Shown piece by piece: positions 1 through 64,000 of a DNA stretch of 64,000 bases (the first letter of the stretch is position 1; every line of letters begins with the position of its first letter). The stretch comes from Owenia fusiformis (Eukaryota > Annelida > Polychaeta > Sabellida > Oweniidae). The stretch is taken from NCBI GenBank assembly GCA_903813345.2, contig CAIIXF020000010.1, positions 34,275,425-34,339,424 on the forward strand, read 5' to 3'. The notes below the pieces were generated by a model that saw only the letters and a list, made by a program, of their open reading frames with translations, was not told where the DNA came from and did no database searches. Both the position numbers and the translations under genes were made by a program.

Positions 1-148
1 TCATTGTCATTTATTCAGACATTAGTAACGTAAATGATACAGCCATACATTGACAGTAATCGAGGTATTTAATGAGTGACCGCAATAGTACGACATAATA
101 TATTAGATATCGCCAGTCAACGCAATTCAGTCTGTAGTGAACGCGACA

Positions 149-1865
149 ATGGAGCTCAACGGTACATTTAACGTGTCAGTAGATCTTGAGAAAGCATTTA
201 ATTTCACGGAATGTTCAAATGTGACAATCGAATGCCACGAGGAACAAGCTAAAGGCATGTTAGGAATTTTTCTGATCCAATCAACGGTAGCAATGGCGAT
301 TATAATTGCAAACTTACTCATCATAATTGCGATTTGGAAATCGCCCGAGTTAAATACAGTTTCAGATTACTTTAAAGGACACCTTGCCCTCACTGATATA
401 TTGTTCGGGGTATTTGTGCTGATTAGATGTATACTTGATCTTAGCGGACAACAACAGAGCAAATATATGTGTTTGTTTTTGTTGTATTTCGTCTTAACAG
501 CCGGAGGATGTACGATGACTGGAGTTCTGCTACTTTGGACAGAGATGTTCATTGCCGTCAGGTGAATGTTTTAGATTTTTTAATTAGATTTGATTAAATT
601 CAGGTCATATAATTCACAATTTGATCAATCATATTTATTAGTTAGTTTGCTATTATATTTATCTATTTCACTATTGAAAAAGTAATACATACATTTTGTT
701 CTTTAACGATGCACGCACGAGAGTTTGCCCGCTGCTTTAAGACTGCAGCCACTGAACCAGGAAATATGATTGTGTTTCGAAGTATTTCTCTACCCTACTA
801 ATGAAGAAAGAAAAAATGAACTCAATATTGGTTTAGAACGTATTTTCAAAGATAGAGCGATTTCTATCAGGTGCATTTTTGAACACTGTCCTTCAAAACA
901 TTTAAATGGTGCTTTTCAGGTACACCATGATCACGAACACGGTCTTTAAACATAAATTTGCACGTAAAGTAATCTTGGGAGTCTGGCTTTTCTGGGGACT
1001 ATATACTCTACTCATCTTCGTCCACCCCAATGATTTGGAAGTGAGGACTTGTAACCTTGCAAACGGGTTGATACGTCGATACTTTGTCATCACGTCGATT
1101 GTTTCATTCTACACACATGTTATAATCCTGATAGCTCTCCAGGCAGCCACATTATACTCAATGGTGAAACACGTGAATAAGCTGAAACAGACTGGTGTGG
1201 TTACAGCTAGGGCGTCAAACGTCAAAGATATGATTACATCGAGATTTAAAATCGAACCAACGAGTTTATCTGTGATGACAAGGAGAAGTACGACAGTTCG
1301 GCAGAATGCTGACGAAGGACCCCTCGGTTCGGCACCTATTAGCACACGACACCAAAGTTCGGCAACTATTTTCACACAGACTAAACCTGGTTGTTCCTCT
1401 GAGATCACGCCTGTTGAGGCGTCAACTGATATTATCCTGCTGAAGAATGACGTCCTCTCTAGCAAAAATAAAGCCGATGGGTCAGAAGATATGAGCACAT
1501 TAAAAGTACCAATCGTAAGCAGACCACAAACGTGTGGCTTCAAATCTGGAATGGCCACCACCAACGACAGAAACAACCAACGCAACATATATCGAAATTG
1601 GATCAAACGCATATCCTCCCTCATTAAAATGATAACCGTTATGCTCATTTCGTTCATTGTATGCTATTTACCACTTTTTACAGTCACTGTGGCTCAATTT
1701 TTTGATGTCAATACCTCTTCCAGTATCACGATGATAACTGCCATTTTATTTATGACAAACTCCTTAACAAATATCGTTATCTATCCTACCTTAAGTAAAA
1801 AATACAGGATAGCGTTAAAACGTCTCTTAACTTGCAAATGTGGACGCGTAACACAAACCCCTTAA
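149..1865 (+). CDS. Class A (rhodopsin-like) G protein-coupled receptor, orphan, two exons
   Basis: Exons 149-561 and 920-1865 join in phase at a GT-AG intron (donor ggtgaa, acceptor ttttcag) to give 452 codons plus stop; the first in-frame ATG is at 149. Seven hydrophobic segments are visible. The N-terminus of about 38 residues has four N-glycosylation sequons (NGT, NVS, NFT, NVT). TM2 keeps LALTD. TM3 ends in V-R-Y (R138-Y139, the codon split by the intron) where DRY is usual. TM6 has CYLP and TM7 has NIVIY in place of NPxxY. Cysteines in YMC (start of TM3) and RTCN (second extracellular loop) can form the conserved disulfide. The third cytoplasmic loop is long (about 110 residues, Ser/Thr rich), and helix 8 ends in CKCG, a possible palmitoylation site. 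Membrane receptor; ligand not inferable. An amine-, adenosine- or melanocortin-like orphan is possible, but subfamily assignment needs a phylogeny. Confidence 0.85.
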
Positions 1866-1892
1866 TCCATTACACCCAGCTAATCCACCAAA

Positions 1893-2032
1893 AACGGAAG
1901 CTCCCCCCCCCTGGCCAGATATTCTTTCAAAATCATGCAGTTTTTCACCATTCTGAGAATTTTTCGCATGATTTTTAGCCAAAATTGTGAAAAAGCTCCC
2001 CCTCCTGGTAAAAGCTGGCTACGGGCAAGCAG
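1893..2032. repeat. Dispersed repeat fragment (copy 1)
   Basis: The segment shares a core reading roughly ATGCAGTTTTTCACCATTCT, C-rich ends and a GGCTAC terminus with the reverse complement of 44637-44790. It is therefore an interspersed repeat just 3' of the GPCR stop codon. No coding potential. Confidence 0.55.
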
Positions 2033-2605
2033 CTAATCCACTCAAAAATTGATGAACATTTATCGAGTGATTTTATTCCATTTTCATATCTTCCCTCAAA
2101 ATAGAAGTTTACAATTTCATAAATAGCAACGGCATTAAGTGAAATCGCCAAATACAGGACGGGCCAAAACGCTGGGAATCAAAGAATCAATTATAGAATT
2201 ATCTGATTATACAGGCAATAGTATAGGGGTTACAGTTATATTTGATTTTAGTTGTACTGTCCCACATGCTGGAGCCTGGTGTACGTTTAAACTGTGCATC
2301 GGGGACCTACCTTTTGTTGTTCAGTTATCATATTTTGTAAATAGGGCCGCGGGCTGGTTTAACAACAGGAAAACTTCTGTGTAAAAACTGAATCATGAGA
2401 ACTTGTTTTTCTAATCAATTTAGCAACTTGCTTATCCTCCGTGCCTCAATTGTTCTAAAGGCAGATCATCTTACCACCTTTTTCTTGATGTTTAATATAT
2501 AAATAGAACAATGGGAGAAAGGCGTTGTCATTTCCTCAGTAAATGACACCCGACTACTGTATACAATTATGAAACCAGAACAACGGCAACGCCAAAGCGT
2601 AGCGA

Positions 2606-3435
2606 ATCCCATCGAACAGCCATGGATGGCATTTTTACAAACAAAGTATATAGCAAAAATGGCAGGCATTTTTCAAAATGGCCGCCTTCTACCAAAAGTG
2701 TCATTAGACCATTTTCCATACTTATAGTATTCACATTCCAAATATGAACAAAATCGCTCCACTACTTTTCGAGTTATAGTAAAATACGTTAAAATGGCGG
2801 CCATTTTGGCCGCCTATACCAAAAGTGTCATTAGACAGTGTGCCATCCTTATAGTATTCACATACCAAACATGAACAAAATCGCTTCACTACTTTTCGAG
2901 TTATAATAAAATAAGTTAAAATGGCGGCCATTTTTCAAAATGGCGGCCATTTTTCAAAATGGCGGCCATTTTTTAAAATGGCCACCTTCTACCAAAAGTG
3001 TCTTTAGACAGTGTGCAATGTTTATAGTATTCACATACCAAATATGAACAAAATCGCTCCACTACTTTTCGAGTTACAGCAAAAATCGTAAAATAACGAG
3101 TAAAGGCCGCCATTTTTCAAGATGGCTGCCATGTGCTTCTTTAATATCTACATTTCTAGCTTTATTAATGTCCTATATAATGTTTTTACACCTAAAACAT
3201 ATTGCTATTACAGTTTTACATATTGCACCTAAATTACTGTAAATTCGGCACTACAATGGCCGCCATTTTGAAATGAGCGGCCATTTTGAAAATCGGCTTT
3301 CGCGCAGAACTTCTACCCCCATAGGGTATATGTGTAAAAAATATGAACAAAATCGGGCCAACGGTATTTGAGTTATTGCCCGGACGGACGGAAGGACGGA
3401 TGGCCCTATATCACCCCAACTTCGTTCGATGGGAT
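2606..3435 (-). mobile_element. Non-autonomous element with CGGCCATTTT tandem core (copy 1)
   Basis: Bounded by a perfect 12-bp inverted pair, ATCCCATCGAAC (2606-2617) and GTTCGATGGGAT (3424-3435). Inside are about three units of roughly 120 bp containing GGCGGCCATTTT and TATTCACATACCAAA motifs, then a short GTCC-rich tract. A second copy lies in the opposite orientation at 30169-31377. Similarity between the copies continues past the left 12-mer (AAAGCGTAGCGA side), so that end may be subterminal. No transposase seen; the architecture resembles elements with central tandem repeats. Confidence 0.7.
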
Positions 3436-4644
3436 AATTAAAAGAAACAGTGATAAATATGTATAACATTCTGTAACATAATAGAACCAAATATTATTCA
3501 TTGAGTGTCATTAAGTGTTATTAAGCATTCAGCTTGATTGAAAATACTATGGTGTTGTGTTTCCACACGGCGGGATGGATAGCAAATATGAGTGAAAATA
3601 GCAGGACAAAGATATAATCGAGGGAGTGAATCTTTGTTCCGGGTGTTCTTTCAGATACAAAATGTTATTTTACACGAAATATATTTTTTCTCAAATGAAC
3701 GACAATATCCATATATCATTGTGAATAAATATTACAAACATGTAGTATATAATGTAACACAAATACTAGGCTAGGCAAATGGAAGTTTAACATCCCAAAA
3801 ATTGCAACAGTTTTTAAATTAGGCTTATATTGTATATTGATACCAGTTGAAAAACATATCAAAAATATAGAAAAATATATGCAGTGGACAAATATGAAAT
3901 GTCACATTCCAGGTACCCCCCTCCAAATTTGAGTATGGGATTGTAAATATTTTTTTATTTCAAAATGGAATACTCTTGTCAACTAAACGAGTAATATTAT
4001 GATAGTCTACTGACATAAGAGCAACTAAAAATTGTTAACCAACTATTTGAGTGCGATAATTGGCATTTCTAGCGCCAAATATCTGAAAATAGGCCATCAA
4101 ATAGCCCGAATTTAATATAACAATGTATTTATTTCTGTATCAATTCATCAGAATTGCATGAAAAATATCAAGGAGGGTATTGTACACCTGAACATTGTCT
4201 TTGATAAGTATCAGGGTCATTAAGTGAATATTGAGCGTGAAAATAATATTTGAAATTTCAATATTTTACCACACCCACTTTTGGGGTGACCTTACTTTTG
4301 TTTAATTTCTTCCAAGATATGTCATATTTGAACTCAATAGCACAACTAAATTATTTGTAAAGGCTTATTTTGTCCTGAAAACAGTTTTTGAGGTTTTCAG
4401 GAAAGGATTATGTAAAAAAAAAAAGTAGAAAAACAGCAAATGCCAGGTGAAATATAGGGGAAGCCCTACTTTTAGTTGATAACTGTTAAATTATCAAATG
4501 TTTTTTCCTTTTAAATTCAATTTGATATATAATATACCTTTTCTGGTAAAACAGAGAACGATTTGTTACAATCAGTGGTCAAAAAATGTCCTTGAAAAGG
4601 CAACAAAATGTTAAATATCCCTGTCCCTGACATCAGTTTATTAA

Positions 4645-5200
4645 TATGAGCCAAAAAAGGTAACCCAACCAAATGTTTGTTAATAACCCAGTCATTCAGC
4701 ATGGGTTTGACATCATATTTGGCACAATTACCTTGTTCAATGTTCTTTCATTCTACTAAGTGTCATTGATCTATCCTTAATAGTCATGATTTTATGGCCA
4801 TTTACAAAATGTGCTCAAAATATCGAAATGTGCCTAACTGACTGGACATCAATACCACCAGTTTTTTTTTTATCTGTGGACCTTTTTTCGATACTAACAA
4901 CACTTGAAACATTAAAACAAGAGATAAGAATGAAGATGAGAGTCATAACACATGATTTTTATGCTGATTTGAACAACAACGCACGATACGTTCAAGTTGG
5001 CCTCCAAGCATGACACCCATATTTCATGGCATGGTATAAAATGGCCATAAAATCGTGACCACTAGAGACCACTGAGACTGGGTAGATTGATAATACATTG
5101 ACCAAGACTCAATTCTGCCAAATATGACACTAAATCCATGCAGGATGATTGGACTGGATTATTAAGATTTGTTTGGGTTACCTTTTTGGCTCGCCCTGTA
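4645..5200 (+). mobile_element. TIR element with GAGCCAAAAAAGGTAACC ends, uninterrupted copy
   Basis: Left end TGAGCCAAAAAAGGTAACCC (4647 on) is inverted at the right end as GGGTTACCTTTTTGGCTCGC, ending CCCTGTA at 5200. The interior is collinear with 30042-31780, except that the latter carries a 1.2 kb insertion. Length about 556 bp, no transposase; a mariner-type non-autonomous family is likely from the TA-CAGGGTG terminus seen in the other copy. Confidence 0.65.
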
Positions 5201-5499
5201 TTAAGGAAAAATTGTTACTTTTGACTAAGGTGTTCTTAACCACACAGTGATATTGAGAAATGAAATGAAGAAGTTCAACTGAAGAATGTTCGATTTCAAG
5301 ATGAAATTCAATAAAAAATGATTATGTTCGATTATGTTATGTTCATTATCAAAAATGCTGCCTTAATTTTGTAATCTTAACCTTCATATATGTGTCTTAC
5401 TTATAAAGAGCAAAAAAGAATGCTGATTAAATAAGCTTAATACTATTATGTTGTAACAACAATCAGTTACAACCTTGTCTATCACCAGCTTTCATCAGG

Positions 5500-5757
5500 G
5501 GCGGATATGGGAACCAACGAGGGGGGGGGGGGGCAAATGTCAGGCCTGAGAAAAAACTTCCGCGGAAAAAATTTGGGGCCCCTAAAACCCTGAAGTGGGC
5601 AAATTTTGAAATATTGAGACCCATTTTCTTCAATTAAAAATAAGGCTTTAAAAGGCCCATTTATGACCAAAAGGCCCACTTTTCGGGGCCTTAAGGCCTT
5701 TTTGGGCCCAATTTTTTTTCTGGGCCCGCCCAAGGGGGTGGGAGGGGCCCAGATCTG
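5500..5757. repeat. GC-rich dispersed repeat
   Basis: Begins with GGGGCGGATATGGG followed by a run of G and continues with GGCCC-rich stretches, ending GGGCCCAGATCTGCC. Base composition contrasts sharply with the AT-rich surroundings. The opening resembles the GGCGGATCCAGG terminus of the element at 9325-9486. Confidence 0.4.
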
Positions 5758-5844
5758 CCAGTGTTCATATTTAGTCATCATTATTCTCATGATCAGTAAT
5801 GGAGGTATTTGCACAAATGCCTTTGCATACCTTACATGTCAAAG

Positions 5845-6065
5845 AACAGTTATTTCATTTTTCTACAAGAACATCTCATAGAAATACAATCTGCCTTACA
5901 CACACAATGGATGATCTCTGAGAAAGGGGAGCTGCATTTAGGCAATTGGTACATAGTTTTGTTGCTTAATTCCCAGCCCAATTATAATGGAGGCAGTTTA
6001 TTTCCCTCCCACTCCTGGATCTGATGGTACACTCTGTAACTGTGGTATTCCGCAGCATCAGAAAA
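5845..6065 (-). pseudogene. Remnant of a transposon-type Cys-rich ORF
   Basis: Reading leftward from 6065, one frame gives DAAEYHSYRVYHQIQEWEGN, a stop, then GWELSNKTMY and a C-terminal cysteine cluster IIHCVCKADC followed by MRCSCRKMK and a stop. The pattern (a Y/W-rich stretch, G-W, then H-C-x-C-x3-C and R-C-S-C-R-K) recalls the C-termini of uncharacterised repetitive ORFs common in invertebrate genomes. It has one in-frame stop and no start, so it is broken. It sits inside the 3766-8016 element and may be part of what that element once encoded. A separate Cys-rich stretch (CTCAAFRIGC, then CDCENCNP) reads on the same strand near 6840-6915. Confidence 0.45.
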
Positions 6066-6218
6066 TGGAGGAAGAACACGGGGCTGCAATAATTCAGATC
6101 TTGCTGCTCTCTTTTAATAGAATTTTAGAAGCCTAAGATAATTTAGGGTTTCACCATTTTTCCACCATAAATTGACAAAAGAGCATGTTCCTCTGCAATG
6201 ACAGAGTTGCTTGCATTT

Positions 6219-6540
6219 CACTGGTTTTCTACTTGTTTACGTTGTAACAAAATGTCTGAACATCGAACGTTTTTTTTTCTTTATTTCACACATTGTAGGC
6301 AGAATTCCCACAACATTGTTATCACAAACATGTATCAGTATTATATGTTTAAAAGATGTACATATTTGCGAACAAATAGTTCAGAAGACAACAGAATCTT
6401 CGATTTAATTCCTGAGAAAAAAAACATCGTGGGGATTCTGCCTACAATGCGTGAAAAAAAGGAAAAAAGAAATATCGTACTTTCGACGTTTAGACATTTT
6501 GTTACCGAAACGACAAGCGTAATCGAGCGGATCATCAGTG
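6219..6540. mobile_element. Fold-back element, same family as 54425-54961
   Basis: Starts CACTGG and ends ATCATCAGTG, with the subterminal inverted pair AGGCAGAATTCCCAC and GTGGGGATTCTGCCT. Flanks CATTT (6214-6218) and CTTTT (6541-6545) look like a 5-bp target duplication with one change. Shorter and more decayed than the 54 kb copy. Confidence 0.6.
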
Positions 6541-8016
6541 CTTTTGGTAATCTAAAAACAACCGCTTGTTTTCTCAAGAACTCACTCTTTTTTATCTGCC
6601 TCAATGATAGCCTCTTGTCTATGCCATATATAACCTGAATGCGATGTCACACCCCAGAAAAGAAACAAAATATTGTCACAGACCACTTTTCCCAAAGACA
6701 ATCTTATTTCATTTATATTCCAACATTTTGTTTCTTGGGTTGCTGCTTTTGGTTCAGGTTTGAAGAAAATGTTGAAGTTTGTGTTTTGTGCATGATAAAT
6801 GAGAAGCACAAGGAGATCTGTATGAGTACTGTATTTGAGGTTTGGACACTTTGGATTGCAGTTTTCACAATCACAATATCTGCATCCGATTCTGAATGCA
6901 GCACATGTACACTCAATGTTTTCCAACCTGACAGACAGAATTACCATCATTCCTATGCACTGAAATTATATTAATGAAAGACTCCCCAGATTATATATCT
7001 GAGATTTTAATGTTCTCTGTCAGTTTAAATTCTGTTTAATAGCCATAAATTCGTTTCTACAGCATTATACATCCAATTGATAGTTCCATAGTAATGTACT
7101 CTTATGTAATGATTTATTTATCTGATGAATTTAAATATATGCAAATTTTGTAATTGCGGATTGTAATTAATAATTTAAACAATATTAAATTCCACAAAAA
7201 CTACAACTTACATTATTTAGATAAGCCTAGTATATAGCAGTTATCAAATACCCTAATATCAGAGTGGTGATATGTAATTATTCATCAAATAAAAGTGAGG
7301 TCACCTTAACATTTCACCTGGTGCAACTAATAATTCCTATTTTTCATACTAATAAGGTATAAACCTTCACAAAACTTGTATTTTAGATGATGACAAGCCT
7401 ATATAAATGATTTAGATGTAAACTCTAATACAAATGTGATGCATTGTGGGAGTTAATCATCAAAACTATTGTCTCCCCTATAGTGGGCGGGGCAAAACTA
7501 TGAAAATGAAATAATTTTTTTCTTCCTAAGTATACTTTTTAGAATGCTGACATTCACCAAATATGAAGTTCATATGAATATGTAACACCATGATTTTTTT
7601 CATGCTTTTCTGACAAACTGATCCTTAAATATCTAAATAGAAATGTGATAACATGCCTGTTTTGTGGCCTATTTTGTTATACTTTGGGGTCAAATGACCA
7701 ATTACTGGTCTCAAAATTGATTAAAATAATATTTTAATTATTTGTGAATATGTGATCTATCATAATAAAGCTTGAATACTTGACTAAAGTATTCCATTTG
7801 GGAAGAATTAATTGTTTCCTACCAATACTCAATTTTGGGGTAGGGTTGTAGGGGGTACCTAGGAAGTGAAATTTCATATTTGTCCACTGCATACATTTTT
7901 CTATATTTTTGATATGTTTTTCAACTGATAGTAATACATAATATAAGACTAATTTAAAAACTGTTGCAATTTTTGGGATGTTTTGGCCTTTTATGAGCCC
8001 ATTTGCTTGGCCTATA

Positions 8017-9255
8017 CGAACAGAAAATAAATACAATTGATGTGAATTGAATAAATACATTTCATTTAGTTTCTATGTAAACGCATTTCGTGGAGACTAT
8101 AGATGGACGGCTGAGATGATAAAAGGAATCCGACTGTTCCTACAAACATTATGCGATGGCTCGTTTTGTGAACGCACATAGTATATTTGTAATTTCAACC
8201 TAATTCAGTCTTCCTTATTGATCACAGCACCCCACCCCCAAGCCTTAGTTTTTTTCTAAACTAGCACTAAAACCCCTAGAACTGGCCCGGCAAGGTGGTA
8301 ATAATAGTTACTATCATTTTAGCCATAACCAATATCTGTTTCTGGTGGTTTGTATTATTCTGATATATCGTCTGGCGCCTGTCAACCTATTCGAGACCGC
8401 TAAAATTCATTCATCTCATTTCCTTTTGCAGAGTTGATTGAAAAAATATATGCATTATTGAAACCGTATCGCCAAATAAAAAATAGACATTTTGGCCCAC
8501 TTTGTAGGCCTCTATCGAAAAATGTTGGGACTTCAAGAAGGTTAAAAGTACACACTAGGAAACTTCCATCTTCCGATCACAGGGCTTCAAAATCCAGAAT
8601 ATATTCTTTCTTTTACCCCCTGCGATAAGCAGTTACCATTTCCCTGATTAAGAACTTGCAATCTGATTGGCTCTCGCATTATTGAGACAGAAACCATGCA
8701 TAAATCATTGCGCATAATTAGATCACGTGATTCAGTTAAATCGGGCGAGTTGTATTTAGATCACCATATAAATCAATGGAGAGTAGGACCTCCTACCCCT
8801 TTACACCGGCGAGGATTCGTACGTCCATGCTCAACACATTCTATTCAAATCTTTTCAGCAAACTTGCCCTCCTGATCCCCACTGAAACCACATTCCGTCA
8901 TTATGTCGATGACGATCCTAAACTACGTCGAATCAGTTCGAACAAAGTTTAAACCGTTGACAACACGTTTAAACAACGTAGAAAAACGTGTTTGGTTAGA
9001 CTTAGGTGTGATAATAAAGCGGTCAAGCTACACGTTTTACAACACGTCGTATGTGAACGTTTCTTGGGAGGTTACGTGTTTTAAAGGGAACTTGTAAGTC
9101 AACGTGTAATTTAATGACTCCTTTTTCCAGTGACTAAATTACAACTATTTCCCTTCATACTTAATCTGGCAAGCAGAAACTACAAATGGGGACAACTAAT
9201 CCACTGAGGACCATAATTCTTCATGTTCACGTACAATTGTTTAAAAACGTGTAAC
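8017..9255. other. Intergenic stretch, no gene seen
   Basis: Short open frames (for example 8434-8628 and 8903-9097) show no family resemblance or convincing splice context. AACGTGT motifs recur in both orientations between about 8900 and 9260, suggesting degraded repeat material. Confidence 0.4.
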
Positions 9256-9660
9256 TTAACCTCCACGTTACACTGCCAATCTCAAACAGCGCTGTTAATA
9301 AACCAGTGCTGCAAAAACAGAAATCACCAGCGGATCTAGACGGGGGCGTGCCCCCCCCCCTAAAAAGTGGGAAAATTCGTGTTTTGCCTCATTGCTTTTT
9401 ACAAAATTTGAATCTTTTTTTAATTCGCTCACAGTTATTATCACACGCCCCCCCCCCCTAACACAAAATCCTGGATCCGCCACTGGAAATGTACATCGTT
9501 GTTTTCTAAAACAGTGCTGTATACTGCTATAAAAACAGTACTGTACTGAACTACGCTGTTCAAAACAGGTGATGTAAAAATAGCACTGTACATGAACTGT
9601 ACAGCGCAGTGCTCGAACTGCAATATTCAGTACTGTTTACAGCGCTGCAAGTTGATGTTG
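9256..9660. repeat. Cluster of CAGTGCTGT-like palindromic motifs
   Basis: Around ten variants of CAG(T/C)(G/A)CTGT occur within 400 bp in both orientations, for example CAGCGCTGT, CAGTGCTGT, CAGTACTGT and CAGCGCTGC. The cluster is interrupted by the element at 9325-9486. Function unknown. Confidence 0.5.
9325..9486. mobile_element. Short MITE with C/G tracts and CGGATC(C/T) ends
   Basis: The left end CACCAGCGGATCTAG and the right end CTGGATCCGCCACTGG are imperfect inverted repeats. Two runs of ten or more C lie inside, and there is no ORF. The GTGGCGGATCCAGG-type terminus is a widespread MITE end in animals. Superfamily unassigned; no clear target duplication was found. Confidence 0.55.
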
Positions 9661-10682
9661 CGGATTTGGGGGTGTTTTTCCAGGGGCCTAATTACCAGGT
9701 CAAATGACAACTATTTTCATATTCCCTTTAAACTGAGTCGTCCAAATAATACTATGAATGTGAGAGCGCAAAAGTTCTCTTAAAACGTGTAGCTAACCTA
9801 ACATAATGTTCGAGATTCGTCATTCTTGATTGATGATGGCACGAAAGACAAATTACACAAGAAATATTCATTGTTTTCTAGTGAAATTCTGTACATTTAT
9901 TCCTTTCTATATACAAATAATGTACATTATATACAAACACTTTTTAAAAGGGATTTGATTGTTTATTTTAAAATGAGGCGTAAGCGTTCATTTCATACAT
10001 TTAATTTCTTAAAATGTAAAATGATTTTTAATTGATACATTTTATACACCATAGAGTGTTAACATCTTTTCTCTCATTCCACTGTTTTATATTTTATTAC
10101 CATGGCAATTCTGAATTTATACACCGAATACTTCATCTTCTGTCATGTCTTTTGCCCATTTTATGCGATGAGAAGCGCGGCTAAGAGCCCAAAATTGGCG
10201 AGTCAAAAATCCATGAGCAAAATGGACTTAGCCACATAAGCCACACAAGGATGTCAGTGTCATCATTGACATATCTAAGATTTTTAACATTGTTTCTAAG
10301 GATTTTTTGCCCCACCTATTTCAGGTAACTTCAAAACCCACGATTCGCTGCAGATTAAAGTTGGTTTGATAGAAAGCTACACACAGATTTAAACTACTGT
10401 GTGTCATCAAATAGAAGAAAATAGGTTTCATTGGCAAAAAATGCAGATCATCAAAAATCTCATTAAAACGAGACTTCAACGAGATTTCAAAGCTATACAA
10501 CAAAGCCTCTGTTGAGTATAAATCTGAATAGATTGTCTCCAGGGGAGCCATATTGGATTTACAGTTCTGCAATTTATCTTGAATAATTTTACCATTTGAA
10601 GATTTTGTGCATTTTTATAGAGATATTACATTTGATTTGATGAAGATCTTACTTATTTCATTCAATAATTCGTCTGCTCATG
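9661..10682. other. Intergenic stretch downstream of INTS3, no gene seen
   Basis: AT-rich. Short open frames at 9826-10035 and 10321-10572 are low-complexity, lack splice context and resemble no family known to me. No convincing repeat structure seen. Confidence 0.35.
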
Positions 10683-10688
10683 TTTATT
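10683..10688 (-). terminator. Candidate polyadenylation signal of INTS3
   Basis: AATAAA on the minus strand, 115 nt past the INTS3 stop codon at 10803. Position and hexamer fit a short 3' UTR; no transcript evidence available. Confidence 0.45.
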
Positions 10689-10802
10689 TCACTTAATTGC
10701 TCTCAAAAATTTGTATTAATTTAAAGATGTTGAATGGTGTTCTTTTGTTTCTTTCCCATTCATCTCTATTCTGTTTCACATTTAAAACATTTTTCCAATT
10801 TC

Positions 10803-13800
10803 TTAATCGCTATCATCATCAACTGTTGCTTTCTTCCTTTTCTTGGGTCGAGGTTTGCCAATTTCTTCATCCTGGAAAAATTGTACAAAAAATCAAATTT
10901 ATTCAATCTTAAACCCTGATCATGATAAACTTCAAAATTTAAATTCATTTATAAGAAACTATGATGCTTATTCTCTAAATAATACTAACTATTGAAAAAA
11001 ATCCTCAACTAGAAAATGTAATATCCACGTCCTATTTGGACTTGTCACTAGCCAGACCATTTTTTAACCTTTGACACTTACAGAAAAGGTTTGTATTTAA
11101 GTCCATTGGAGGTGCTGATATAATTTTTTAATTTAGAGGTAACAAATCCATATTGTGGGTGGTCCAATTTGTTTAATTTTCAATGTTCTATTAACTGAAT
11201 GGCACAAATATTTACATTTAAACATATCCACACTTCAGTTTCTCTTAAAGTTTATGGAATCAGGTTTCTGAGCTAGGGTTCTCATCAGAATATTTGTTGA
11301 TAAAAATAAAAATGATGATAAAATACCACAAGCTTAAAATCAAAAGCATACCTCTGAACTTTCAGATTCTGTTTCTGATTCAAGGATCTTTTTACTTCGA
11401 CCCTTAGGACTGAGATTCCCATGAGCCTTTGCTGCTTCTGATGCACGCCGACTAGGAACTTGGCGCAAAACTCGCGTTGATCGAACCTCTTCAAAGTCTT
11501 CTGCCAGTGCAAAAAGGTCACCAAATCTGCAAATATTCCCCAGTTATAAACTATATATTTTAATAAACAGGGTGGCACAATAAAAAAAGTACACCTTCAT
11601 GTTCAAGCACACTACATGATTAATCAACATCATAAATTATATTTTCAGCGTATATACAGGGGAGGCCAAAATATTTTTATCTCTTTTTTGGCCCACCCTG
11701 TGGAATTACTCAAAGTTGATATTTGAAACATTTTAATATCATGAAGAATCACAAAGGTTGATATTTGAACATTATTATCCACCAAAAATCACAATTGGTA
11801 ATATTTCTATTTTGAACAAAGCCCCATAAACAATATACACTAGTGCCTTACCTTGCTTTCTGGGCATCACTACATGCTGTTAATGCTTGAAATAATGCCT
11901 GTTGCATAGACTCATGGTTTAAAACTGAAACACAAAAACATTTTAATAAAAAATTTATTTAAAGAAAGGCTCCTGATTTTTTGTGTTTAATCCAAATTTT
12001 GTGGTGCAAATGACTTGATGGATATTTCATAATGATTGAACTTATATATATATTCAAAAAGACATGCTGACACACTGAATACTATATTTTAGAAAACCTA
12101 GGCAATTATATTGTATTCGAAATGTAATATTTACAGGGCGTTCATAAAGTTCTTGCAAAAGTACTCTAATTTCTTTGTTTCTCAATCAATCTGGCTGAAT
12201 GTTTCACTATGTAAATGGAATAAACAAAAATTTAAAAAATGCAATAGAGATTTACTCACATGATATATTTTGGCAAACTTGTCTCATGTGTTCTAGGTGA
12301 TTAAGGATTTGTTCGGTGCTTGGGCCATCTTTTTTACTGCTTTGTCTAAAATTGAAAACAACTAAATTAAGATCAATTATAATTTATAATATACATGTAC
12401 TTTAATTATGAAAACTACAACTATCTACAACTATTTTTGATGTTATTAGTATTGGCTATCAATTCAAATTTATTCTTCAACATGTATTGCAATGACTTCA
12501 GTATGAATGAAATGTCTCTTGGTGTTGTGGTCTCAGATTGTGATAAAGTACTTGAATGGTGGGGGAGGGGGTAGTAGACATTGTTTCTTTTCACATTAGA
12601 TCATGGTTTGTGATAGATGAGGTTTGTTTTGACTGGTGTACTGTTTTCTTGCCATGTTCTGTTATAATTTTTAGTTTGTGTATCAATTTTTAGTTTGTGT
12701 ATAAATAAAAGTGGTCCTTAACTTTTTTGAGTAGTATATTCAATGTTGACCGAGTATAAATACATTTCTTCCAACCTCATCTATTTACTTGAGACAAGAT
12801 TACGGAAATCTCTTTTTGGTAAATTTGATCTAGATAAAAATATAAATGTAAAATATGATTACTGTACATTTAGAACTTACTTTAACCCTTAAATGATCAA
12901 CCGCGCATCTGAGATGTGACCTTGAACGTTACACTGAACAAACAAAAATTTAGTTCATTCGAAGAAAAGATCGTTTTTCATCAATTATTACAACAATTTT
13001 GCACTCAAAGACAGATTTTGAGTTTTCAAAGAAAATCTGAAACTTTTTATTAGTTTTGATCATTTAAGGGTTAGGAAAGTAAAAAATACATTCAGACATT
13101 AAGAACTTACTTATGTCGTTTCCTATTAGGTGTTGAATTTGTACATTTGGATATAAGGTTGAGTATTTGATCGGCAAGTCTATCACCATTTTCTTGTGCC
13201 CAGTACTTGAGAACAGAAATAGTAAATCTGTCACCCTTTTTGCAAGCTCGACAAAAAAGAGGCCGTAGCAGCTCTAACGTTGGCCTAAAATCAAACATGA
13301 AGAGTACATGAGGATGAATTACTTTTATGAAATGGATTTATAAATGTACCTACAAGATCTGCAATTATTTGGTGCTTTTCTGGTGCTAAACGCTTACTGT
13401 AGATTGGGTTTATTTGGCGCCCGCTTTAATTTGTCGAATTTGGCGAAATTGAAAATTTCGTCAATATAAATCTTCGCCAAAATTTAGAATGAATCCCCGG
13501 GAGTTATCTAGGGTATTTCGTCCAGTGAATTTAGGTCACTTCCGGTTTAGTTTTTTTCCAAAAACATGAAAAAATGTCTCTAATAAATTGGCTCAGAACT
13601 GGTGAGTCAATCATTAATACTCAGGGAAAAACTAGAAAGGAAAAGCGCGGTATAGTAGCAGCATCGATCGAGGTGCAAAATGTAAAGGATGATCTCACAA
13701 AAATGTACAAACGTGGTGAATACTGAATATCGCCAGTGGTCCTCAAAAGAAAAAATGAACATAGCCAAACATGCCCATTTACATGGTAATTTGCAAACAG

Positions 13801-16800
13801 CGCGTAAGTTTAACATTGCATTTTTTTAATTTAAATTTTTTTTTGCACATCCGCCAAATTAAATAGCCGCCAATATGCCAAAAAATTAAAACATTTTTTA
13901 AATAATGCATCTTAAGCTGGAACCAGTGGAATTTCACTATCTCATCTCTGTTATTGAAAATTCAAACTTACGCTTCTTCTTTCATTTGCACCATGAGACT
14001 GGTTAATGCTTCAGCATGGCCTGAGAACTCCAATTTTGGCAATATGGGTATGATGTGTTCTATTTGCATATTATGGGCAAAGATAAGCTGCCACAGGAAA
14101 TACTGCTCGATGGATTCCCACTCCAGACTTGCATCTAAATAAAGGAAATGAAATTGATGAGATAAAATTGTGTAAATAATAGATGATCGTAACACCATCC
14201 TACTCTGTAACAGAAGTCAACACTTCAACAGTGCATTCAAGTCACAGTAAGCGTATATTTTTGACTTTATAATGAGCCAATGAAAATTTATCAATGAGAC
14301 AGAGATATGTACAGTATAACAAAAATAACTTACTGAGGACTGAAAGAATTGAATCTTTCTTGATGATGACCAGATGTCCCATAAGAATCTCACAGACTAG
14401 ATCCTGGAGCTGCCTGCCATCTATTGCAGAAGTGATGAGATGCAACAGCCGTATGTTTCCTACAGCTATATTACTGAACTGAAAATACATTACCAGATTT
14501 CAAGAAAAACAGTCCCACTTCACTAGAGCTCAGGGTTTGTGAGTAGGGTGCATATTTCCTATTTTTATATTTTAGATTAACGCTTCTGTGGAATATTTGC
14601 ATATGATTGTACTCAATTTCAAGTGGATGCAAAATAGAGAAGGGTCGGTCACGGTTCGGTTCGGTACTGTGTAGCCAAAAACCGTGGTTAATCGAACCGA
14701 ACCGTGACTGACCTTTCTCTAATGCAAAACAACTCATACCTGGGTGTATATATCTGGCAGTATATATGTGAACATGGCAACATCATCTTCCTGACAAAGC
14801 TGCAAAAAATCAAAACATGCTCATTTTTTATCATTTGGTTCTTTTCATGGAGACATCCTGTTAGAGTATATATGAGATGTTAAACATGTTCAGGGTGACA
14901 CACAACATACAACTCTCCATATTTTCAATAACATTATTATTTATGGCTGAATCTTCGTGAATTTTCATTGCGTTAAGTTGGTGAAAAAGTTGATAAATGC
15001 CAATTTTGAGTTGTTTCTTAATTGATTATAATTATAGTATCATACTATTACTAGAATCCCAGTATTCGGATTGGTTTAAGACCATGCAAAAATCGTTAAA
15101 AAGTATTTCCCTATATATAGAAATATTGAGTTCTTATTCACTTACTGTTAGATCTGAAAGGAGTGACGTTTCTAAATCTCGGTCTAAACCTTTACAAAAA
15201 TCTTTGTACGATGACATTTTTTCATCTACCATTTTGCTGGAAAAGATAAAAATGAAGATCAAAAATAGAGCACATTTTTGCAATGGCCTCCTTCAAGATT
15301 GTATTGTATTGTATTGTATTGTATTGTAAAAAGTTCTTGACATGCAAAATGTCACCATCTGCCATTTGTTAGTTGCCAACCGCCGAATACCAACCCTGAA
15401 CACTGTCAACAAAATAATTTGAAGGTATAATATATATGTCACCACTTCTGGTGACATAAAAAATAATTTAAAATTAAATCCCATTTCTAAAATTTACATA
15501 CTAAATTGAATTTTTGATAACATGCTACATATTGGCCTTTTAAGGAAATCAAATCATCTCACCTGACTTTAAGGAAATATAGAAGGAGATACCCTATCCG
15601 AGGTTGTTTATTAGCCATCTCCCCAAGGAGTATAAGGAGGGGATCTCTAGCAGGAGTGTCTTCAGGGGTTTGGCATAAATTCCTGAAATCAGATTTATAA
15701 TATCCATAAAACCTGAGAACACAATCTGACAAAAAGATGGGTGAAAACCCAGAATTCATATAGGTGAACTTATACTTTACTATCTTTATGTAAAAGTGAA
15801 TCTAACCTCCTTAACAATCTATCCACCTTACTGTACTGATAAAAATATATGTGGCATGTCATGGCAAGATGAGCCAATCATATTGTAATAAAACTTCACT
15901 TGTGTGTTGAGTGAAAACAAAAAAGTTTTTTTCTTCAAACCAAATTTGACAATGTAAACATCGGAAAAATATATAAACTGCACATATAAGGGTATTTTGA
16001 AAGAGGTAGACACAGGCAGGTGGAGGAACTTACCTAAATAAAACAAAGAGAGGCGTCCCCACTGAATCTTCAATTGAGCTGGAAGTAACAAGATGTCTAG
16101 TGGAGAAAATAGTATTAAACAAGGTACAATACTACAGCTTACCATATAATATACAATATATCGAATAGATAAGATAATTGTCTCAATGCAATATAGTAAG
16201 TTTAAAATGTCAGCTTCACCATTTCTAATTTTAAGTGTCAGTTTCACTATTTCTGATTTAAAGTGTCAGCTTCACAATGTCTCATTTAAAGTGTCAGCTT
16301 CACCATTTCTTATTTAAAGTGTCAGCTTCACTATTTTTAATTTAAATTGTCAGTTTCATTTCTTCTGATCATTCTATATTTGAACGCAATATGTCAAAAG
16401 TGTCGACTCGTGCAGTTTCAACATGTTTTCTCTCTAAAATTTCAATGAACTGGTATACAATTTAGAGTATTAACTACATGTGTGTATAGTATATTGCATG
16501 ATGATGTCATCATTTTGTGATTTACTTTGCATTTTTCAAAACAATTTTTCAAACTTACTCATCGTCCACATGTTTTGGAAAGACGTTGTTGTTAAACGTT
16601 CCAGAGAGAAGTTGGCAAAGACAAGTTCCTAATGTTGATGATGTGTCTTGCGATTCAAAATCATCCTGTAGAAAAAAGAATCAATATTTAAACAATTAAT
16701 ATCTGAAAATTATACACACCAGTTATACACCCCCTGGTGTGTCAAAGCCCGTATACTGTTGTAAATTTGTTATGAAAACTGAAATAAATTATTTTGAAAT

Positions 16801-19800
16801 TGAAATTGAAAAAATTAATGACACATTCAGTGAATGATTCACCATAATTTGTGTCAGAAATACAGCTGTCATAGTTGTTTATAGTTTTTCTTGCATTTCT
16901 ATACAATTTAGTGTGTCTTTTTCTATATTTCTTAAGCCTCAGTCCAATTTGCTCTATGGCGGCATGCAGTGGCCATAGCTTCAAAAAAATCGATATAGAA
17001 AATCTACATCATACTGTTTATCCCTATATTTTATGCTACATATTATCTCAATTTTGGGAAGCTTAACAGCCGCCGTACAGTTGCCGTAGATCAAATGTGA
17101 CTGAGGCATTATTGATTCTTCTCTGCTTCTCTATTTAATATTTTAAAACAGAACTGCCATTATATACAATAATAAAGCGATACAAAATTTCATCAATTTT
17201 ATTTCATCCAGTGTAAAAACGTGACTTTGAATTCCCGGGAACATTTTTTCAAGGGACACAGTTTTTTGAGGGGAACACATTTTTTGAAAATCAGTACGTC
17301 CCAGGGACGCAATCTTGGACAAACCTACTGAAAACATTGAATAGTCTCCCTAAAAGATGCACAATGCATTCTAGAATTACAGGGAAAATAGTGATATATT
17401 GAGAAAACACCAACTTACATCTTGTATGACTGTTTGTACAATGTTGTCCATTATTTCACACTGATTATCATTGTCCCTGCAAATCATAATAAATAAACAT
17501 TATTATTTATTTAATCCTTTAATCCTATTGTATACTGTATGTTCAAAGAAGTTTTAGATAAAAACCATGTTTGAATATTAAACGAAATTTTTCAATGCAT
17601 TAGTATCAAAATATGTTTAATTCAACATTTTATATAAACAAATTTTAAATATTACTTCACAAAATGAACCCTAAAAAACAAAGATTGGTTCTGAAGTAAC
17701 CTCTTAACAGTAAAGACAATTTTTATGGTTCGCTGCCCCGTCCTACCACTGCCATTGCTCTCGCAGCCAAGGTCAAATATGGATTTTAAGTTTAATGTTG
17801 ATCGATACTGGGTAAACAATGACCTGAATGGAAATGATAATATAAAGAAAATTGTCCATCAATGACAAGCTTCGGTTGGCTCAGTGAAATCAAATGTTTC
17901 TCTTATACTTAAAAAAAGAGTAGATGAAGCTTACTTTTAAGAAGCTATTTGTCAAATGAATGTGAAGTTGTCTACTTCACAATGTTCACAATTCACTATA
18001 CTTACATTTCATTTTGGAACTGCACAACCAATGGTTTGAGATCACCCTCTAAAAGGTCAACTAGCTCACTAATATCAATATTCTGACATCGTGGCGGAGG
18101 TAATTTGATCGGCCGAAATTTGTTTTCTTTTAATTTTCCTTGAAAAGAAAAAAATCAATGAACATCTGGTTCTTGCAAACAAACACCAGGGAAATCATTG
18201 CAAATTATAGAATTCTTTCATCATATACCAAGTAATTTTGTTAAATTACTGAAAATTATTACTTTCTGAAAATAACAAAAGAATTTTATGAAATAACAAG
18301 ATAAAATACAAGATAACCTAGGAAGACTTTCTGAAATAACAAGAAAGACTCTGCCAAATAATTCACAAGAAAGACTTCTACAAAAAAAATCATAACAAAC
18401 AATTCAAATGTACCTATTGGGATATCCTCATCCTCAGAGAACTCGGCCTCTGAGGTGTTGTTCGGGGTGCCAGTGGGAAACTCTGATATATGATTGGAAG
18501 GTGTAATAGAAGGAGACTCTGTTTCCATGGGGATAGACTCTGGCTTCGGAGTTGGAGATGACAGGTCTCTCGAAGTAATTATTTCTTGAATCTCTTCTTT
18601 GGGACTTGACACTTAAATAAAAAAATATTCAAAAATTATTCTTGCACTTTTAACAAATTAATTAAAATATGATTCCTGTGTAAATTCATCACTCTGGTAA
18701 TATATTAATAATAACTTAAGTTCATTTACTTCAGAGTAAAATGTTTTATTTAAAATATGATCGTTTTAAAAATAATGTTCAGTGTAACTAGAATAATGTT
18801 TTTAATGAAATAAAATATTATAACAATATACAGTTCTTTTTTAATAAAATAGTTTCAATGAGGCCTATCATATATACTGTAGTATAGAGGCTTCTAAGCC
18901 AACTAACCTCACAAAAATACAGTGTAAACAATTAAAAAATTAATATTCACCATCATGTGAGCAGAATGGTGCAAAGTTTTCCCGCACCATAAGGCGTAAT
19001 TCTTTGTCTAGTTTGGCATTGTCAAATAATGGCGATAATGACCTGCAAACATATAGGAGCACATAATTCTGATATCTTAAATTAGTCTGTATTGGTTACA
19101 CTCACTCACGGTGGTCTTAAATTCTAAAGAATAAAGAAATATCTTTTGTCAGGTACAAATTCAACACTTCTCTCATTTATAAAACATTGTATGGATGCGA
19201 TTAAAACGTTAATATAGCTATGTACAGATGTATGATATAAACTCCAGTAAAATCTGTCTAATCTCAACAGGTGTTCTGATATACAGATTTCACTAAATGT
19301 TAAATTTGAATTTATTCATGATGAATTATCTTCTGTACTTACTGTAAAACCTTTTTATTAATAATAGTTTTTAGTGAAGTGTAGATCCCGGCTCTGACTT
19401 TGTCAGTTAGCACTGGATAGAAGTTAGTCATGATCTGAAATAAAGATAATATAACATACCAAGTTGATCAATAAGTTCCGAGAAAAGCATCTTGCACTGT
19501 ATTACAAAAGGGAATGTAAAATAATCACTTTGATTCCCTTAATGTCCACTTATTGGAAAAAATACATAGTAACCATGGCAACAGGACTTTTGCTAGTGAT
19601 CCCGTGGTTTGCACTTATTATACAATCAATAAGCTAGAAAATGAGACACTGATCCTCACTTTAGTAAAGTGGTGTTAGTTAGACAAGGCACAATTCTATT
19701 ACTTTAACCTTAAACATGAAGTCTATTTGAGAAAATGGTGTTAAACAAGGTGCGATACTATTACTTACCCTACACAAGAAGTCTAGAAGGGTGGCAGTGA

Positions 19801-22800
19801 TGGCAGGATGGGGTCTCATAGAGTGATACATAACTAAGATACCAGGCTCTGTAACAGATAAAGCTCAACATTTTAACAAGGACTACATTATGCAGTTTTA
19901 ATATCAATTTCAATATCATACTAAAATCATTTGAAGCACAATTAATAAAAGAACAATGTTTTCTCAAAATATGAGAGCAAAGAAGATATTGTTAAAATGA
20001 TTTGTTTAAATTAATTTATTTAATTGGAGATTTCCCAGTCAGGTCAGTAAATCAACAGTGCATCTATAATGGAAAAATCAAAGTAGAAGATATTGAAATT
20101 ATGATTTTCTTGAATTTTCAATGTTACTTTTTCCTCTATTTATTTTGCAGTAAAAAAATCATAACCATCATGATGATACACTTACCTATATTCATAATGC
20201 TATCTTTGCCCTCTTCAAAGAAAAGCCAGTCATAGAACAAAGATAATTTGGCATTTGATGCAGCGACATTGGACTGAAAACAAAAAGCTTTTGTTTAAGA
20301 TACATGTATTTAACCAAATTTTTGAACATCTTAATCTCTTGTCTCTAAAATCGGTTCGACTCATTGAGACCATTTTTATTTTTGCCACTTTTTCCATTTA
20401 ACATCCCTTCCTCTCTACATCTGAGAACTTAATTTTAAGAATTTTCAAAATAAAAAAAATTCAGAGACGGAATATCAATCCTCACTCCGTTCGTTGAGTA
20501 GACTTACTGTACATGTGGTGAGAAGCCAACCAATCACAGCCCAGCGTGGTATGACATCGGAACAGAGAAGATCATTGGACGGGTGAATGACGCCACAAAT
20601 ATAGCGTATGAGATCGCATCTCAGCGACTGACTCTCTGGCGTTGAAAGGTACTGAAATCACATGTAAATTAGTTTTAAACATGTCTTATTTGAGCATTAG
20701 TTATTCATAGATTGCCCATCACAAACTAATTAGCGTTATTATCAATTCTCCCAACTGGACCTATTAGTATTCAGAATTCGCAGGGCTTTTCTAGGATAAG
20801 CAATTTCTAAGCGATTTGTTCTATGCTACTGAGTCTTCTATTTTGCAGATGTATTACTTAAGGATTTTGAGCTCGTTTATTTAAATGTTTCATATCTTAT
20901 TATTATTACATACAATTGTTACAATTGCACAAATTTTGTGATTTAAACTCAAAATTTCAATCAAGATATTTGACATCATATTTTGCAATCGGTTTTTAGC
21001 TACATCTACATAATAATAAATTTTCTGTACTATTTCACAAAATGTTATCAATTTTTCACAAAATGTTATCAATTTTTCACAAAATGTTATCAATTTTTTA
21101 CCAAATGTTATCAATTTTTTACCAAATGTTATCAATTTTTACCTGTCTTTGAAACCATTCTTGATATCTTTTCTGTTGGCCAAATTTCACTTTTGTAGTT
21201 AGAAAAGCTAGTTTATTTTCCATATCTGGGGTCAACCTTGATACAAGATATTTCCTAGATGTACGGACTAACATCAGCTGGTGTATGCCTGAAAATAAGG
21301 ATTATAGCATAATTTATGTATGTATGTATTTTGTTGCTTGCCACTTGTATTTTCTGTCACCTTTCTTAATCCAATATATGATTCACTATTGTAGAAGTAT
21401 ATAAATTTCATTTAAACACTTAAATAAAAAAAATCAAGAGTTGTGGTAATGGGTAGGGCTAGGCACAAAGGCTTTCGAACCCCTCACTCCCTTCAGTCGT
21501 TTGGGGTACAGAAAACGTTTGTGCCTAGCCCTGCAGGGTGTATTCGACAATATTACCCCTGCTCTTCAGTCTATATTTCTTAAATAATAATTATGAGAAC
21601 AAATATTTTATTAATTATTCAAAAAAATTTCTGATAAAATCCATAAATACCTGTAAAAGTGGGACTCAGTGTTGAAGGATTATATAAAATATCTTGCCAT
21701 AATTTCTCAAATTCTGGTATCCTAGCAACATACTGAAGCAGACGGACTAAATCTCGACCAATCAGACAACAATCTTGCCACTGAAATAAGAACGTACAAA
21801 ATTGTTTCATTGGTGCAAGATACACATTTTTACTGATATATGAGTAATTGTAAGGCTAGCAAATATTTACTAAATACCTTGGAGCATACATTTAGTAAAT
21901 GGTTGGAACACAAGGCATTCGACAAGGAAATCTGGTTATGTTTAATATATTTTTAGAAAACCAAACAAAAATTTCAAGTATCAATACATGTACTTTTAAT
22001 GAACTCGAAGGACAATAGAAATTTTAAAATTTTGATCCTATATTATATTATATTGAAAGGAATTCCCAGATTACAAACTCAATACATTTGCTTGGCCCTT
22101 CAACAGGATGTTAAACTTATTTAAATGCCCATGGTCCTATAACTAGAAATCCTGGTGCTTTTGAAATAAAATCATATAAAAAATACCAACCTTTTCTGTC
22201 AATGCTGCTATACAGAAGTCTACTTCCCGTTGTCGTAAAATGTGAAATGTCGGATTATTATGGTCCACAATCACTCGTAAATATGTATAAATTGCAGTTG
22301 ACAATAATGTTGGGTTGTTATTAACCCAAGCTTTGTTCTCAGTCAAAATGTCCAATACTGCCTCTGTGAGATAGATATTTCGTGGCGAGACGTCACCTCC
22401 AGCGATTTGACGCAATAATGAATGGATGACAGATTCTGCCATTGGCACTGCATTTTTCACAAATTCTTTGGACACCCAGAGAATCTGAAAGTTGAAAAAT
22501 AATTACATCATCAGGGGGTTACTCTAATTGTGCTTTCATCAGACATTGCACCTTTAAATGAGTTCAGTTCATTTTCCTGGATATTGGGATATTTCTGAAT
22601 TTTACCACCTTTACCTGGATTTTGTCAAATTATCTATGTTTTCCAAAAATAACCCGAGTTTCCTATATTTTTGCCATATTTCATTGGGTTTTGCCATATT
22701 TCCGTGAGATTGCCATATTTCACTGGATTTTGCCAAAATTCCCTGAGTTTTGCCATATTTACCTGGGTTTTGCCATAATTCCCCAAGTTTTGCCATATTT

Positions 22801-24722
22801 CCCTTTGCCATATTTACCTGGGTTTTGCCTGTGTCTTGTAACTTAAGCCACTTCTCATGTATAAGCTGATTGATTCTGCCAATAGCAATATTCAAACCAT
22901 CTCTAGATACGAGAGTCATGTCTCTGTAGAACTACAAAAACAAAAGTAAGAAAAATGCAGCAACAGTTGTTTTAAATTGCAAATAGAGTAGATGAAAGTA
23001 ATATTCAATAACACATTAAATGACACTGAAAATACCAGAAGTTCAATTGATTAATTCCCTATGTCAAAGGTGTTACTTAAAAAAATCTCCCAAATTAAAA
23101 CTATATTGATATGATCATGTAGATTAATTGAATTTTAAATTTGAAAATGTGCGAGTAGTTATTTTCAATTTGTGAGTCATACTGATTGATTACTGTATAT
23201 CCGAGTCAATTATGTAGGTTCGGCTATTATGAATTAAAACTATTTTAGGATTACTATGAGATACAGATATTGACTCATAAGGGCAAAATATGAACAATAA
23301 CTTACCCTCTGAGCAACTTTCTGATCAGAAAGAGCTCCATATAACAGTCCATGCTGAACTTCTTCATGCTGTTTTGCTCCCCGTGCAATCTGAAATAGGC
23401 AGAATATGGTGTAAAATAGGCAGAATATGGTGTGAAATAGGCAGAATATGGTGTGAAATAGGCATTATAATGTAAATAGGCAGAGTATGGTGTGAAAAGG
23501 GCAAAATATGATGTAAAATAGGCAGAATGTGAAATAGACAAGATATGGTGTGAAATAGGCAGAAAATGGTCATGGTGTGACAAATAACTTTAAATTCAAA
23601 TAATTAAAAAAAACATTAATTCAATAACAGATATGAGAAAGGACTAGAAATTATATGTTTGATGATTCAAGAGGTAACAGAAAGTCATCATATACTCACA
23701 TATGCATTCAATATGTCATGTGTTTCTCGTTCAGTCTTTCCCGTAATCATCCCATTTACGATACCATAGCACCTACTCAACCTCTGAAAGAGACACAAAA
23801 AGGATCACAATTAAGGTTCAAATCATTGATTGTCAGCCCATCTGTGTTGACTTCAGTAGTCTTAATGGCTCAGGGGTAGAGAATCAGACACTGATCTGGA
23901 AGGTTCTGGGTTCGATTCCTGCATTGGGCAAAGGATTTGGCACTCCTTTTTGAGTCTGTATCTGGTTTGTTACACTATAGCTTCCCAGAGGCGCCCTTTG
24001 GTAGTTACAGCACAATCCATGTCAATAACACAATGTAATAATGTTATCATTGACACAATCCCTGTCAATAACACAACATATCAATGACACAATCTGTGCC
24101 AAATAAACAACATAATGTCAATCCCATTGATTTGTGTTTTAAATAATGCGTGAAATGTTGTTCAAAATGGTAACGATTAATCTTCTAGTGACTTTGTTAT
24201 TGTTTGACTCAGGACCGGACCTAGATTGTGCTATTTCAAAAATGTATCTGTCGGTGATCAGATGTATCAGATATTGTTTTGATTGAAATTGAATCATTCT
24301 TTAGCAATGTTGGTTTTAAGATAAACTTAAAATCAATTCATTCTTGCAGTGAGACAGAGTCAAAAACAGAGCCGAGATCTGTGATTGTTCTCCACACAAT
24401 CAGCTGATTGTGATATTGTGATCCGCTCACAAAGCGGAGGAGGAAGTATATAACTTCTCTAAAGACATCTACACAGGACAAAAACGTTACAAACGATAAT
24501 CATACCAGCATTTCGACCATTGCAGTTCGTTACTTATAAGACTTAAAAAACTCAATGTCGACAGCTCAACCAATATTTGACCTAGATTCCCACCAAATTC
24601 GTGGGCGATCGTTGTTTCCAATGGCATAATAAAACGTATATTTTTACCTCATCTAGCTCATCTTTAGGGTCAAATGGGGTATTGTTGAAAAGAGTAGATG
24701 TTCCGATTTTCTTGTTGTCCAT
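10803..24722 (-). CDS. INTS3: Integrator complex subunit 3 (SOSS-A), complete, 27 coding exons
   Basis: Integrator/SOSS scaffold: a helical-repeat nuclear protein that acts in snRNA 3' processing and transcription attenuation, and binds SSB and INIP in DNA repair. Exons, 5' to 3': 24648-24722, 23700-23783, 23306-23389, 22818-22931, 22191-22484, 21651-21780, 21143-21288, 20508-20651, 20186-20273, 19769-19848, 19343-19434, 18951-19042, 18414-18611, 18006-18138, 17419-17476, 16559-16665, 16034-16078, 15563-15682, 15146-15236, 14740-14799, 14334-14478, 13972-14134, 13111-13284, 12260-12345, 11852-11924, 11352-11526, 10803-10871. All junctions are GT-AG and in phase; the sum is 3120 nt (1039 aa), close to human (about 1043). 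Diagnostic blocks: [77 protein letters not shown]. An acidic linker spans residues 475-541; the basic tail is KPRPKKRKK then DDDSD. The start is the only in-frame ATG before DPKDELDE; the frame is open upstream from a TTG. Confidence 0.96.
11568..11700. mobile_element. Short CAGGGTGG-ended MITE in an INTS3 intron
   Basis: CAGGGTGG at 11568 is inverted as CCACCCTG ending at 11700, each followed inward by an A- or T-rich stretch. About 133 bp, no ORF, in the intron just 5' of INTS3 exon 26. Confidence 0.45.
12886..13070. mobile_element. piggyBac-type MITE
   Basis: A 185-bp element whose ends CCCTTAAATGATCAA and TTGATCATTTAAGGG are near-perfect inverted repeats. It is flanked by TTAA (12882-12885) and TTAG (13071-13074). 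A TTAA target and CCC-beginning termini are the hallmarks of the piggyBac superfamily. Lies in an INTS3 intron. Confidence 0.7.
14635..14721. mobile_element. 87-bp hAT-type micro-MITE
   Basis: TAGAGAAGGGTCGGTCACGG at the left is inverted at the right (CCGTGACTGACCTTTCTCTA), leaving a loop of about 35 bp. Perfect 8-bp direct repeats ATGCAAAA flank it (14627-14634 and 14722-14729). A TAGAG terminus plus an 8-bp target duplication indicates hAT. It ends 18 bp from the exon 20 donor of INTS3. Confidence 0.8.
15298..15328. repeat. (ATTGT)n microsatellite
   Basis: Six ATTGT units in an INTS3 intron, followed by a single divergent copy of the dispersed sequence (ACATGCAAAATGTCA) also found at the edge of the 48 kb minisatellite. 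Confidence 0.85.
16082..16142 (-). repeat. Dispersed copy of the INTS3 exon-10 donor-side segment
   Basis: On the minus strand, GGTAAGCTGTAGTATTGTAC continuing through ACCTTGTTTAA to TAGACATCTTGTT parallels the sequence starting at the exon 10 donor (19768 leftward) at roughly 80 percent by eye. It lies immediately 5' of the exon 17 acceptor. Confidence 0.5.
16208..16365. repeat. Minisatellite, about 33-bp unit, five copies
   Basis: Repeated unit GTGTCAGCTTCACCATTTCT plus an ATTTAA spacer, in the intron between INTS3 exons 16 and 17. Copies differ at several positions. Confidence 0.8.
19690..19770 (-). repeat. Duplicated 5' splice site segment of INTS3 exon 10
   Basis: On the minus strand the exon end TAGACTTCTTGTGTAGG with its gtaagtaatag is followed about 75 bp downstream by a diverged copy, TAGACTTCATGTTTAAGG then ttaaagtaatag. 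The duplicated unit therefore includes the last exon bases and the donor. Confidence 0.6.
21030..21142 (-). repeat. 21-bp minisatellite starting at the INTS3 exon 7 donor
   Basis: On the minus strand the intron opens GTAAAAATTGATAACATTTG, and this unit repeats about five times, each beginning GTAAAAAA or GTGAAAAA. The functional donor is the first base of the first unit. Confidence 0.85.
21455..21532. mobile_element. Short hairpin element
   Basis: AGGGCTAGGCACAAA and TTTGTGCCTAGCCCT are perfect 15-bp inverted ends around a 48-bp middle. Probably a micro-MITE; no target duplication recognised. Confidence 0.55.
22655..22830 (-). repeat. Minisatellite spanning the INTS3 exon 4 donor
   Basis: On the minus strand, units of about 20-22 bp containing TATGGCAAAACCCAG or variants repeat about eight times. 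The exon end GGCAAAACCCAG with its donor gtaaat recurs exactly at 22757-22774, 55 nt into the intron. Confidence 0.85.
23393..23580 (-). repeat. Minisatellite forming the INTS3 exon 3 acceptor tract
   Basis: On the minus strand the unit CACACCATATTCTGCCTATTT recurs about seven times with variation, and the last copy supplies the acceptor TGCCTATTTCAG. Confidence 0.85.
23860..24010 (+). mobile_element. tRNA-derived SINE
   Basis: A tRNA-like head contains an A box (TGGCTCAGGGGTAGAG, about 23873-23888) and a perfect B box (GGTTCGATTCC, about 23913-23923), with spacing appropriate for RNA polymerase III. A non-tRNA body (GAGGCGCCCTTTGG and beyond) follows. There is no good acceptor stem, so this is a SINE rather than a tRNA gene. 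It lies in INTS3 intron 1, antisense to the gene. The 3' boundary is uncertain. Confidence 0.7.
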
Positions 24723-25313
24723 AATTTGGATAAAACAAGTCCTATTTACGGGAGAAATTTGTAAAATATTTTGTAAACACTCCGAGAAGTTTTCATTTAC
24801 ATGGTCCCTCGCCAATTCTGGCGCAGTAACATAGATACTTTGCAATTAGTTCAAAAGTAGTTCTCTGTGGAATCAAAAATTATTGATCGAGACATTTTTA
24901 TAATTATTTCGAATAAAATAATATATTTTATATACCAAAACGTATTTAATGTGATCTATTTAGATGATCTATTTCCTAGATAATTCCTCATATGGGAAAA
25001 CTTTATTTTTAGCGCAATAATCAGTTTGTGATACATCTTGCCGCAAGTGAACAAGGTCGGGCCAATTTACGACCAGGGGTACAATTACTCCCGGGAAATC
25101 CTTCGACCACCATGTTGCCCACATGACACAACCCTCAAGTTTGATGCCCGATCATTTTTTCAATTTTTTATTTTTGCGCAAAATTCGTTTTGCACCTTCA
25201 TTCCAAGATACCCGGGTTTAGCGCGCGCGTACTATAACGTCACTATAGCAACGTTTTGACCTTGAACTAACACGATAGAGGAACGCGCTGCAGTGTCTGA
25301 ACGGGTCACGACA
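24723..25313. promoter_or_regulatory. INTS3 upstream region, possible bidirectional promoter
   Basis: A 590-bp gap between the INTS3 ATG and the ATG of a possible divergent transcript. Its right part is the most CpG-rich stretch nearby (GCGCGCGCGTAC near 25220) and carries an ACGTCA half-CRE followed by a TAGCAACG motif. No TATA box assigned. Inference from position and composition only. Confidence 0.35.
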
Positions 25314-27456
25314 ATGCAGCCTTTTTGCACGTTTCATGGACAATCTTCGGTATTATTAAGGTAAGTTTAAAACGAGGAATGCCACTGGAATCCTGAGATT
25401 CACAGCTTTGACGTGGTAAGAAAAAGGATCCATAAATATTGCGATTTCTTACTGATCGAGACTCTCAAACTTTGATGAATAAAAACAGGTGCTTTTCCTG
25501 AGACCCAGCGTCTTCTTAATTTTCAGTACTTTGCTAGAAGGTTAGAGATTTTTTCTTTGGTACACATTTGGAGCACATAACAGGTGTACATTTGAGCAAC
25601 TTTGAAAATTATTCATCAAATTTTGACGGAATTATCAACCAAAGTGTTGGTGGATTTTGGTGTCATTTGCAGTTCAAATTGTTAGTTTTCAGCGTCTCTA
25701 GATAAGGGATTATGAGGAAAAGTTGTGAAAAGCTTATTTGTGAGGGTTCATGAATACAGGTCAATGTGTGTGTAATATCTAAGCATAACTCCTGGTAGAT
25801 TTTCTCATCCATCGCCATTTGTACCCCCCGAGACCTCAAATGTGGGTCCCTAGTCCAGTTCGAATTGTTCGATTTCCTTATATGGTGTTTAGACACCATA
25901 TGAACGATTATTTCCGAAGGTTCATATATTCAGCTTAATGTGTGTTAAATAGCTAAGCATAACTCCTGATAGATTTTCTCATCCATGGCCATTTGTACCC
26001 CCGAGACCTCAAATGTGGGTCCCAAGTCCAATTCGGATAGTTCGATTTCATTATATGGTGTTTATACACCATATGAAAGATTATTTCTGAAGGTTCATAT
26101 ATTCAGCTTAATGTGTGTGTAATATCTAAGCATAACTCCTGGTAGATTTTCTCATCCATGGCCATTTGTACCCCCCGAGACCTCAAATGTGGGTCCCTAG
26201 TCCAATTCGGATAGTTCGATTTTATTATATGGTGTTTATACACCATATGAAAGATTATTTCTGAAGGTTCAATCATATATTCAGCTTAATGTGTGTTAAC
26301 TAGCTAAGCATAACTCCTGGTAGATTTTCTGATCCATCGCCAGTTTTACCCCTGAGACCTCAAATGTGAGTCCCTAGTCCAATTCGGATAGTTAGATTTC
26401 CTTATATGGTGTTTATACACCATATGGAAGATTATTTCTGAAGGTTCATATATTCAGCTTAATGTGTGTTAAATAGCTAAGCATAACTCCTGGTAGATTT
26501 TCTCATCCATGGCCATTTGTACCCCACGAGACCTCAAATGTGGGTCCCTAGTCCAATTCGGATAGTTCGATTTCATTATATGGTGTTTATACACCATATG
26601 AAAGATTATTTCTGAAGGTTCATATGTTCATCTTAATGTGTGTTAAATAGCTAAGCATAACTCCTGGTATATTTTCTGATCCATCGCCAGTTTTACCCCT
26701 GAGACCTCAAATGTGGGTCCCTAATCCATGTAATCTGGTTTGGATTGTTCGATTTCCTTAAATGGTGTTCAGACACCACTTGAAAAGTTTATTTCTGAAG
26801 GTTCATATAATCAGCTTAGTATGTGTGTATTAGCTAAGCATAACTCCTAGTATATTTTCTCACCTATCGCCATTTGTACCCCCGAGATCTCAAATGTGGG
26901 TCCCAGACTCCCCAGTCTGGTTTGGATTGTTCGATTTCCTTATATGGTGTTCAGAGTTCAGACATGCACCACTTGAAAAGTTTATTTCTGAAGGTTCATG
27001 TATTCAGCTTAATGTGTATGTAATAGCTAAGATAAACTCCAAGTAGATTTTCTCATCCATCAACATTTGTACCCCCAAGACCTCAAATGTGGGTCTGTAG
27101 TCCGGTTCGGATTATTTGAATTCCTTATATGGCGTTTAAATACCACATGAAAAGATATAATAATACAATATATGACAATACATGTATTATATGATCTCAA
27201 GCTCATTTTGTTTACCAGTTCACTAGTTTTATTTTGTATTTTATTGGGTCTAAATTGATGGGTGCAACATTGATGGGTGCAACATTCATTCAAATTACAC
27301 ATATAAAAGCTTTTTATACCTTCTAAATGATCAATATTATTCATTATCAATAATGTACACTTATTTTCTTCCAGCTACCGAGTGAGAATGGACATGACTA
27401 GCAACCATGCCTCTTTACCTGTTGACTCCATCTTTGAATGTTATGCCAATGATTGA
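25314..27456 (+). other. Possible divergent spliced transcript with a 42-codon ORF
   Basis: An ATG at 25314 opens a frame ending at a strong donor (25360, then gtaagt). A good acceptor (ttttcttccag) precedes 27375, and the join continues in phase to a TGA at 27454-27456. The ORF starts MQPFCTFHGQSSVLL and ends IFECYAND. Exon 2 would end at 27491 (gtatgt). Further exon-like intervals are 28606-28727 and one beginning at 29795, both untranslated if used. No family recognised. It may be a lncRNA sharing the INTS3 promoter, or chance splice motifs. Confidence 0.22.
25660..27140. repeat. 174-bp satellite, eight copies
   Basis: AGACCTCAAATGTGGGTCCC recurs at 25831, 26004, 26178, 26355, 26529, 26702, 26885 (as AGATCT) and 27078. 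Spacing is 173-177 bp and looser at the right end. Each unit includes a palindrome of the type ATGGTGTTTATACACCAT. No coding potential. Confidence 0.92.
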
Positions 27457-27523
27457 GATCTGCCATGTTGCAGAAAAATGTGATTTTCGAGGTATGTACA
27501 CAATGTTAGATAAATCGAATGTA

Positions 27524-27657
27524 CAGAGTGTCAAATAAATATGATAGATAGTTTTACTGTGCTAAGGAACAATTCAGATATCATGCAGACAAAAAAGTTA
27601 CCCAACATTATGTGGATCATAAAGTTAAGGGGGAGAACATATTTATTTGATACCCTG
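27524..27657. mobile_element. TA-flanked MITE, about 134 bp
   Basis: CAGAGTGTCAAATAAATATG at the left is inverted at the right as CATATTTATTTGATACCCTG. TA dinucleotides flank it (27522-27523 and 27658-27659). Mariner-type termini; no ORF. Confidence 0.75.
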
Positions 27658-27659
27658 TA

Positions 27660-28283
27660 CAGGGTGTCCCGAAAGTATGGGGGCCCCCTAGGCGGACATA
27701 TACCAATGTCTTCATAGTATGTGTCATATATCATTTTAAAGCTTATCCAAACTTACATTAATTTGCCAAGTATCATGGTTCAACTCACAAAAGGTAAATA
27801 GTTACAGGCATTTCAAAACTAAGTGTTTAGCTAAACATATAGTTCATTTCAGTATCCTGGTAACAGCCCTGACCTGAATATGACCAAAAATATGAGAGCT
27901 ATTGTCGACAAAAGGATGGATATTGAGTTCTAAAAAGAGGAAGTTGGGGGTAGATACTCCAGGGAAACTCTTCTAGAATGCTTTAAAAAAGTTTTATGAG
28001 GATAAAAAAATGCCAAATCCCTATTTGAAGCACGTTTAAGGTCATATATGGAAAGCATTGCTGCCATTAACATGGCTTAGGGACTCCGGGAGACACACTG
28101 ACTATTATTTTGGTGTAAAACTGACTTTAATTTTTTTAAAACTTTTTCCCATTTTGAGTTCAACCGTGATACTTGGCAGATTGGTGTAATTTTGGATGAT
28201 CTTTCAAATGATATATGGCACATACTATGGAGACATTGAAAAATGTCTGCCTAGGGGGGCCCCCATACTTTCTGGACACCCTG
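27660..28283 (+). mobile_element. Decayed Tc1/mariner-type transposon
   Basis: The ends CAGGGTGTCCCGAAAGTATG and CATACTTTCTGGACACCCTG are inverted, each followed inward by a GGGGGCCCCC(C)TAGG block, with TA on both sides (27658-27659, 28284-28285). Internally about 27852-27905 reads YPGNSPDLNMTKNMRAIVDK, a decayed form of the mariner transposase motif around the last catalytic acid (SPDLNPIEN). The rest is broken by stops and most of the gene is missing. An internally deleted, inactive copy. Confidence 0.8.
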
Positions 28284-28285
28284 TA

Positions 28286-30041
28286 TATTAAATGCCCATA
28301 TAAAGTTCCAGTCACTTTGGCTTAGAGCTTAGGCTTTATTATGCGTGTAGTACTCCAATAGTAGACCAATGTTTTCGAAATGCGGTATGTGAGGCCTTTC
28401 AATTTAATTTCAAGAAGACTTACTAAATACATGTACTAAATCCTGCTCTTGTGTATGTTTCATGAGATTTTATCCAAATTTTGGACAGATTTTGTTTTTT
28501 CTACTGTGACACCTGAATACTGCCACAACATCATTATTAAATATTATTTGTATACATTTACTAGTAGAATATGTAATTTCTTATATCAAATTCAATTTAT
28601 TTCAGTAATGCTGACATCTACGTGCGTACTCTATACATCTGTGTGAGTGGGAATGTATGAGACTGACTCCTGAGGGAAATGCCACTGTTGTAGAGCTGCA
28701 TCTCAGTCTTCTACTGACTACTATGCGGTAATTTCAAGCTTATATTTTATTTGACAAGATGGCATCTCTTGGACTCCAAAGCTGTTTGAAGCTATGAAAC
28801 TTGATAATATTGTATAATTTAAAAATAAGAACATGAACACTCCTTGTAATCATCGGTAGAATTTTGGTCAATAATGATGTTTTACTTATATAACCAAGCT
28901 TAACTGAGATTTTAAATGGCAAACAATGCAATTATATGCTCCAGAAGAGGAAATAATGGAAATGTATTCAATATATTACGGGTTATGGAAAAATTTCAAT
29001 TGATTTTCTTTGCAAATATCAATGTCTCTAACAATCTATTTAATAACAAACTGCAATGCATAAAAATAGATTCTATGATTATTTTAAAGCTATACAATGA
29101 TAACAAACAACCCCGATACTTTTTCTTGGTATATAAAAACCTAAAAATGTTGATTAAGCAATATAATATTATGAAACAAGTTCAACACATCTAGAAATTA
29201 TCATAGAGTCACCAATAGCCATTCATATTTTAGGAATCATTTTGTTGGAAATTCTATTATCTTCCTAATGATATATAATTTATGGATTTATGGAACACAT
29301 CAGCAGATATTACAAAATCAAAATCAAAAATGTGGACTTTTTTGGTCTACCCTGTACATGTGTGAGATGTGTACTATATTTACGAGTGTGCCATAAAACT
29401 ATTTTAAATCCTGTAACTTCAATTTTGTACCTGTAATGTGTACTAGGCCTGAGGAATGAACCAAGTCAGCTGCTAATGCTGACACACCATCCTTAATAAA
29501 TGTTCTTATTTAGAATATATAATTTCTAATATTAAATTGAATTAATTTCCCAGCAAATTATTTAAAGCTATAAAATATGTAATAAAATACTGATGATTAC
29601 AAGGAACTTCATGTTTTGATTTTTTTAACCATAAATATAAAGGGGCTACCGCTAAAAATCACTAAAAACAATAATTTCTAGATTATATTTAATAAATTAA
29701 ATGAAAAATCTTGGTCTGTTTTACTTGGTCTTCCAATATTTTCTATGACTTTCTTTTACCCTACATGTGTTAAATAATCCTCATTTGCTTTCAGATAACA
29801 ACACATTATGCTCCATTATCCCTCATCGCTCAGGTATCAGGGAACTGGGGAATGAATAGATGACAGGAATCTCCCGAAAATCAAGAAGAAACATATTCAC
29901 AGTATCTTCCTAAATACACCTTGGATAAAAAAATATCATCTACTAGTGTAGTATATGTAACACTTGGACTTAGAACAATATGAATTAAAATAAACATCAA
30001 AGTGACAAAGAAGAAACGTAGAACTGAAAAAAGAGCTCTAA
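28286..30041. other. Intergenic stretch, no gene established
   Basis: AT-rich. Contains two exon-like intervals (28606-28727; from 29795) noted under the possible divergent transcript, and a CCTGTA-type transposon end near 29350. Open frames are short and low-complexity. Confidence 0.35.
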
Positions 30042-31780
30042 TACAGGGTGAGCCAAAAAAGGTAACCAAAACAAATCTCAATAACTCAGTCACCTTGCAT
30101 GGGTTTAGTGTCATATTTTGCACAACAAGCCTTGTCCAATGTATTAGTATACCAAGTTTTCAGTGGTTATCCCATCGAACAAAGTTCGGAGGGATATAGG
30201 GAGCGCCTCCGTCCATCTGTCCGTCCGTCCGTCCGTCCGGGCAATAACTCAAATACCGTTGGCCCGATTTTGTTCATATTTTGTACACATATACCCTATG
30301 GGAGTAGAATGTCTGCTTGAAAGCCGATTTTCAAAATGGCGGCCATTTTAGTGCCGAATTTACAGTAATTTAGGTGCAATATGTAAAATTTTAAAAAATG
30401 GCCACCATTTAAACGTATTTTACTATAACTCAAAAAGTAGTGGAGCCATTTTGTTCATATTTGGTATGTGAATACTATAAGCATGACACACTGTCCTATG
30501 ACACTTTTGGTAGATGGTGGCCATTTTGAAAAATGGCCACCATTTTAACGTATTTTACTATTACTCGAAAAGTAGTAAAGCGATTTTGTTCATATTTGGT
30601 ATGTGAATACTATAAGCATGGCACACTGTTAAATGACACTTTTGGTAGAAGGCGGCCATTTTTCAAAATGGCCGCCATTTTAACGTATTTTACTATAACT
30701 CGAAAAGAAGTGGAGCGATTTTGTTAATATTTGGTATGTGAATACTATAAGCATGACAAACTGTCCTATGACACTTTTGGTAGAAGGCGGTCATTTTTCA
30801 AAATGGCCGCCATTTTAACATATTTTACTATAACTCGAAAAGCAGTGGAGCGATTTTGTTTATATTTGGTATGTGAATACTATATCAAACATTCTGAAAG
30901 AAAACGTTGGACAGTTGATTATTACATTATAAAGACACTCTTGAAAGAACCAATGTCCTATAAAACATAAACAGTATTCATCCATTTAAAATGGAAGCTT
31001 TTTATTTAATTGTGTGATGTTACCAAATGTAAATATGTTTGTAAAACCACTCTGTTTAAATACAGGTAAATAAATAATTAAATTAAATATAAGCACGGCA
31101 CACTGTCTAATGGTAGAAGGTGGCCATTTTGAAAAATGGCCACCATTTTAAAGTATTACTATAACTTGAAAAGTAGTGGAGTGATTTTGTTCATATTTGG
31201 TATGTGAATACTATAAGTATGGCACATGGTCTAATGACACTTTTGGTAGAAGGCGGCCATTTTGAAAAATGGCTGCCATTTTTGCTATATACTTTGTTTG
31301 TAAAAATGCCATCCATGGGTGTTCGGTGGTATTCGCTACGCTTTGGCGTTGCCGTTGTTCTGGTTGTATCTCTAGTGGTCATGATTTTATGGCCATTTTA
31401 CAAAACATGCCATAAAATATGGGCGTCAAGTCTGGAGGCCATCTTGAACGTATTGGGCGTAGTCTTGTTCACAACACAAGCATAAACATTTTGTGTTATG
31501 GCTCTCATCTTCCTTCTTATCTCTTGTTTCAATGTTTCAAGGGTTGTTAGTGTAGAAAAAATAGACCCAAAGATAAAAAGCTGGTGGGATTTATGTCCAG
31601 TCAGTCATTTCGGCATTTGGACCATGTTTTGTAGATGACCATAAAATCGTGACTCTAAGGGACAGACCAATGACATTGATTAAGGTTTAGTTGTGCCAAA
31701 TATGATTTTGAACCCATGCTGAATGACTGAGTTATTTACATACATTTGTTTGGGTTACCTTTTTTTGGCTCACTCTGTAT
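30042..31780 (+). mobile_element. TIR element (copy 2), interrupted by a nested element
   Basis: Starts TA-CAGGGTGAGCCAAAAAA and ends TTTTTTGGCTCACTCTG-TA, matching the family at 4645-5200. The left 120 bp and the right 400 bp align with that copy. The break point falls where copy 1 has uninterrupted sequence near 4770-4785, and 30169-31377 is inserted there. Confidence 0.7.
30169..31377 (+). mobile_element. Element with CGGCCATTTT tandem core (copy 2), nested
   Basis: Begins ATCCCATCGAAC, then a (GTCC)n tract, then about six units of 115-130 bp with GGCCGCCATTTT and ATATTTGGTATGTGAATACT. Near the end is the degraded inverted match GTTCGGTGGTAT (31321-31332). The last shared sequence with copy 1 is GCCGTTGTTCTGGTT. 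About 190 bp of unrelated AT-rich sequence interrupts the array near 30893-31085. Confidence 0.7.
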
Positions 31781-32313
31781 GTAATAATCTTAGTTTTCCT
31801 TGAATAAAGTGTGAGATACATATGCAACCCAAATATATTCTAGAATTGAAACAATATAAGTAAAGATTGTTTGTTGCTTGATCTGATTCTACCTTTACCT
31901 ATGTGAGGAATAATCAAAATAAAGAAAAATAAAGAAGTGGAACTTTAACCTTAAAAACTTGTAAAATGATTGTTTTTACACTTACATCATTATAACAGAG
32001 ATATAGTGACAATGACAACTGACAAGATAGTAAAATCAGCTTGTAAAATCAGATGATAATCAAAACCAAAGTGCTGCCAAGACTTACACTCCCCTTCAAA
32101 AGTTTGGCTTTAATTTGAACAACTGCTTGGGCTGGAAATCTAAACTGATATAATTTCCTAGTATAACTTCATTTTTTCTCATTTTATATACAAAAGATTG
32201 AAAATCGATGGCAAATTAAATTCATTTTTAAAAATTGTCATCCAGATGTAAACCAAAAATGTTTTAACAAACTTTATTTTTTAAAAAAAATTGATATAAT
32301 TTTTCAGGTTTTT

Positions 32314-33860
32314 ATGTCCCCACCACATAGTGTGGGGCCATATTGTCGGCCTAGGCGCGTCCGTCTGTCCGTCCGTCCGTCCGTCCGTCCGTCCGTCCGT
32401 CTGTCCGTACGTCCGGGAGTTTTCTCCAAAACCGCTACAGATATCACCTTCAAATTTTCAGGGATAACTTATGAGTGCATACAGATGTGGATGAAAAATT
32501 TTTAACTCTATACCTACTTCCTGTCGGCCATTTTGAAGTCAAATGCTAAAATCCTTGTCTGCAAACTTTAAGAAAAACGGCTTCACAGTTGCTTTTAAAA
32601 CTTTAACATCTTGTTCAGCTCACTTCATTCTAGATCTGATTAGGTTTTGGACCTGTTAGCTCAGTCATGTCAGCCATTTTGAATGTCTTAAGAAAAGTTA
32701 GCGCACGATAATACTTTGTATCATATTGAATGGTGTTTTTGAGTTATCATACTTTAACTATTTAGTAGCTTTATAAATAATTTCAGATCTACTTTGTTGT
32801 AAAAGCCTATGTTATTGTTAACAGTAGTAATATGTGATAATTTTGTAAGAAGAAATCAGCAAAAACACATAATCACTTTTTTATTGTCGGCCATTTTGGA
32901 TTTTTCCGTCCTAAAATCTTGTCTGTGAAGTCTTGTTTACGTGTTTTCAGGTGAACCGTTTGGTGGATCAATTTCAAATTTTCAGGGATGATTCTTAGTA
33001 TAAAAATCTAGATCTGATTTGTTTTTTGGCATTCTGGGTAAATGTCAAGGCAGCCATTTTGGATTTTCCGTCCTAAAATCTTGTCTGTAAAGTCTTGTCT
33101 ACGCGTTTTCAGGTGAACCGTTTGGTAGATCAATTTCAAATTTTCAGAGATGATTCTTAGTATGAAAATGTAGAACTGATTAGTTTTTTGGCATTCTGGG
33201 CAAATGTCAAGGCAGCCATTTTGGATTTTCTGTCCTAAAATCTTGTCTGTAAAGTCTTGTCTATGCATTTCCAGGTGAACCGTTCTGTAGATCAATTTCA
33301 AATTTTTAGGGATGATTCTTAGTATGAAAATCTAGATCTGATTAGTTTTTTGGCATTCTGGATAAATGTCAAGGCAGCCATTTTGGATTTTCCGTCTTAA
33401 AATCTTGCCTGTAAAGTCTTGTCTACGCGTTTTTAGGTGAACCGTTTGGTAGATCAATTTCAAATTTTCAGGGATGATTCTTAGTGTGAAAATCTACATC
33501 TGATTAGTTTTTTGGCATTCTGTGTAAATGTCATGGCAGCCATTTTGGATTTTCTGTCCTAAAATCTTGTCTGTAAAGTCTTGTCTACGCGTTTTCAGGT
33601 GAACCATTTGGTAGATCAATGTCATATTTTCAGGGATGATTCTTAGTATGAAAATCTAGGAACAGATTAGTTTTTTGACATTCTGGGTAAATGTCAAGGC
33701 AGCCATTTTGGATTTTCCATCCTAAAATCTTGTCTGTAAAGTCTTGTTTACATGTTTTCTAGTTAACTGTGTGACGGATCAATTAAAATTGTGTTGGTTA
33801 AGTCTTGTCTACTCATTTTCAGGATAACCATTTCATGGGATCACCCATTGGTGGGGACAT
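32314..33860 (+). mobile_element. Element with ATGTCCCCACCA ends and 162-bp tandem core
   Basis: A 12-bp perfect inverted pair, ATGTCCCCACCA (32314) and TGGTGGGGACAT (to 33860), brackets a GTCC microsatellite (about 32355-32410) and about six units of 162 bp, each opening GGCAGCCATTTTGGATTTTC. Same architecture as the CGGCCATTTT elements but a different sequence. No transposase. Confidence 0.75.
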
Positions 33861-35334
33861 TTTGTACACATTTGTGTTCTTGTATAAAGTTATATGTCTC
33901 CAAAGTCAAAACTATGCTTTTTCAAGAAACATATCCCTCAAGATAACATATGAGGTATGAGAATATCCACAAATTGAACTGAAGACTTAGCTAGTAAACA
34001 ATGGCACCCTTATTTAAAGTGTCGCATTGCTTATTTAAAGTGTTCATTGCATGTTATGTTAAAAATCAACCATAGAGTAATCTAATAGGGAAGTTTGCAA
34101 AACTTGGAGTGGAGTGTAGATGGATATTGGATAACCTGAGAATAAAGGGCGGATCAGTTAAATATAGAAAAAATCAGCATATACTCATCCAGAATAGTAA
34201 TAAGTTACATCCTTTGATATTTCACTTTTCATTCAAAAGACTGGAGAGACCAATGGATCCATCTAGTTCATACTCCTTGTTTATCCCCGGTAAAAACGTC
34301 ATATACACACTAGACGAAAACGCATCCAATGGACAACCCTATTGTGAAAAACGAACCTGACGGCAAACGAAAAGTCTGTCCGATAATGTACGCAATTGAT
34401 ATTTTTCGTCGTGTACCTTGAATATTATGATGAATTTCATTCATGTTATCGCGATTGTGATTGTTTCCAATGTATTACAGTATGTTTTGGCCGATTCAAC
34501 CTAAAGAAGGTACTTCTAATTCTCCGTCAAAGACCAATACAAAATGCCGGAAAATCGAAAAATAATTTTGTTATTGGCTGGATGAAGAAAACTAGGAGAC
34601 GAATACTATTATTATTTAGCGAAAAAATAAGCTTATGATGTGGGCTTTCTGAATCAAAAAAGATTGAAATTATTTTTTCATGTTAAAGGGGTCTAATTTA
34701 TCGTTAAAGTAAGTGTTGTCAATGTAAACAAACATGTCGGCGAATTTGATTTCTCGTCTTTAAACAATGATATTTGTGTTATAGTTGAATACTATATTAC
34801 GAATGTTAATGATTTAGAAACCCAATTTCAATAGCTCCATGCTCGTATATAACATTCTATATATCTCCCAATAATAATGAAATAAGAAGTAATTTTCTCA
34901 AGGGTAGTACAATTTTTTCGAGAATCCAATGGATCAATCTTGATACGCGCGAGGTTATCACGCCACATCTTGGTGGGCACTATCGTGGGCGAAAGCTCAT
35001 TGTCCAAATCGCTCTAGTTTGCGACGTTAAACACAGAAGAAAACTCACCCCTGTTTACGACTATGTATTAATCCGGAAGATAATCTCTCGATCAATGTAA
35101 ATAAATTATTCGGACAATATTCAATATCATAAATACTAAAGCACTTCGAAAGATCATATGTTTTTGGTTTGAAACATTTAATTAAATTGTATTGGCGACA
35201 ATTATCTCTTATTCACTTACGGTAACCCTGATGCAACCGGCAGGAAATCTGCTGAAAAATCGCTCAGAAAACCTTCGATTTATCATCAAGTAAACATCAA
35301 AACTGTTTAAAACATTCTTGAAGACTTAATACTA
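33861..35334. other. NARS1 upstream region, no gene seen
   Basis: Contains short open frames (34109-34360, 34396-34638) without family resemblance. Must include the NARS1 promoter and 5' UTR, but no TATA box or other decisive motif was identified. Confidence 0.35.
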
Positions 35335-38300
35335 ATGGCAGAGGCAGCCGAGGCTCTAGAAAAGATGAGTTTGAGTGAGTATTTATTTGGTTTATCATGG
35401 CTTTTTGACACGTGTGATTTTTTTTAGTTTATTTTTGATTCTTGGACTTGGTTGTCCATATTTTGTTTTGTTTTGGCATATCAACGTTATCAGATTCACA
35501 ACTACCATGATTCTCAATGTAGAGCTGGTCCATACTTTTTGAATCTGTGTTATAAGTGACACATTGGAAACATTCATCCCTCGAAATTTATCCCATTTCT
35601 TCTTCTTTTTTTGTTTACCATTGAAGGTGAGCAATACCTCTCGGGTATGTCCCATATATACGGTCGTAATTTACGTAATTAACATGGAAACCCCTCCTTG
35701 AAGGACCCCTGTGTTCTTTTATGTGCACTTATACATAGACATACAAGTACACACCACAGCCTTTTTGTACGAGTTGTGGAACACTCAGTCAAACACCCTT
35801 TGTGCCATTGTGGTGTACCAATGACAACCATGCATTTTCTTTTAAAATGCCCACTGCTACAAAATGAAAGAAACAACCTCATCGCAGGTCTTCGTACTTA
35901 CAATTTATGCGACTTGTTTAATAATTACAACTTGAATGACAAATTACAATTTTTACTGTTTGGAAACACTAACCTGGATGTTACTATGAATGAAGCTTTA
36001 ATTCATATTGTTAGCTATTATATACATACAAGTCTTGTTTTATTATCTATCTAGTAGTAATTTGACAAGTCCTTTTTCTGCAATGACCGACTTATTTTTC
36101 AAGTTCTGTTAACATCCCGGCCCATGGGATAACCTTCAGGTATTTTGAAATAACCTAAACAAATTTTTCCTATTTCATTATCTAATATCTACATGCATAT
36201 ATAATATATATATTAAATTGCCGCTAATGTTGAAAAACCTTGGCAATTAGTAATTGTAATTGAATGTAAATGTTTATATTAGAAATAAATTGATAACATG
36301 AAAAAAAAAAAAAGTCAAACACCCTGAAGTACTTCACGCAGACAAGCAAATTTAGTCTTGCCTGAACCGGGGATCGAATTTGGGACCTATTGCTATATTT
36401 TGAAATGTGGCACATGTCATATTGCATTCTGGGAGCCAATCCCCATTGCGGCGTAATCGGGCTCCAAAATCACCTCAACATTTGAAGAGTCGGCATTAAC
36501 ATGTGGATATCCACTTCAAATCTTTAAATTCTTATTTGTCATTATGGTCACAAATTCCACTATATCTGAACTTACTAGGACGGAGAAAATAGAGCCCTGA
36601 ATACACTGAGGTAAGAATTTATTACATGTGCGACAGCGTGTCATTTACGGAGCTATAGTAATTCTTTATGTTCCCACTGTACAAGTAATACATTACTGGG
36701 TATTTTAGGATTCTTATGGGTAGTTGAATCCTCAATTATTTATTCATCGGCAGAACAAGGAAATCTTCTTTCCTCATTAAGATTTCCACCAGTTTTACAA
36801 GATGGTGGAAGGGGAACCTCCTCAATAACTTCCAGAGCCATCTATTGATACACATCCGGGCTCCAGCACCAGACCAGAAAGTTATGAGGGGGTTCCCTTT
36901 CATCCGCCATCTTGAAAACAGGTCTTCATGTTATACATGTCATGATATAGGGAGAAAATCAATGAACTCAAGGCATGTGTTACACTTGCTAACTGTATAT
37001 TGAATGCTCTTACTATGCTAGAATATTTTCTGTCCCTATATCTTGACACTGTTACTTCATGTTGTCAAACTATTCTTCAATCAAACCTCAAAATAAGTCA
37101 TACTGCCACAGTTTGTAATGTCTTTCCCAGTCACATGCCTCTTAACCCATCCTTGGCACGCATGTGAATTGTTCTTCAGCTTTTCAATGGCCTCTGAGAT
37201 GGCTGTTTGGAGCTCTTGATTGAGGACCTACTCTCTTCACACCCCACACATTTAGGCACCACTGTTTCACATCCTCTTGAACACAGCCCCGAACAATTTC
37301 CAATAGAGTTGATTTCATATACCCTTGGAGGGAGTTGACTTCTTGTATTTGATGATTGCTCAGTTGCTGCATTACATCAGGATTGTAACAGTGGCAGCAT
37401 GGCCCTATAGTCCTGTGACAATCTTTAAATATCAACCTTCAACTGAACATTCAAATTCACAAAATATGCCGCCATTTTGAACAAATATAGGCAAAATGAT
37501 GAATTATGTATTTGCGTCAGTCATACTATGAATGCCTATAATATCATTAAATTAAGAGATGTTCCTTAAATATGTTTTTTGTATGTCAGAATTTTAATCT
37601 AGTTTTCAAATATGTAATCAGATTTTGATAATACTGAAAATTAAAAAAGTTATTAAAGAAAAAGTGACCATTGAACAATTCTGTTTCTTGTAGGAAATAT
37701 ATTTTTACGTAATGTGAGGCAGTTTCAGCAATAAAGCTTACCCAAATCAATATTGAGTTACATAATCTTAGTCTTCTCAAAGTTGAAACATTGCACATCA
37801 TCAATGCATCAAAAGTCTCTTGATTCTAGCTGTTACAAAAATGATTTATATTATCATGCTGCCATCTTCAGGTGAACTCTATACATCCGAGAAAAAAGGC
37901 TGCGATGAATCTGGCGATGGAACCGAAGGGAAGCCATTCAAGACAATTCTGCAGGCAATGAGGCATGCTGGGAAGGAACCTTTTCCCGCAATCTTTGTTG
38001 ACGCAAAAGGAGAGAAAGGGGAAGAGCTAACACGGGACTATGATGTTGCCGCTAAAGCTCAAATAAAAAAGTTAACAAAGATCTTTCAACGGGAGCAACA
38101 CAAAGCTGCTGATAGACTGAAAAAAGAGGTAGAGTAGAGGAATTTTAAGTGTAGAATTTTGGGCAATGTTATCATTTTGAAAATTTTAAGTACAATGCAA
38201 CCTGTTTTTCAATTTAAATAGATTATTAGAAATAAATATATTATACGAATGCGGTAGATCTTATTATTGATTTGATGTCTTATATATAGCACGATAAAGT

Positions 38301-41300
38301 CAAACATACAATTATTTCAAAAAACAAAAGATTAATTCTTTGGAGATCTATTTCTAAAAACATTTTCTTGTGTTTGATGTAATATTATTTTTCTTACAAA
38401 TTTCTATCTCTGTGTCAGTACTGTATAGATACTGATTTAAGATATATACATGTATGTACATGTATTCGTTTTTCTATTAGGCTGAAGATGCGGAACGTAG
38501 GGACAAGAACTTGGAAGAGGCAAAAAAGATTGTTATTGAGGAAGATACCAGCCTCCCAGCAGCCACTCAGGTATATGATTATGTACCCACAAATGTGTTT
38601 GTACCCTTAAATTTGATAGTATGTTCCCACAAATGTGTCTGTACCCTTGAATTTGATAGTATGTACCCACACATGTGTTTGTACCATTAAATTTGATAGT
38701 ATGTACCCACAAATGTGTTTGTACCCTTAAATTTGATAGTATGTACCCACAAATGTGTTTGTACCCTCAAATTTGATAGTATGTATCTACAAATGTGTTT
38801 GTACCCTTGAATTTGATAGTATGTACCCACAAATGTGTTTGTACCCTCGAATTTGATAGTATGTACCCACAAATGTGTTTGTACCCTCAAATTTGATAGT
38901 ATGTACCCACAAATATGTTTGTACCCTTGAATTTGATAGTATGTACCCACAAATGTGTTTGTACCTTTGAATTTGATAGTATGTACCCACAAATGTGTTT
39001 GTACCTTTGAATTTGATAGTATGTACCCACAAATGTGTTTGTACCTTTGAATTTGATAGTACTATAGTCCTTGATTGTGACACTAGTCAATCCTCTTGAA
39101 TATAAAAGTGTCATTGAATATGTGATAGTCCATTCAATGTGTTACTATTTTTGAATATATCAGTCTGTTGAATGTATTAATTTAAGTACCAATAAATGTG
39201 TAGGTATCCGCAATTTGTTAGTACTAGTCTGTCCAAATGTGTCAATCCCCTTGAATGTATTGGTACCCTTGAATATGCAAGATCCCTTTGATGTGAAGGT
39301 GCTTATGTCAGTCCCTTGAATTTGTCAGTCCGTTGAATATATCAGAGCCAAAAAATGTGTCAGTACCCTTGAATGTATTGGTACTATTGAAAGTCTAAGA
39401 ACCCATGTCAGTCTCTTTTTGGTTGTCCAGGACTATGCCTGTAAAAGATGCAGCCGAAGATAATAAAATAAATTTTTGAAACAAATATAGAGTTCTAGAA
39501 TACTATGAAATCAAAGAAAAATGTCAAAAAGTGTTCTTGAGTGCCATATCTGTATATTGTAGATAAAGCTACGAGACAGCAAAGAAAACCGTGACAAGCG
39601 TGTTAAGATATTTGGTTGGGTTCACAGATGTAGAAGGCAGGGGAAATCACTCATGTTTATCATACTGAGAGATGGAACAGGGTACATCCAGTGTGTTCTC
39701 AATGACAAATTAGTAAGTATATGACTTGGTCTTTCTGTAGCCTGGTTTATTTTTTTCATTCATGATGCTTATGAATATATAGTAGTACATTCAGTGGAAT
39801 GAGTAATAAGTAATTCAGTTCAGATTCTACTACATACGTATGTAGAGGCAAACCTAAATAAAATATATAGATATAGGCGAGGCAATTAACCTTTATCACA
39901 GGCGAGGCAAATTTTAGCCCCTATACAAGATCACACCAATAGGATGTATTGCCATTGCTTTGTATGAGGCTCTAGGAAATAGTAGAAGAAATATCCAAGC
40001 TTTAATTGTTTCACTTTATGTTTTAGTGTCAGACATACAATGCGCTAGTTCTCTCTACAGAGTCTAGTATTTGTGTCTATGGTACAATTAAAGTCCTACC
40101 CGATGGGAAAACTGCCCCCGATGGTCACGAGTTGATAGCAGATTATTGGGAACTTGTTGGACTTGCTCCTCCAGGTGGCGCTGATAACCTACTCAATGAG
40201 GTAATTATTTGACTCAACGAGATAATTATCTGACTCAATGAGGTAATTATCTGACTCAATGAGGTTACATTTTTATTGAGATGCAATGTGGTAGTAGTTG
40301 ATGTTTTTAACAAGACTTAATGAGGCAATTTTAGACTCCTTGATCTAACTTCTTAGTTTTCAATCCTGCTGTGTAAATTTTAAGGCAGTTTTTCCACCCT
40401 AAAATCTCTATCTGTCAACTGATAACTGTTGAGCAGTCAGGTTCAACCTTCATTTTCAATATGTTGTACAGTCTTTGAAATTCACTGTTAATTTTTCAAG
40501 GAAGCACATGTAGATGTTCAGCTGGACAACAGACATATGATGATCAGAGGAGAAAACGTAAGAATAAACAAAATTATAATATCATTGTTGGAATCGCTGT
40601 GTTCTGATTGGTTAATGCAGAAAAATCATTGTAATGTGAACAGGATTGTCCTCCATACAATGAAAGTCATGCTTACCATGAGCACCATATCTTAAGGTCT
40701 ATATACTTGTATTAAGTTGAGTTCTAAATTGAAGTGTTAAAAACTTAACAATTTTGTAGGTATTTTTTGATTTGAGAATGAATTTGTTATTTGTATTTAA
40801 ACACTGTGTACTTCTATATATCAGTAACTCTAAAATTCACAACTAGTGTAACAGAAGTCATTCTTATCACTTTTAAATCAGTCCACATATTGCATTACAT
40901 TTGAATTTATATTTAACCCAACGTATGAATTTGTATTTTAGACTGCAAAGATTCTCAAAATGCGCTCAGTTACAATGCAGTGCTTTAGGGACCACTTTTT
41001 CAATAAAGGATATTTTGAGGTGAGTTCAGTTAGAAATATTACAATTATACCAAGCTTTTTTTTAAAGTGAATATATAGATGAAAGGCGTTCACATGTCGA
41101 TTCACATTTTGCTTTCAAGTCTCACATTTCACTTTCATGTTCATTTTTTCTCTTTGATGTTTCACATTCACATTTTCACTTGACAATTTTTGGTACTTTT
41201 TTCATCAATGGAACATTGAAAAATGAAATGTATAGAGAAATTAAAAAAATGAAACTAAAAACTATATTTAGAAATGAATTAGTTCACTAAAACAGCATTA

Positions 41301-44300
41301 TTATTCTACACATTTTTTCGCAAACTAAGTGTTGGAAAAATTTGATCAATATTTATGTAAAAATGGTATGGTAAGTGTCCTACAAAATAATCGTGATGTT
41401 TTACAAATTGGGTGGCACTAATCTAAAGTGAGCGGTGAAACTTGTATCAGAGTGGTGATATCACCGCTTAATGGAGAATACCACCTTATTTCTTCTTTGT
41501 CCTATTTTACCAGGTGACCCCACCATGTATGGTTCAAACTCAGGTCGAGGGTGGATCTACTTTATTCAAGTTTGATTATTTTGGAGAAACAGTAAGTATG
41601 AATTATGTCTTGTAAAACTGCTTATTTGTTTAACTTAAAGTTATTAAAAGAGAGCAGACTTAAAGTGCCAAGATTTTACTTACTTACTTACTCACTCACT
41701 CACTCACTCAATCACTCACTCACTCACTCACTCACTAACTAACCACAACTAGAAATTCATGTGATAATGATCCAATAAACATTAAAAACTAATTTATTTC
41801 ATATTTCACCAACCAAAATAGTATGGCCACATATCCTGCATTGTAAGAGAAATATATGTTTATTAATCTGGAAATATGTTTTTGTTTTGTTTTAGGCATA
41901 CCTGACACAATCATCCCAGCTTTACTTAGAGACATGTTTACCCGCTCTAGGAGATGTTTTTTGTATCGCAGAATCTTACAGAGCTGAACTTTCAAGAACC
42001 AGGAGGCATTTAGCAGAGTAAGTCCAGTTCTTGAGATGGGCATGTTTTGAAATGAAAAAGAGAGTGACAAAGAAAGAGGTTTAAAAGCCATGTAGCCAAC
42101 ATTCTAAATAATATAGAAATAAAATGCAACAAAATCATACATTTAATTCAAATTTTTGTGAAAAATGTTGCAAAACAGCCTAAGCAGACAGATGTGTTGC
42201 CTCGTAAATTAAGTTTTTATATAGGTGCTAAAAGATTATAGAGTTCCCAGTGGCAGTTACCTTTCTTGGTAATGAACTAGGAAAAATGAGTTTTCTATTG
42301 AACTTAATGCCAGTACAGTAAAACCTGTAAAGTGGAACACCTCTAGAGACACTTTAGAGACCCAAGACCAACTGACTAAATATTAAATGAGCCTCTATAA
42401 GTGGAACACCTCCCAAGTGGAACTCGGTACCAAAGTGAAACACTTTTAAAGGTACCAAAGGTGTTCCACTAAGACAGGTTTAACTGTATGTTCAATTATG
42501 CAATCATGTTTTCAAGTTTGGAACTACCTTAATTGTTATCTTTCTCTATGTTAAGGTATACGCATATTGAAGCTGAGCGTCCATTCATTACATTTGATGA
42601 CCTCTTAGACACTCTAGAAGATCTTGTATGTAATGTCATAGAGAGAGTCTTACAGTCTCCATTAAAGCAACTGCTTTATGATCTCAACCCCGTAAGTACA
42701 TGTTCAGTGTTTAACATTTTTATCACACTTTTCAAATTGTTATATTTTTGTCATCCTGTGATGAAATGGATGATGGGCATGCGGGTGGAGACACAAAAAT
42801 CCTGTCATCAAAATGTGCAGGCTTTTTAAGTTAAAGCGTGCTTACTGCTTAAGAATAACTGATTCAAATCAAAATTCCCAAATGACTCACCAATTTATAA
42901 CTGTTGGCTTCATTTTGAATCAAATGGCGAAAATCCACGATGCACAGATATGGCACTGCACCTCATGGTACAAGGTTAGTCAATGGTTTAGTGAAAATAT
43001 GCCTAAAATGTGATCCACTGGAAATAGAAATATTGTTTCTATTTTGACTTGATTTCCTATAAACATCATAGTTACTTCAGAATAAGTTACTTGATGTCAA
43101 ACATTGAACTATCAATGGTAAGCTTACGCAATATTGGTTCAGCAGATTGTTCAGTTTTGAAATAAAACTTTATACATATAATTTCAGAACTTCCAACCCC
43201 CAAAAAGACCTTTTAAGAGACTAACATATGCTGATGGGGTGAAATACCTTAAAGAAAACAACATTACGAAAGACGATGGCACATTTTACGAATTTGGAGA
43301 GGTAGGTTATGTTTGCAGTTTATAAGATAAGTCCACATCATTTATAATCATACGAGATACAAACACACTATCATGAATGGTCTGAGTAGAAAATGATAAA
43401 TACATTATAATAAATAACATGTAAATGCATATTCTACCCTTTTTCTCTTAAATTTAAAACTCTTAATTTCTTGTAGCTTATGTCATGATTTTGTCCAATT
43501 AGAATAAAGCAACTGATATTTTGCTTTTCTATACAATTAAGAGTTCGCTTCATTTTCATTTTCCATCAAAATATAACCATTATGTCATACTTATATTCTA
43601 ATTCATAGTATAGTCAAATATAATATTTATCATTTGTTTTATTTGTTTAGGATATACCAGAAGCTCCAGAGCGAAAAATGACAGACAAAATAAATGAACC
43701 AATATTATTTTGCCGATTCCCAGCAGAAATCAAATCATTTTACATGCAGAAATGTAAAGACGACAGGAGGGTTACAGAATCTGTAAGTTTCATTTTATTT
43801 GTAGTTTGTGTAATCATTGACAGATTAGTTATTCCCAACACCTGATTAAGTTTTTGGGCATGCTGGGTAATCCTCATGTTGGCTATTTTCAATTCTTTTA
43901 TAAATCTGCATATTTTGAAATTTTCATGAATCGTGTCATCAAAATTCCTGGAGAACCACTAATCCAATCAATTTGTTGACTAGTTGGAATAACCCAGATG
44001 CGAGTAGAAATAATCTTGATTTACGTCATTAAAAATTCAAAATTCAGTCAAAGTAATATATCATATTTGAAATCTACATGTAAAATTACATCTATAAATG
44101 TGGTTTTAAAAAGTGTTTATCAACTTTGAAAAATTAATTTTCTTTGAAAATGTGACTTCTAGCTCAGGGAGATTCCCCATAGACCCCATGCTATAAAATC
44201 ACAAAAAATGAAATATTTTTTCTTTTAGTGGACATACAGTATAATATTTTGCTTTACTGGACATATTTTCTTTGGTATAAGTATCAGACACATAAGGGTT

Positions 44301-45371
44301 ATATTAAAATTGAGCCTTTTAAATTGATAATATTCAAGTTTAAGGGAACTTTCTTATATGCCTGCCATGTTAATTGACCCGAATCAGCCACCTGGTGGTG
44401 AAACTGGTAACTACCTACTCACATTTGGGTAATTGATGCTATGTTTCATTTTTTATAGGTGGATCTCTTGATGCCTGGTGTAGGTGAGATCGTTGGTGGC
44501 TCCATGAGGATGGACAACGCTGAAGAACTAGAAGAAGGTTACAAACGTGAAGGGATTGATCCATCTCCATACTACTGGTACACAGACCAGGTAGGTTCAG
44601 TATTTCAGTAACATTTTGCATATATTTGCCTTTGGTAGGCCTGTAGCCAAGGTCAAGGAGGGTTCACTTTACCAAAAATTCATTGGGACTCACATTAGAG
44701 AACTTAGCCTAAAATCACTTGAAAGGTGCTCAGAATGGTGAAAAACTTCATAATTTTGAAAAAAATTGGCTTAACCCCACCCCCCGGGCCTGTTCGGCTT
44801 CTTGCATTAATCTTTTAGAATAAGCTGTAAGTTATTCTGTAACTGGCTGAATCTTTGTCTGTTGTTGATGTGTCAGTTTTGAAAGGGATACTAAATGCCA
44901 TTGAGTCAAAAATCTTTATTGAAGCTTCTCTGTTGTCGCTACCAAGGAGATTATGTAAACCTCATTTTCACTGATTTGTGTTCAGCACCGTGGTTTGAAT
45001 CAAATTAATAAACTTATTCACTTTTTGTTGGTGACAACTTTTGTCATGGTTAATATTCACGGGTGTTAAAACACAAATATACCATGAGCACATGCTTTGA
45101 GGATCCGCGTTGTTTGAACCTACCGCCGAGCACACTTATACATTAAGACCCGTTACACAGTCATGATACCGCCGAGCAAGCTCATTGCATCATCGGGTCT
45201 GCTTTACCCCCGTGATATTGTGTGTTTATTTTTTTTCAGAGAAAGTATGGTACTTGTCCCCATGGCGGCTATGGACTTGGTCTTGAGAGGTTCCTCTGCT
45301 GGATGTTGAACAGGCCACACATTAGAGAAGTCTGTCTTTATCCTCGCTTCATTGAACGATGCAGACCATAG
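35335..45371 (+). CDS. NARS1: Asparaginyl-tRNA synthetase, cytosolic, complete, 14 coding exons
   Basis: Class IIb enzyme charging tRNA-Asn in the cytosol. Exons: 35335-35374, 37872-38128, 38481-38570, 39563-39712, 40027-40200, 40501-40557, 40942-41019, 41514-41591, 41896-42017, 42556-42691, 43188-43301, 43651-43782, 44459-44590, 45240-45371. All GT-AG and in phase; 1692 nt, 563 aa (human 548). Residues 14-99 are the eukaryote-specific N-terminal domain ([20 protein letters not shown]). The OB fold follows ([26 protein letters not shown]), then HMMIRGEN. The catalytic core shows motif 1 ([18 protein letters not shown]), motif 2 ([12 protein letters not shown]337 and E339; HLAEYTHIEAE) and motif 3 ([11 protein letters not shown]537). 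Also [13 protein letters not shown] and EIVGGSMR; the end is [12 protein letters not shown]. All catalytic signatures look intact. The tiny first exon rests on phase and an in-frame ATG, so it is less certain than the rest. Confidence 0.96.
35690..36313 (+). mobile_element. 5'-truncated LINE, reverse transcriptase C-terminal remnant
   Basis: A frame from about 35698 to 36054 contains [20 protein letters not shown] then NERNNLI, the C-x-C-G...H-F-L-x-x-C-P signature found at the C-termini of non-LTR retrotransposon polymerases. It is followed by 250 bp of 3' UTR and an A tract at 36301-36313. Only the last 120 or so residues remain, as expected of a truncated insertion. It sits in NARS1 intron 1, in the same orientation as the gene. 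Clade not determined. Confidence 0.65.
36778..36930. mobile_element. Palindromic MITE in NARS1 intron 1
   Basis: Arms of about 55 bp (TTTTACAAGATGGTGGAAGG on the left against CCGCCATCTTGAAAACAGG on the right, with GGGGAACC and GGTTCCC inside) enclose a loop of about 40 bp. No ORF. Confidence 0.55.
37105..37435 (-). pseudogene. Unidentified broken coding fragment
   Basis: From 37435 leftward one frame reads [20 protein letters not shown], then a polar helical stretch with [14 protein letters not shown] and [15 protein letters not shown]. Near 37230 a second frame takes over with [16 protein letters not shown] and [16 protein letters not shown]. The handover suggests a frameshift in an old coding sequence. 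The cysteine/histidine content and helical character look protein-like, but I recognise no family. Lies antisense in NARS1 intron 1 and may come from a mobile element. Confidence 0.3.
38571..39060. repeat. 40-bp minisatellite beside the NARS1 exon 3 donor
   Basis: Twelve near-identical units (GTACCCTTAAATTTGATAG plus TATGTACCCACAAATGTGTTT). The array starts within 10 bp of the donor at 38570/38571, and each unit contains GTATGTAC, a plausible 5' splice site. Diverged remnants continue to about 39440. Confidence 0.93.
40190..40266 (+). repeat. 21-bp duplication of the NARS1 exon 5 donor
   Basis: Exon end ACTCAATGAG plus gtaattat recurs at 21-bp steps: boundaries at 40200 (real), 40221 (mutated to ATAATT), 40242 (GTAATT intact) and 40263 (GTTACA). 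Confidence 0.9.
42316..42486. mobile_element. TA-flanked MITE in NARS1 intron 9
   Basis: CAGTAAAACCTGTAAAGTGG and the inverted CCACTAAGACAGGTTTAACTG end a 171-bp element with TA on both sides. Internal AAGTGGAACACC motifs recur. A related degraded copy is visible around 58680-58800. Confidence 0.75.
43988..44434. mobile_element. 447-bp TIR element (copy 1) in NARS1 intron 12
   Basis: Ends AATAACCCAGATGCGAGTAG and CTACTCACATTTGGGTAATT are inverted (about 16 of 20). The interior matches 50992-51431 along its full length in the same orientation, including GCCACCTGGTGGTGAAACTG near the right end. It ends 24 bp before the exon 13 acceptor. Confidence 0.75.
44637..44790. repeat. Dispersed repeat fragment (copy 2)
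   Basis: Inverted relative to 1893-2032, sharing the CAGAATGGTGAAAAACTTCAT core, a GTAGCC end and a C-rich end. In NARS1 intron 13. Confidence 0.5.
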
Positions 45372-45487
45372 TGACATCTTTATGAACAGTTCAAAGTCAT
45401 TTACATTTTGGATTGGAGTGACATCTTTATGAACAGTTTAAAGTCATACATTGGATTGGAGTGACATCTTTCTGAACATTGAAAAGT
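45370..45487 (+). repeat. Three tandem copies starting at the NARS1 stop codon
   Basis: AGTGACATCTTTATGAACAG begins at 45370, 45417 and 45460, the last with TTCTGAAC. The first unit starts on the last two bases of the TAG. Confidence 0.85.
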
Positions 45488-46236
45488 TATTTGTGAAAGA
45501 CCATTCCAGTATATCATGGTACCTTAAATGACATTGGTACTATTTTACTGTAAAAATACTTCATTGACGTTTGTTTGTGACCTATTTAAACATGTCAGTA
45601 TAACCCAGTTTCTATATTTCTCTAGATAAGCTATAAGATTCACTTTTATGTCTACTGGAAGGAGATCTTGATATTATCATGTAATTTATCATCATTCATT
45701 TATGTTCAAGTTAAGAAAAAACTGTGGTGATCACGATTGGAAAATAATAGTGTAACAGGATAAGATGAATCAGAACCCCAGCCATAAAGTCAATGCTCTA
45801 TATAATGGGGATGTTACTAAAATTTGGTAATTCAAACTGTTTGATTTAGGCATTGTTTAGGTAATTTTCTCACTATACACTAAATACCTCATATACTTTG
45901 AAGCACTTACTATGTAACCAAACATATAGTACAATACACAATGTTATCAAACATTAAATTCAAAAATGCACAATGATGCGGGAGCTTTCCCTATAATTAT
46001 CTTCTTTATTAATGATTTATACAACAGGCCCCTGGAGTTTATTTTTGGAGTTCACATATGTTTTTGATTTTAAGTCTGTAAATCTACAGATCGACCATGT
46101 GTGTCATACATGTTATTTTCATATTTGGCTTATACAAATTAATTATGAAAAATTTAATTTGAAAAGAATAATGTATAGGTGTCCAATGGCCAATAATTAT
46201 ATAAACTGTAAAAGTTTGTGTGCAATTAAATAATAT

Positions 46237-46242
46237 AATAAA
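46237..46242 (+). terminator. Candidate polyadenylation signal of NARS1
   Basis: AATAAA about 870 nt past the stop, with an ATTAAA 15 nt earlier and another AATAAA near 46327. The UTR length is an inference. Confidence 0.3.
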
Positions 46243-47157
46243 CAAAAGATATATATGTATTATGTGAAATTTCTTCCGAAATCATTGTTTTCAGCTAATA
46301 CCAAGAAGAATACATTTACATATAGGCTAAATAAATAATACAGCAAGGGCATATTGACTTAACATGGGATGTGCACCAATGACTTAACATGGGGATGTCA
46401 TCATATCCCATCAGGGGCCATTGGTTACATCATATGTGCAAATATCAAGTTTCATTCAGGTCACTGAATTAAAAGATTATACATTTTTTCATATACCATA
46501 TATGGTATATTTGGATAACAGGCAGTGATACATAGGATGCAAATGGATTTTGACTATCAAAAAAGTTAAGCTGATCTGCCTCCACACTTCATTATTATGG
46601 AACTAATGAGAGGCCCATGCTCAATAAAGTGCTGAATATAGATCAACAAGATACTAGTGCACACATAAATGTAATATTTAAAAAAGAGTACATTCATTTT
46701 AAAACATTAGGTGAATTTATATTTTAATTTTCCATGGGGAGGTGGAAATAGAGTCTGCAATCGGTCCTTCAGATGTTTTCAGAGGAGAAAGTTAAATATA
46801 AAGGCCGAATATGAAAAAATGATTCTGTTTCTTCAAAGCATACTTCAAGAAAATGATCTGACATAGGACTACGGACTGAGAAATAGTTTTGGAAGTAAAT
46901 TGATGTCATTTTGTTCATTCAATTTTCAAAAACGTAGACACATTCTTTTCCACACTTCTATTGAATGCCCATGGTCACATTCAACGAGTAATCTTCAACC
47001 ATTTAATAACACTGTTTCTGAATCTTAATATACATATAATATATTTATTTACTTTTATGTACACTTTCATACAAACATACATTAGAGTGTATGTCACATT
47101 AAAAACCCAATCTTAAGAAATCATAAGACATTTTCAAATAAAATATGGACTTTTAGA
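46243..47157. other. Intergenic stretch between NARS1 and BLM, nothing recognised
   Basis: AT-rich. A short ATATACCATATATGGTATAT palindrome occurs near 46490. No gene, MITE pair or array seen. Confidence 0.35.
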
Positions 47158-47766
47158 GTTGAAGGCAGAATCAGATCAGTAGCAACTGAGCAAGATGGCA
47201 CACGCTTAAATCTAATAGTACTTGTGACAAAAAAATGTTTCAATTTTAGAATATTTTGGGCTCATACCATTCCTTGTTATGTATATTTTCTAAAATGCCA
47301 AAAGTGCGTACTACATTTGAGGAAATTTTTGAATTTAAAGATTTTTACAATAATGCCTTTATTTACCATTCTTACTTCTTGGGAGATTTTTTTGCACTTT
47401 GAAACTTTAAAATAGACAATTAAAATAACATATTCAATGATTTCCACCGGATTTTTTCTCAGGTGGGTGCAAAATTCTCATTTTCACAATTTAGACCAAA
47501 ATTGGTCAAAATATGCCAGTTTTCATGATTTTTCTCATTTTTAAGTGAGTGCAATGCAAATAGATTTTCCGGTGGGTGCAAGCCTGTTTTCAGAATCTCA
47601 GGTGGGTGCTGCACCCACTTGCTTTAATGCTGGGGAGATCACTGATATTGCAGATCTCTTATTTTGGGAGGTGTTATATTTGAGATTGTGTGGAATACAT
47701 TGGTAGATCAACTGTACATATTGCTTGAAGTTTTGTCACTCCCGATGGATCTGATTCTCCCTTTAT
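47158..47766. mobile_element. TIR element with GGCAGAATCAGATC ends (copy 1)
   Basis: GAAGGCAGAATCAGATCAG at the left is inverted near the right end as GGATCTGATTCTCCCTTTA. Relatives lie at 52610-52985 and 61820-62073, and there is a fragment near 31840-31905. GGTGGGTGCA blocks inside (47460-47620) may be a separate nested repeat. Confidence 0.6.
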
Positions 47767-48014
47767 TTCTACACAAAGTAAGACAATCCTTAGTCTCCCC
47801 CACACACCAACAATTATAGTAATATGTTACTAATTTTGAGCAAGATGAACAAGAGATTTTATCTGAAAAAATGCAAATATTACACTGTACACCGCACATG
47901 TACATTTCAAAAATATATATAAATTAAAACAAAGGCCTAAGAATCTGTTTAATCAGCAGCTATTAAAAAAAACTTTTTGTAGCATTTTGTGAAGGAGCCA
48001 TTAACATGCAAAAT

Positions 48015-48880
48015 GTCATCACTTGCCATTTGACACAGACTCGTCATGTGGTGGTGACATAAAACAGTCTTTCAATAAGTCTGCTTAAACCATACAGACA
48101 TAAGGGCATGTAGAATTTAGGGCAACAGTGTGCCATTTGCCACAGACTCGTCACGTGGTGGTGACATAAAACAGTCTTTCAATAAGTCTGCTAGAAACAT
48201 ACAGACATAAGGGCATGCAGAATATAGGGCAACAGTGTGCCATTTGCCACATACTCGTCACGTGGTGGTGACATAAAACAGTCTTTCAATAAGTCTGCTT
48301 GAAACATACAGACATAAGGGCATGTAGAATTTAGGGCAACAGTGTGCCATTTCCCACAGACTCGTCATGTGGTGGTGACATAAAACAGTATTTCAATAAG
48401 TCTGCTTGAAACATACAGACATAAGGGCATGTAGAATTTAGGGCAACAGTGTGCCATTTCCCACAGACTCGTCACGTGGAGGTGACATAAAACAGTCTTT
48501 CAATAAGTCTGCTTGAAACATACAGACATAAGGGCATGTAGAATTTAGGGCAACAGTGTGCCATTTGCCACAGACTCGTCACGTGGTGGTGACATAAAAC
48601 AGTCTTTCAATAAGTCTGCTTGAAACATACAGACATAAGGGCATGTAGAATTTAGGGCAACAGTGTGCCATTTCCCACAGACTCGTCATGTGGTGGTGAC
48701 ATAAAACAGTCTTTCAATAAGTCTGCTTGAAACATACAGACATAAGGGCATGCAGAATTTAGGGCAACAGTGTGCCATTTGCCACAGACTCGTCACGTGG
48801 TGGTGACATAAAACAGTCTTTCAATAAGTCTGCTTGAAACATACAGACATAAGGGCATGCAGAATTTAGAGCAACAGTGT
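48015..48880. repeat. 107-bp minisatellite, eight copies
   Basis: The landmark TCGTCA(C/T)GTGG occurs at 48041, 48148, 48255, 48362, 48469, 48576, 48683 and 48790, exactly 107 bp apart each time. Copies differ at only a few positions. Five carry CACGTG and three CATGTG. The flank (TTAACATGCAAAATGTCATC) belongs to a dispersed sequence also seen once at about 15330-15460. Confidence 0.95.
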
Positions 48881-49484
48881 GCTAAATATCATGTCGCCAT
48901 TTGCCAAAATGCAAGTCTTGCTTCAAACCTTGTGAAAAATCCTCTCGTGAGTTCTAGTTATAATGCATTGTAATGGATACAAACATACAATGAAATACAT
49001 AGTACAATGTAATGCACACAACTGTAAAACATACAATTTAAAACATTATACATTGATATGAAGTCCACAAATTAATACTTTTGAACTGGCAAACTCTTGG
49101 AATTTTGTCCAGGAAATCATATATAAACTTCAGATATACAATATATATAGATATACTTGTATATTACTCTTTCAAGTTACCAACTTCTACCGACTTAACT
49201 GTGTTTCAACTTCAATATTCTGACACTGCTGGGTCTATCCATTTTTGAAGTGTACCTGTATTCACATTGACATGGTGTGTCACTGAGACTGATTTAGCCT
49301 GGTCAGCTGCCATGTATAGGAGCTATGCTCATTATTCATCACCATCGTCATAACCTGATATACTTGAGCTCATTCTGAATACCAAGGCTCTGAGCTCAAT
49401 TTGAATTTCAAATCTTCATCTCCATGTCCCCGAGTCCCTGAATTTTGAATTCAAGTCTGAGTTCATACGGTCACCATAGCATTT

Positions 49485-52400
49485 TCACTTGATGTGGACG
49501 AAACCTCCCATCCCAGGCCGGCTTGACTTTAGCGGGCCGACCCCAAGAAGGCCTGGTTTCCTACCCCCACTGCCACTACTCTGTTGTCCGCCCCTACCCC
49601 CGATTCCACCAACTGTTCCTGTGCCGGTTGGGCCTGAAGACTTCTGGTATTTAAACTGCTGGAAGCGACCCCTACTGAAATGACAAATGAAAGTACATGT
49701 ACAAGTAATTCCCAACTTCCACGAGACCTGCCTTAGTTAGATTGAAGTTGTAGTGTAATTTTATGAGACAATCATACATAACTGAAGGCTTCATCGTATG
49801 CAAACAAATCACCTAAAATTACATTTGTATGATGCGAGACTCGACATTCACCAGGAAAGTAGAAACATTTACTTTTCAAGTAAAAAATAAATTTGCATCA
49901 TGGGTGACAAAATGTTTCTACTTTCCTGGTGAATGTGAGCCTCACATGAATGTAATTTTAGGCGATCTGTCTGCATGGGGTGTTTACCCACAATGAGAAG
50001 AGATTGTCGTTTACACAATCAGTAATTGCTTTTAAATATGATTGACACACGCAAAGAGCTACTCATCCAATATATAATGTTATGAAAGTAATATACACAG
50101 CCAATATAATTCGGCGCCGTTTCGGCATCAAAAGCAATTGGCGCTGTTCCGGCACCGAAACCTTTCGAAACCAAAATTTGGCACTGGACTAGTCAGTCCA
50201 TTTGGTGCCAAGACGGCACCGAAAGGAGTGGTATCGATATGGAGAACTTTTTGAACACACGTTTCTCTTAAACCAGTCATAAAAGAAATCTAAAAATTTA
50301 ACACATCGTCAATTTAATGGTCATCCTTTGAATGGTAACAATATAATTTGAAAAATATTTATAAACTGTCATCTATATTGTTCTAGAAAACACATCAAAC
50401 ACTTGTTTTGTTCTTGGTATCATGTTTTCCGAGTGAAATGAAATATCTTTCCGAACCTAGAAGTTAGTTTTAAAGTTGTAGCATCATATTCTTGTAAAAC
50501 AACGATATATATAAGTTTGATCTATCATTTTATTAAATGTTTTGAAGTGAAAATATTCATTGCAATCCAAGTATTTGTAAGTGATATTTGAGGAACATAC
50601 TTCACTCCTCCCTGTACGCTGTCCTCTCTAATAGAATGAACTGACAGCTGACTGATTATTAACTTCCATTCAATGGATCGCAACTGGAAGTGTTTCTTCA
50701 TTTATTCCTCTTTTAAACTAGCGAACATTAAAACAATTGATTTGTATTACTAACCTGCTATTGGTGGACTTGTTGTTTGATTTGGCAGATGTTGTTCTGG
50801 ATCTCTTTGCTTTTTTCTTATATCCACCAGTGCCTTTACGCTTTCTTCCTCTGGCCTAGAAAATAATATAAATATTGGGTGCTTGTATGGAATGAATTAC
50901 AAATTGATCTATTGATCTTAATAGAAGTATGAAAATTATGAAATTAATTATTAATTATAAATTATTAAAAAATGAATGAATCAATAAAATCAATAGACTA
51001 GATGCGAGTAGAAAAAATCTTGATTTACGCCATTAGATATTCAAAATTCAGTCAAAGCAATGTTATATTTGAAATCTACATGTAAAAGTACACCTAGAAA
51101 TATGGTTTCGAAAATTGTTTATCAAGTTTGAAAATTTAATTATATTTGAAAGTGTGAGTTCTAGTTCGGGTTGATTCTCCATAGAGCCCATGTTACAAAA
51201 TCACAAAAAGTGAAATATCTTTTCTTGTATTGGTCAGATAACATTTTCATTTCCTGGACATATTTTGATTTTCATAACTATTAGATACATATGGGTTATA
51301 TGAAAATTGAACCACTAAAACAGATGTAATTTAAGTTAAAGGGAACTTTCTACTATACCCGCCATGCTATCTGACCCGAACGAGCCACCTGGTGGTGAAA
51401 CTGGTAACTACATACTCACATCTGCGTTATTAATGACAATTAATTTCAAAAATGAGGGTGGTTCCCCGAATTCCATTTCCAAATGTGAAATTGAATATTC
51501 CGAATGATTTGTCCATTCTGTGCCAGCCCTACTACTTACAGAAGACTTCTTGTTGCTGTATCCCGTATAACTTGTGTCGTCTGACTGGTACTGGTTGTCT
51601 ATATCTGGTGGATTTTCAACAATGGCCCGTCTGTCTGCCTCTAATTGTTCTTCTAAATCTACAAACCAACAAGACACACCAATAAATATCAGAAATTTTT
51701 TATCAAAAAATTCAAAATGGCTGCCAAGTTATTTACCCAGCATGCCTAAAACAACTAGTTTGCTCTTGTGTCTGTAAAATTTCAAGTTGAAAAGTTAAGA
51801 AGATTACCTGAGATTTTTATTACTAAATTTATGTTGTGTCTTCCTGCACAAAGGTGCATGCACATCAGCATGAGAAGACAGCAATGAACAAACTGTTTCG
51901 TTAACAAAATGTTGGAACCTCGAAGTTACTATTTTTCTTTTTACCTTATATCACGAGTTGTAGGCAGAATTTCTGTGACATCATTTTTCTTTTTACCTTA
52001 TATCACGAGTTGTAGGCAGAATTTCTGTGACATCATTTTTCTTTTTACCTTATATCACGAGTTGTAGGCAGAATTTCTGTGACATCATTTTTCTTTTTAC
52101 CTTATATCACGAGTTGTAGGCATAACTTCTATGACATTTTTTATCACAAACGTGTGTCACTTTGATATGTTTAATGCACCACCAGTCATTTGTTACAGAT
52201 ACAATACACACACATACTTGTGGTCATGTGACATAAAAATCAAACTTGTAAGAAGATAAATATAAAGCCTTACCCGCAAGCTCCATAACGTATTTGTTGA
52301 TGACTTTCACAAGTTCCGTGCCATTATAGCGCATTAACTTGGACATAGGAACACCATCAACCTGTGTAAGGAAAACATTTTTATTAACACTTATCTCATT

Positions 52401-55400
52401 GAAGATCATGATTTTCATAAAATCAGTCTCAAAATTCCTTAGATAGCGGGGAATTTTTGAAAACAACCAGATAAAAATAAAGGAATTTCAAAATTAAAAG
52501 TTCGAAGGTATTTCAAAAAATTCCATTTGTAAATTATAAACCAATTGTAACCTTAAGGCTAGCTGCAACATGAATCTGCATATTAATCATTGATAAAGAA
52601 AAGTTGGTTAAAGGCAGAATCTGATCTATAGGGGGTGACAAAATTACAAGCAACGTGTACAAATGACGAATATATTCCTTACAATCTCAAATATAATATC
52701 TCCCAAAAGATTCACGATATGTTATAAATTGGTTAAGTTATAAATGATTCAAAGTGCAAAAATGGGTGAAAAATGTTTAAATTCTCCCAAATAATAAGAA
52801 TGGTAACCATTCTTATAGAAAAGTAATACATTATTGTAAAAATCTTGAGTTTTCCTGAAATAAAGTGTGCACTTTGGGTATTTTTAGAAAATAGACATGA
52901 AAAGGAATGACATGAGCCAGAAATATTCTAAAATTGAAACAATTTTTTGTTAGCCTGCTCGCTAGATCTGATTCTCTCTTTAATCTCAGAAAGTTATCCG
53001 CTGCGAGTGAAAGTATGGCTAGTAGAAGTTCACCCTTTACCTGTTTTGAAATCTCATCCAATGTCATTGGCAATATATCAGACATCTCCTGTAGGGCACT
53101 AGGTGTGTATATAGTGTGGTAGCTCACCCCATAGGTCATAGCTGGTAACATTAAGAATTCAATTTATATATAACAATCTAAGGTCATTTGCAATATATCA
53201 GACATCTCCTGTAGGGCACTAGGTGTGTATATAGTGTGGTAGCTCACCCCATAGGTCATAGCTGGTAACATAAAGAATTTAATTCATATTGATATAAATG
53301 AATCAATTTCAGGTTAATTGAATAAATGTATCATTAATGTATCAATCGCATACATTTTCTCATCTTCGTCATTTTCGTTAGACATTAAGTAATAAAAAGG
53401 TTTATTGATATCTACCTATGTCTTTAGCAACATCAACCAGTTCCTCATAACACTTGTGCTTCAGTTCTTTCCTTGGGTCTTTGACACCTTTACCAACTTC
53501 AGCCACAACTGACTTCTTACTGCATGTCACGGGAAGCTCAACCTAATAACAATGGAATAATTCAAGGATTTTGGGATGTCTATATACAACTCATACCTGC
53601 CAACCTAAGACCAAAATTTTGCGGTAGATTTTTTTTAAATTGCTGTATTTTTGCGGTAGATTTTTTGAAAATACGGTAGTTTTTGCGGTATCTTTCAACA
53701 AAATTGCGGTAGTTTTTGCAGTAGATTTTAGAAAAAACGGTAGTTTTTGCGGTAGAATTTTTAAAAAATGGTAGTTTTTGCGGTAGATTTAAAAAATACG
53801 GTCGTTTTTGCGGTAGTTTTTAAAAAAATACTGTAGTTTCAGAGGTTTGGGGTAGATTTTTGAAAAAAGTGTAATTTTGCGGTAGAAATTTGAAAAAAGC
53901 GGTAGTTTTGCGGAAGATTTAGAAAAAATGTGGTAGTTTTACGGTAGATTTAAAAAATGCGGTAGTTTTTTGAAAAACCGGTAGTTTTGCGAAAGATTCT
54001 GAAAAAATGCGGTAGTTTTACGGTAGATTTCGAAAAAAATGCGGTAGTTTTATCGTAGTTTTTTGAAAAACCGGTAGTTTTACGGAAAATTTTGAAAAAA
54101 TGCGGTAGTTTTACGGTAGATTTTGAAAATTGCAGTAGTTTTTACGGTAATTTTTTGAAAAACTGGTACTTTTGCGGAAGATTTGCCAAAATGCGGTAGT
54201 TAAACCTTTATACAATGCGGTTTTCTATATTAATACAATGTTTACATGGTCATATTGTTGTTGTTATTGTGAATACATATTTTACTGCAAGAGTGCTTTT
54301 GATAATTATAGTTTGTAAAGCAGAACTACCACCTGAGAATTATAGGAAACTATTATTTTCAAGAAAAAATAGATATACTATTTTCAAGAATAAATAGAGA
54401 CTAAACACTTTTTATTCTTCATTTCACTGGTGATCCACTCGATTACGCTGGTTACCAAAACGAACCGTTTTGGTAACAAAATGTCGGAGCGTCGAAGGCA
54501 CGATTTTTCTTTTTTCCTTATTTCACGCGTTGTAGGCAGAATCCCCACGACGTTTTTTCTCACAACGTACATCAGTATCATATGTTTTGGAAAATGTACA
54601 TGTTTGCGAAAAAATAGCTCAGATGACAACAGAATCATTGATTTACTTCCTCACTTAAGTTACATAAACGGTTTTTTCGAAAAACAGTTAAGATCTGCAC
54701 TTTTAACCCAAACCGTTTATGTAACTTAAGTGAGGAAGTAAATCGACGATTCTGTTGTCTTCTGAACTATTTGTTCGCAAATATGTACACTTTCTTAAAC
54801 ATATGATACTGATACACGTTTGTGTTAAAAATGTCGTGGGAATTCTGCCTGCAACGTGTAAAATAAGGAAACGAGAAAAACCGTACCCTCCGGATGTTCC
54901 GACATTTTGTTATCAAAACGAACCGTTTTGGTAACCAGCGTAATCGAGTGGATCACCAGTGCATTTACCATGCCTACAATGGACTGACAGCAACTTTGGA
55001 TTTTAATGTTTCAGCAAAATGTACAACTTTACAACTCTTTTACAATAAATCTAGATTGATTCAAAATACGAGCACAATATTCATATCTCCACTTTTATTC
55101 ACCTTCTAACCAGTTTTTTAGATATCAGGATGTTTGGAAATACCATGAATGAAACATTTACTGAAATACAAAATATGGATTTTACACGTTTTTACTCACC
55201 ATCTTAGAGGATCTATCACTTCACGAATTGAAATGACAGACATAATGTTCATATAACATTGGAATCATATGGTATTAAATATTGATTTGTTCACTCGCAA
55301 TATAATGATATCAATGTGTTTGTCTGGCACAAATAGAAAATAAGTACAGATAAATTGTCTTTCAAAAATAATCTGTTATGAGCATTTGCTGAAACCTTTC

Positions 55401-58400
55401 CCCCGAGACATCGTTTTGATTCGGATATCACAATACTTTTTTAATAAACCAAAACTCAATGCTTTATATTATGTGTATGTTACTGAGATAATGTGTTCTG
55501 ATGAAAAATACAACATTTTATCGTTCTGTAAACAAATTGATTAAACTATGTATAATGTATATGTGGCGTTCATTACTGATCATAACAAATCAAACTACGC
55601 ATATTTCATAAGCTAAAACAAGTAGTTTTTGTCATTTCCACTCTAAAATCATATTTTTGTTGCATTCGGAGTAAAGATCTGTGTACAAAAGAGTTTGGTT
55701 AACTACAAAAACATGGCAGAAAGAATTCTTTCTAGCTAGTGGTAGTTGGTGTTTGGACTGATTACACGCAAGCTTACTAAGATAAATGCGCAATAACCTG
55801 ATAACCACAGACCTGCCGATACCTATTTATTTTCGGGTTGGTGAAGGAATATTACAGGGACAGTACAGGAAGACTTCAATTTTTTAGCATTTCCCAACAA
55901 TAACGGGAAATTTTACGGTAGTTTGAACAAAAATACTGTTGATTTTCGCAGAAATACGGTAGATTTTCGAAAATTTACGGTAGATTTTCAAAAATTTACG
56001 GTAGATTTTACGGCCGTTCTCATGGAATAAACGAGTTTTTTAAAAAGAAAATTTACGGTAGATTACGAAAAAAATACGGTAGATTTTTTTACGGACGTTT
56101 TTACGGAAAAAAAAAGTATTTTTTTTACGGTAGTTTGTCATTTTTTTACGGAAAACGAAAAATTTACGGTAGAATCCCGTAAAAATACAGTAGGTTGGCA
56201 GGTATGCAACTGCTAGGGTTACTGCTAGACCTATGTGCTCAACCTAACAATGGAATAATTCAAGGATTTTGGGATGTCTATATACAACTGCTAGACCTAT
56301 GTATCAAATCACAAATCTAAGGTCAGATCTTAACTCCTAAAAAAGGTCAATTTTTGAAGAAAGTTGAAAAATCCAAAAAGCTGATTTATCGAAGAATTCA
56401 AAATTTAGCCAGCATATCCAGGCAAAACCTAATCAGACCTTGGCCCAAGTTGGTAAAAATCCAATGTGAGGGATTTCCTGGAATCATGATGACAAGATTT
56501 ATGCCTGCTGAGACACGCCCACCGGTGCCGGCAGATGCACGCCCATCAGCACAATATGATGACAGCAGCAGTAAAAAAGTGTTGATTTAAACACAATATT
56601 ATGCAGTGAACCCTCCAAATTGTAATAACAGCAGAAAATCAGATTTCATCCTAATATAGAGAGAAATGGAGTGAAATAAACATGAGCAGATTTATCATTG
56701 CAGGTTCTTACCTGTAAGTTTCCATTCATGACTTGCTGTGCCTTACTCCCAGGTCTCAAATAAGAAACAGCATGATCGTGGTTTGTTATAATAAGTTCCT
56801 CAGACAGAATGTTGTTCACTACAAGGTGTCTAAACATTCTCTCTGCATCTGTTCTCGAGTATTGGCTACCCCTTCCATGCAGAGCATCTCTGTTGTGACC
56901 CAACTCCATAATCTTGGCATTTTGTGATCCTAAAGCAAAATTCAATTAATTGGATGTATGGTATATTGTTGTTTTGATATATTCTCAGCGTCTGTTCTGA
57001 AGTATTGTCCAACCCTGCCATGCAGAGCATCTCTTTTGTGACCTAACTCTATAATCTTGGCATTTTGTGACCCTTAAGCAAAATTCAATTAATTGGATGT
57101 ATGGTATATTGTTGTTTTGATATTCTCTCAGCTTCTGTTCTGAAGTATTCTGTCGACCCCTTCCATGCAGAGCATCTCTGATGTGAAACAACTCAATAAT
57201 TTTGGCATTTTGTGACCCTTGAGCAAATATTAATTTATTAATGATATATTCAAGAAAACCTGTGTAGTCTGAACATCACTGGGGATGACGGAAAGTGTCC
57301 TGTGTCAAGTTTTTTTTAACATGGAAGTCTATTAGACAAGGCATTAACATGCAAAATGTTTATTTGCCCTGCCCAGGGTATCATAATAAGCTTCGACCCA
57401 AGCGCTAGGACCAGTTACTTTTGATACAGACCAGTTCACTTTCAAAAGTCACCAGCCCCGTTGACCAGTCCACCTCTTGGGCAACATAGAGTACATATCG
57501 TAACAAACCAGTGCTTAATGGCTTAGATGACACAATTTACATAGACAATACTTGCTATTTTTGCAACATTTCTGCCCGATTTCATGAAAATAAATTCATT
57601 TTTCGAAGTTTTTGTCATCTTATTTCTGGGTCAGTAAAGAACCGGTATTTCCATTGAATGTTAAATCGCTTAAGCGAAATGAGGCCAATCATACAGGTAT
57701 TAGCGATCAGATATTTCTCTTATATTACCTTATAAAACCTTGCATTAAATTATCTAAGAACCGAAGGCTTCGTTATGCAGTAGATTACTTTCTTGATCAT
57801 GAGCGGCTCCCTGATTCTCGATGCACAGAAGCAATGCGCAGTAGGTTTATCCATGGCTGACGTTCTATCTGAGTTCTCACCAAGTATGTTCAATATACTC
57901 CCCCGAGTTGAGAGGTTATATTCACTAGGTTTGAACTTGATCGTATACACTTAGATACCAAATACATGAAATTCCAGTCGATTTAACATTTTAAGGGGGT
58001 TACGAAAACGATGATAAACTAGGTATGAAAAATAATTCAATTTTATTTGATCGGTAATTTATCAAACTACCATATGCACTGTAAATAGCGCCCAATGTCG
58101 GAGTTTGTCTTATTTTGAAAAATAAGTCATTAAATACCGGCCAGTATATATTGTAGCGGACCAATTCATTTTGAAAAAGTACTGGTCAAGCTTGACCAGT
58201 AAGATTTGAAGCGACCAGTTGTTTTAAGGTACCTACTGGCCCGCTTGACCAGTGAGTAATTTGCTCTTATGACACAACCTGCACCTGCCATTTGCTACAG
58301 ACACCAAACGCCAACTGGGGAACACTGTTCTCAAAAATGTTGGAGATTACAACTTCTAGTATTGACATAAAAGTGGGACACATTGAAAGGGTTCATATTA

Positions 58401-59459
58401 GAGGTTTCAAGTTAGGGAGATGTTCAGATAAGACTGGTTTCAAGGAGACTACAATACAGCATTGATTAAAACCAGCAGTTTATATTAGTGCTTGATTCAA
58501 TTGTTAAGAATCAGTATGTTCCTGAATTCTACGTGACTTGAAAAAATTATGAAGATTTGAATTGAAATAAGGGACATAATTGGTCTTTATTACAAATGGC
58601 ATTTTATTTTGGACTTATTAATTATGACCAAGTGGGGTTGCAAAAATTGATAAGATTCTTAATTACAGTAGAATGTTAATATTACAGTGGAACCACCTTC
58701 TAAAAAGTGTTCAACTTGGGAGTTAAATTGCAGAAGCTCGTGTAACCTATAAATTGAGCCTCTCTGTAAGTGGAGCACTTTTCAGAATCCAATGACCAAT
58801 TGCCGTTCCACTTTTAATATATATTTCATTACCTTTAAATATCTCCAAGTAATGCAGGAGTGTGTAGTTTCGCATTCTTTGTTGTTTCCTGCACATTCCC
58901 TGCACACACTCAACAATAGCCTTGGCATCTTCAGTTACATTACGCAGCTCATACCGTGTCTGGAACATAAGTTTATTACAATTGTTTTGCAGATGGTATG
59001 AAAAAGTCACTCCACCCTGATTGGAAAATCATTCTTTTCAGTTGAATCACTACAAATGATCCATGTGAAGTCTAAAATGCTCAAACCATATTTAGGTCTG
59101 GGAAAAAAAAATCTAGGTCTGGGAGGTATTAAAAGAAACATCATAAAATTAGGAATTTTTAATCCATTCTTCTCTAATGGTGACAACAATCCATGGTTAC
59201 AACAATTCATAACTTTATGTAATTTCTGTTCTTAAACCCTTGGTTAGTTCCCAGGCATATCAAAATGTTACACCCACCGTTGATGAACAGTTGTCGCACA
59301 CAGCTTCTGGCATATCTTTACATGCTTTCTTGTTAAACATTTCTCCGAAGTACTCCAGCTGCTGCGCCCTCCGACAGTCTGTCTTGTTTTCGCAATACTG
59401 GACCATGCGGTACAGGTTGTCAAAATGTACACGTTTAGTGTCCCCTGGAGTATCGCCCA
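49485..59459 (-). CDS. BLM: BLM RecQ helicase, 3' part only (RQC, HRDC, C-terminus)
   Basis: RecQ-family 3'-5' helicase that dissolves recombination intermediates and promotes end resection. Visible exons 5' to 3': 59278-59459, 58833-58959, 56712-56929, 53416-53542, 53041-53141, 52274-52361, 51540-51658, 50755-50855, 49485-49674. All GT-AG and in phase, 416 codons plus stop. Exon one holds the RQC zinc site (QYCENKTDCRR, then KKACKDM and VCDNC, giving four cysteines in human BLM spacing) after HFDNLYRMV. Winged helix: IFKGSQNAK, GRGSQYSRTDAERMFRHLV, LRPGSKAQQVMNGNLQ. HRDC about residues 193-281 (VSYHTIYTPSALQEMSDILP, VDGVPMSKLMRYNG). Tail: acidic/polar, then basic ARGRKRKGTGGYKKKAKRSR (nuclear-localisation-like), then Gly-rich. 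HRDC plus the basic tail favours BLM over other RecQs. The helicase core is outside the window; partial at the 5' end. Confidence 0.93.
49798..49976. mobile_element. Palindromic MITE in the last BLM intron
   Basis: Arms of about 75 bp (CACCTAAAATTACATT and CATTCACCAGGAAAGTAGAA on the left, inverted on the right) around a loop of about 30 bp. ATGCA at both outer ends. Confidence 0.7.
50102..50232. repeat. CG-rich palindromic motif cluster
   Basis: Repeated GGCGC, TTTCGGCA, GGCACCGAAA and TTGG(C/T)GCC motifs in both orientations, with GGACTAGTCAGTCC in the middle. Likely a degraded palindromic element; it stands out from the AT-rich intron. Confidence 0.45.
50992..51431. mobile_element. 440-bp TIR element (copy 2) in a BLM intron
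   Basis: Same family and orientation as 43988-44434. Left end GACTAGATGCGAGTAG, right end CATACTCACATCTGCGTTAT, with collinear interior. Confidence 0.75.
51890..52165. mobile_element. Fold-back family fragment with internal 52-bp tandem copies
   Basis: Shares GTTAACAAAATGTTGGAACC-type sequence, TATATCACGAGTTGTAGGCA and TATCACAAACGTGT with the elements at 6219 and 54425. The TTTTTACC-to-GTGACATC segment is repeated at exact 52-bp steps (51931, 51983, 52035, 52087). Confidence 0.7.
52610..52985. mobile_element. TIR element with GGCAGAATCTGATC ends (copy 2)
   Basis: TTAAAGGCAGAATCTGATC at the left and AGATCTGATTCTCTCTTTAA at the right are inverted. A hairpin with GGTAACCATTCTTA lies in the centre. 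Ends about 56 bp from the HRDC exon donor of BLM. Confidence 0.65.
53182..53290 (-). repeat. Partial duplicate of the BLM HRDC exon with its acceptor
   Basis: A copy of 53062-53160 shifted by 120 bp and almost identical over 95 bp, including acceptor ttaccag and CTATGACCTATGGGGTGAGC. It lacks the last 20 or so exon bases and the donor. It lies upstream of the real exon. Confidence 0.85.
53592..56206. mobile_element. 2.6-kb TIR element with GCGGTAG arrays and CAACT target duplication
   Basis: CATACCTGCCAACCTA (53592) is inverted at the right end as TAGGTTGGCAGGTATG (to 56206). CAACT flanks both sides (53587-53591, 56207-56211). Inside are about 600 bp of 20-24 bp units of TTTGCGGTAGATTTT type (53610-54200), a fold-back insertion (54425-54961), unique sequence, and a second array with TTTACGGTAG units (55900-56190). 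No transposase seen. Lies in a BLM intron. Confidence 0.8.
54425..54961. mobile_element. 537-bp near-palindromic fold-back element
   Basis: Arms run from CACTGGTGATCCACTCGATT (54425) to about 54680 and from about 54707 to GGATCACCAGTG (54961), with a loop of about 27 bp. CATTT flanks both ends (54420-54424, 54962-54966). Each arm holds an inner palindrome GGTTACCAAAACGAACCG then TTTTGGTAAC. Open frames in the arms are coincidental. Nested inside 53592-56206. Confidence 0.85.
56237..56290 (-). repeat. Duplicate of a BLM intron-exon acceptor junction
   Basis: GCTCAACCTAA..CAATGGAATAATTC and the following 35 bp repeat 53536-53591, which is the acceptor of BLM exon 53416-53542 plus its first seven bases. 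Removing the 53592-56206 insertion and one CAACT leaves an 81-bp tandem unit. Confidence 0.8.
56985..57236 (-). repeat. Two partial duplicates of the BLM winged-helix exon
   Basis: Segments at 143-145 bp steps repeat the acceptor and first 90 or so bases of exon 56712-56929. Copy 2 translates as SQNAKIIELGHKRDALHGR after its own TTAAG acceptor and reaches a stop in the repeated intron. Copy 3 gives SQNAKIIELFHIRDALHGRG and then loses frame. Neither has a donor. Confidence 0.85.
57405..58265. repeat. Region edged by GACCAGT motif clusters
   Basis: Three GACCAGT/ACCAG motifs near 57411-57470 and several more, some inverted (TACTGGTCAAGCTTGACCAGTA), near 58160-58255. Possibly the ends of one degraded element; the interior is unremarkable. 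Confidence 0.3.
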
Positions 59460-59576
59460 CTGTAATATAAAGGGACCATTAAGCTTTGAAGGGAGACTTT
59501 GTTACCCAGAACTAAGACAACTGGTGCAATTATAGTTTAGTCTGCCCTATTGAATCTTTAAATAATTACATATAAG

Positions 59577-59726
59577 GGTTATGTACTGGGAGGTTTTGGA
59601 TATGGGGTTTATCCAGAGGGAGATATGCATATCTACCTGAGGGACCGTAGGGACCGAAGGTAGATGTGCATATCTCACGAGGGATGAACCCAATATCCAA
59701 ACCGAGCGTACATAACTGCTTTATCC
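59577..59726. mobile_element. Palindromic MITE beside the BLM zinc-site exon
   Basis: GGTTATGTACTGGGAGG, GGATATGGGGTTTATCC and GAGATATGCATATCTACCT on the left are all matched in inverted order on the right, ending GTACATAACTGC. About 150 bp, no ORF. About 120 bp upstream of the exon acceptor. Confidence 0.7.
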
Positions 59727-60439
59727 TATACCAAGTATAGTTTCAGGGGCATATGGCCATTTCAATAGTACAAGGTGTAAAAATAAACAAATCATTCATA
59801 TGCAAAGTCATTTTATTGCATTACCGGAAGCGGGAAGATGTACACCGAAATGGGAGGTTCTGTATATGGAAACCTCAAAATCAGGATACGGGAAATATAT
59901 TACCAACTTATCTCCCTAAAACTCTACTTGGCATATACTCTAAGAGCGAGGAGGAAAATTCTTAATAAATGGAGTATAGTTGGTTTGGCAGCATTTTTAG
60001 TTAGAGGGAAGTCTTGGATGAAAATTCTACCTAGGTGATAGCTTCACAGAGTGGTACATAATTCTTTTTTTTCAGGGGTTAGCCCCCCACCCCCCAAAAA
60101 CACCCCACCCCCGGAAAATAATTTTTTCATTCTCAATAATTTTAGATATCTTGATGTTTGTAAGTTACATACATAGACATTATATATATGAATCATTTGC
60201 AAAATAAATAATGCCAATCACTCCTACAGAATTTGAAAAATAGTACAAAGTATGTACCCCGGGGGGCAAATTCGTGACCCATTTTTTTAGTATTTAGAGC
60301 CTCACTTTTCAATCAGACACTGGAAGACATTGAAAAATTTCATGTGAAGTGCCAAGTAGCAGGGCTATAAGCCCTGAAAGGTTCAAACTAATTGAATTAG
60401 TAGGAGCCGAGAAAAAAATTGTTGATTTTTTGAAAAATT

Positions 60440-61560
60440 TGACATTTTTGAGAGGGGTGATTTTGTGTATGACTATAGCTGATGCCTATGGTTTCCAGAT
60501 CTATCCCTCTTTGATCATAAATATGGTTTTGAAGTATGGAACTTAGATTTAAAAAATAATTAAAATGGGTTTTAAGGAAGTTTAATGTATAAACAGGTTC
60601 AAAATTCGAAGAATTGTACAATATCAGGTCTGAATTTACAAATTTTAGGTAAGACCTTGGATGAGCCTTAGATTTTTTACATCTGTCCCCCTTTGATGAT
60701 ATTTATGGCTTTGTAATGTGGAACTAAGATGTACAAAATAATTTAGATGGTTTTTAAGAAGGTTTAAGGATTTTAACAAGTTCAAAATTTGAAGAATTGT
60801 ACAATATCAGGTCTGAATTTACGAATTTGAGGGAAGACCTTTGGTGAGCCATATATTTTTCACATCTGTCCCTCTTTGATGATATTTATGGTTTTGTAGT
60901 GTGAAACTAATATGTAAGAAATAACCTAGATGGTGTTGAAGAAGGTTTAAGGAATTTAATGAGTCCAAAATTTGAAGAATTGTACAATATCAGGTCTGAA
61001 TTTACGAATTTAAGGTATGACCTTGGATGACCCTTATGTTTTTATATCTGTCCCTCTTTAATGATATTTATGCTTTTAAAGTAACGAACTAAAATGTAAA
61101 AAATAATTTAGATGAATTTTAAGAATGTTTAAGGATTTTAACAAGTTCAAAATTTGAAAAATTGTATAATATCCGGTCTGAATCTACGAATTTCAGGTAA
61201 GACCTTTAGTGAGCCATATATTGTTTACATCTGTCCCTCTTTGATGATATGTATGGTATTGTAGTGTGGAACTAAGATGTAAAAAAACAATAAAGATGGA
61301 TTTAAGAAGGTTTAAGGATTTTCACATGTTCAAAATTTGAAAAATTGTATAATATCCGGTCTGAATTTACGAATTTCAGGTAAGACCTTTGGTGAGCCAT
61401 ATATTGTTTACATTTGTCCCTCTTTGAAGATATGTATGGTTTTGTAGTGTAGAACTAAGATGTAAAAAAACAATTAAGATGGATTTTAAGAAGGTTTAGT
61501 GATTTTCACATGTTCAAAATCTTGGCGCATTGTACAATATTAATTCGGCAATTAACACTA
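60440..61560 (+). repeat. 180-bp satellite, forward block
   Basis: Units containing CATCTGTCCCTCTTTGATGA, GTGTGGAACTAAGATGTA, TGTACAATATCAGGTCTGAA and GGTAAGACCTTTGGTGAGCC recur about six times. Copies are diverged and have indels. Confidence 0.88.
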
Positions 61561-61819
61561 CATTTCAAGTATAACCTTGGTTGGCTCTAAACATTTAGAA
61601 AAAATTGTTGACATGGGGTCCCAATTTATAATTTTTCATGGGGACTTCACTTGAAAGAAAATATTTTTTTTAAAATAAAAACCACTGTATTTATGCCCAG
61701 ATAGTACTCATGGTGAAATATATGACTGTCTAAAATCACTTGCCATACTGCACATGGACCTTTTTGAATATTTCTGGCTTATGTCATTCCTTTTCATGTC
61801 TATTTGAATCCATTATTAC

Positions 61820-62073
61820 TTCATCAATTTTTAACACATAATGAATCTTTTTGGAGATATTGTATTTGAGATTGTAAGGAATAGATTGGTACATGAATTG
61901 TACATGTTGTTTGTAATTTTGTCACACCCATAGATCTGATTCTGCCTTTAAACTTAACACATCGTGAATCTTTTTGGAGATATTGTATTTGAGATTGTAA
62001 GGAATAGATTGGTACATGAACTGTACATGTTGCTTGTAATTTTGTCACACCCATAGATCTGATTCTGCCTTTA
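61820..62073. repeat. Two tandem copies of a GGCAGAATCAGATC-family end
   Basis: A 120-bp unit (AATCTTTTTGGAGATATTGT to ATAGATCTGATTCTGCCTTT) occurs twice at the turning point between the two satellite blocks. Confidence 0.75.
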
Positions 62074-64000
62074 AACTTCCTTAAAACCCATTTAAATTAT
62101 GTTTTACATCTGAGTTCCATACTACTAAACCATATATATCATCATAGAGAGATACATACCTGAAATTCGTTAATGTCAGAAGATATGATATTGTACAATT
62201 TGTCAAGTTTTGAACAGGTTTAAAACCCTAAACCTCCTTAAAACCCATCTAAATTATGTTTTACATCTTAGTTTCATACTACAAAACCATATTTGTTATC
62301 ATTCTTCATTTTTTTATATTGTTTAAACCTTAAGCTTCTTTAAAACCTGTCTAAATTTTGTTTAACATCTTAGTTCAACACTACTAAAGCATTTATGTCA
62401 TCAAAAAGGGATAGATGTAAAAAACATAAGGCTCACCTAAATACCCAATATTCATTAATACCAGCTCTGATATTGTACAATTCGTCAAAATTTGAACTTG
62501 TTTAAAACCTTAAACTTCTTTAAAACCTGTCTAAATTTTGTTTTACATCTTAGTTCAACACTACTAAAGCATATATGACATCAAAAAGGGATAGATGTAA
62601 AAAACATAATACCTAAAATTCATTAATATCAGCTCTGATATTGTACAATTCGTCAAAATTTGAACTTGTTTAAAACCTTAAACTTCTTTAAAACCTGTCT
62701 AAATTTTGTTTTACATCTTAGTTCAACACTACTAAAGCATATATGACATCAAAAAGGGATAGATGTAAAAAACATAATACCTAAAATTCATGAATATCAG
62801 CTCTGATATTGTACAATTTGTGAAAATTTGAACTTCTTTAAAACCCATCTTGATTATGTTTTATATATTAGTTCTACACTACTAAATCATATATATCATC
62901 AAAAAAGGATAGATGTAAAAAATATAAGGGCCAAGCAAAGTTATACTTTAAATTCATTTAAAAATTTTAAAATTCATTTCAGATTTGATATTGTACAATA
63001 CGCCAAGATTTTGAAGTTGTTTAAAATGTTAAGCTTCTTTAAAATCGATGTAAATTATGTTATACATATTTCCACACAACTAAACCAAATATGTCATGAA
63101 AAGGGGATAGGTGTTAAAATCATATGGACTAACCAAGGTTATACTTGAAATTCATTCATTGCAGACCTGATATTGAACAATTCTTCAAATTAAAATCCTT
63201 AAACCTTCTTAAAATGCATCTAAATTATTTTTTACATCTTAGTTCCACACTACAAAACCATACATATCATCAAAGAGGGATAGGTGTAAAAAATATAAGG
63301 CTCATCCAAGATCTTACTTAAAATTTGCAAATTCAGACCTGATATTGTACAATTCTTCAAATTTTGAACTTGTTAGAATCCTTAAACCTTCTAAAAATTC
63401 ATCTAAACTATATTTTACATCTTAGTTCCATACCATAAAACTATAACTGTCATTAAAGAGGGACAGATGTAAAAAAATAAAAGAGTCGTCCAAGGTCATA
63501 CCTGATATTGTATAATTCTTTAAATTTTGGACGCAAAAATCCCTAAACACTCTTCAAAACCATCTTAATCATTTTTAACATCTTAGTTCCACTTTACAAA
63601 ACAATACATCATCAAAGAGTGACAAATGTAAAACATAAGAGCCATCCAAGGTCTTACCTGAAATTCGTAAATTCAGACCTGATATTGTACAATTTTTTCA
63701 AATTTGGAACTTGTTGAAATCCTCAAATCTCTTAAAATTCATCCAAATTATATTTTACATCTTAGTTTCACACTATAAAACCATAAATATCATCAAAGAG
63801 GAACAGATGTAAAAAAAAACTGAAATTCGAGAATTCAGACCTGATATTGTACAATTCTTCAAATTTTGGACTCATTGAAATCCCTAAACACTCTTCAAAA
63901 CCATCTAAACCATTTTTACATCTTAGTTCCACACTACAAAACAATACATATCATCAAAGAGTGACAGATGTAAAAACATAAGAGCCATCCAAGGTCTTAC
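62074..64000 (-). repeat. 170-bp satellite, reverse block, continues past the window
   Basis: The same satellite in opposite orientation (GATATTGTACAATTCGTCAA, TTTTACATCTTAGTTCCAC), about eleven units to the right edge. The subset at 62420-62800 is nearly identical in 168-bp steps, indicating recent local amplification. Confidence 0.88.

Follow-up and report, generated by a model that had tools for sequence, protein, structure and literature searches.

Tandem duplications that contain exon-intron junctions in genes of the annelid Owenia fusiformis

Do tandem duplications in the genes of Owenia fusiformis fall on splice junctions more often than chance would place them there, and how could genes carrying them still be spliced? 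The question arises from a window of 64,000 nucleotides, the whole stretch of DNA analysed at this locus, in which a sequence-only reading had listed at least eight arrays or duplications with a splice junction at their edge or inside the unit, in INTS3, NARS1 and BLM, and one more at the NARS1 stop codon. Hand-built exon models splice into open frames with 27 exons in INTS3, 13 in NARS1 and 9 in the 3′ half of BLM, where the open frame was reached after one acceptor had been shifted; gene identities were checked with one exon per gene. As modelled, the three genes have 46 introns and 92 junctions. Their spans hold 12 strong arrays, of which four contain a junction, three abut one at a distance of 1-9 bp, one lies at the NARS1 stop codon and four do neither (Table 1). 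Two of the listed cases did not hold as arrays, the INTS3 exon 10 donor being weak and BLM acceptor 53542 having a split duplication instead, while the array at the stop codon does begin inside that codon. The earlier estimate of some 50 junctions, nearly one in six of them affected, is wrong: strong arrays touch 4 to 7 of 92 (4-8%). The original observation is thus partly confirmed, being real but narrower than stated.

Table 1. Features at junctions in the window. Exons are numbered as in this analysis, with the number of the sequence-only reading in square brackets where it differs.
Feature	Position	Strand	Remarks
INTS3 exon 3 acceptor, adjoining 20-21 bp minisatellite	23391..23570	-	exon 23306-23389; array edge 1 bp off junction
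INTS3 exon 4 donor, inside 20 bp minisatellite	22669..22829	-	exon 22818-22931; 12 exonic nt
INTS3 exon 7 donor, 21 bp array beginning 2 bp past donor	21033..21140	-	exon 21143-21288
INTS3 exon 10 donor region, weak candidate duplication	19650..19790	-	similarity score 32 to adjacent stretch
NARS1 exon 2 [3] donor, 40 bp array, 12 copies, beginning 9 bp downstream	38580..39061	+	exon 38481-38570
NARS1 exon 4 [5] donor, within 21 bp array	40191..40265	+	exon 40027-40200; 10 exonic nt
NARS1 stop codon (45369-45371), 43-47 bp array beginning within it and extending into 3′ UTR	45370..45492	+	
BLM acceptor 53141, inside 120 bp duplication	53056..53289	-	exon 53041-53141; 86 exonic nt
BLM acceptor 56929, inside array, 143 bp unit, 2.8 copies	56839..57239	-	exon 56712-56929; 91 exonic nt
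BLM acceptor segment, acceptor 53542	53536..53591	-	exon 53416-53542; second copy at 56237-56289
Insertion-like element between both BLM acceptor-segment copies	53592..56206	.	inverted ends CATACCTGCCAACC(TA); 5-bp AGTTG flank repeat

At INTS3 exon 3 the last unit of the minisatellite is the polypyrimidine tract of the acceptor, the unit tail TATTCTGCCTATTTCA being followed by G and, past the junction, ATTGCACGG; the array units at INTS3 exon 7 are similar to the intronic start of the donor. In the NARS1 exon 4 [5] array, one more recognised intact donor lies at +42, and the donor is lost at +21. The INTS3 exon 10 donor was rejected as a tandem duplication, since 6.2% of 1000 random adjacent pairs reach its score of 32 or more; a clearer match to this region is the 60-nt stretch preceding exon 17.

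The sequence-only reading had looked hardest around exons and had allowed for ascertainment bias. Such bias is not the whole cause, since 63 independent stretches (L001-L063) taken from the genome show the association again; they were picked by protein family without regard to repeats and fall into two gene sets. With all 63 stretches counted and no introns dropped, the 48 strong arrays include 17 that contain an exon edge, where random placement predicts 6.6-9.4 (P 6e-5 to 0.004). Simulation gives an expectation of 6.6 (P 6e-5), a formula puts it at 7.0 or 8.0 (P 1.7e-4 or 8.5e-4), and it rises to 9.4 (P 0.004) when the longest founder unit is used and the exon cap is lifted. When stretches are the unit of counting, 14 of the 28 that hold strong arrays have a junction-containing one (6.6 expected, P 0.0013), and one array per stretch gives a median P of 0.008. 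GC-matched placement, which takes account of the difference between exons (GC 0.43) and introns (0.33), leaves the excess standing at 17 observed against 7.2 expected (P 1.5e-4), so a GC preference was rejected as its source. Altogether 17 of 376 exon edges (4.5%) lie inside strong arrays, and 14 of the 63 stretches, or about one gene stretch in five, carry a spanning array.

A few assignments bear on these counts. By-eye inspection after the main count moved the array at 4007 of L008 to the spanning class and that at 1832 of L022 to the abutting class; the placement simulation and the GC-matched test used the earlier assignments, likewise with 17 spanning arrays. The array at 18-78 of L006, counted as spanning, extends 12 bp into the model match but only 4 nt beyond the true acceptor, and leaving it out gives P values of 6e-4 to 0.011. 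Counted as non-spanning were the array of L009, which abuts the acceptor of an exon that the model had missed, and a second block at 4466 of L005, which repeats with a 53-bp period, as a spanning array does too. L064 stands outside the sample. For Aldedh, 12 of 214 candidates were scored, and this family together with Iso_dh contributed only L057-L060. Missing exons were recovered with home-made profiles for the inspection of single cases only.

The excess is unevenly distributed. It is present in the first gene set, where 15 of 35 arrays are spanning (4.5 expected), and absent from the second (2 of 13, 2.1 expected), a difference that is not significant (Fisher P 0.10). It is also confined to arrays of at least 93% identity, where 13 of 19 span a junction against 3.5 expected; below 93% the figures are 4 of 29 and 3.5. 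Since the excess lies in these high-identity arrays, tolerance combined with slow decay of the exonic copy is insufficient to produce it, and that source was rejected. The number of junction-containing arrays is roughly double that expected under uniform placement, and their birth or their retention may be biased towards exon edges.

In the four junction-containing window arrays and the 17 independent ones, the unit comprises exon, splice site and intron in genomic, unspliced order, with the junction lying within the unit and not at its end. Basic units measure 20-154 bp, with higher-order periods of up to 375 bp. The largest arrays reach 23-34 units (L020, L017 and L021), L020 consisting of 23 copies of 151 bp; the donor site is present 23 times in L020 and 33 times in L021, and the acceptor 24 times in L017. 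In 5 of 15 cases the unit length is divisible by three, as expected if the copies are untranslated. Edge positions were compared with random placement in the window and in a subset of independent introns, for which 73 of 107 candidates were kept in a first batch (splice score at least 9; 13 more exon pairs yielded none) and 32 of 43 in a second (7 exon pairs yielded none). The claim that arrays start at or near junctions holds for the seven non-spanning arrays of the window, whose edges are closer to junctions than random (P 0.005), and not for the 16 non-spanning arrays of the independent introns, whose edges are no closer than random placement (combined P 0.92). In these introns, junctions are copied as part of a unit and are not used as edges.

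Most copies would still look like splice sites. GT or AG is retained in 76 of the 80 recognised copies, recognition requiring at least 25 of 36 matches and thus favouring intact ones; the decoys scored were chosen at such copies. With that selection in place, the nearest scored decoy scores the same as the real site at 15 of 19 junctions and is weaker at 3 of 19. Selection that silences decoys was accordingly rejected as a candidate, there being no sign of it among these recognised copies. If used, the nearest scored decoy would shift the frame or bring stop codons into every frame at 17 of 19 junctions; the exceptions are L005c, which keeps one frame open, and L006 at 74, which keeps two. In L028, a farther copy leaves all frames open. 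Because decoy use would break the frame at these 17 junctions, the exon-proximal site appears to be needed, and we infer from the sequence that it is the one used. These figures fit the suggestion of the sequence-only reading that duplicates are tolerated where they preserve a working splice site.

The arrays are probably the product of frequent tandem duplication at the DNA level, of the kind described as mirages in amphioxus, with copies internal to exons purged and copies at boundaries tolerated. Genomic segments all over genes would be duplicated in tandem, and some would expand to the many near-identical copies that are seen. The unspliced order of exon and intron within the unit points to DNA or unspliced RNA as the source of the copies, and not to mRNA or excised introns. 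Copies wholly within coding exons would be eliminated by selection, as the near absence of exon-internal arrays suggests (81 internal exons, 11.4 kb, hold one weak array with a score of 43 and no strong one), while intronic units, or units straddling one junction, would persist. After duplication the exon would still be attached to the complete boundary nearest to it, the remaining copies becoming intronic decoys with mostly intact sites. The need for an open frame suggests that the spliceosome passes over these decoys, which it may do most simply by exon definition, each exon being recognised through the acceptor and donor closest to it. A stronger proposition, that duplications are born preferentially across exon-intron boundaries and that splicing copes with rows of up to some 30 equal sites by defining exons first, and not introns, is tentative and, as a whole, doubtful.

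One alternative is chance alone. In a genome rich in tandem duplications, with short introns (median 368-462 bp), many units would straddle junctions without any bias; chance already accounts for as many as 7 to 9 of 48, the second gene set agrees with its expectation exactly, and strong arrays in the window have about the same density beyond the three genes (0.28 per kb) as within them (0.38 per kb) and cover more bases there (20% against 9%). The 17 spanning arrays nevertheless exceed every expectation, the weakest variant being 16 against 9.4 (P 0.011), which makes pure chance rather unlikely. A mutational bias towards exon edges, for example if transcription causes breaks there, R-loops form or replication stalls at a change in base composition, is possible though doubtful. 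Concentration of the excess in the most homogeneous arrays speaks for it. On the other side, high identity may reflect homogenisation and not youth; the edges of other arrays in independent introns are not attracted to junctions, the excess survives GC-matched placement, the second gene set lacks it, and donors and acceptors are about equally affected (9 and 12 of 21, window and independent stretches together). A mutational process favouring splice sites, the other interpretation offered by the sequence-only reading, is thus not demonstrated, and its interpretation as a whole is partly supported.

Retention could act in place of birth if an exonic copy fixed by selection re-seeded the array, so that boundary arrays outlast intronic ones. 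Spanning arrays are no less homogeneous than others (mean identity 89.7% against 87.6%, with the BLM minisatellite at 53617-54201 entered twice, so that 39 arrays are 38 and the window figures slightly off). The exon was rejected as a constant seed, since identity shows no gradient outward from it: in 7 of 15 arrays the exon-end copy, compared with the distal one, is nearer to the remaining copies. Such retention is improbable. An introner-like element or transposon inserted at splice sites might be suggested by one BLM intron, in which an element with inverted ends lies beside a duplicated acceptor segment. No sequence is shared at E 0.01 among the 24 junction arrays compared, whose units are locus-specific; a common mobile unit was therefore rejected, and insertion of such a family is very improbable. 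Assembly artefacts are scarcely credible as a general cause: assembly is difficult for highly regular arrays such as L020, and copy numbers may be wrong, but 6 of 15 spanning arrays are diverged (74-90% identity), which is not what misassembly would be expected to yield.

Duplication at the DNA level with tolerated boundary copies has its closest parallel in amphioxus. Judged from their sequence, the junction arrays match amphioxus mirages in unit anatomy, in boundary type and in unit length: in the excerpted reports (PMC3087553, PMC3902484), the tandem unit joins part of an exon, a splice site and part of an intron, donors and acceptors are both involved, units measure about 10-160 bp, splice signals are retained in many copies and the copies resemble each other (81-100% identity in BflGb6), all much as here. 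These excerpts describe junction repeats in Adh, TnC, globin and PGBD5 genes as not disturbing splicing; correct splicing is reported there and is deduced from the reading frame here. Mirages are further characterised by allelic length variation and somatic instability, whereas the present arrays come from a single assembly. The arrays of O. fusiformis differ from what is described there in reaching 23-34 units and in that their frequency comes from genes chosen by family and is set against a placement null. Boundary duplication is known from few amphioxus genes, its mechanism being termed unclear in the same excerpts (PMC3087553); here it is common, and seemingly above the rate of random placement.

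Other systems share single features, as far as the excerpted sources describe them. In Rogers-model intron gain in a potato RdRp gene (PMC4974935), duplication across an intron-exon boundary likewise provides ready splice signals, whereas the present copies lie inside an existing intron, a raw state from which a new intron could arise. Internal gene duplication (Gao and Lynch 2009) and tandem-array introns (Zhuo 2007), both via PMC3087553, also involve intragenic tandem duplication of splice sites and are cited as routes to new introns, whereas the copies here appear to remain intronic. Earthworm metallothionein (PMC12783039) offers an annelid gene with intron minisatellites, the duplications of one clone being missing from the transcript; in the excerpt these are not presented as splice-junction repeats, unlike the arrays here.

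In this animal, which is not an amphioxus, some 5% of exon edges (17 of 376) fall within junction-containing arrays. If the stronger proposition, of preferential birth across boundaries, is correct, about one gene stretch in five would be a natural experiment in splice-site choice, and the arrays would be a lasting reservoir from which new introns and exons can come. The choice of the spliceosome among many equal sites (L020, L021 and L017) and the starting point of intron gain by tandem duplication become testable, and gene predictors and aligners may misplace exons in this genome.

The BLM acceptor at 53542 has no tandem array at the site. A segment of 56 nt, comprising the acceptor and 7 exonic nt, is repeated 2.65 kb upstream, the sole difference being one 3-nt gap. 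Because the copies are near-identical and an insertion-like element lies between them, the pair looks like an older junction-spanning duplication later divided by insertion. The 2.6 kb element has 16-bp inverted ends, the 14-nt core of which is found once in the window for each end; the last two letters of the ends and the AGTTG flanks were read by eye. It carries internal minisatellites of the CTACCGTAAA type (53617-54201 and 55934-56009).

In the three gene spans of the window, 12 arrays reach a Tandem Repeats Finder score of 100 or more (strong arrays): a splice junction lies inside four of them, two end 1-2 bp from a junction, one starts 9 bp past a junction, one starts at the NARS1 stop codon and four have no junction nearby. 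The sequence-only reading had listed duplications that start at or span splice junctions, and most entries stand; two need change, as the INTS3 exon 10 duplication is weak and the duplicated segment at the BLM acceptor 53542 is present, though now split by an inserted element. Its rate of one junction in six was too high, the actual figure being 4-7 of 92. These counts rest on 49 exons of INTS3, NARS1 and BLM placed by eye, whose frames are open once spliced; the median length of the 46 introns is 368 bp. One exon per gene matched Integrator subunit 3, cytoplasmic asparagine-tRNA ligase and Bloom protein, respectively, in the structure bank, and Pfam domains agree with these names, a second BLM exon giving a domain match below the curated cut-off only.

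Window features, and three junction-spanning arrays (L017, L020, L021) of the independent gene stretches
Feature	Coordinates	Strand	Description
INTS3	24722-10803	minus	starts at first methionine codon that could be placed
NARS1	37872-45371	plus	first exons not included in span
BLM, 3′ half	59459-49485	minus	exons placed by eye
BLM intron element	53592-56206		2.6 kb; 16-bp inverted ends (CATACCTGCCAACCTA); 5-bp AGTTG flank repeat
L021			about 34 units of 82 bp; 33 donor copies
L020			23 units of 151 bp; 23 donors
L017			25 units of 40 bp; 24 acceptors

Because the window gave rise to the idea, it is unfit as its test, and we therefore searched the genome (498 Mb, with 477.5 Mb in 12 large contigs) independently, using Pfam models picked for conservation and many exons. 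The first searches covered chaperonin, class I tRNA synthetase, adaptin, DNA polymerase B and MCM, and later ones RNA polymerase, phosphorylase, aconitase, proteasome and scraps of two others. The stretches between matched exons were fetched for a subset of the matches, and exons were paired using reading frame, splice score and position in the model. Chance was modelled as one founder unit placed uniformly over introns and single junctions, which is generous to chance, since every single-junction straddle is allowed to survive.

With all introns kept (63 stretches, 376 inner exon edges), 17 of 48 strong arrays contain an exon edge, by matched exon limits, against 7.0 expected (P 1.7e-4); reading seven doubtful or missed arrays by eye added one and removed one. 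The excess persists in direct simulation (6.6 expected, P 6e-5), with GC matching (7.2, P 1.5e-4) and with longer founder units, capped at exon length (8.0, P 8.5e-4) or uncapped (9.4, P 0.004). One spanning array, L006 18-78, enters its exon by only 4 nt; without it, P is 6e-4, 0.0026 and 0.011 at expectations of 7.0, 8.0 and 9.4. Counted per stretch, 14 of the 28 holding a strong array have a spanning one (6.6 expected, P 0.001). Exons missed by the models make spanning arrays look interior, as where the L009 array abuts one, and so work against the excess. The signal is carried by the first gene set (15/35 spanning), whereas the second shows no excess (2/13), a difference that is not significant (P 0.10); in carefully paired introns, the first set has a junction in 9/16 strong arrays, where 3.4 would be expected (P 0.001), and the second in 2/11 (2.0 expected).

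The proposed nearness of array edges to splice sites holds for the window, where the seven arrays without a junction are unusually near (P 0.005), but in independent introns the 16 non-spanning arrays fit random placement (P 0.92). Among 15 spanning arrays, the exonic share of the unit lies between 0.26 and 0.78 and departs from a uniform distribution (Kolmogorov-Smirnov P 0.04); the junction thus tends toward mid-unit. Near-wholly exonic units are lacking, as would be expected if a usable intron stretch must stay attached.

Extra copies of splice sites within these arrays (decoys) are well preserved, with GT or AG kept in 76 of 80 recognised boundary copies. At 19 junctions, the nearest scored decoy equals the real site in score in 15 cases, is lower in three and higher in one. 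Its use would shift the frame or meet stops in every frame at 17 of the 19, the exceptions being L005c, where one frame stays open, and the acceptor at 74 in L006, where two do, and we infer that in most cases the copy joined to the exon must be the one used. In L028, a farther copy has all frames open; unit length shows no preference for multiples of three (5/15). Exon definition would pair an upstream acceptor with the donor closest to it and a downstream donor with the closest acceptor, while under intron definition the innermost copies would be preferred and the protein disrupted; exon-proximal choice is thus what established splicing theory predicts under exon definition. In a chaperonin gene, an acceptor array with a 96-bp unit (L005 7256-7656) has one frame open through its copies, by eye the coding one, and upstream-acceptor use could insert in-frame 32-residue repeats in the protein.

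Junction arrays would most simply have arisen by local DNA duplication, given that their units carry unspliced boundaries and show no relationship from one gene to another. In the window, the three genes and the remaining sequence have a similar density of strong arrays, and none lies in 81 internal coding exons, so selection seems to remove exon-internal arrays. The two-fold excess lies in arrays whose identity is 93% or higher (13/19 spanning, 3.5 expected), against 4/29 (3.5 expected) among the remainder, a pattern that argues against slow decay of the exonic copy as its cause. An exon-seeded gradient is absent. A bias at birth is a possible but unproven cause, to which the second gene set lends no support.

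Three tested anatomical features are common to these arrays and, in the parts of the two amphioxus reports that we draw on, to 'mirages', tandem duplications of intron/exon boundaries (PMC3087553, PMC3902484). What goes beyond these is the frequency against a null, the array size and probably a distant animal group.

Other repeats and duplications were seen alongside. One 60-nt stretch, which has GGTAAG near its start, occurs both at 16082-16143, in the 3′ end of intron 16 of INTS3, and at about 19712-19772, in the 5′ end of intron 10, and may be a short dispersed repeat. The BLM intron element contains CTACCGTAAA-type minisatellites and resembles a DNA transposon or MITE that carries them. 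After BLM exon 53041-53141, about 84 bp of intron (about 52900-52984, minus) share 92-99% identity with at least 39 other genome places, among 40 of 1691 candidates scored; this is a young dispersed repeat beside a duplicated exon. Upstream of the 5′-most BLM exon found, stacked arrays at 60492-64000, with related units of 161-183 bp and 340-365 bp in both orientations, suggest a satellite family within a long BLM intron. Units of 127 and 135 bp at 2679-2934 and 30388-30884 form one dispersed tandem repeat family in opposite orientation (AGTAGTGGAGCGATTTTGTTCAT), and two long plus-strand frames at 107-1865 resemble, by eye, a rhodopsin-like receptor. Elsewhere in the genome, aconitase-like exon copies recur on both strands of one contig (G000:C13:118673-243589), a local gene or pseudogene cluster, and two adjacent glycogen phosphorylase exons (L043, C8:17291162-17291832) fall on the same model positions (244-297 and 246-297), a whole-exon tandem duplication that possibly yields mutually exclusive exons.
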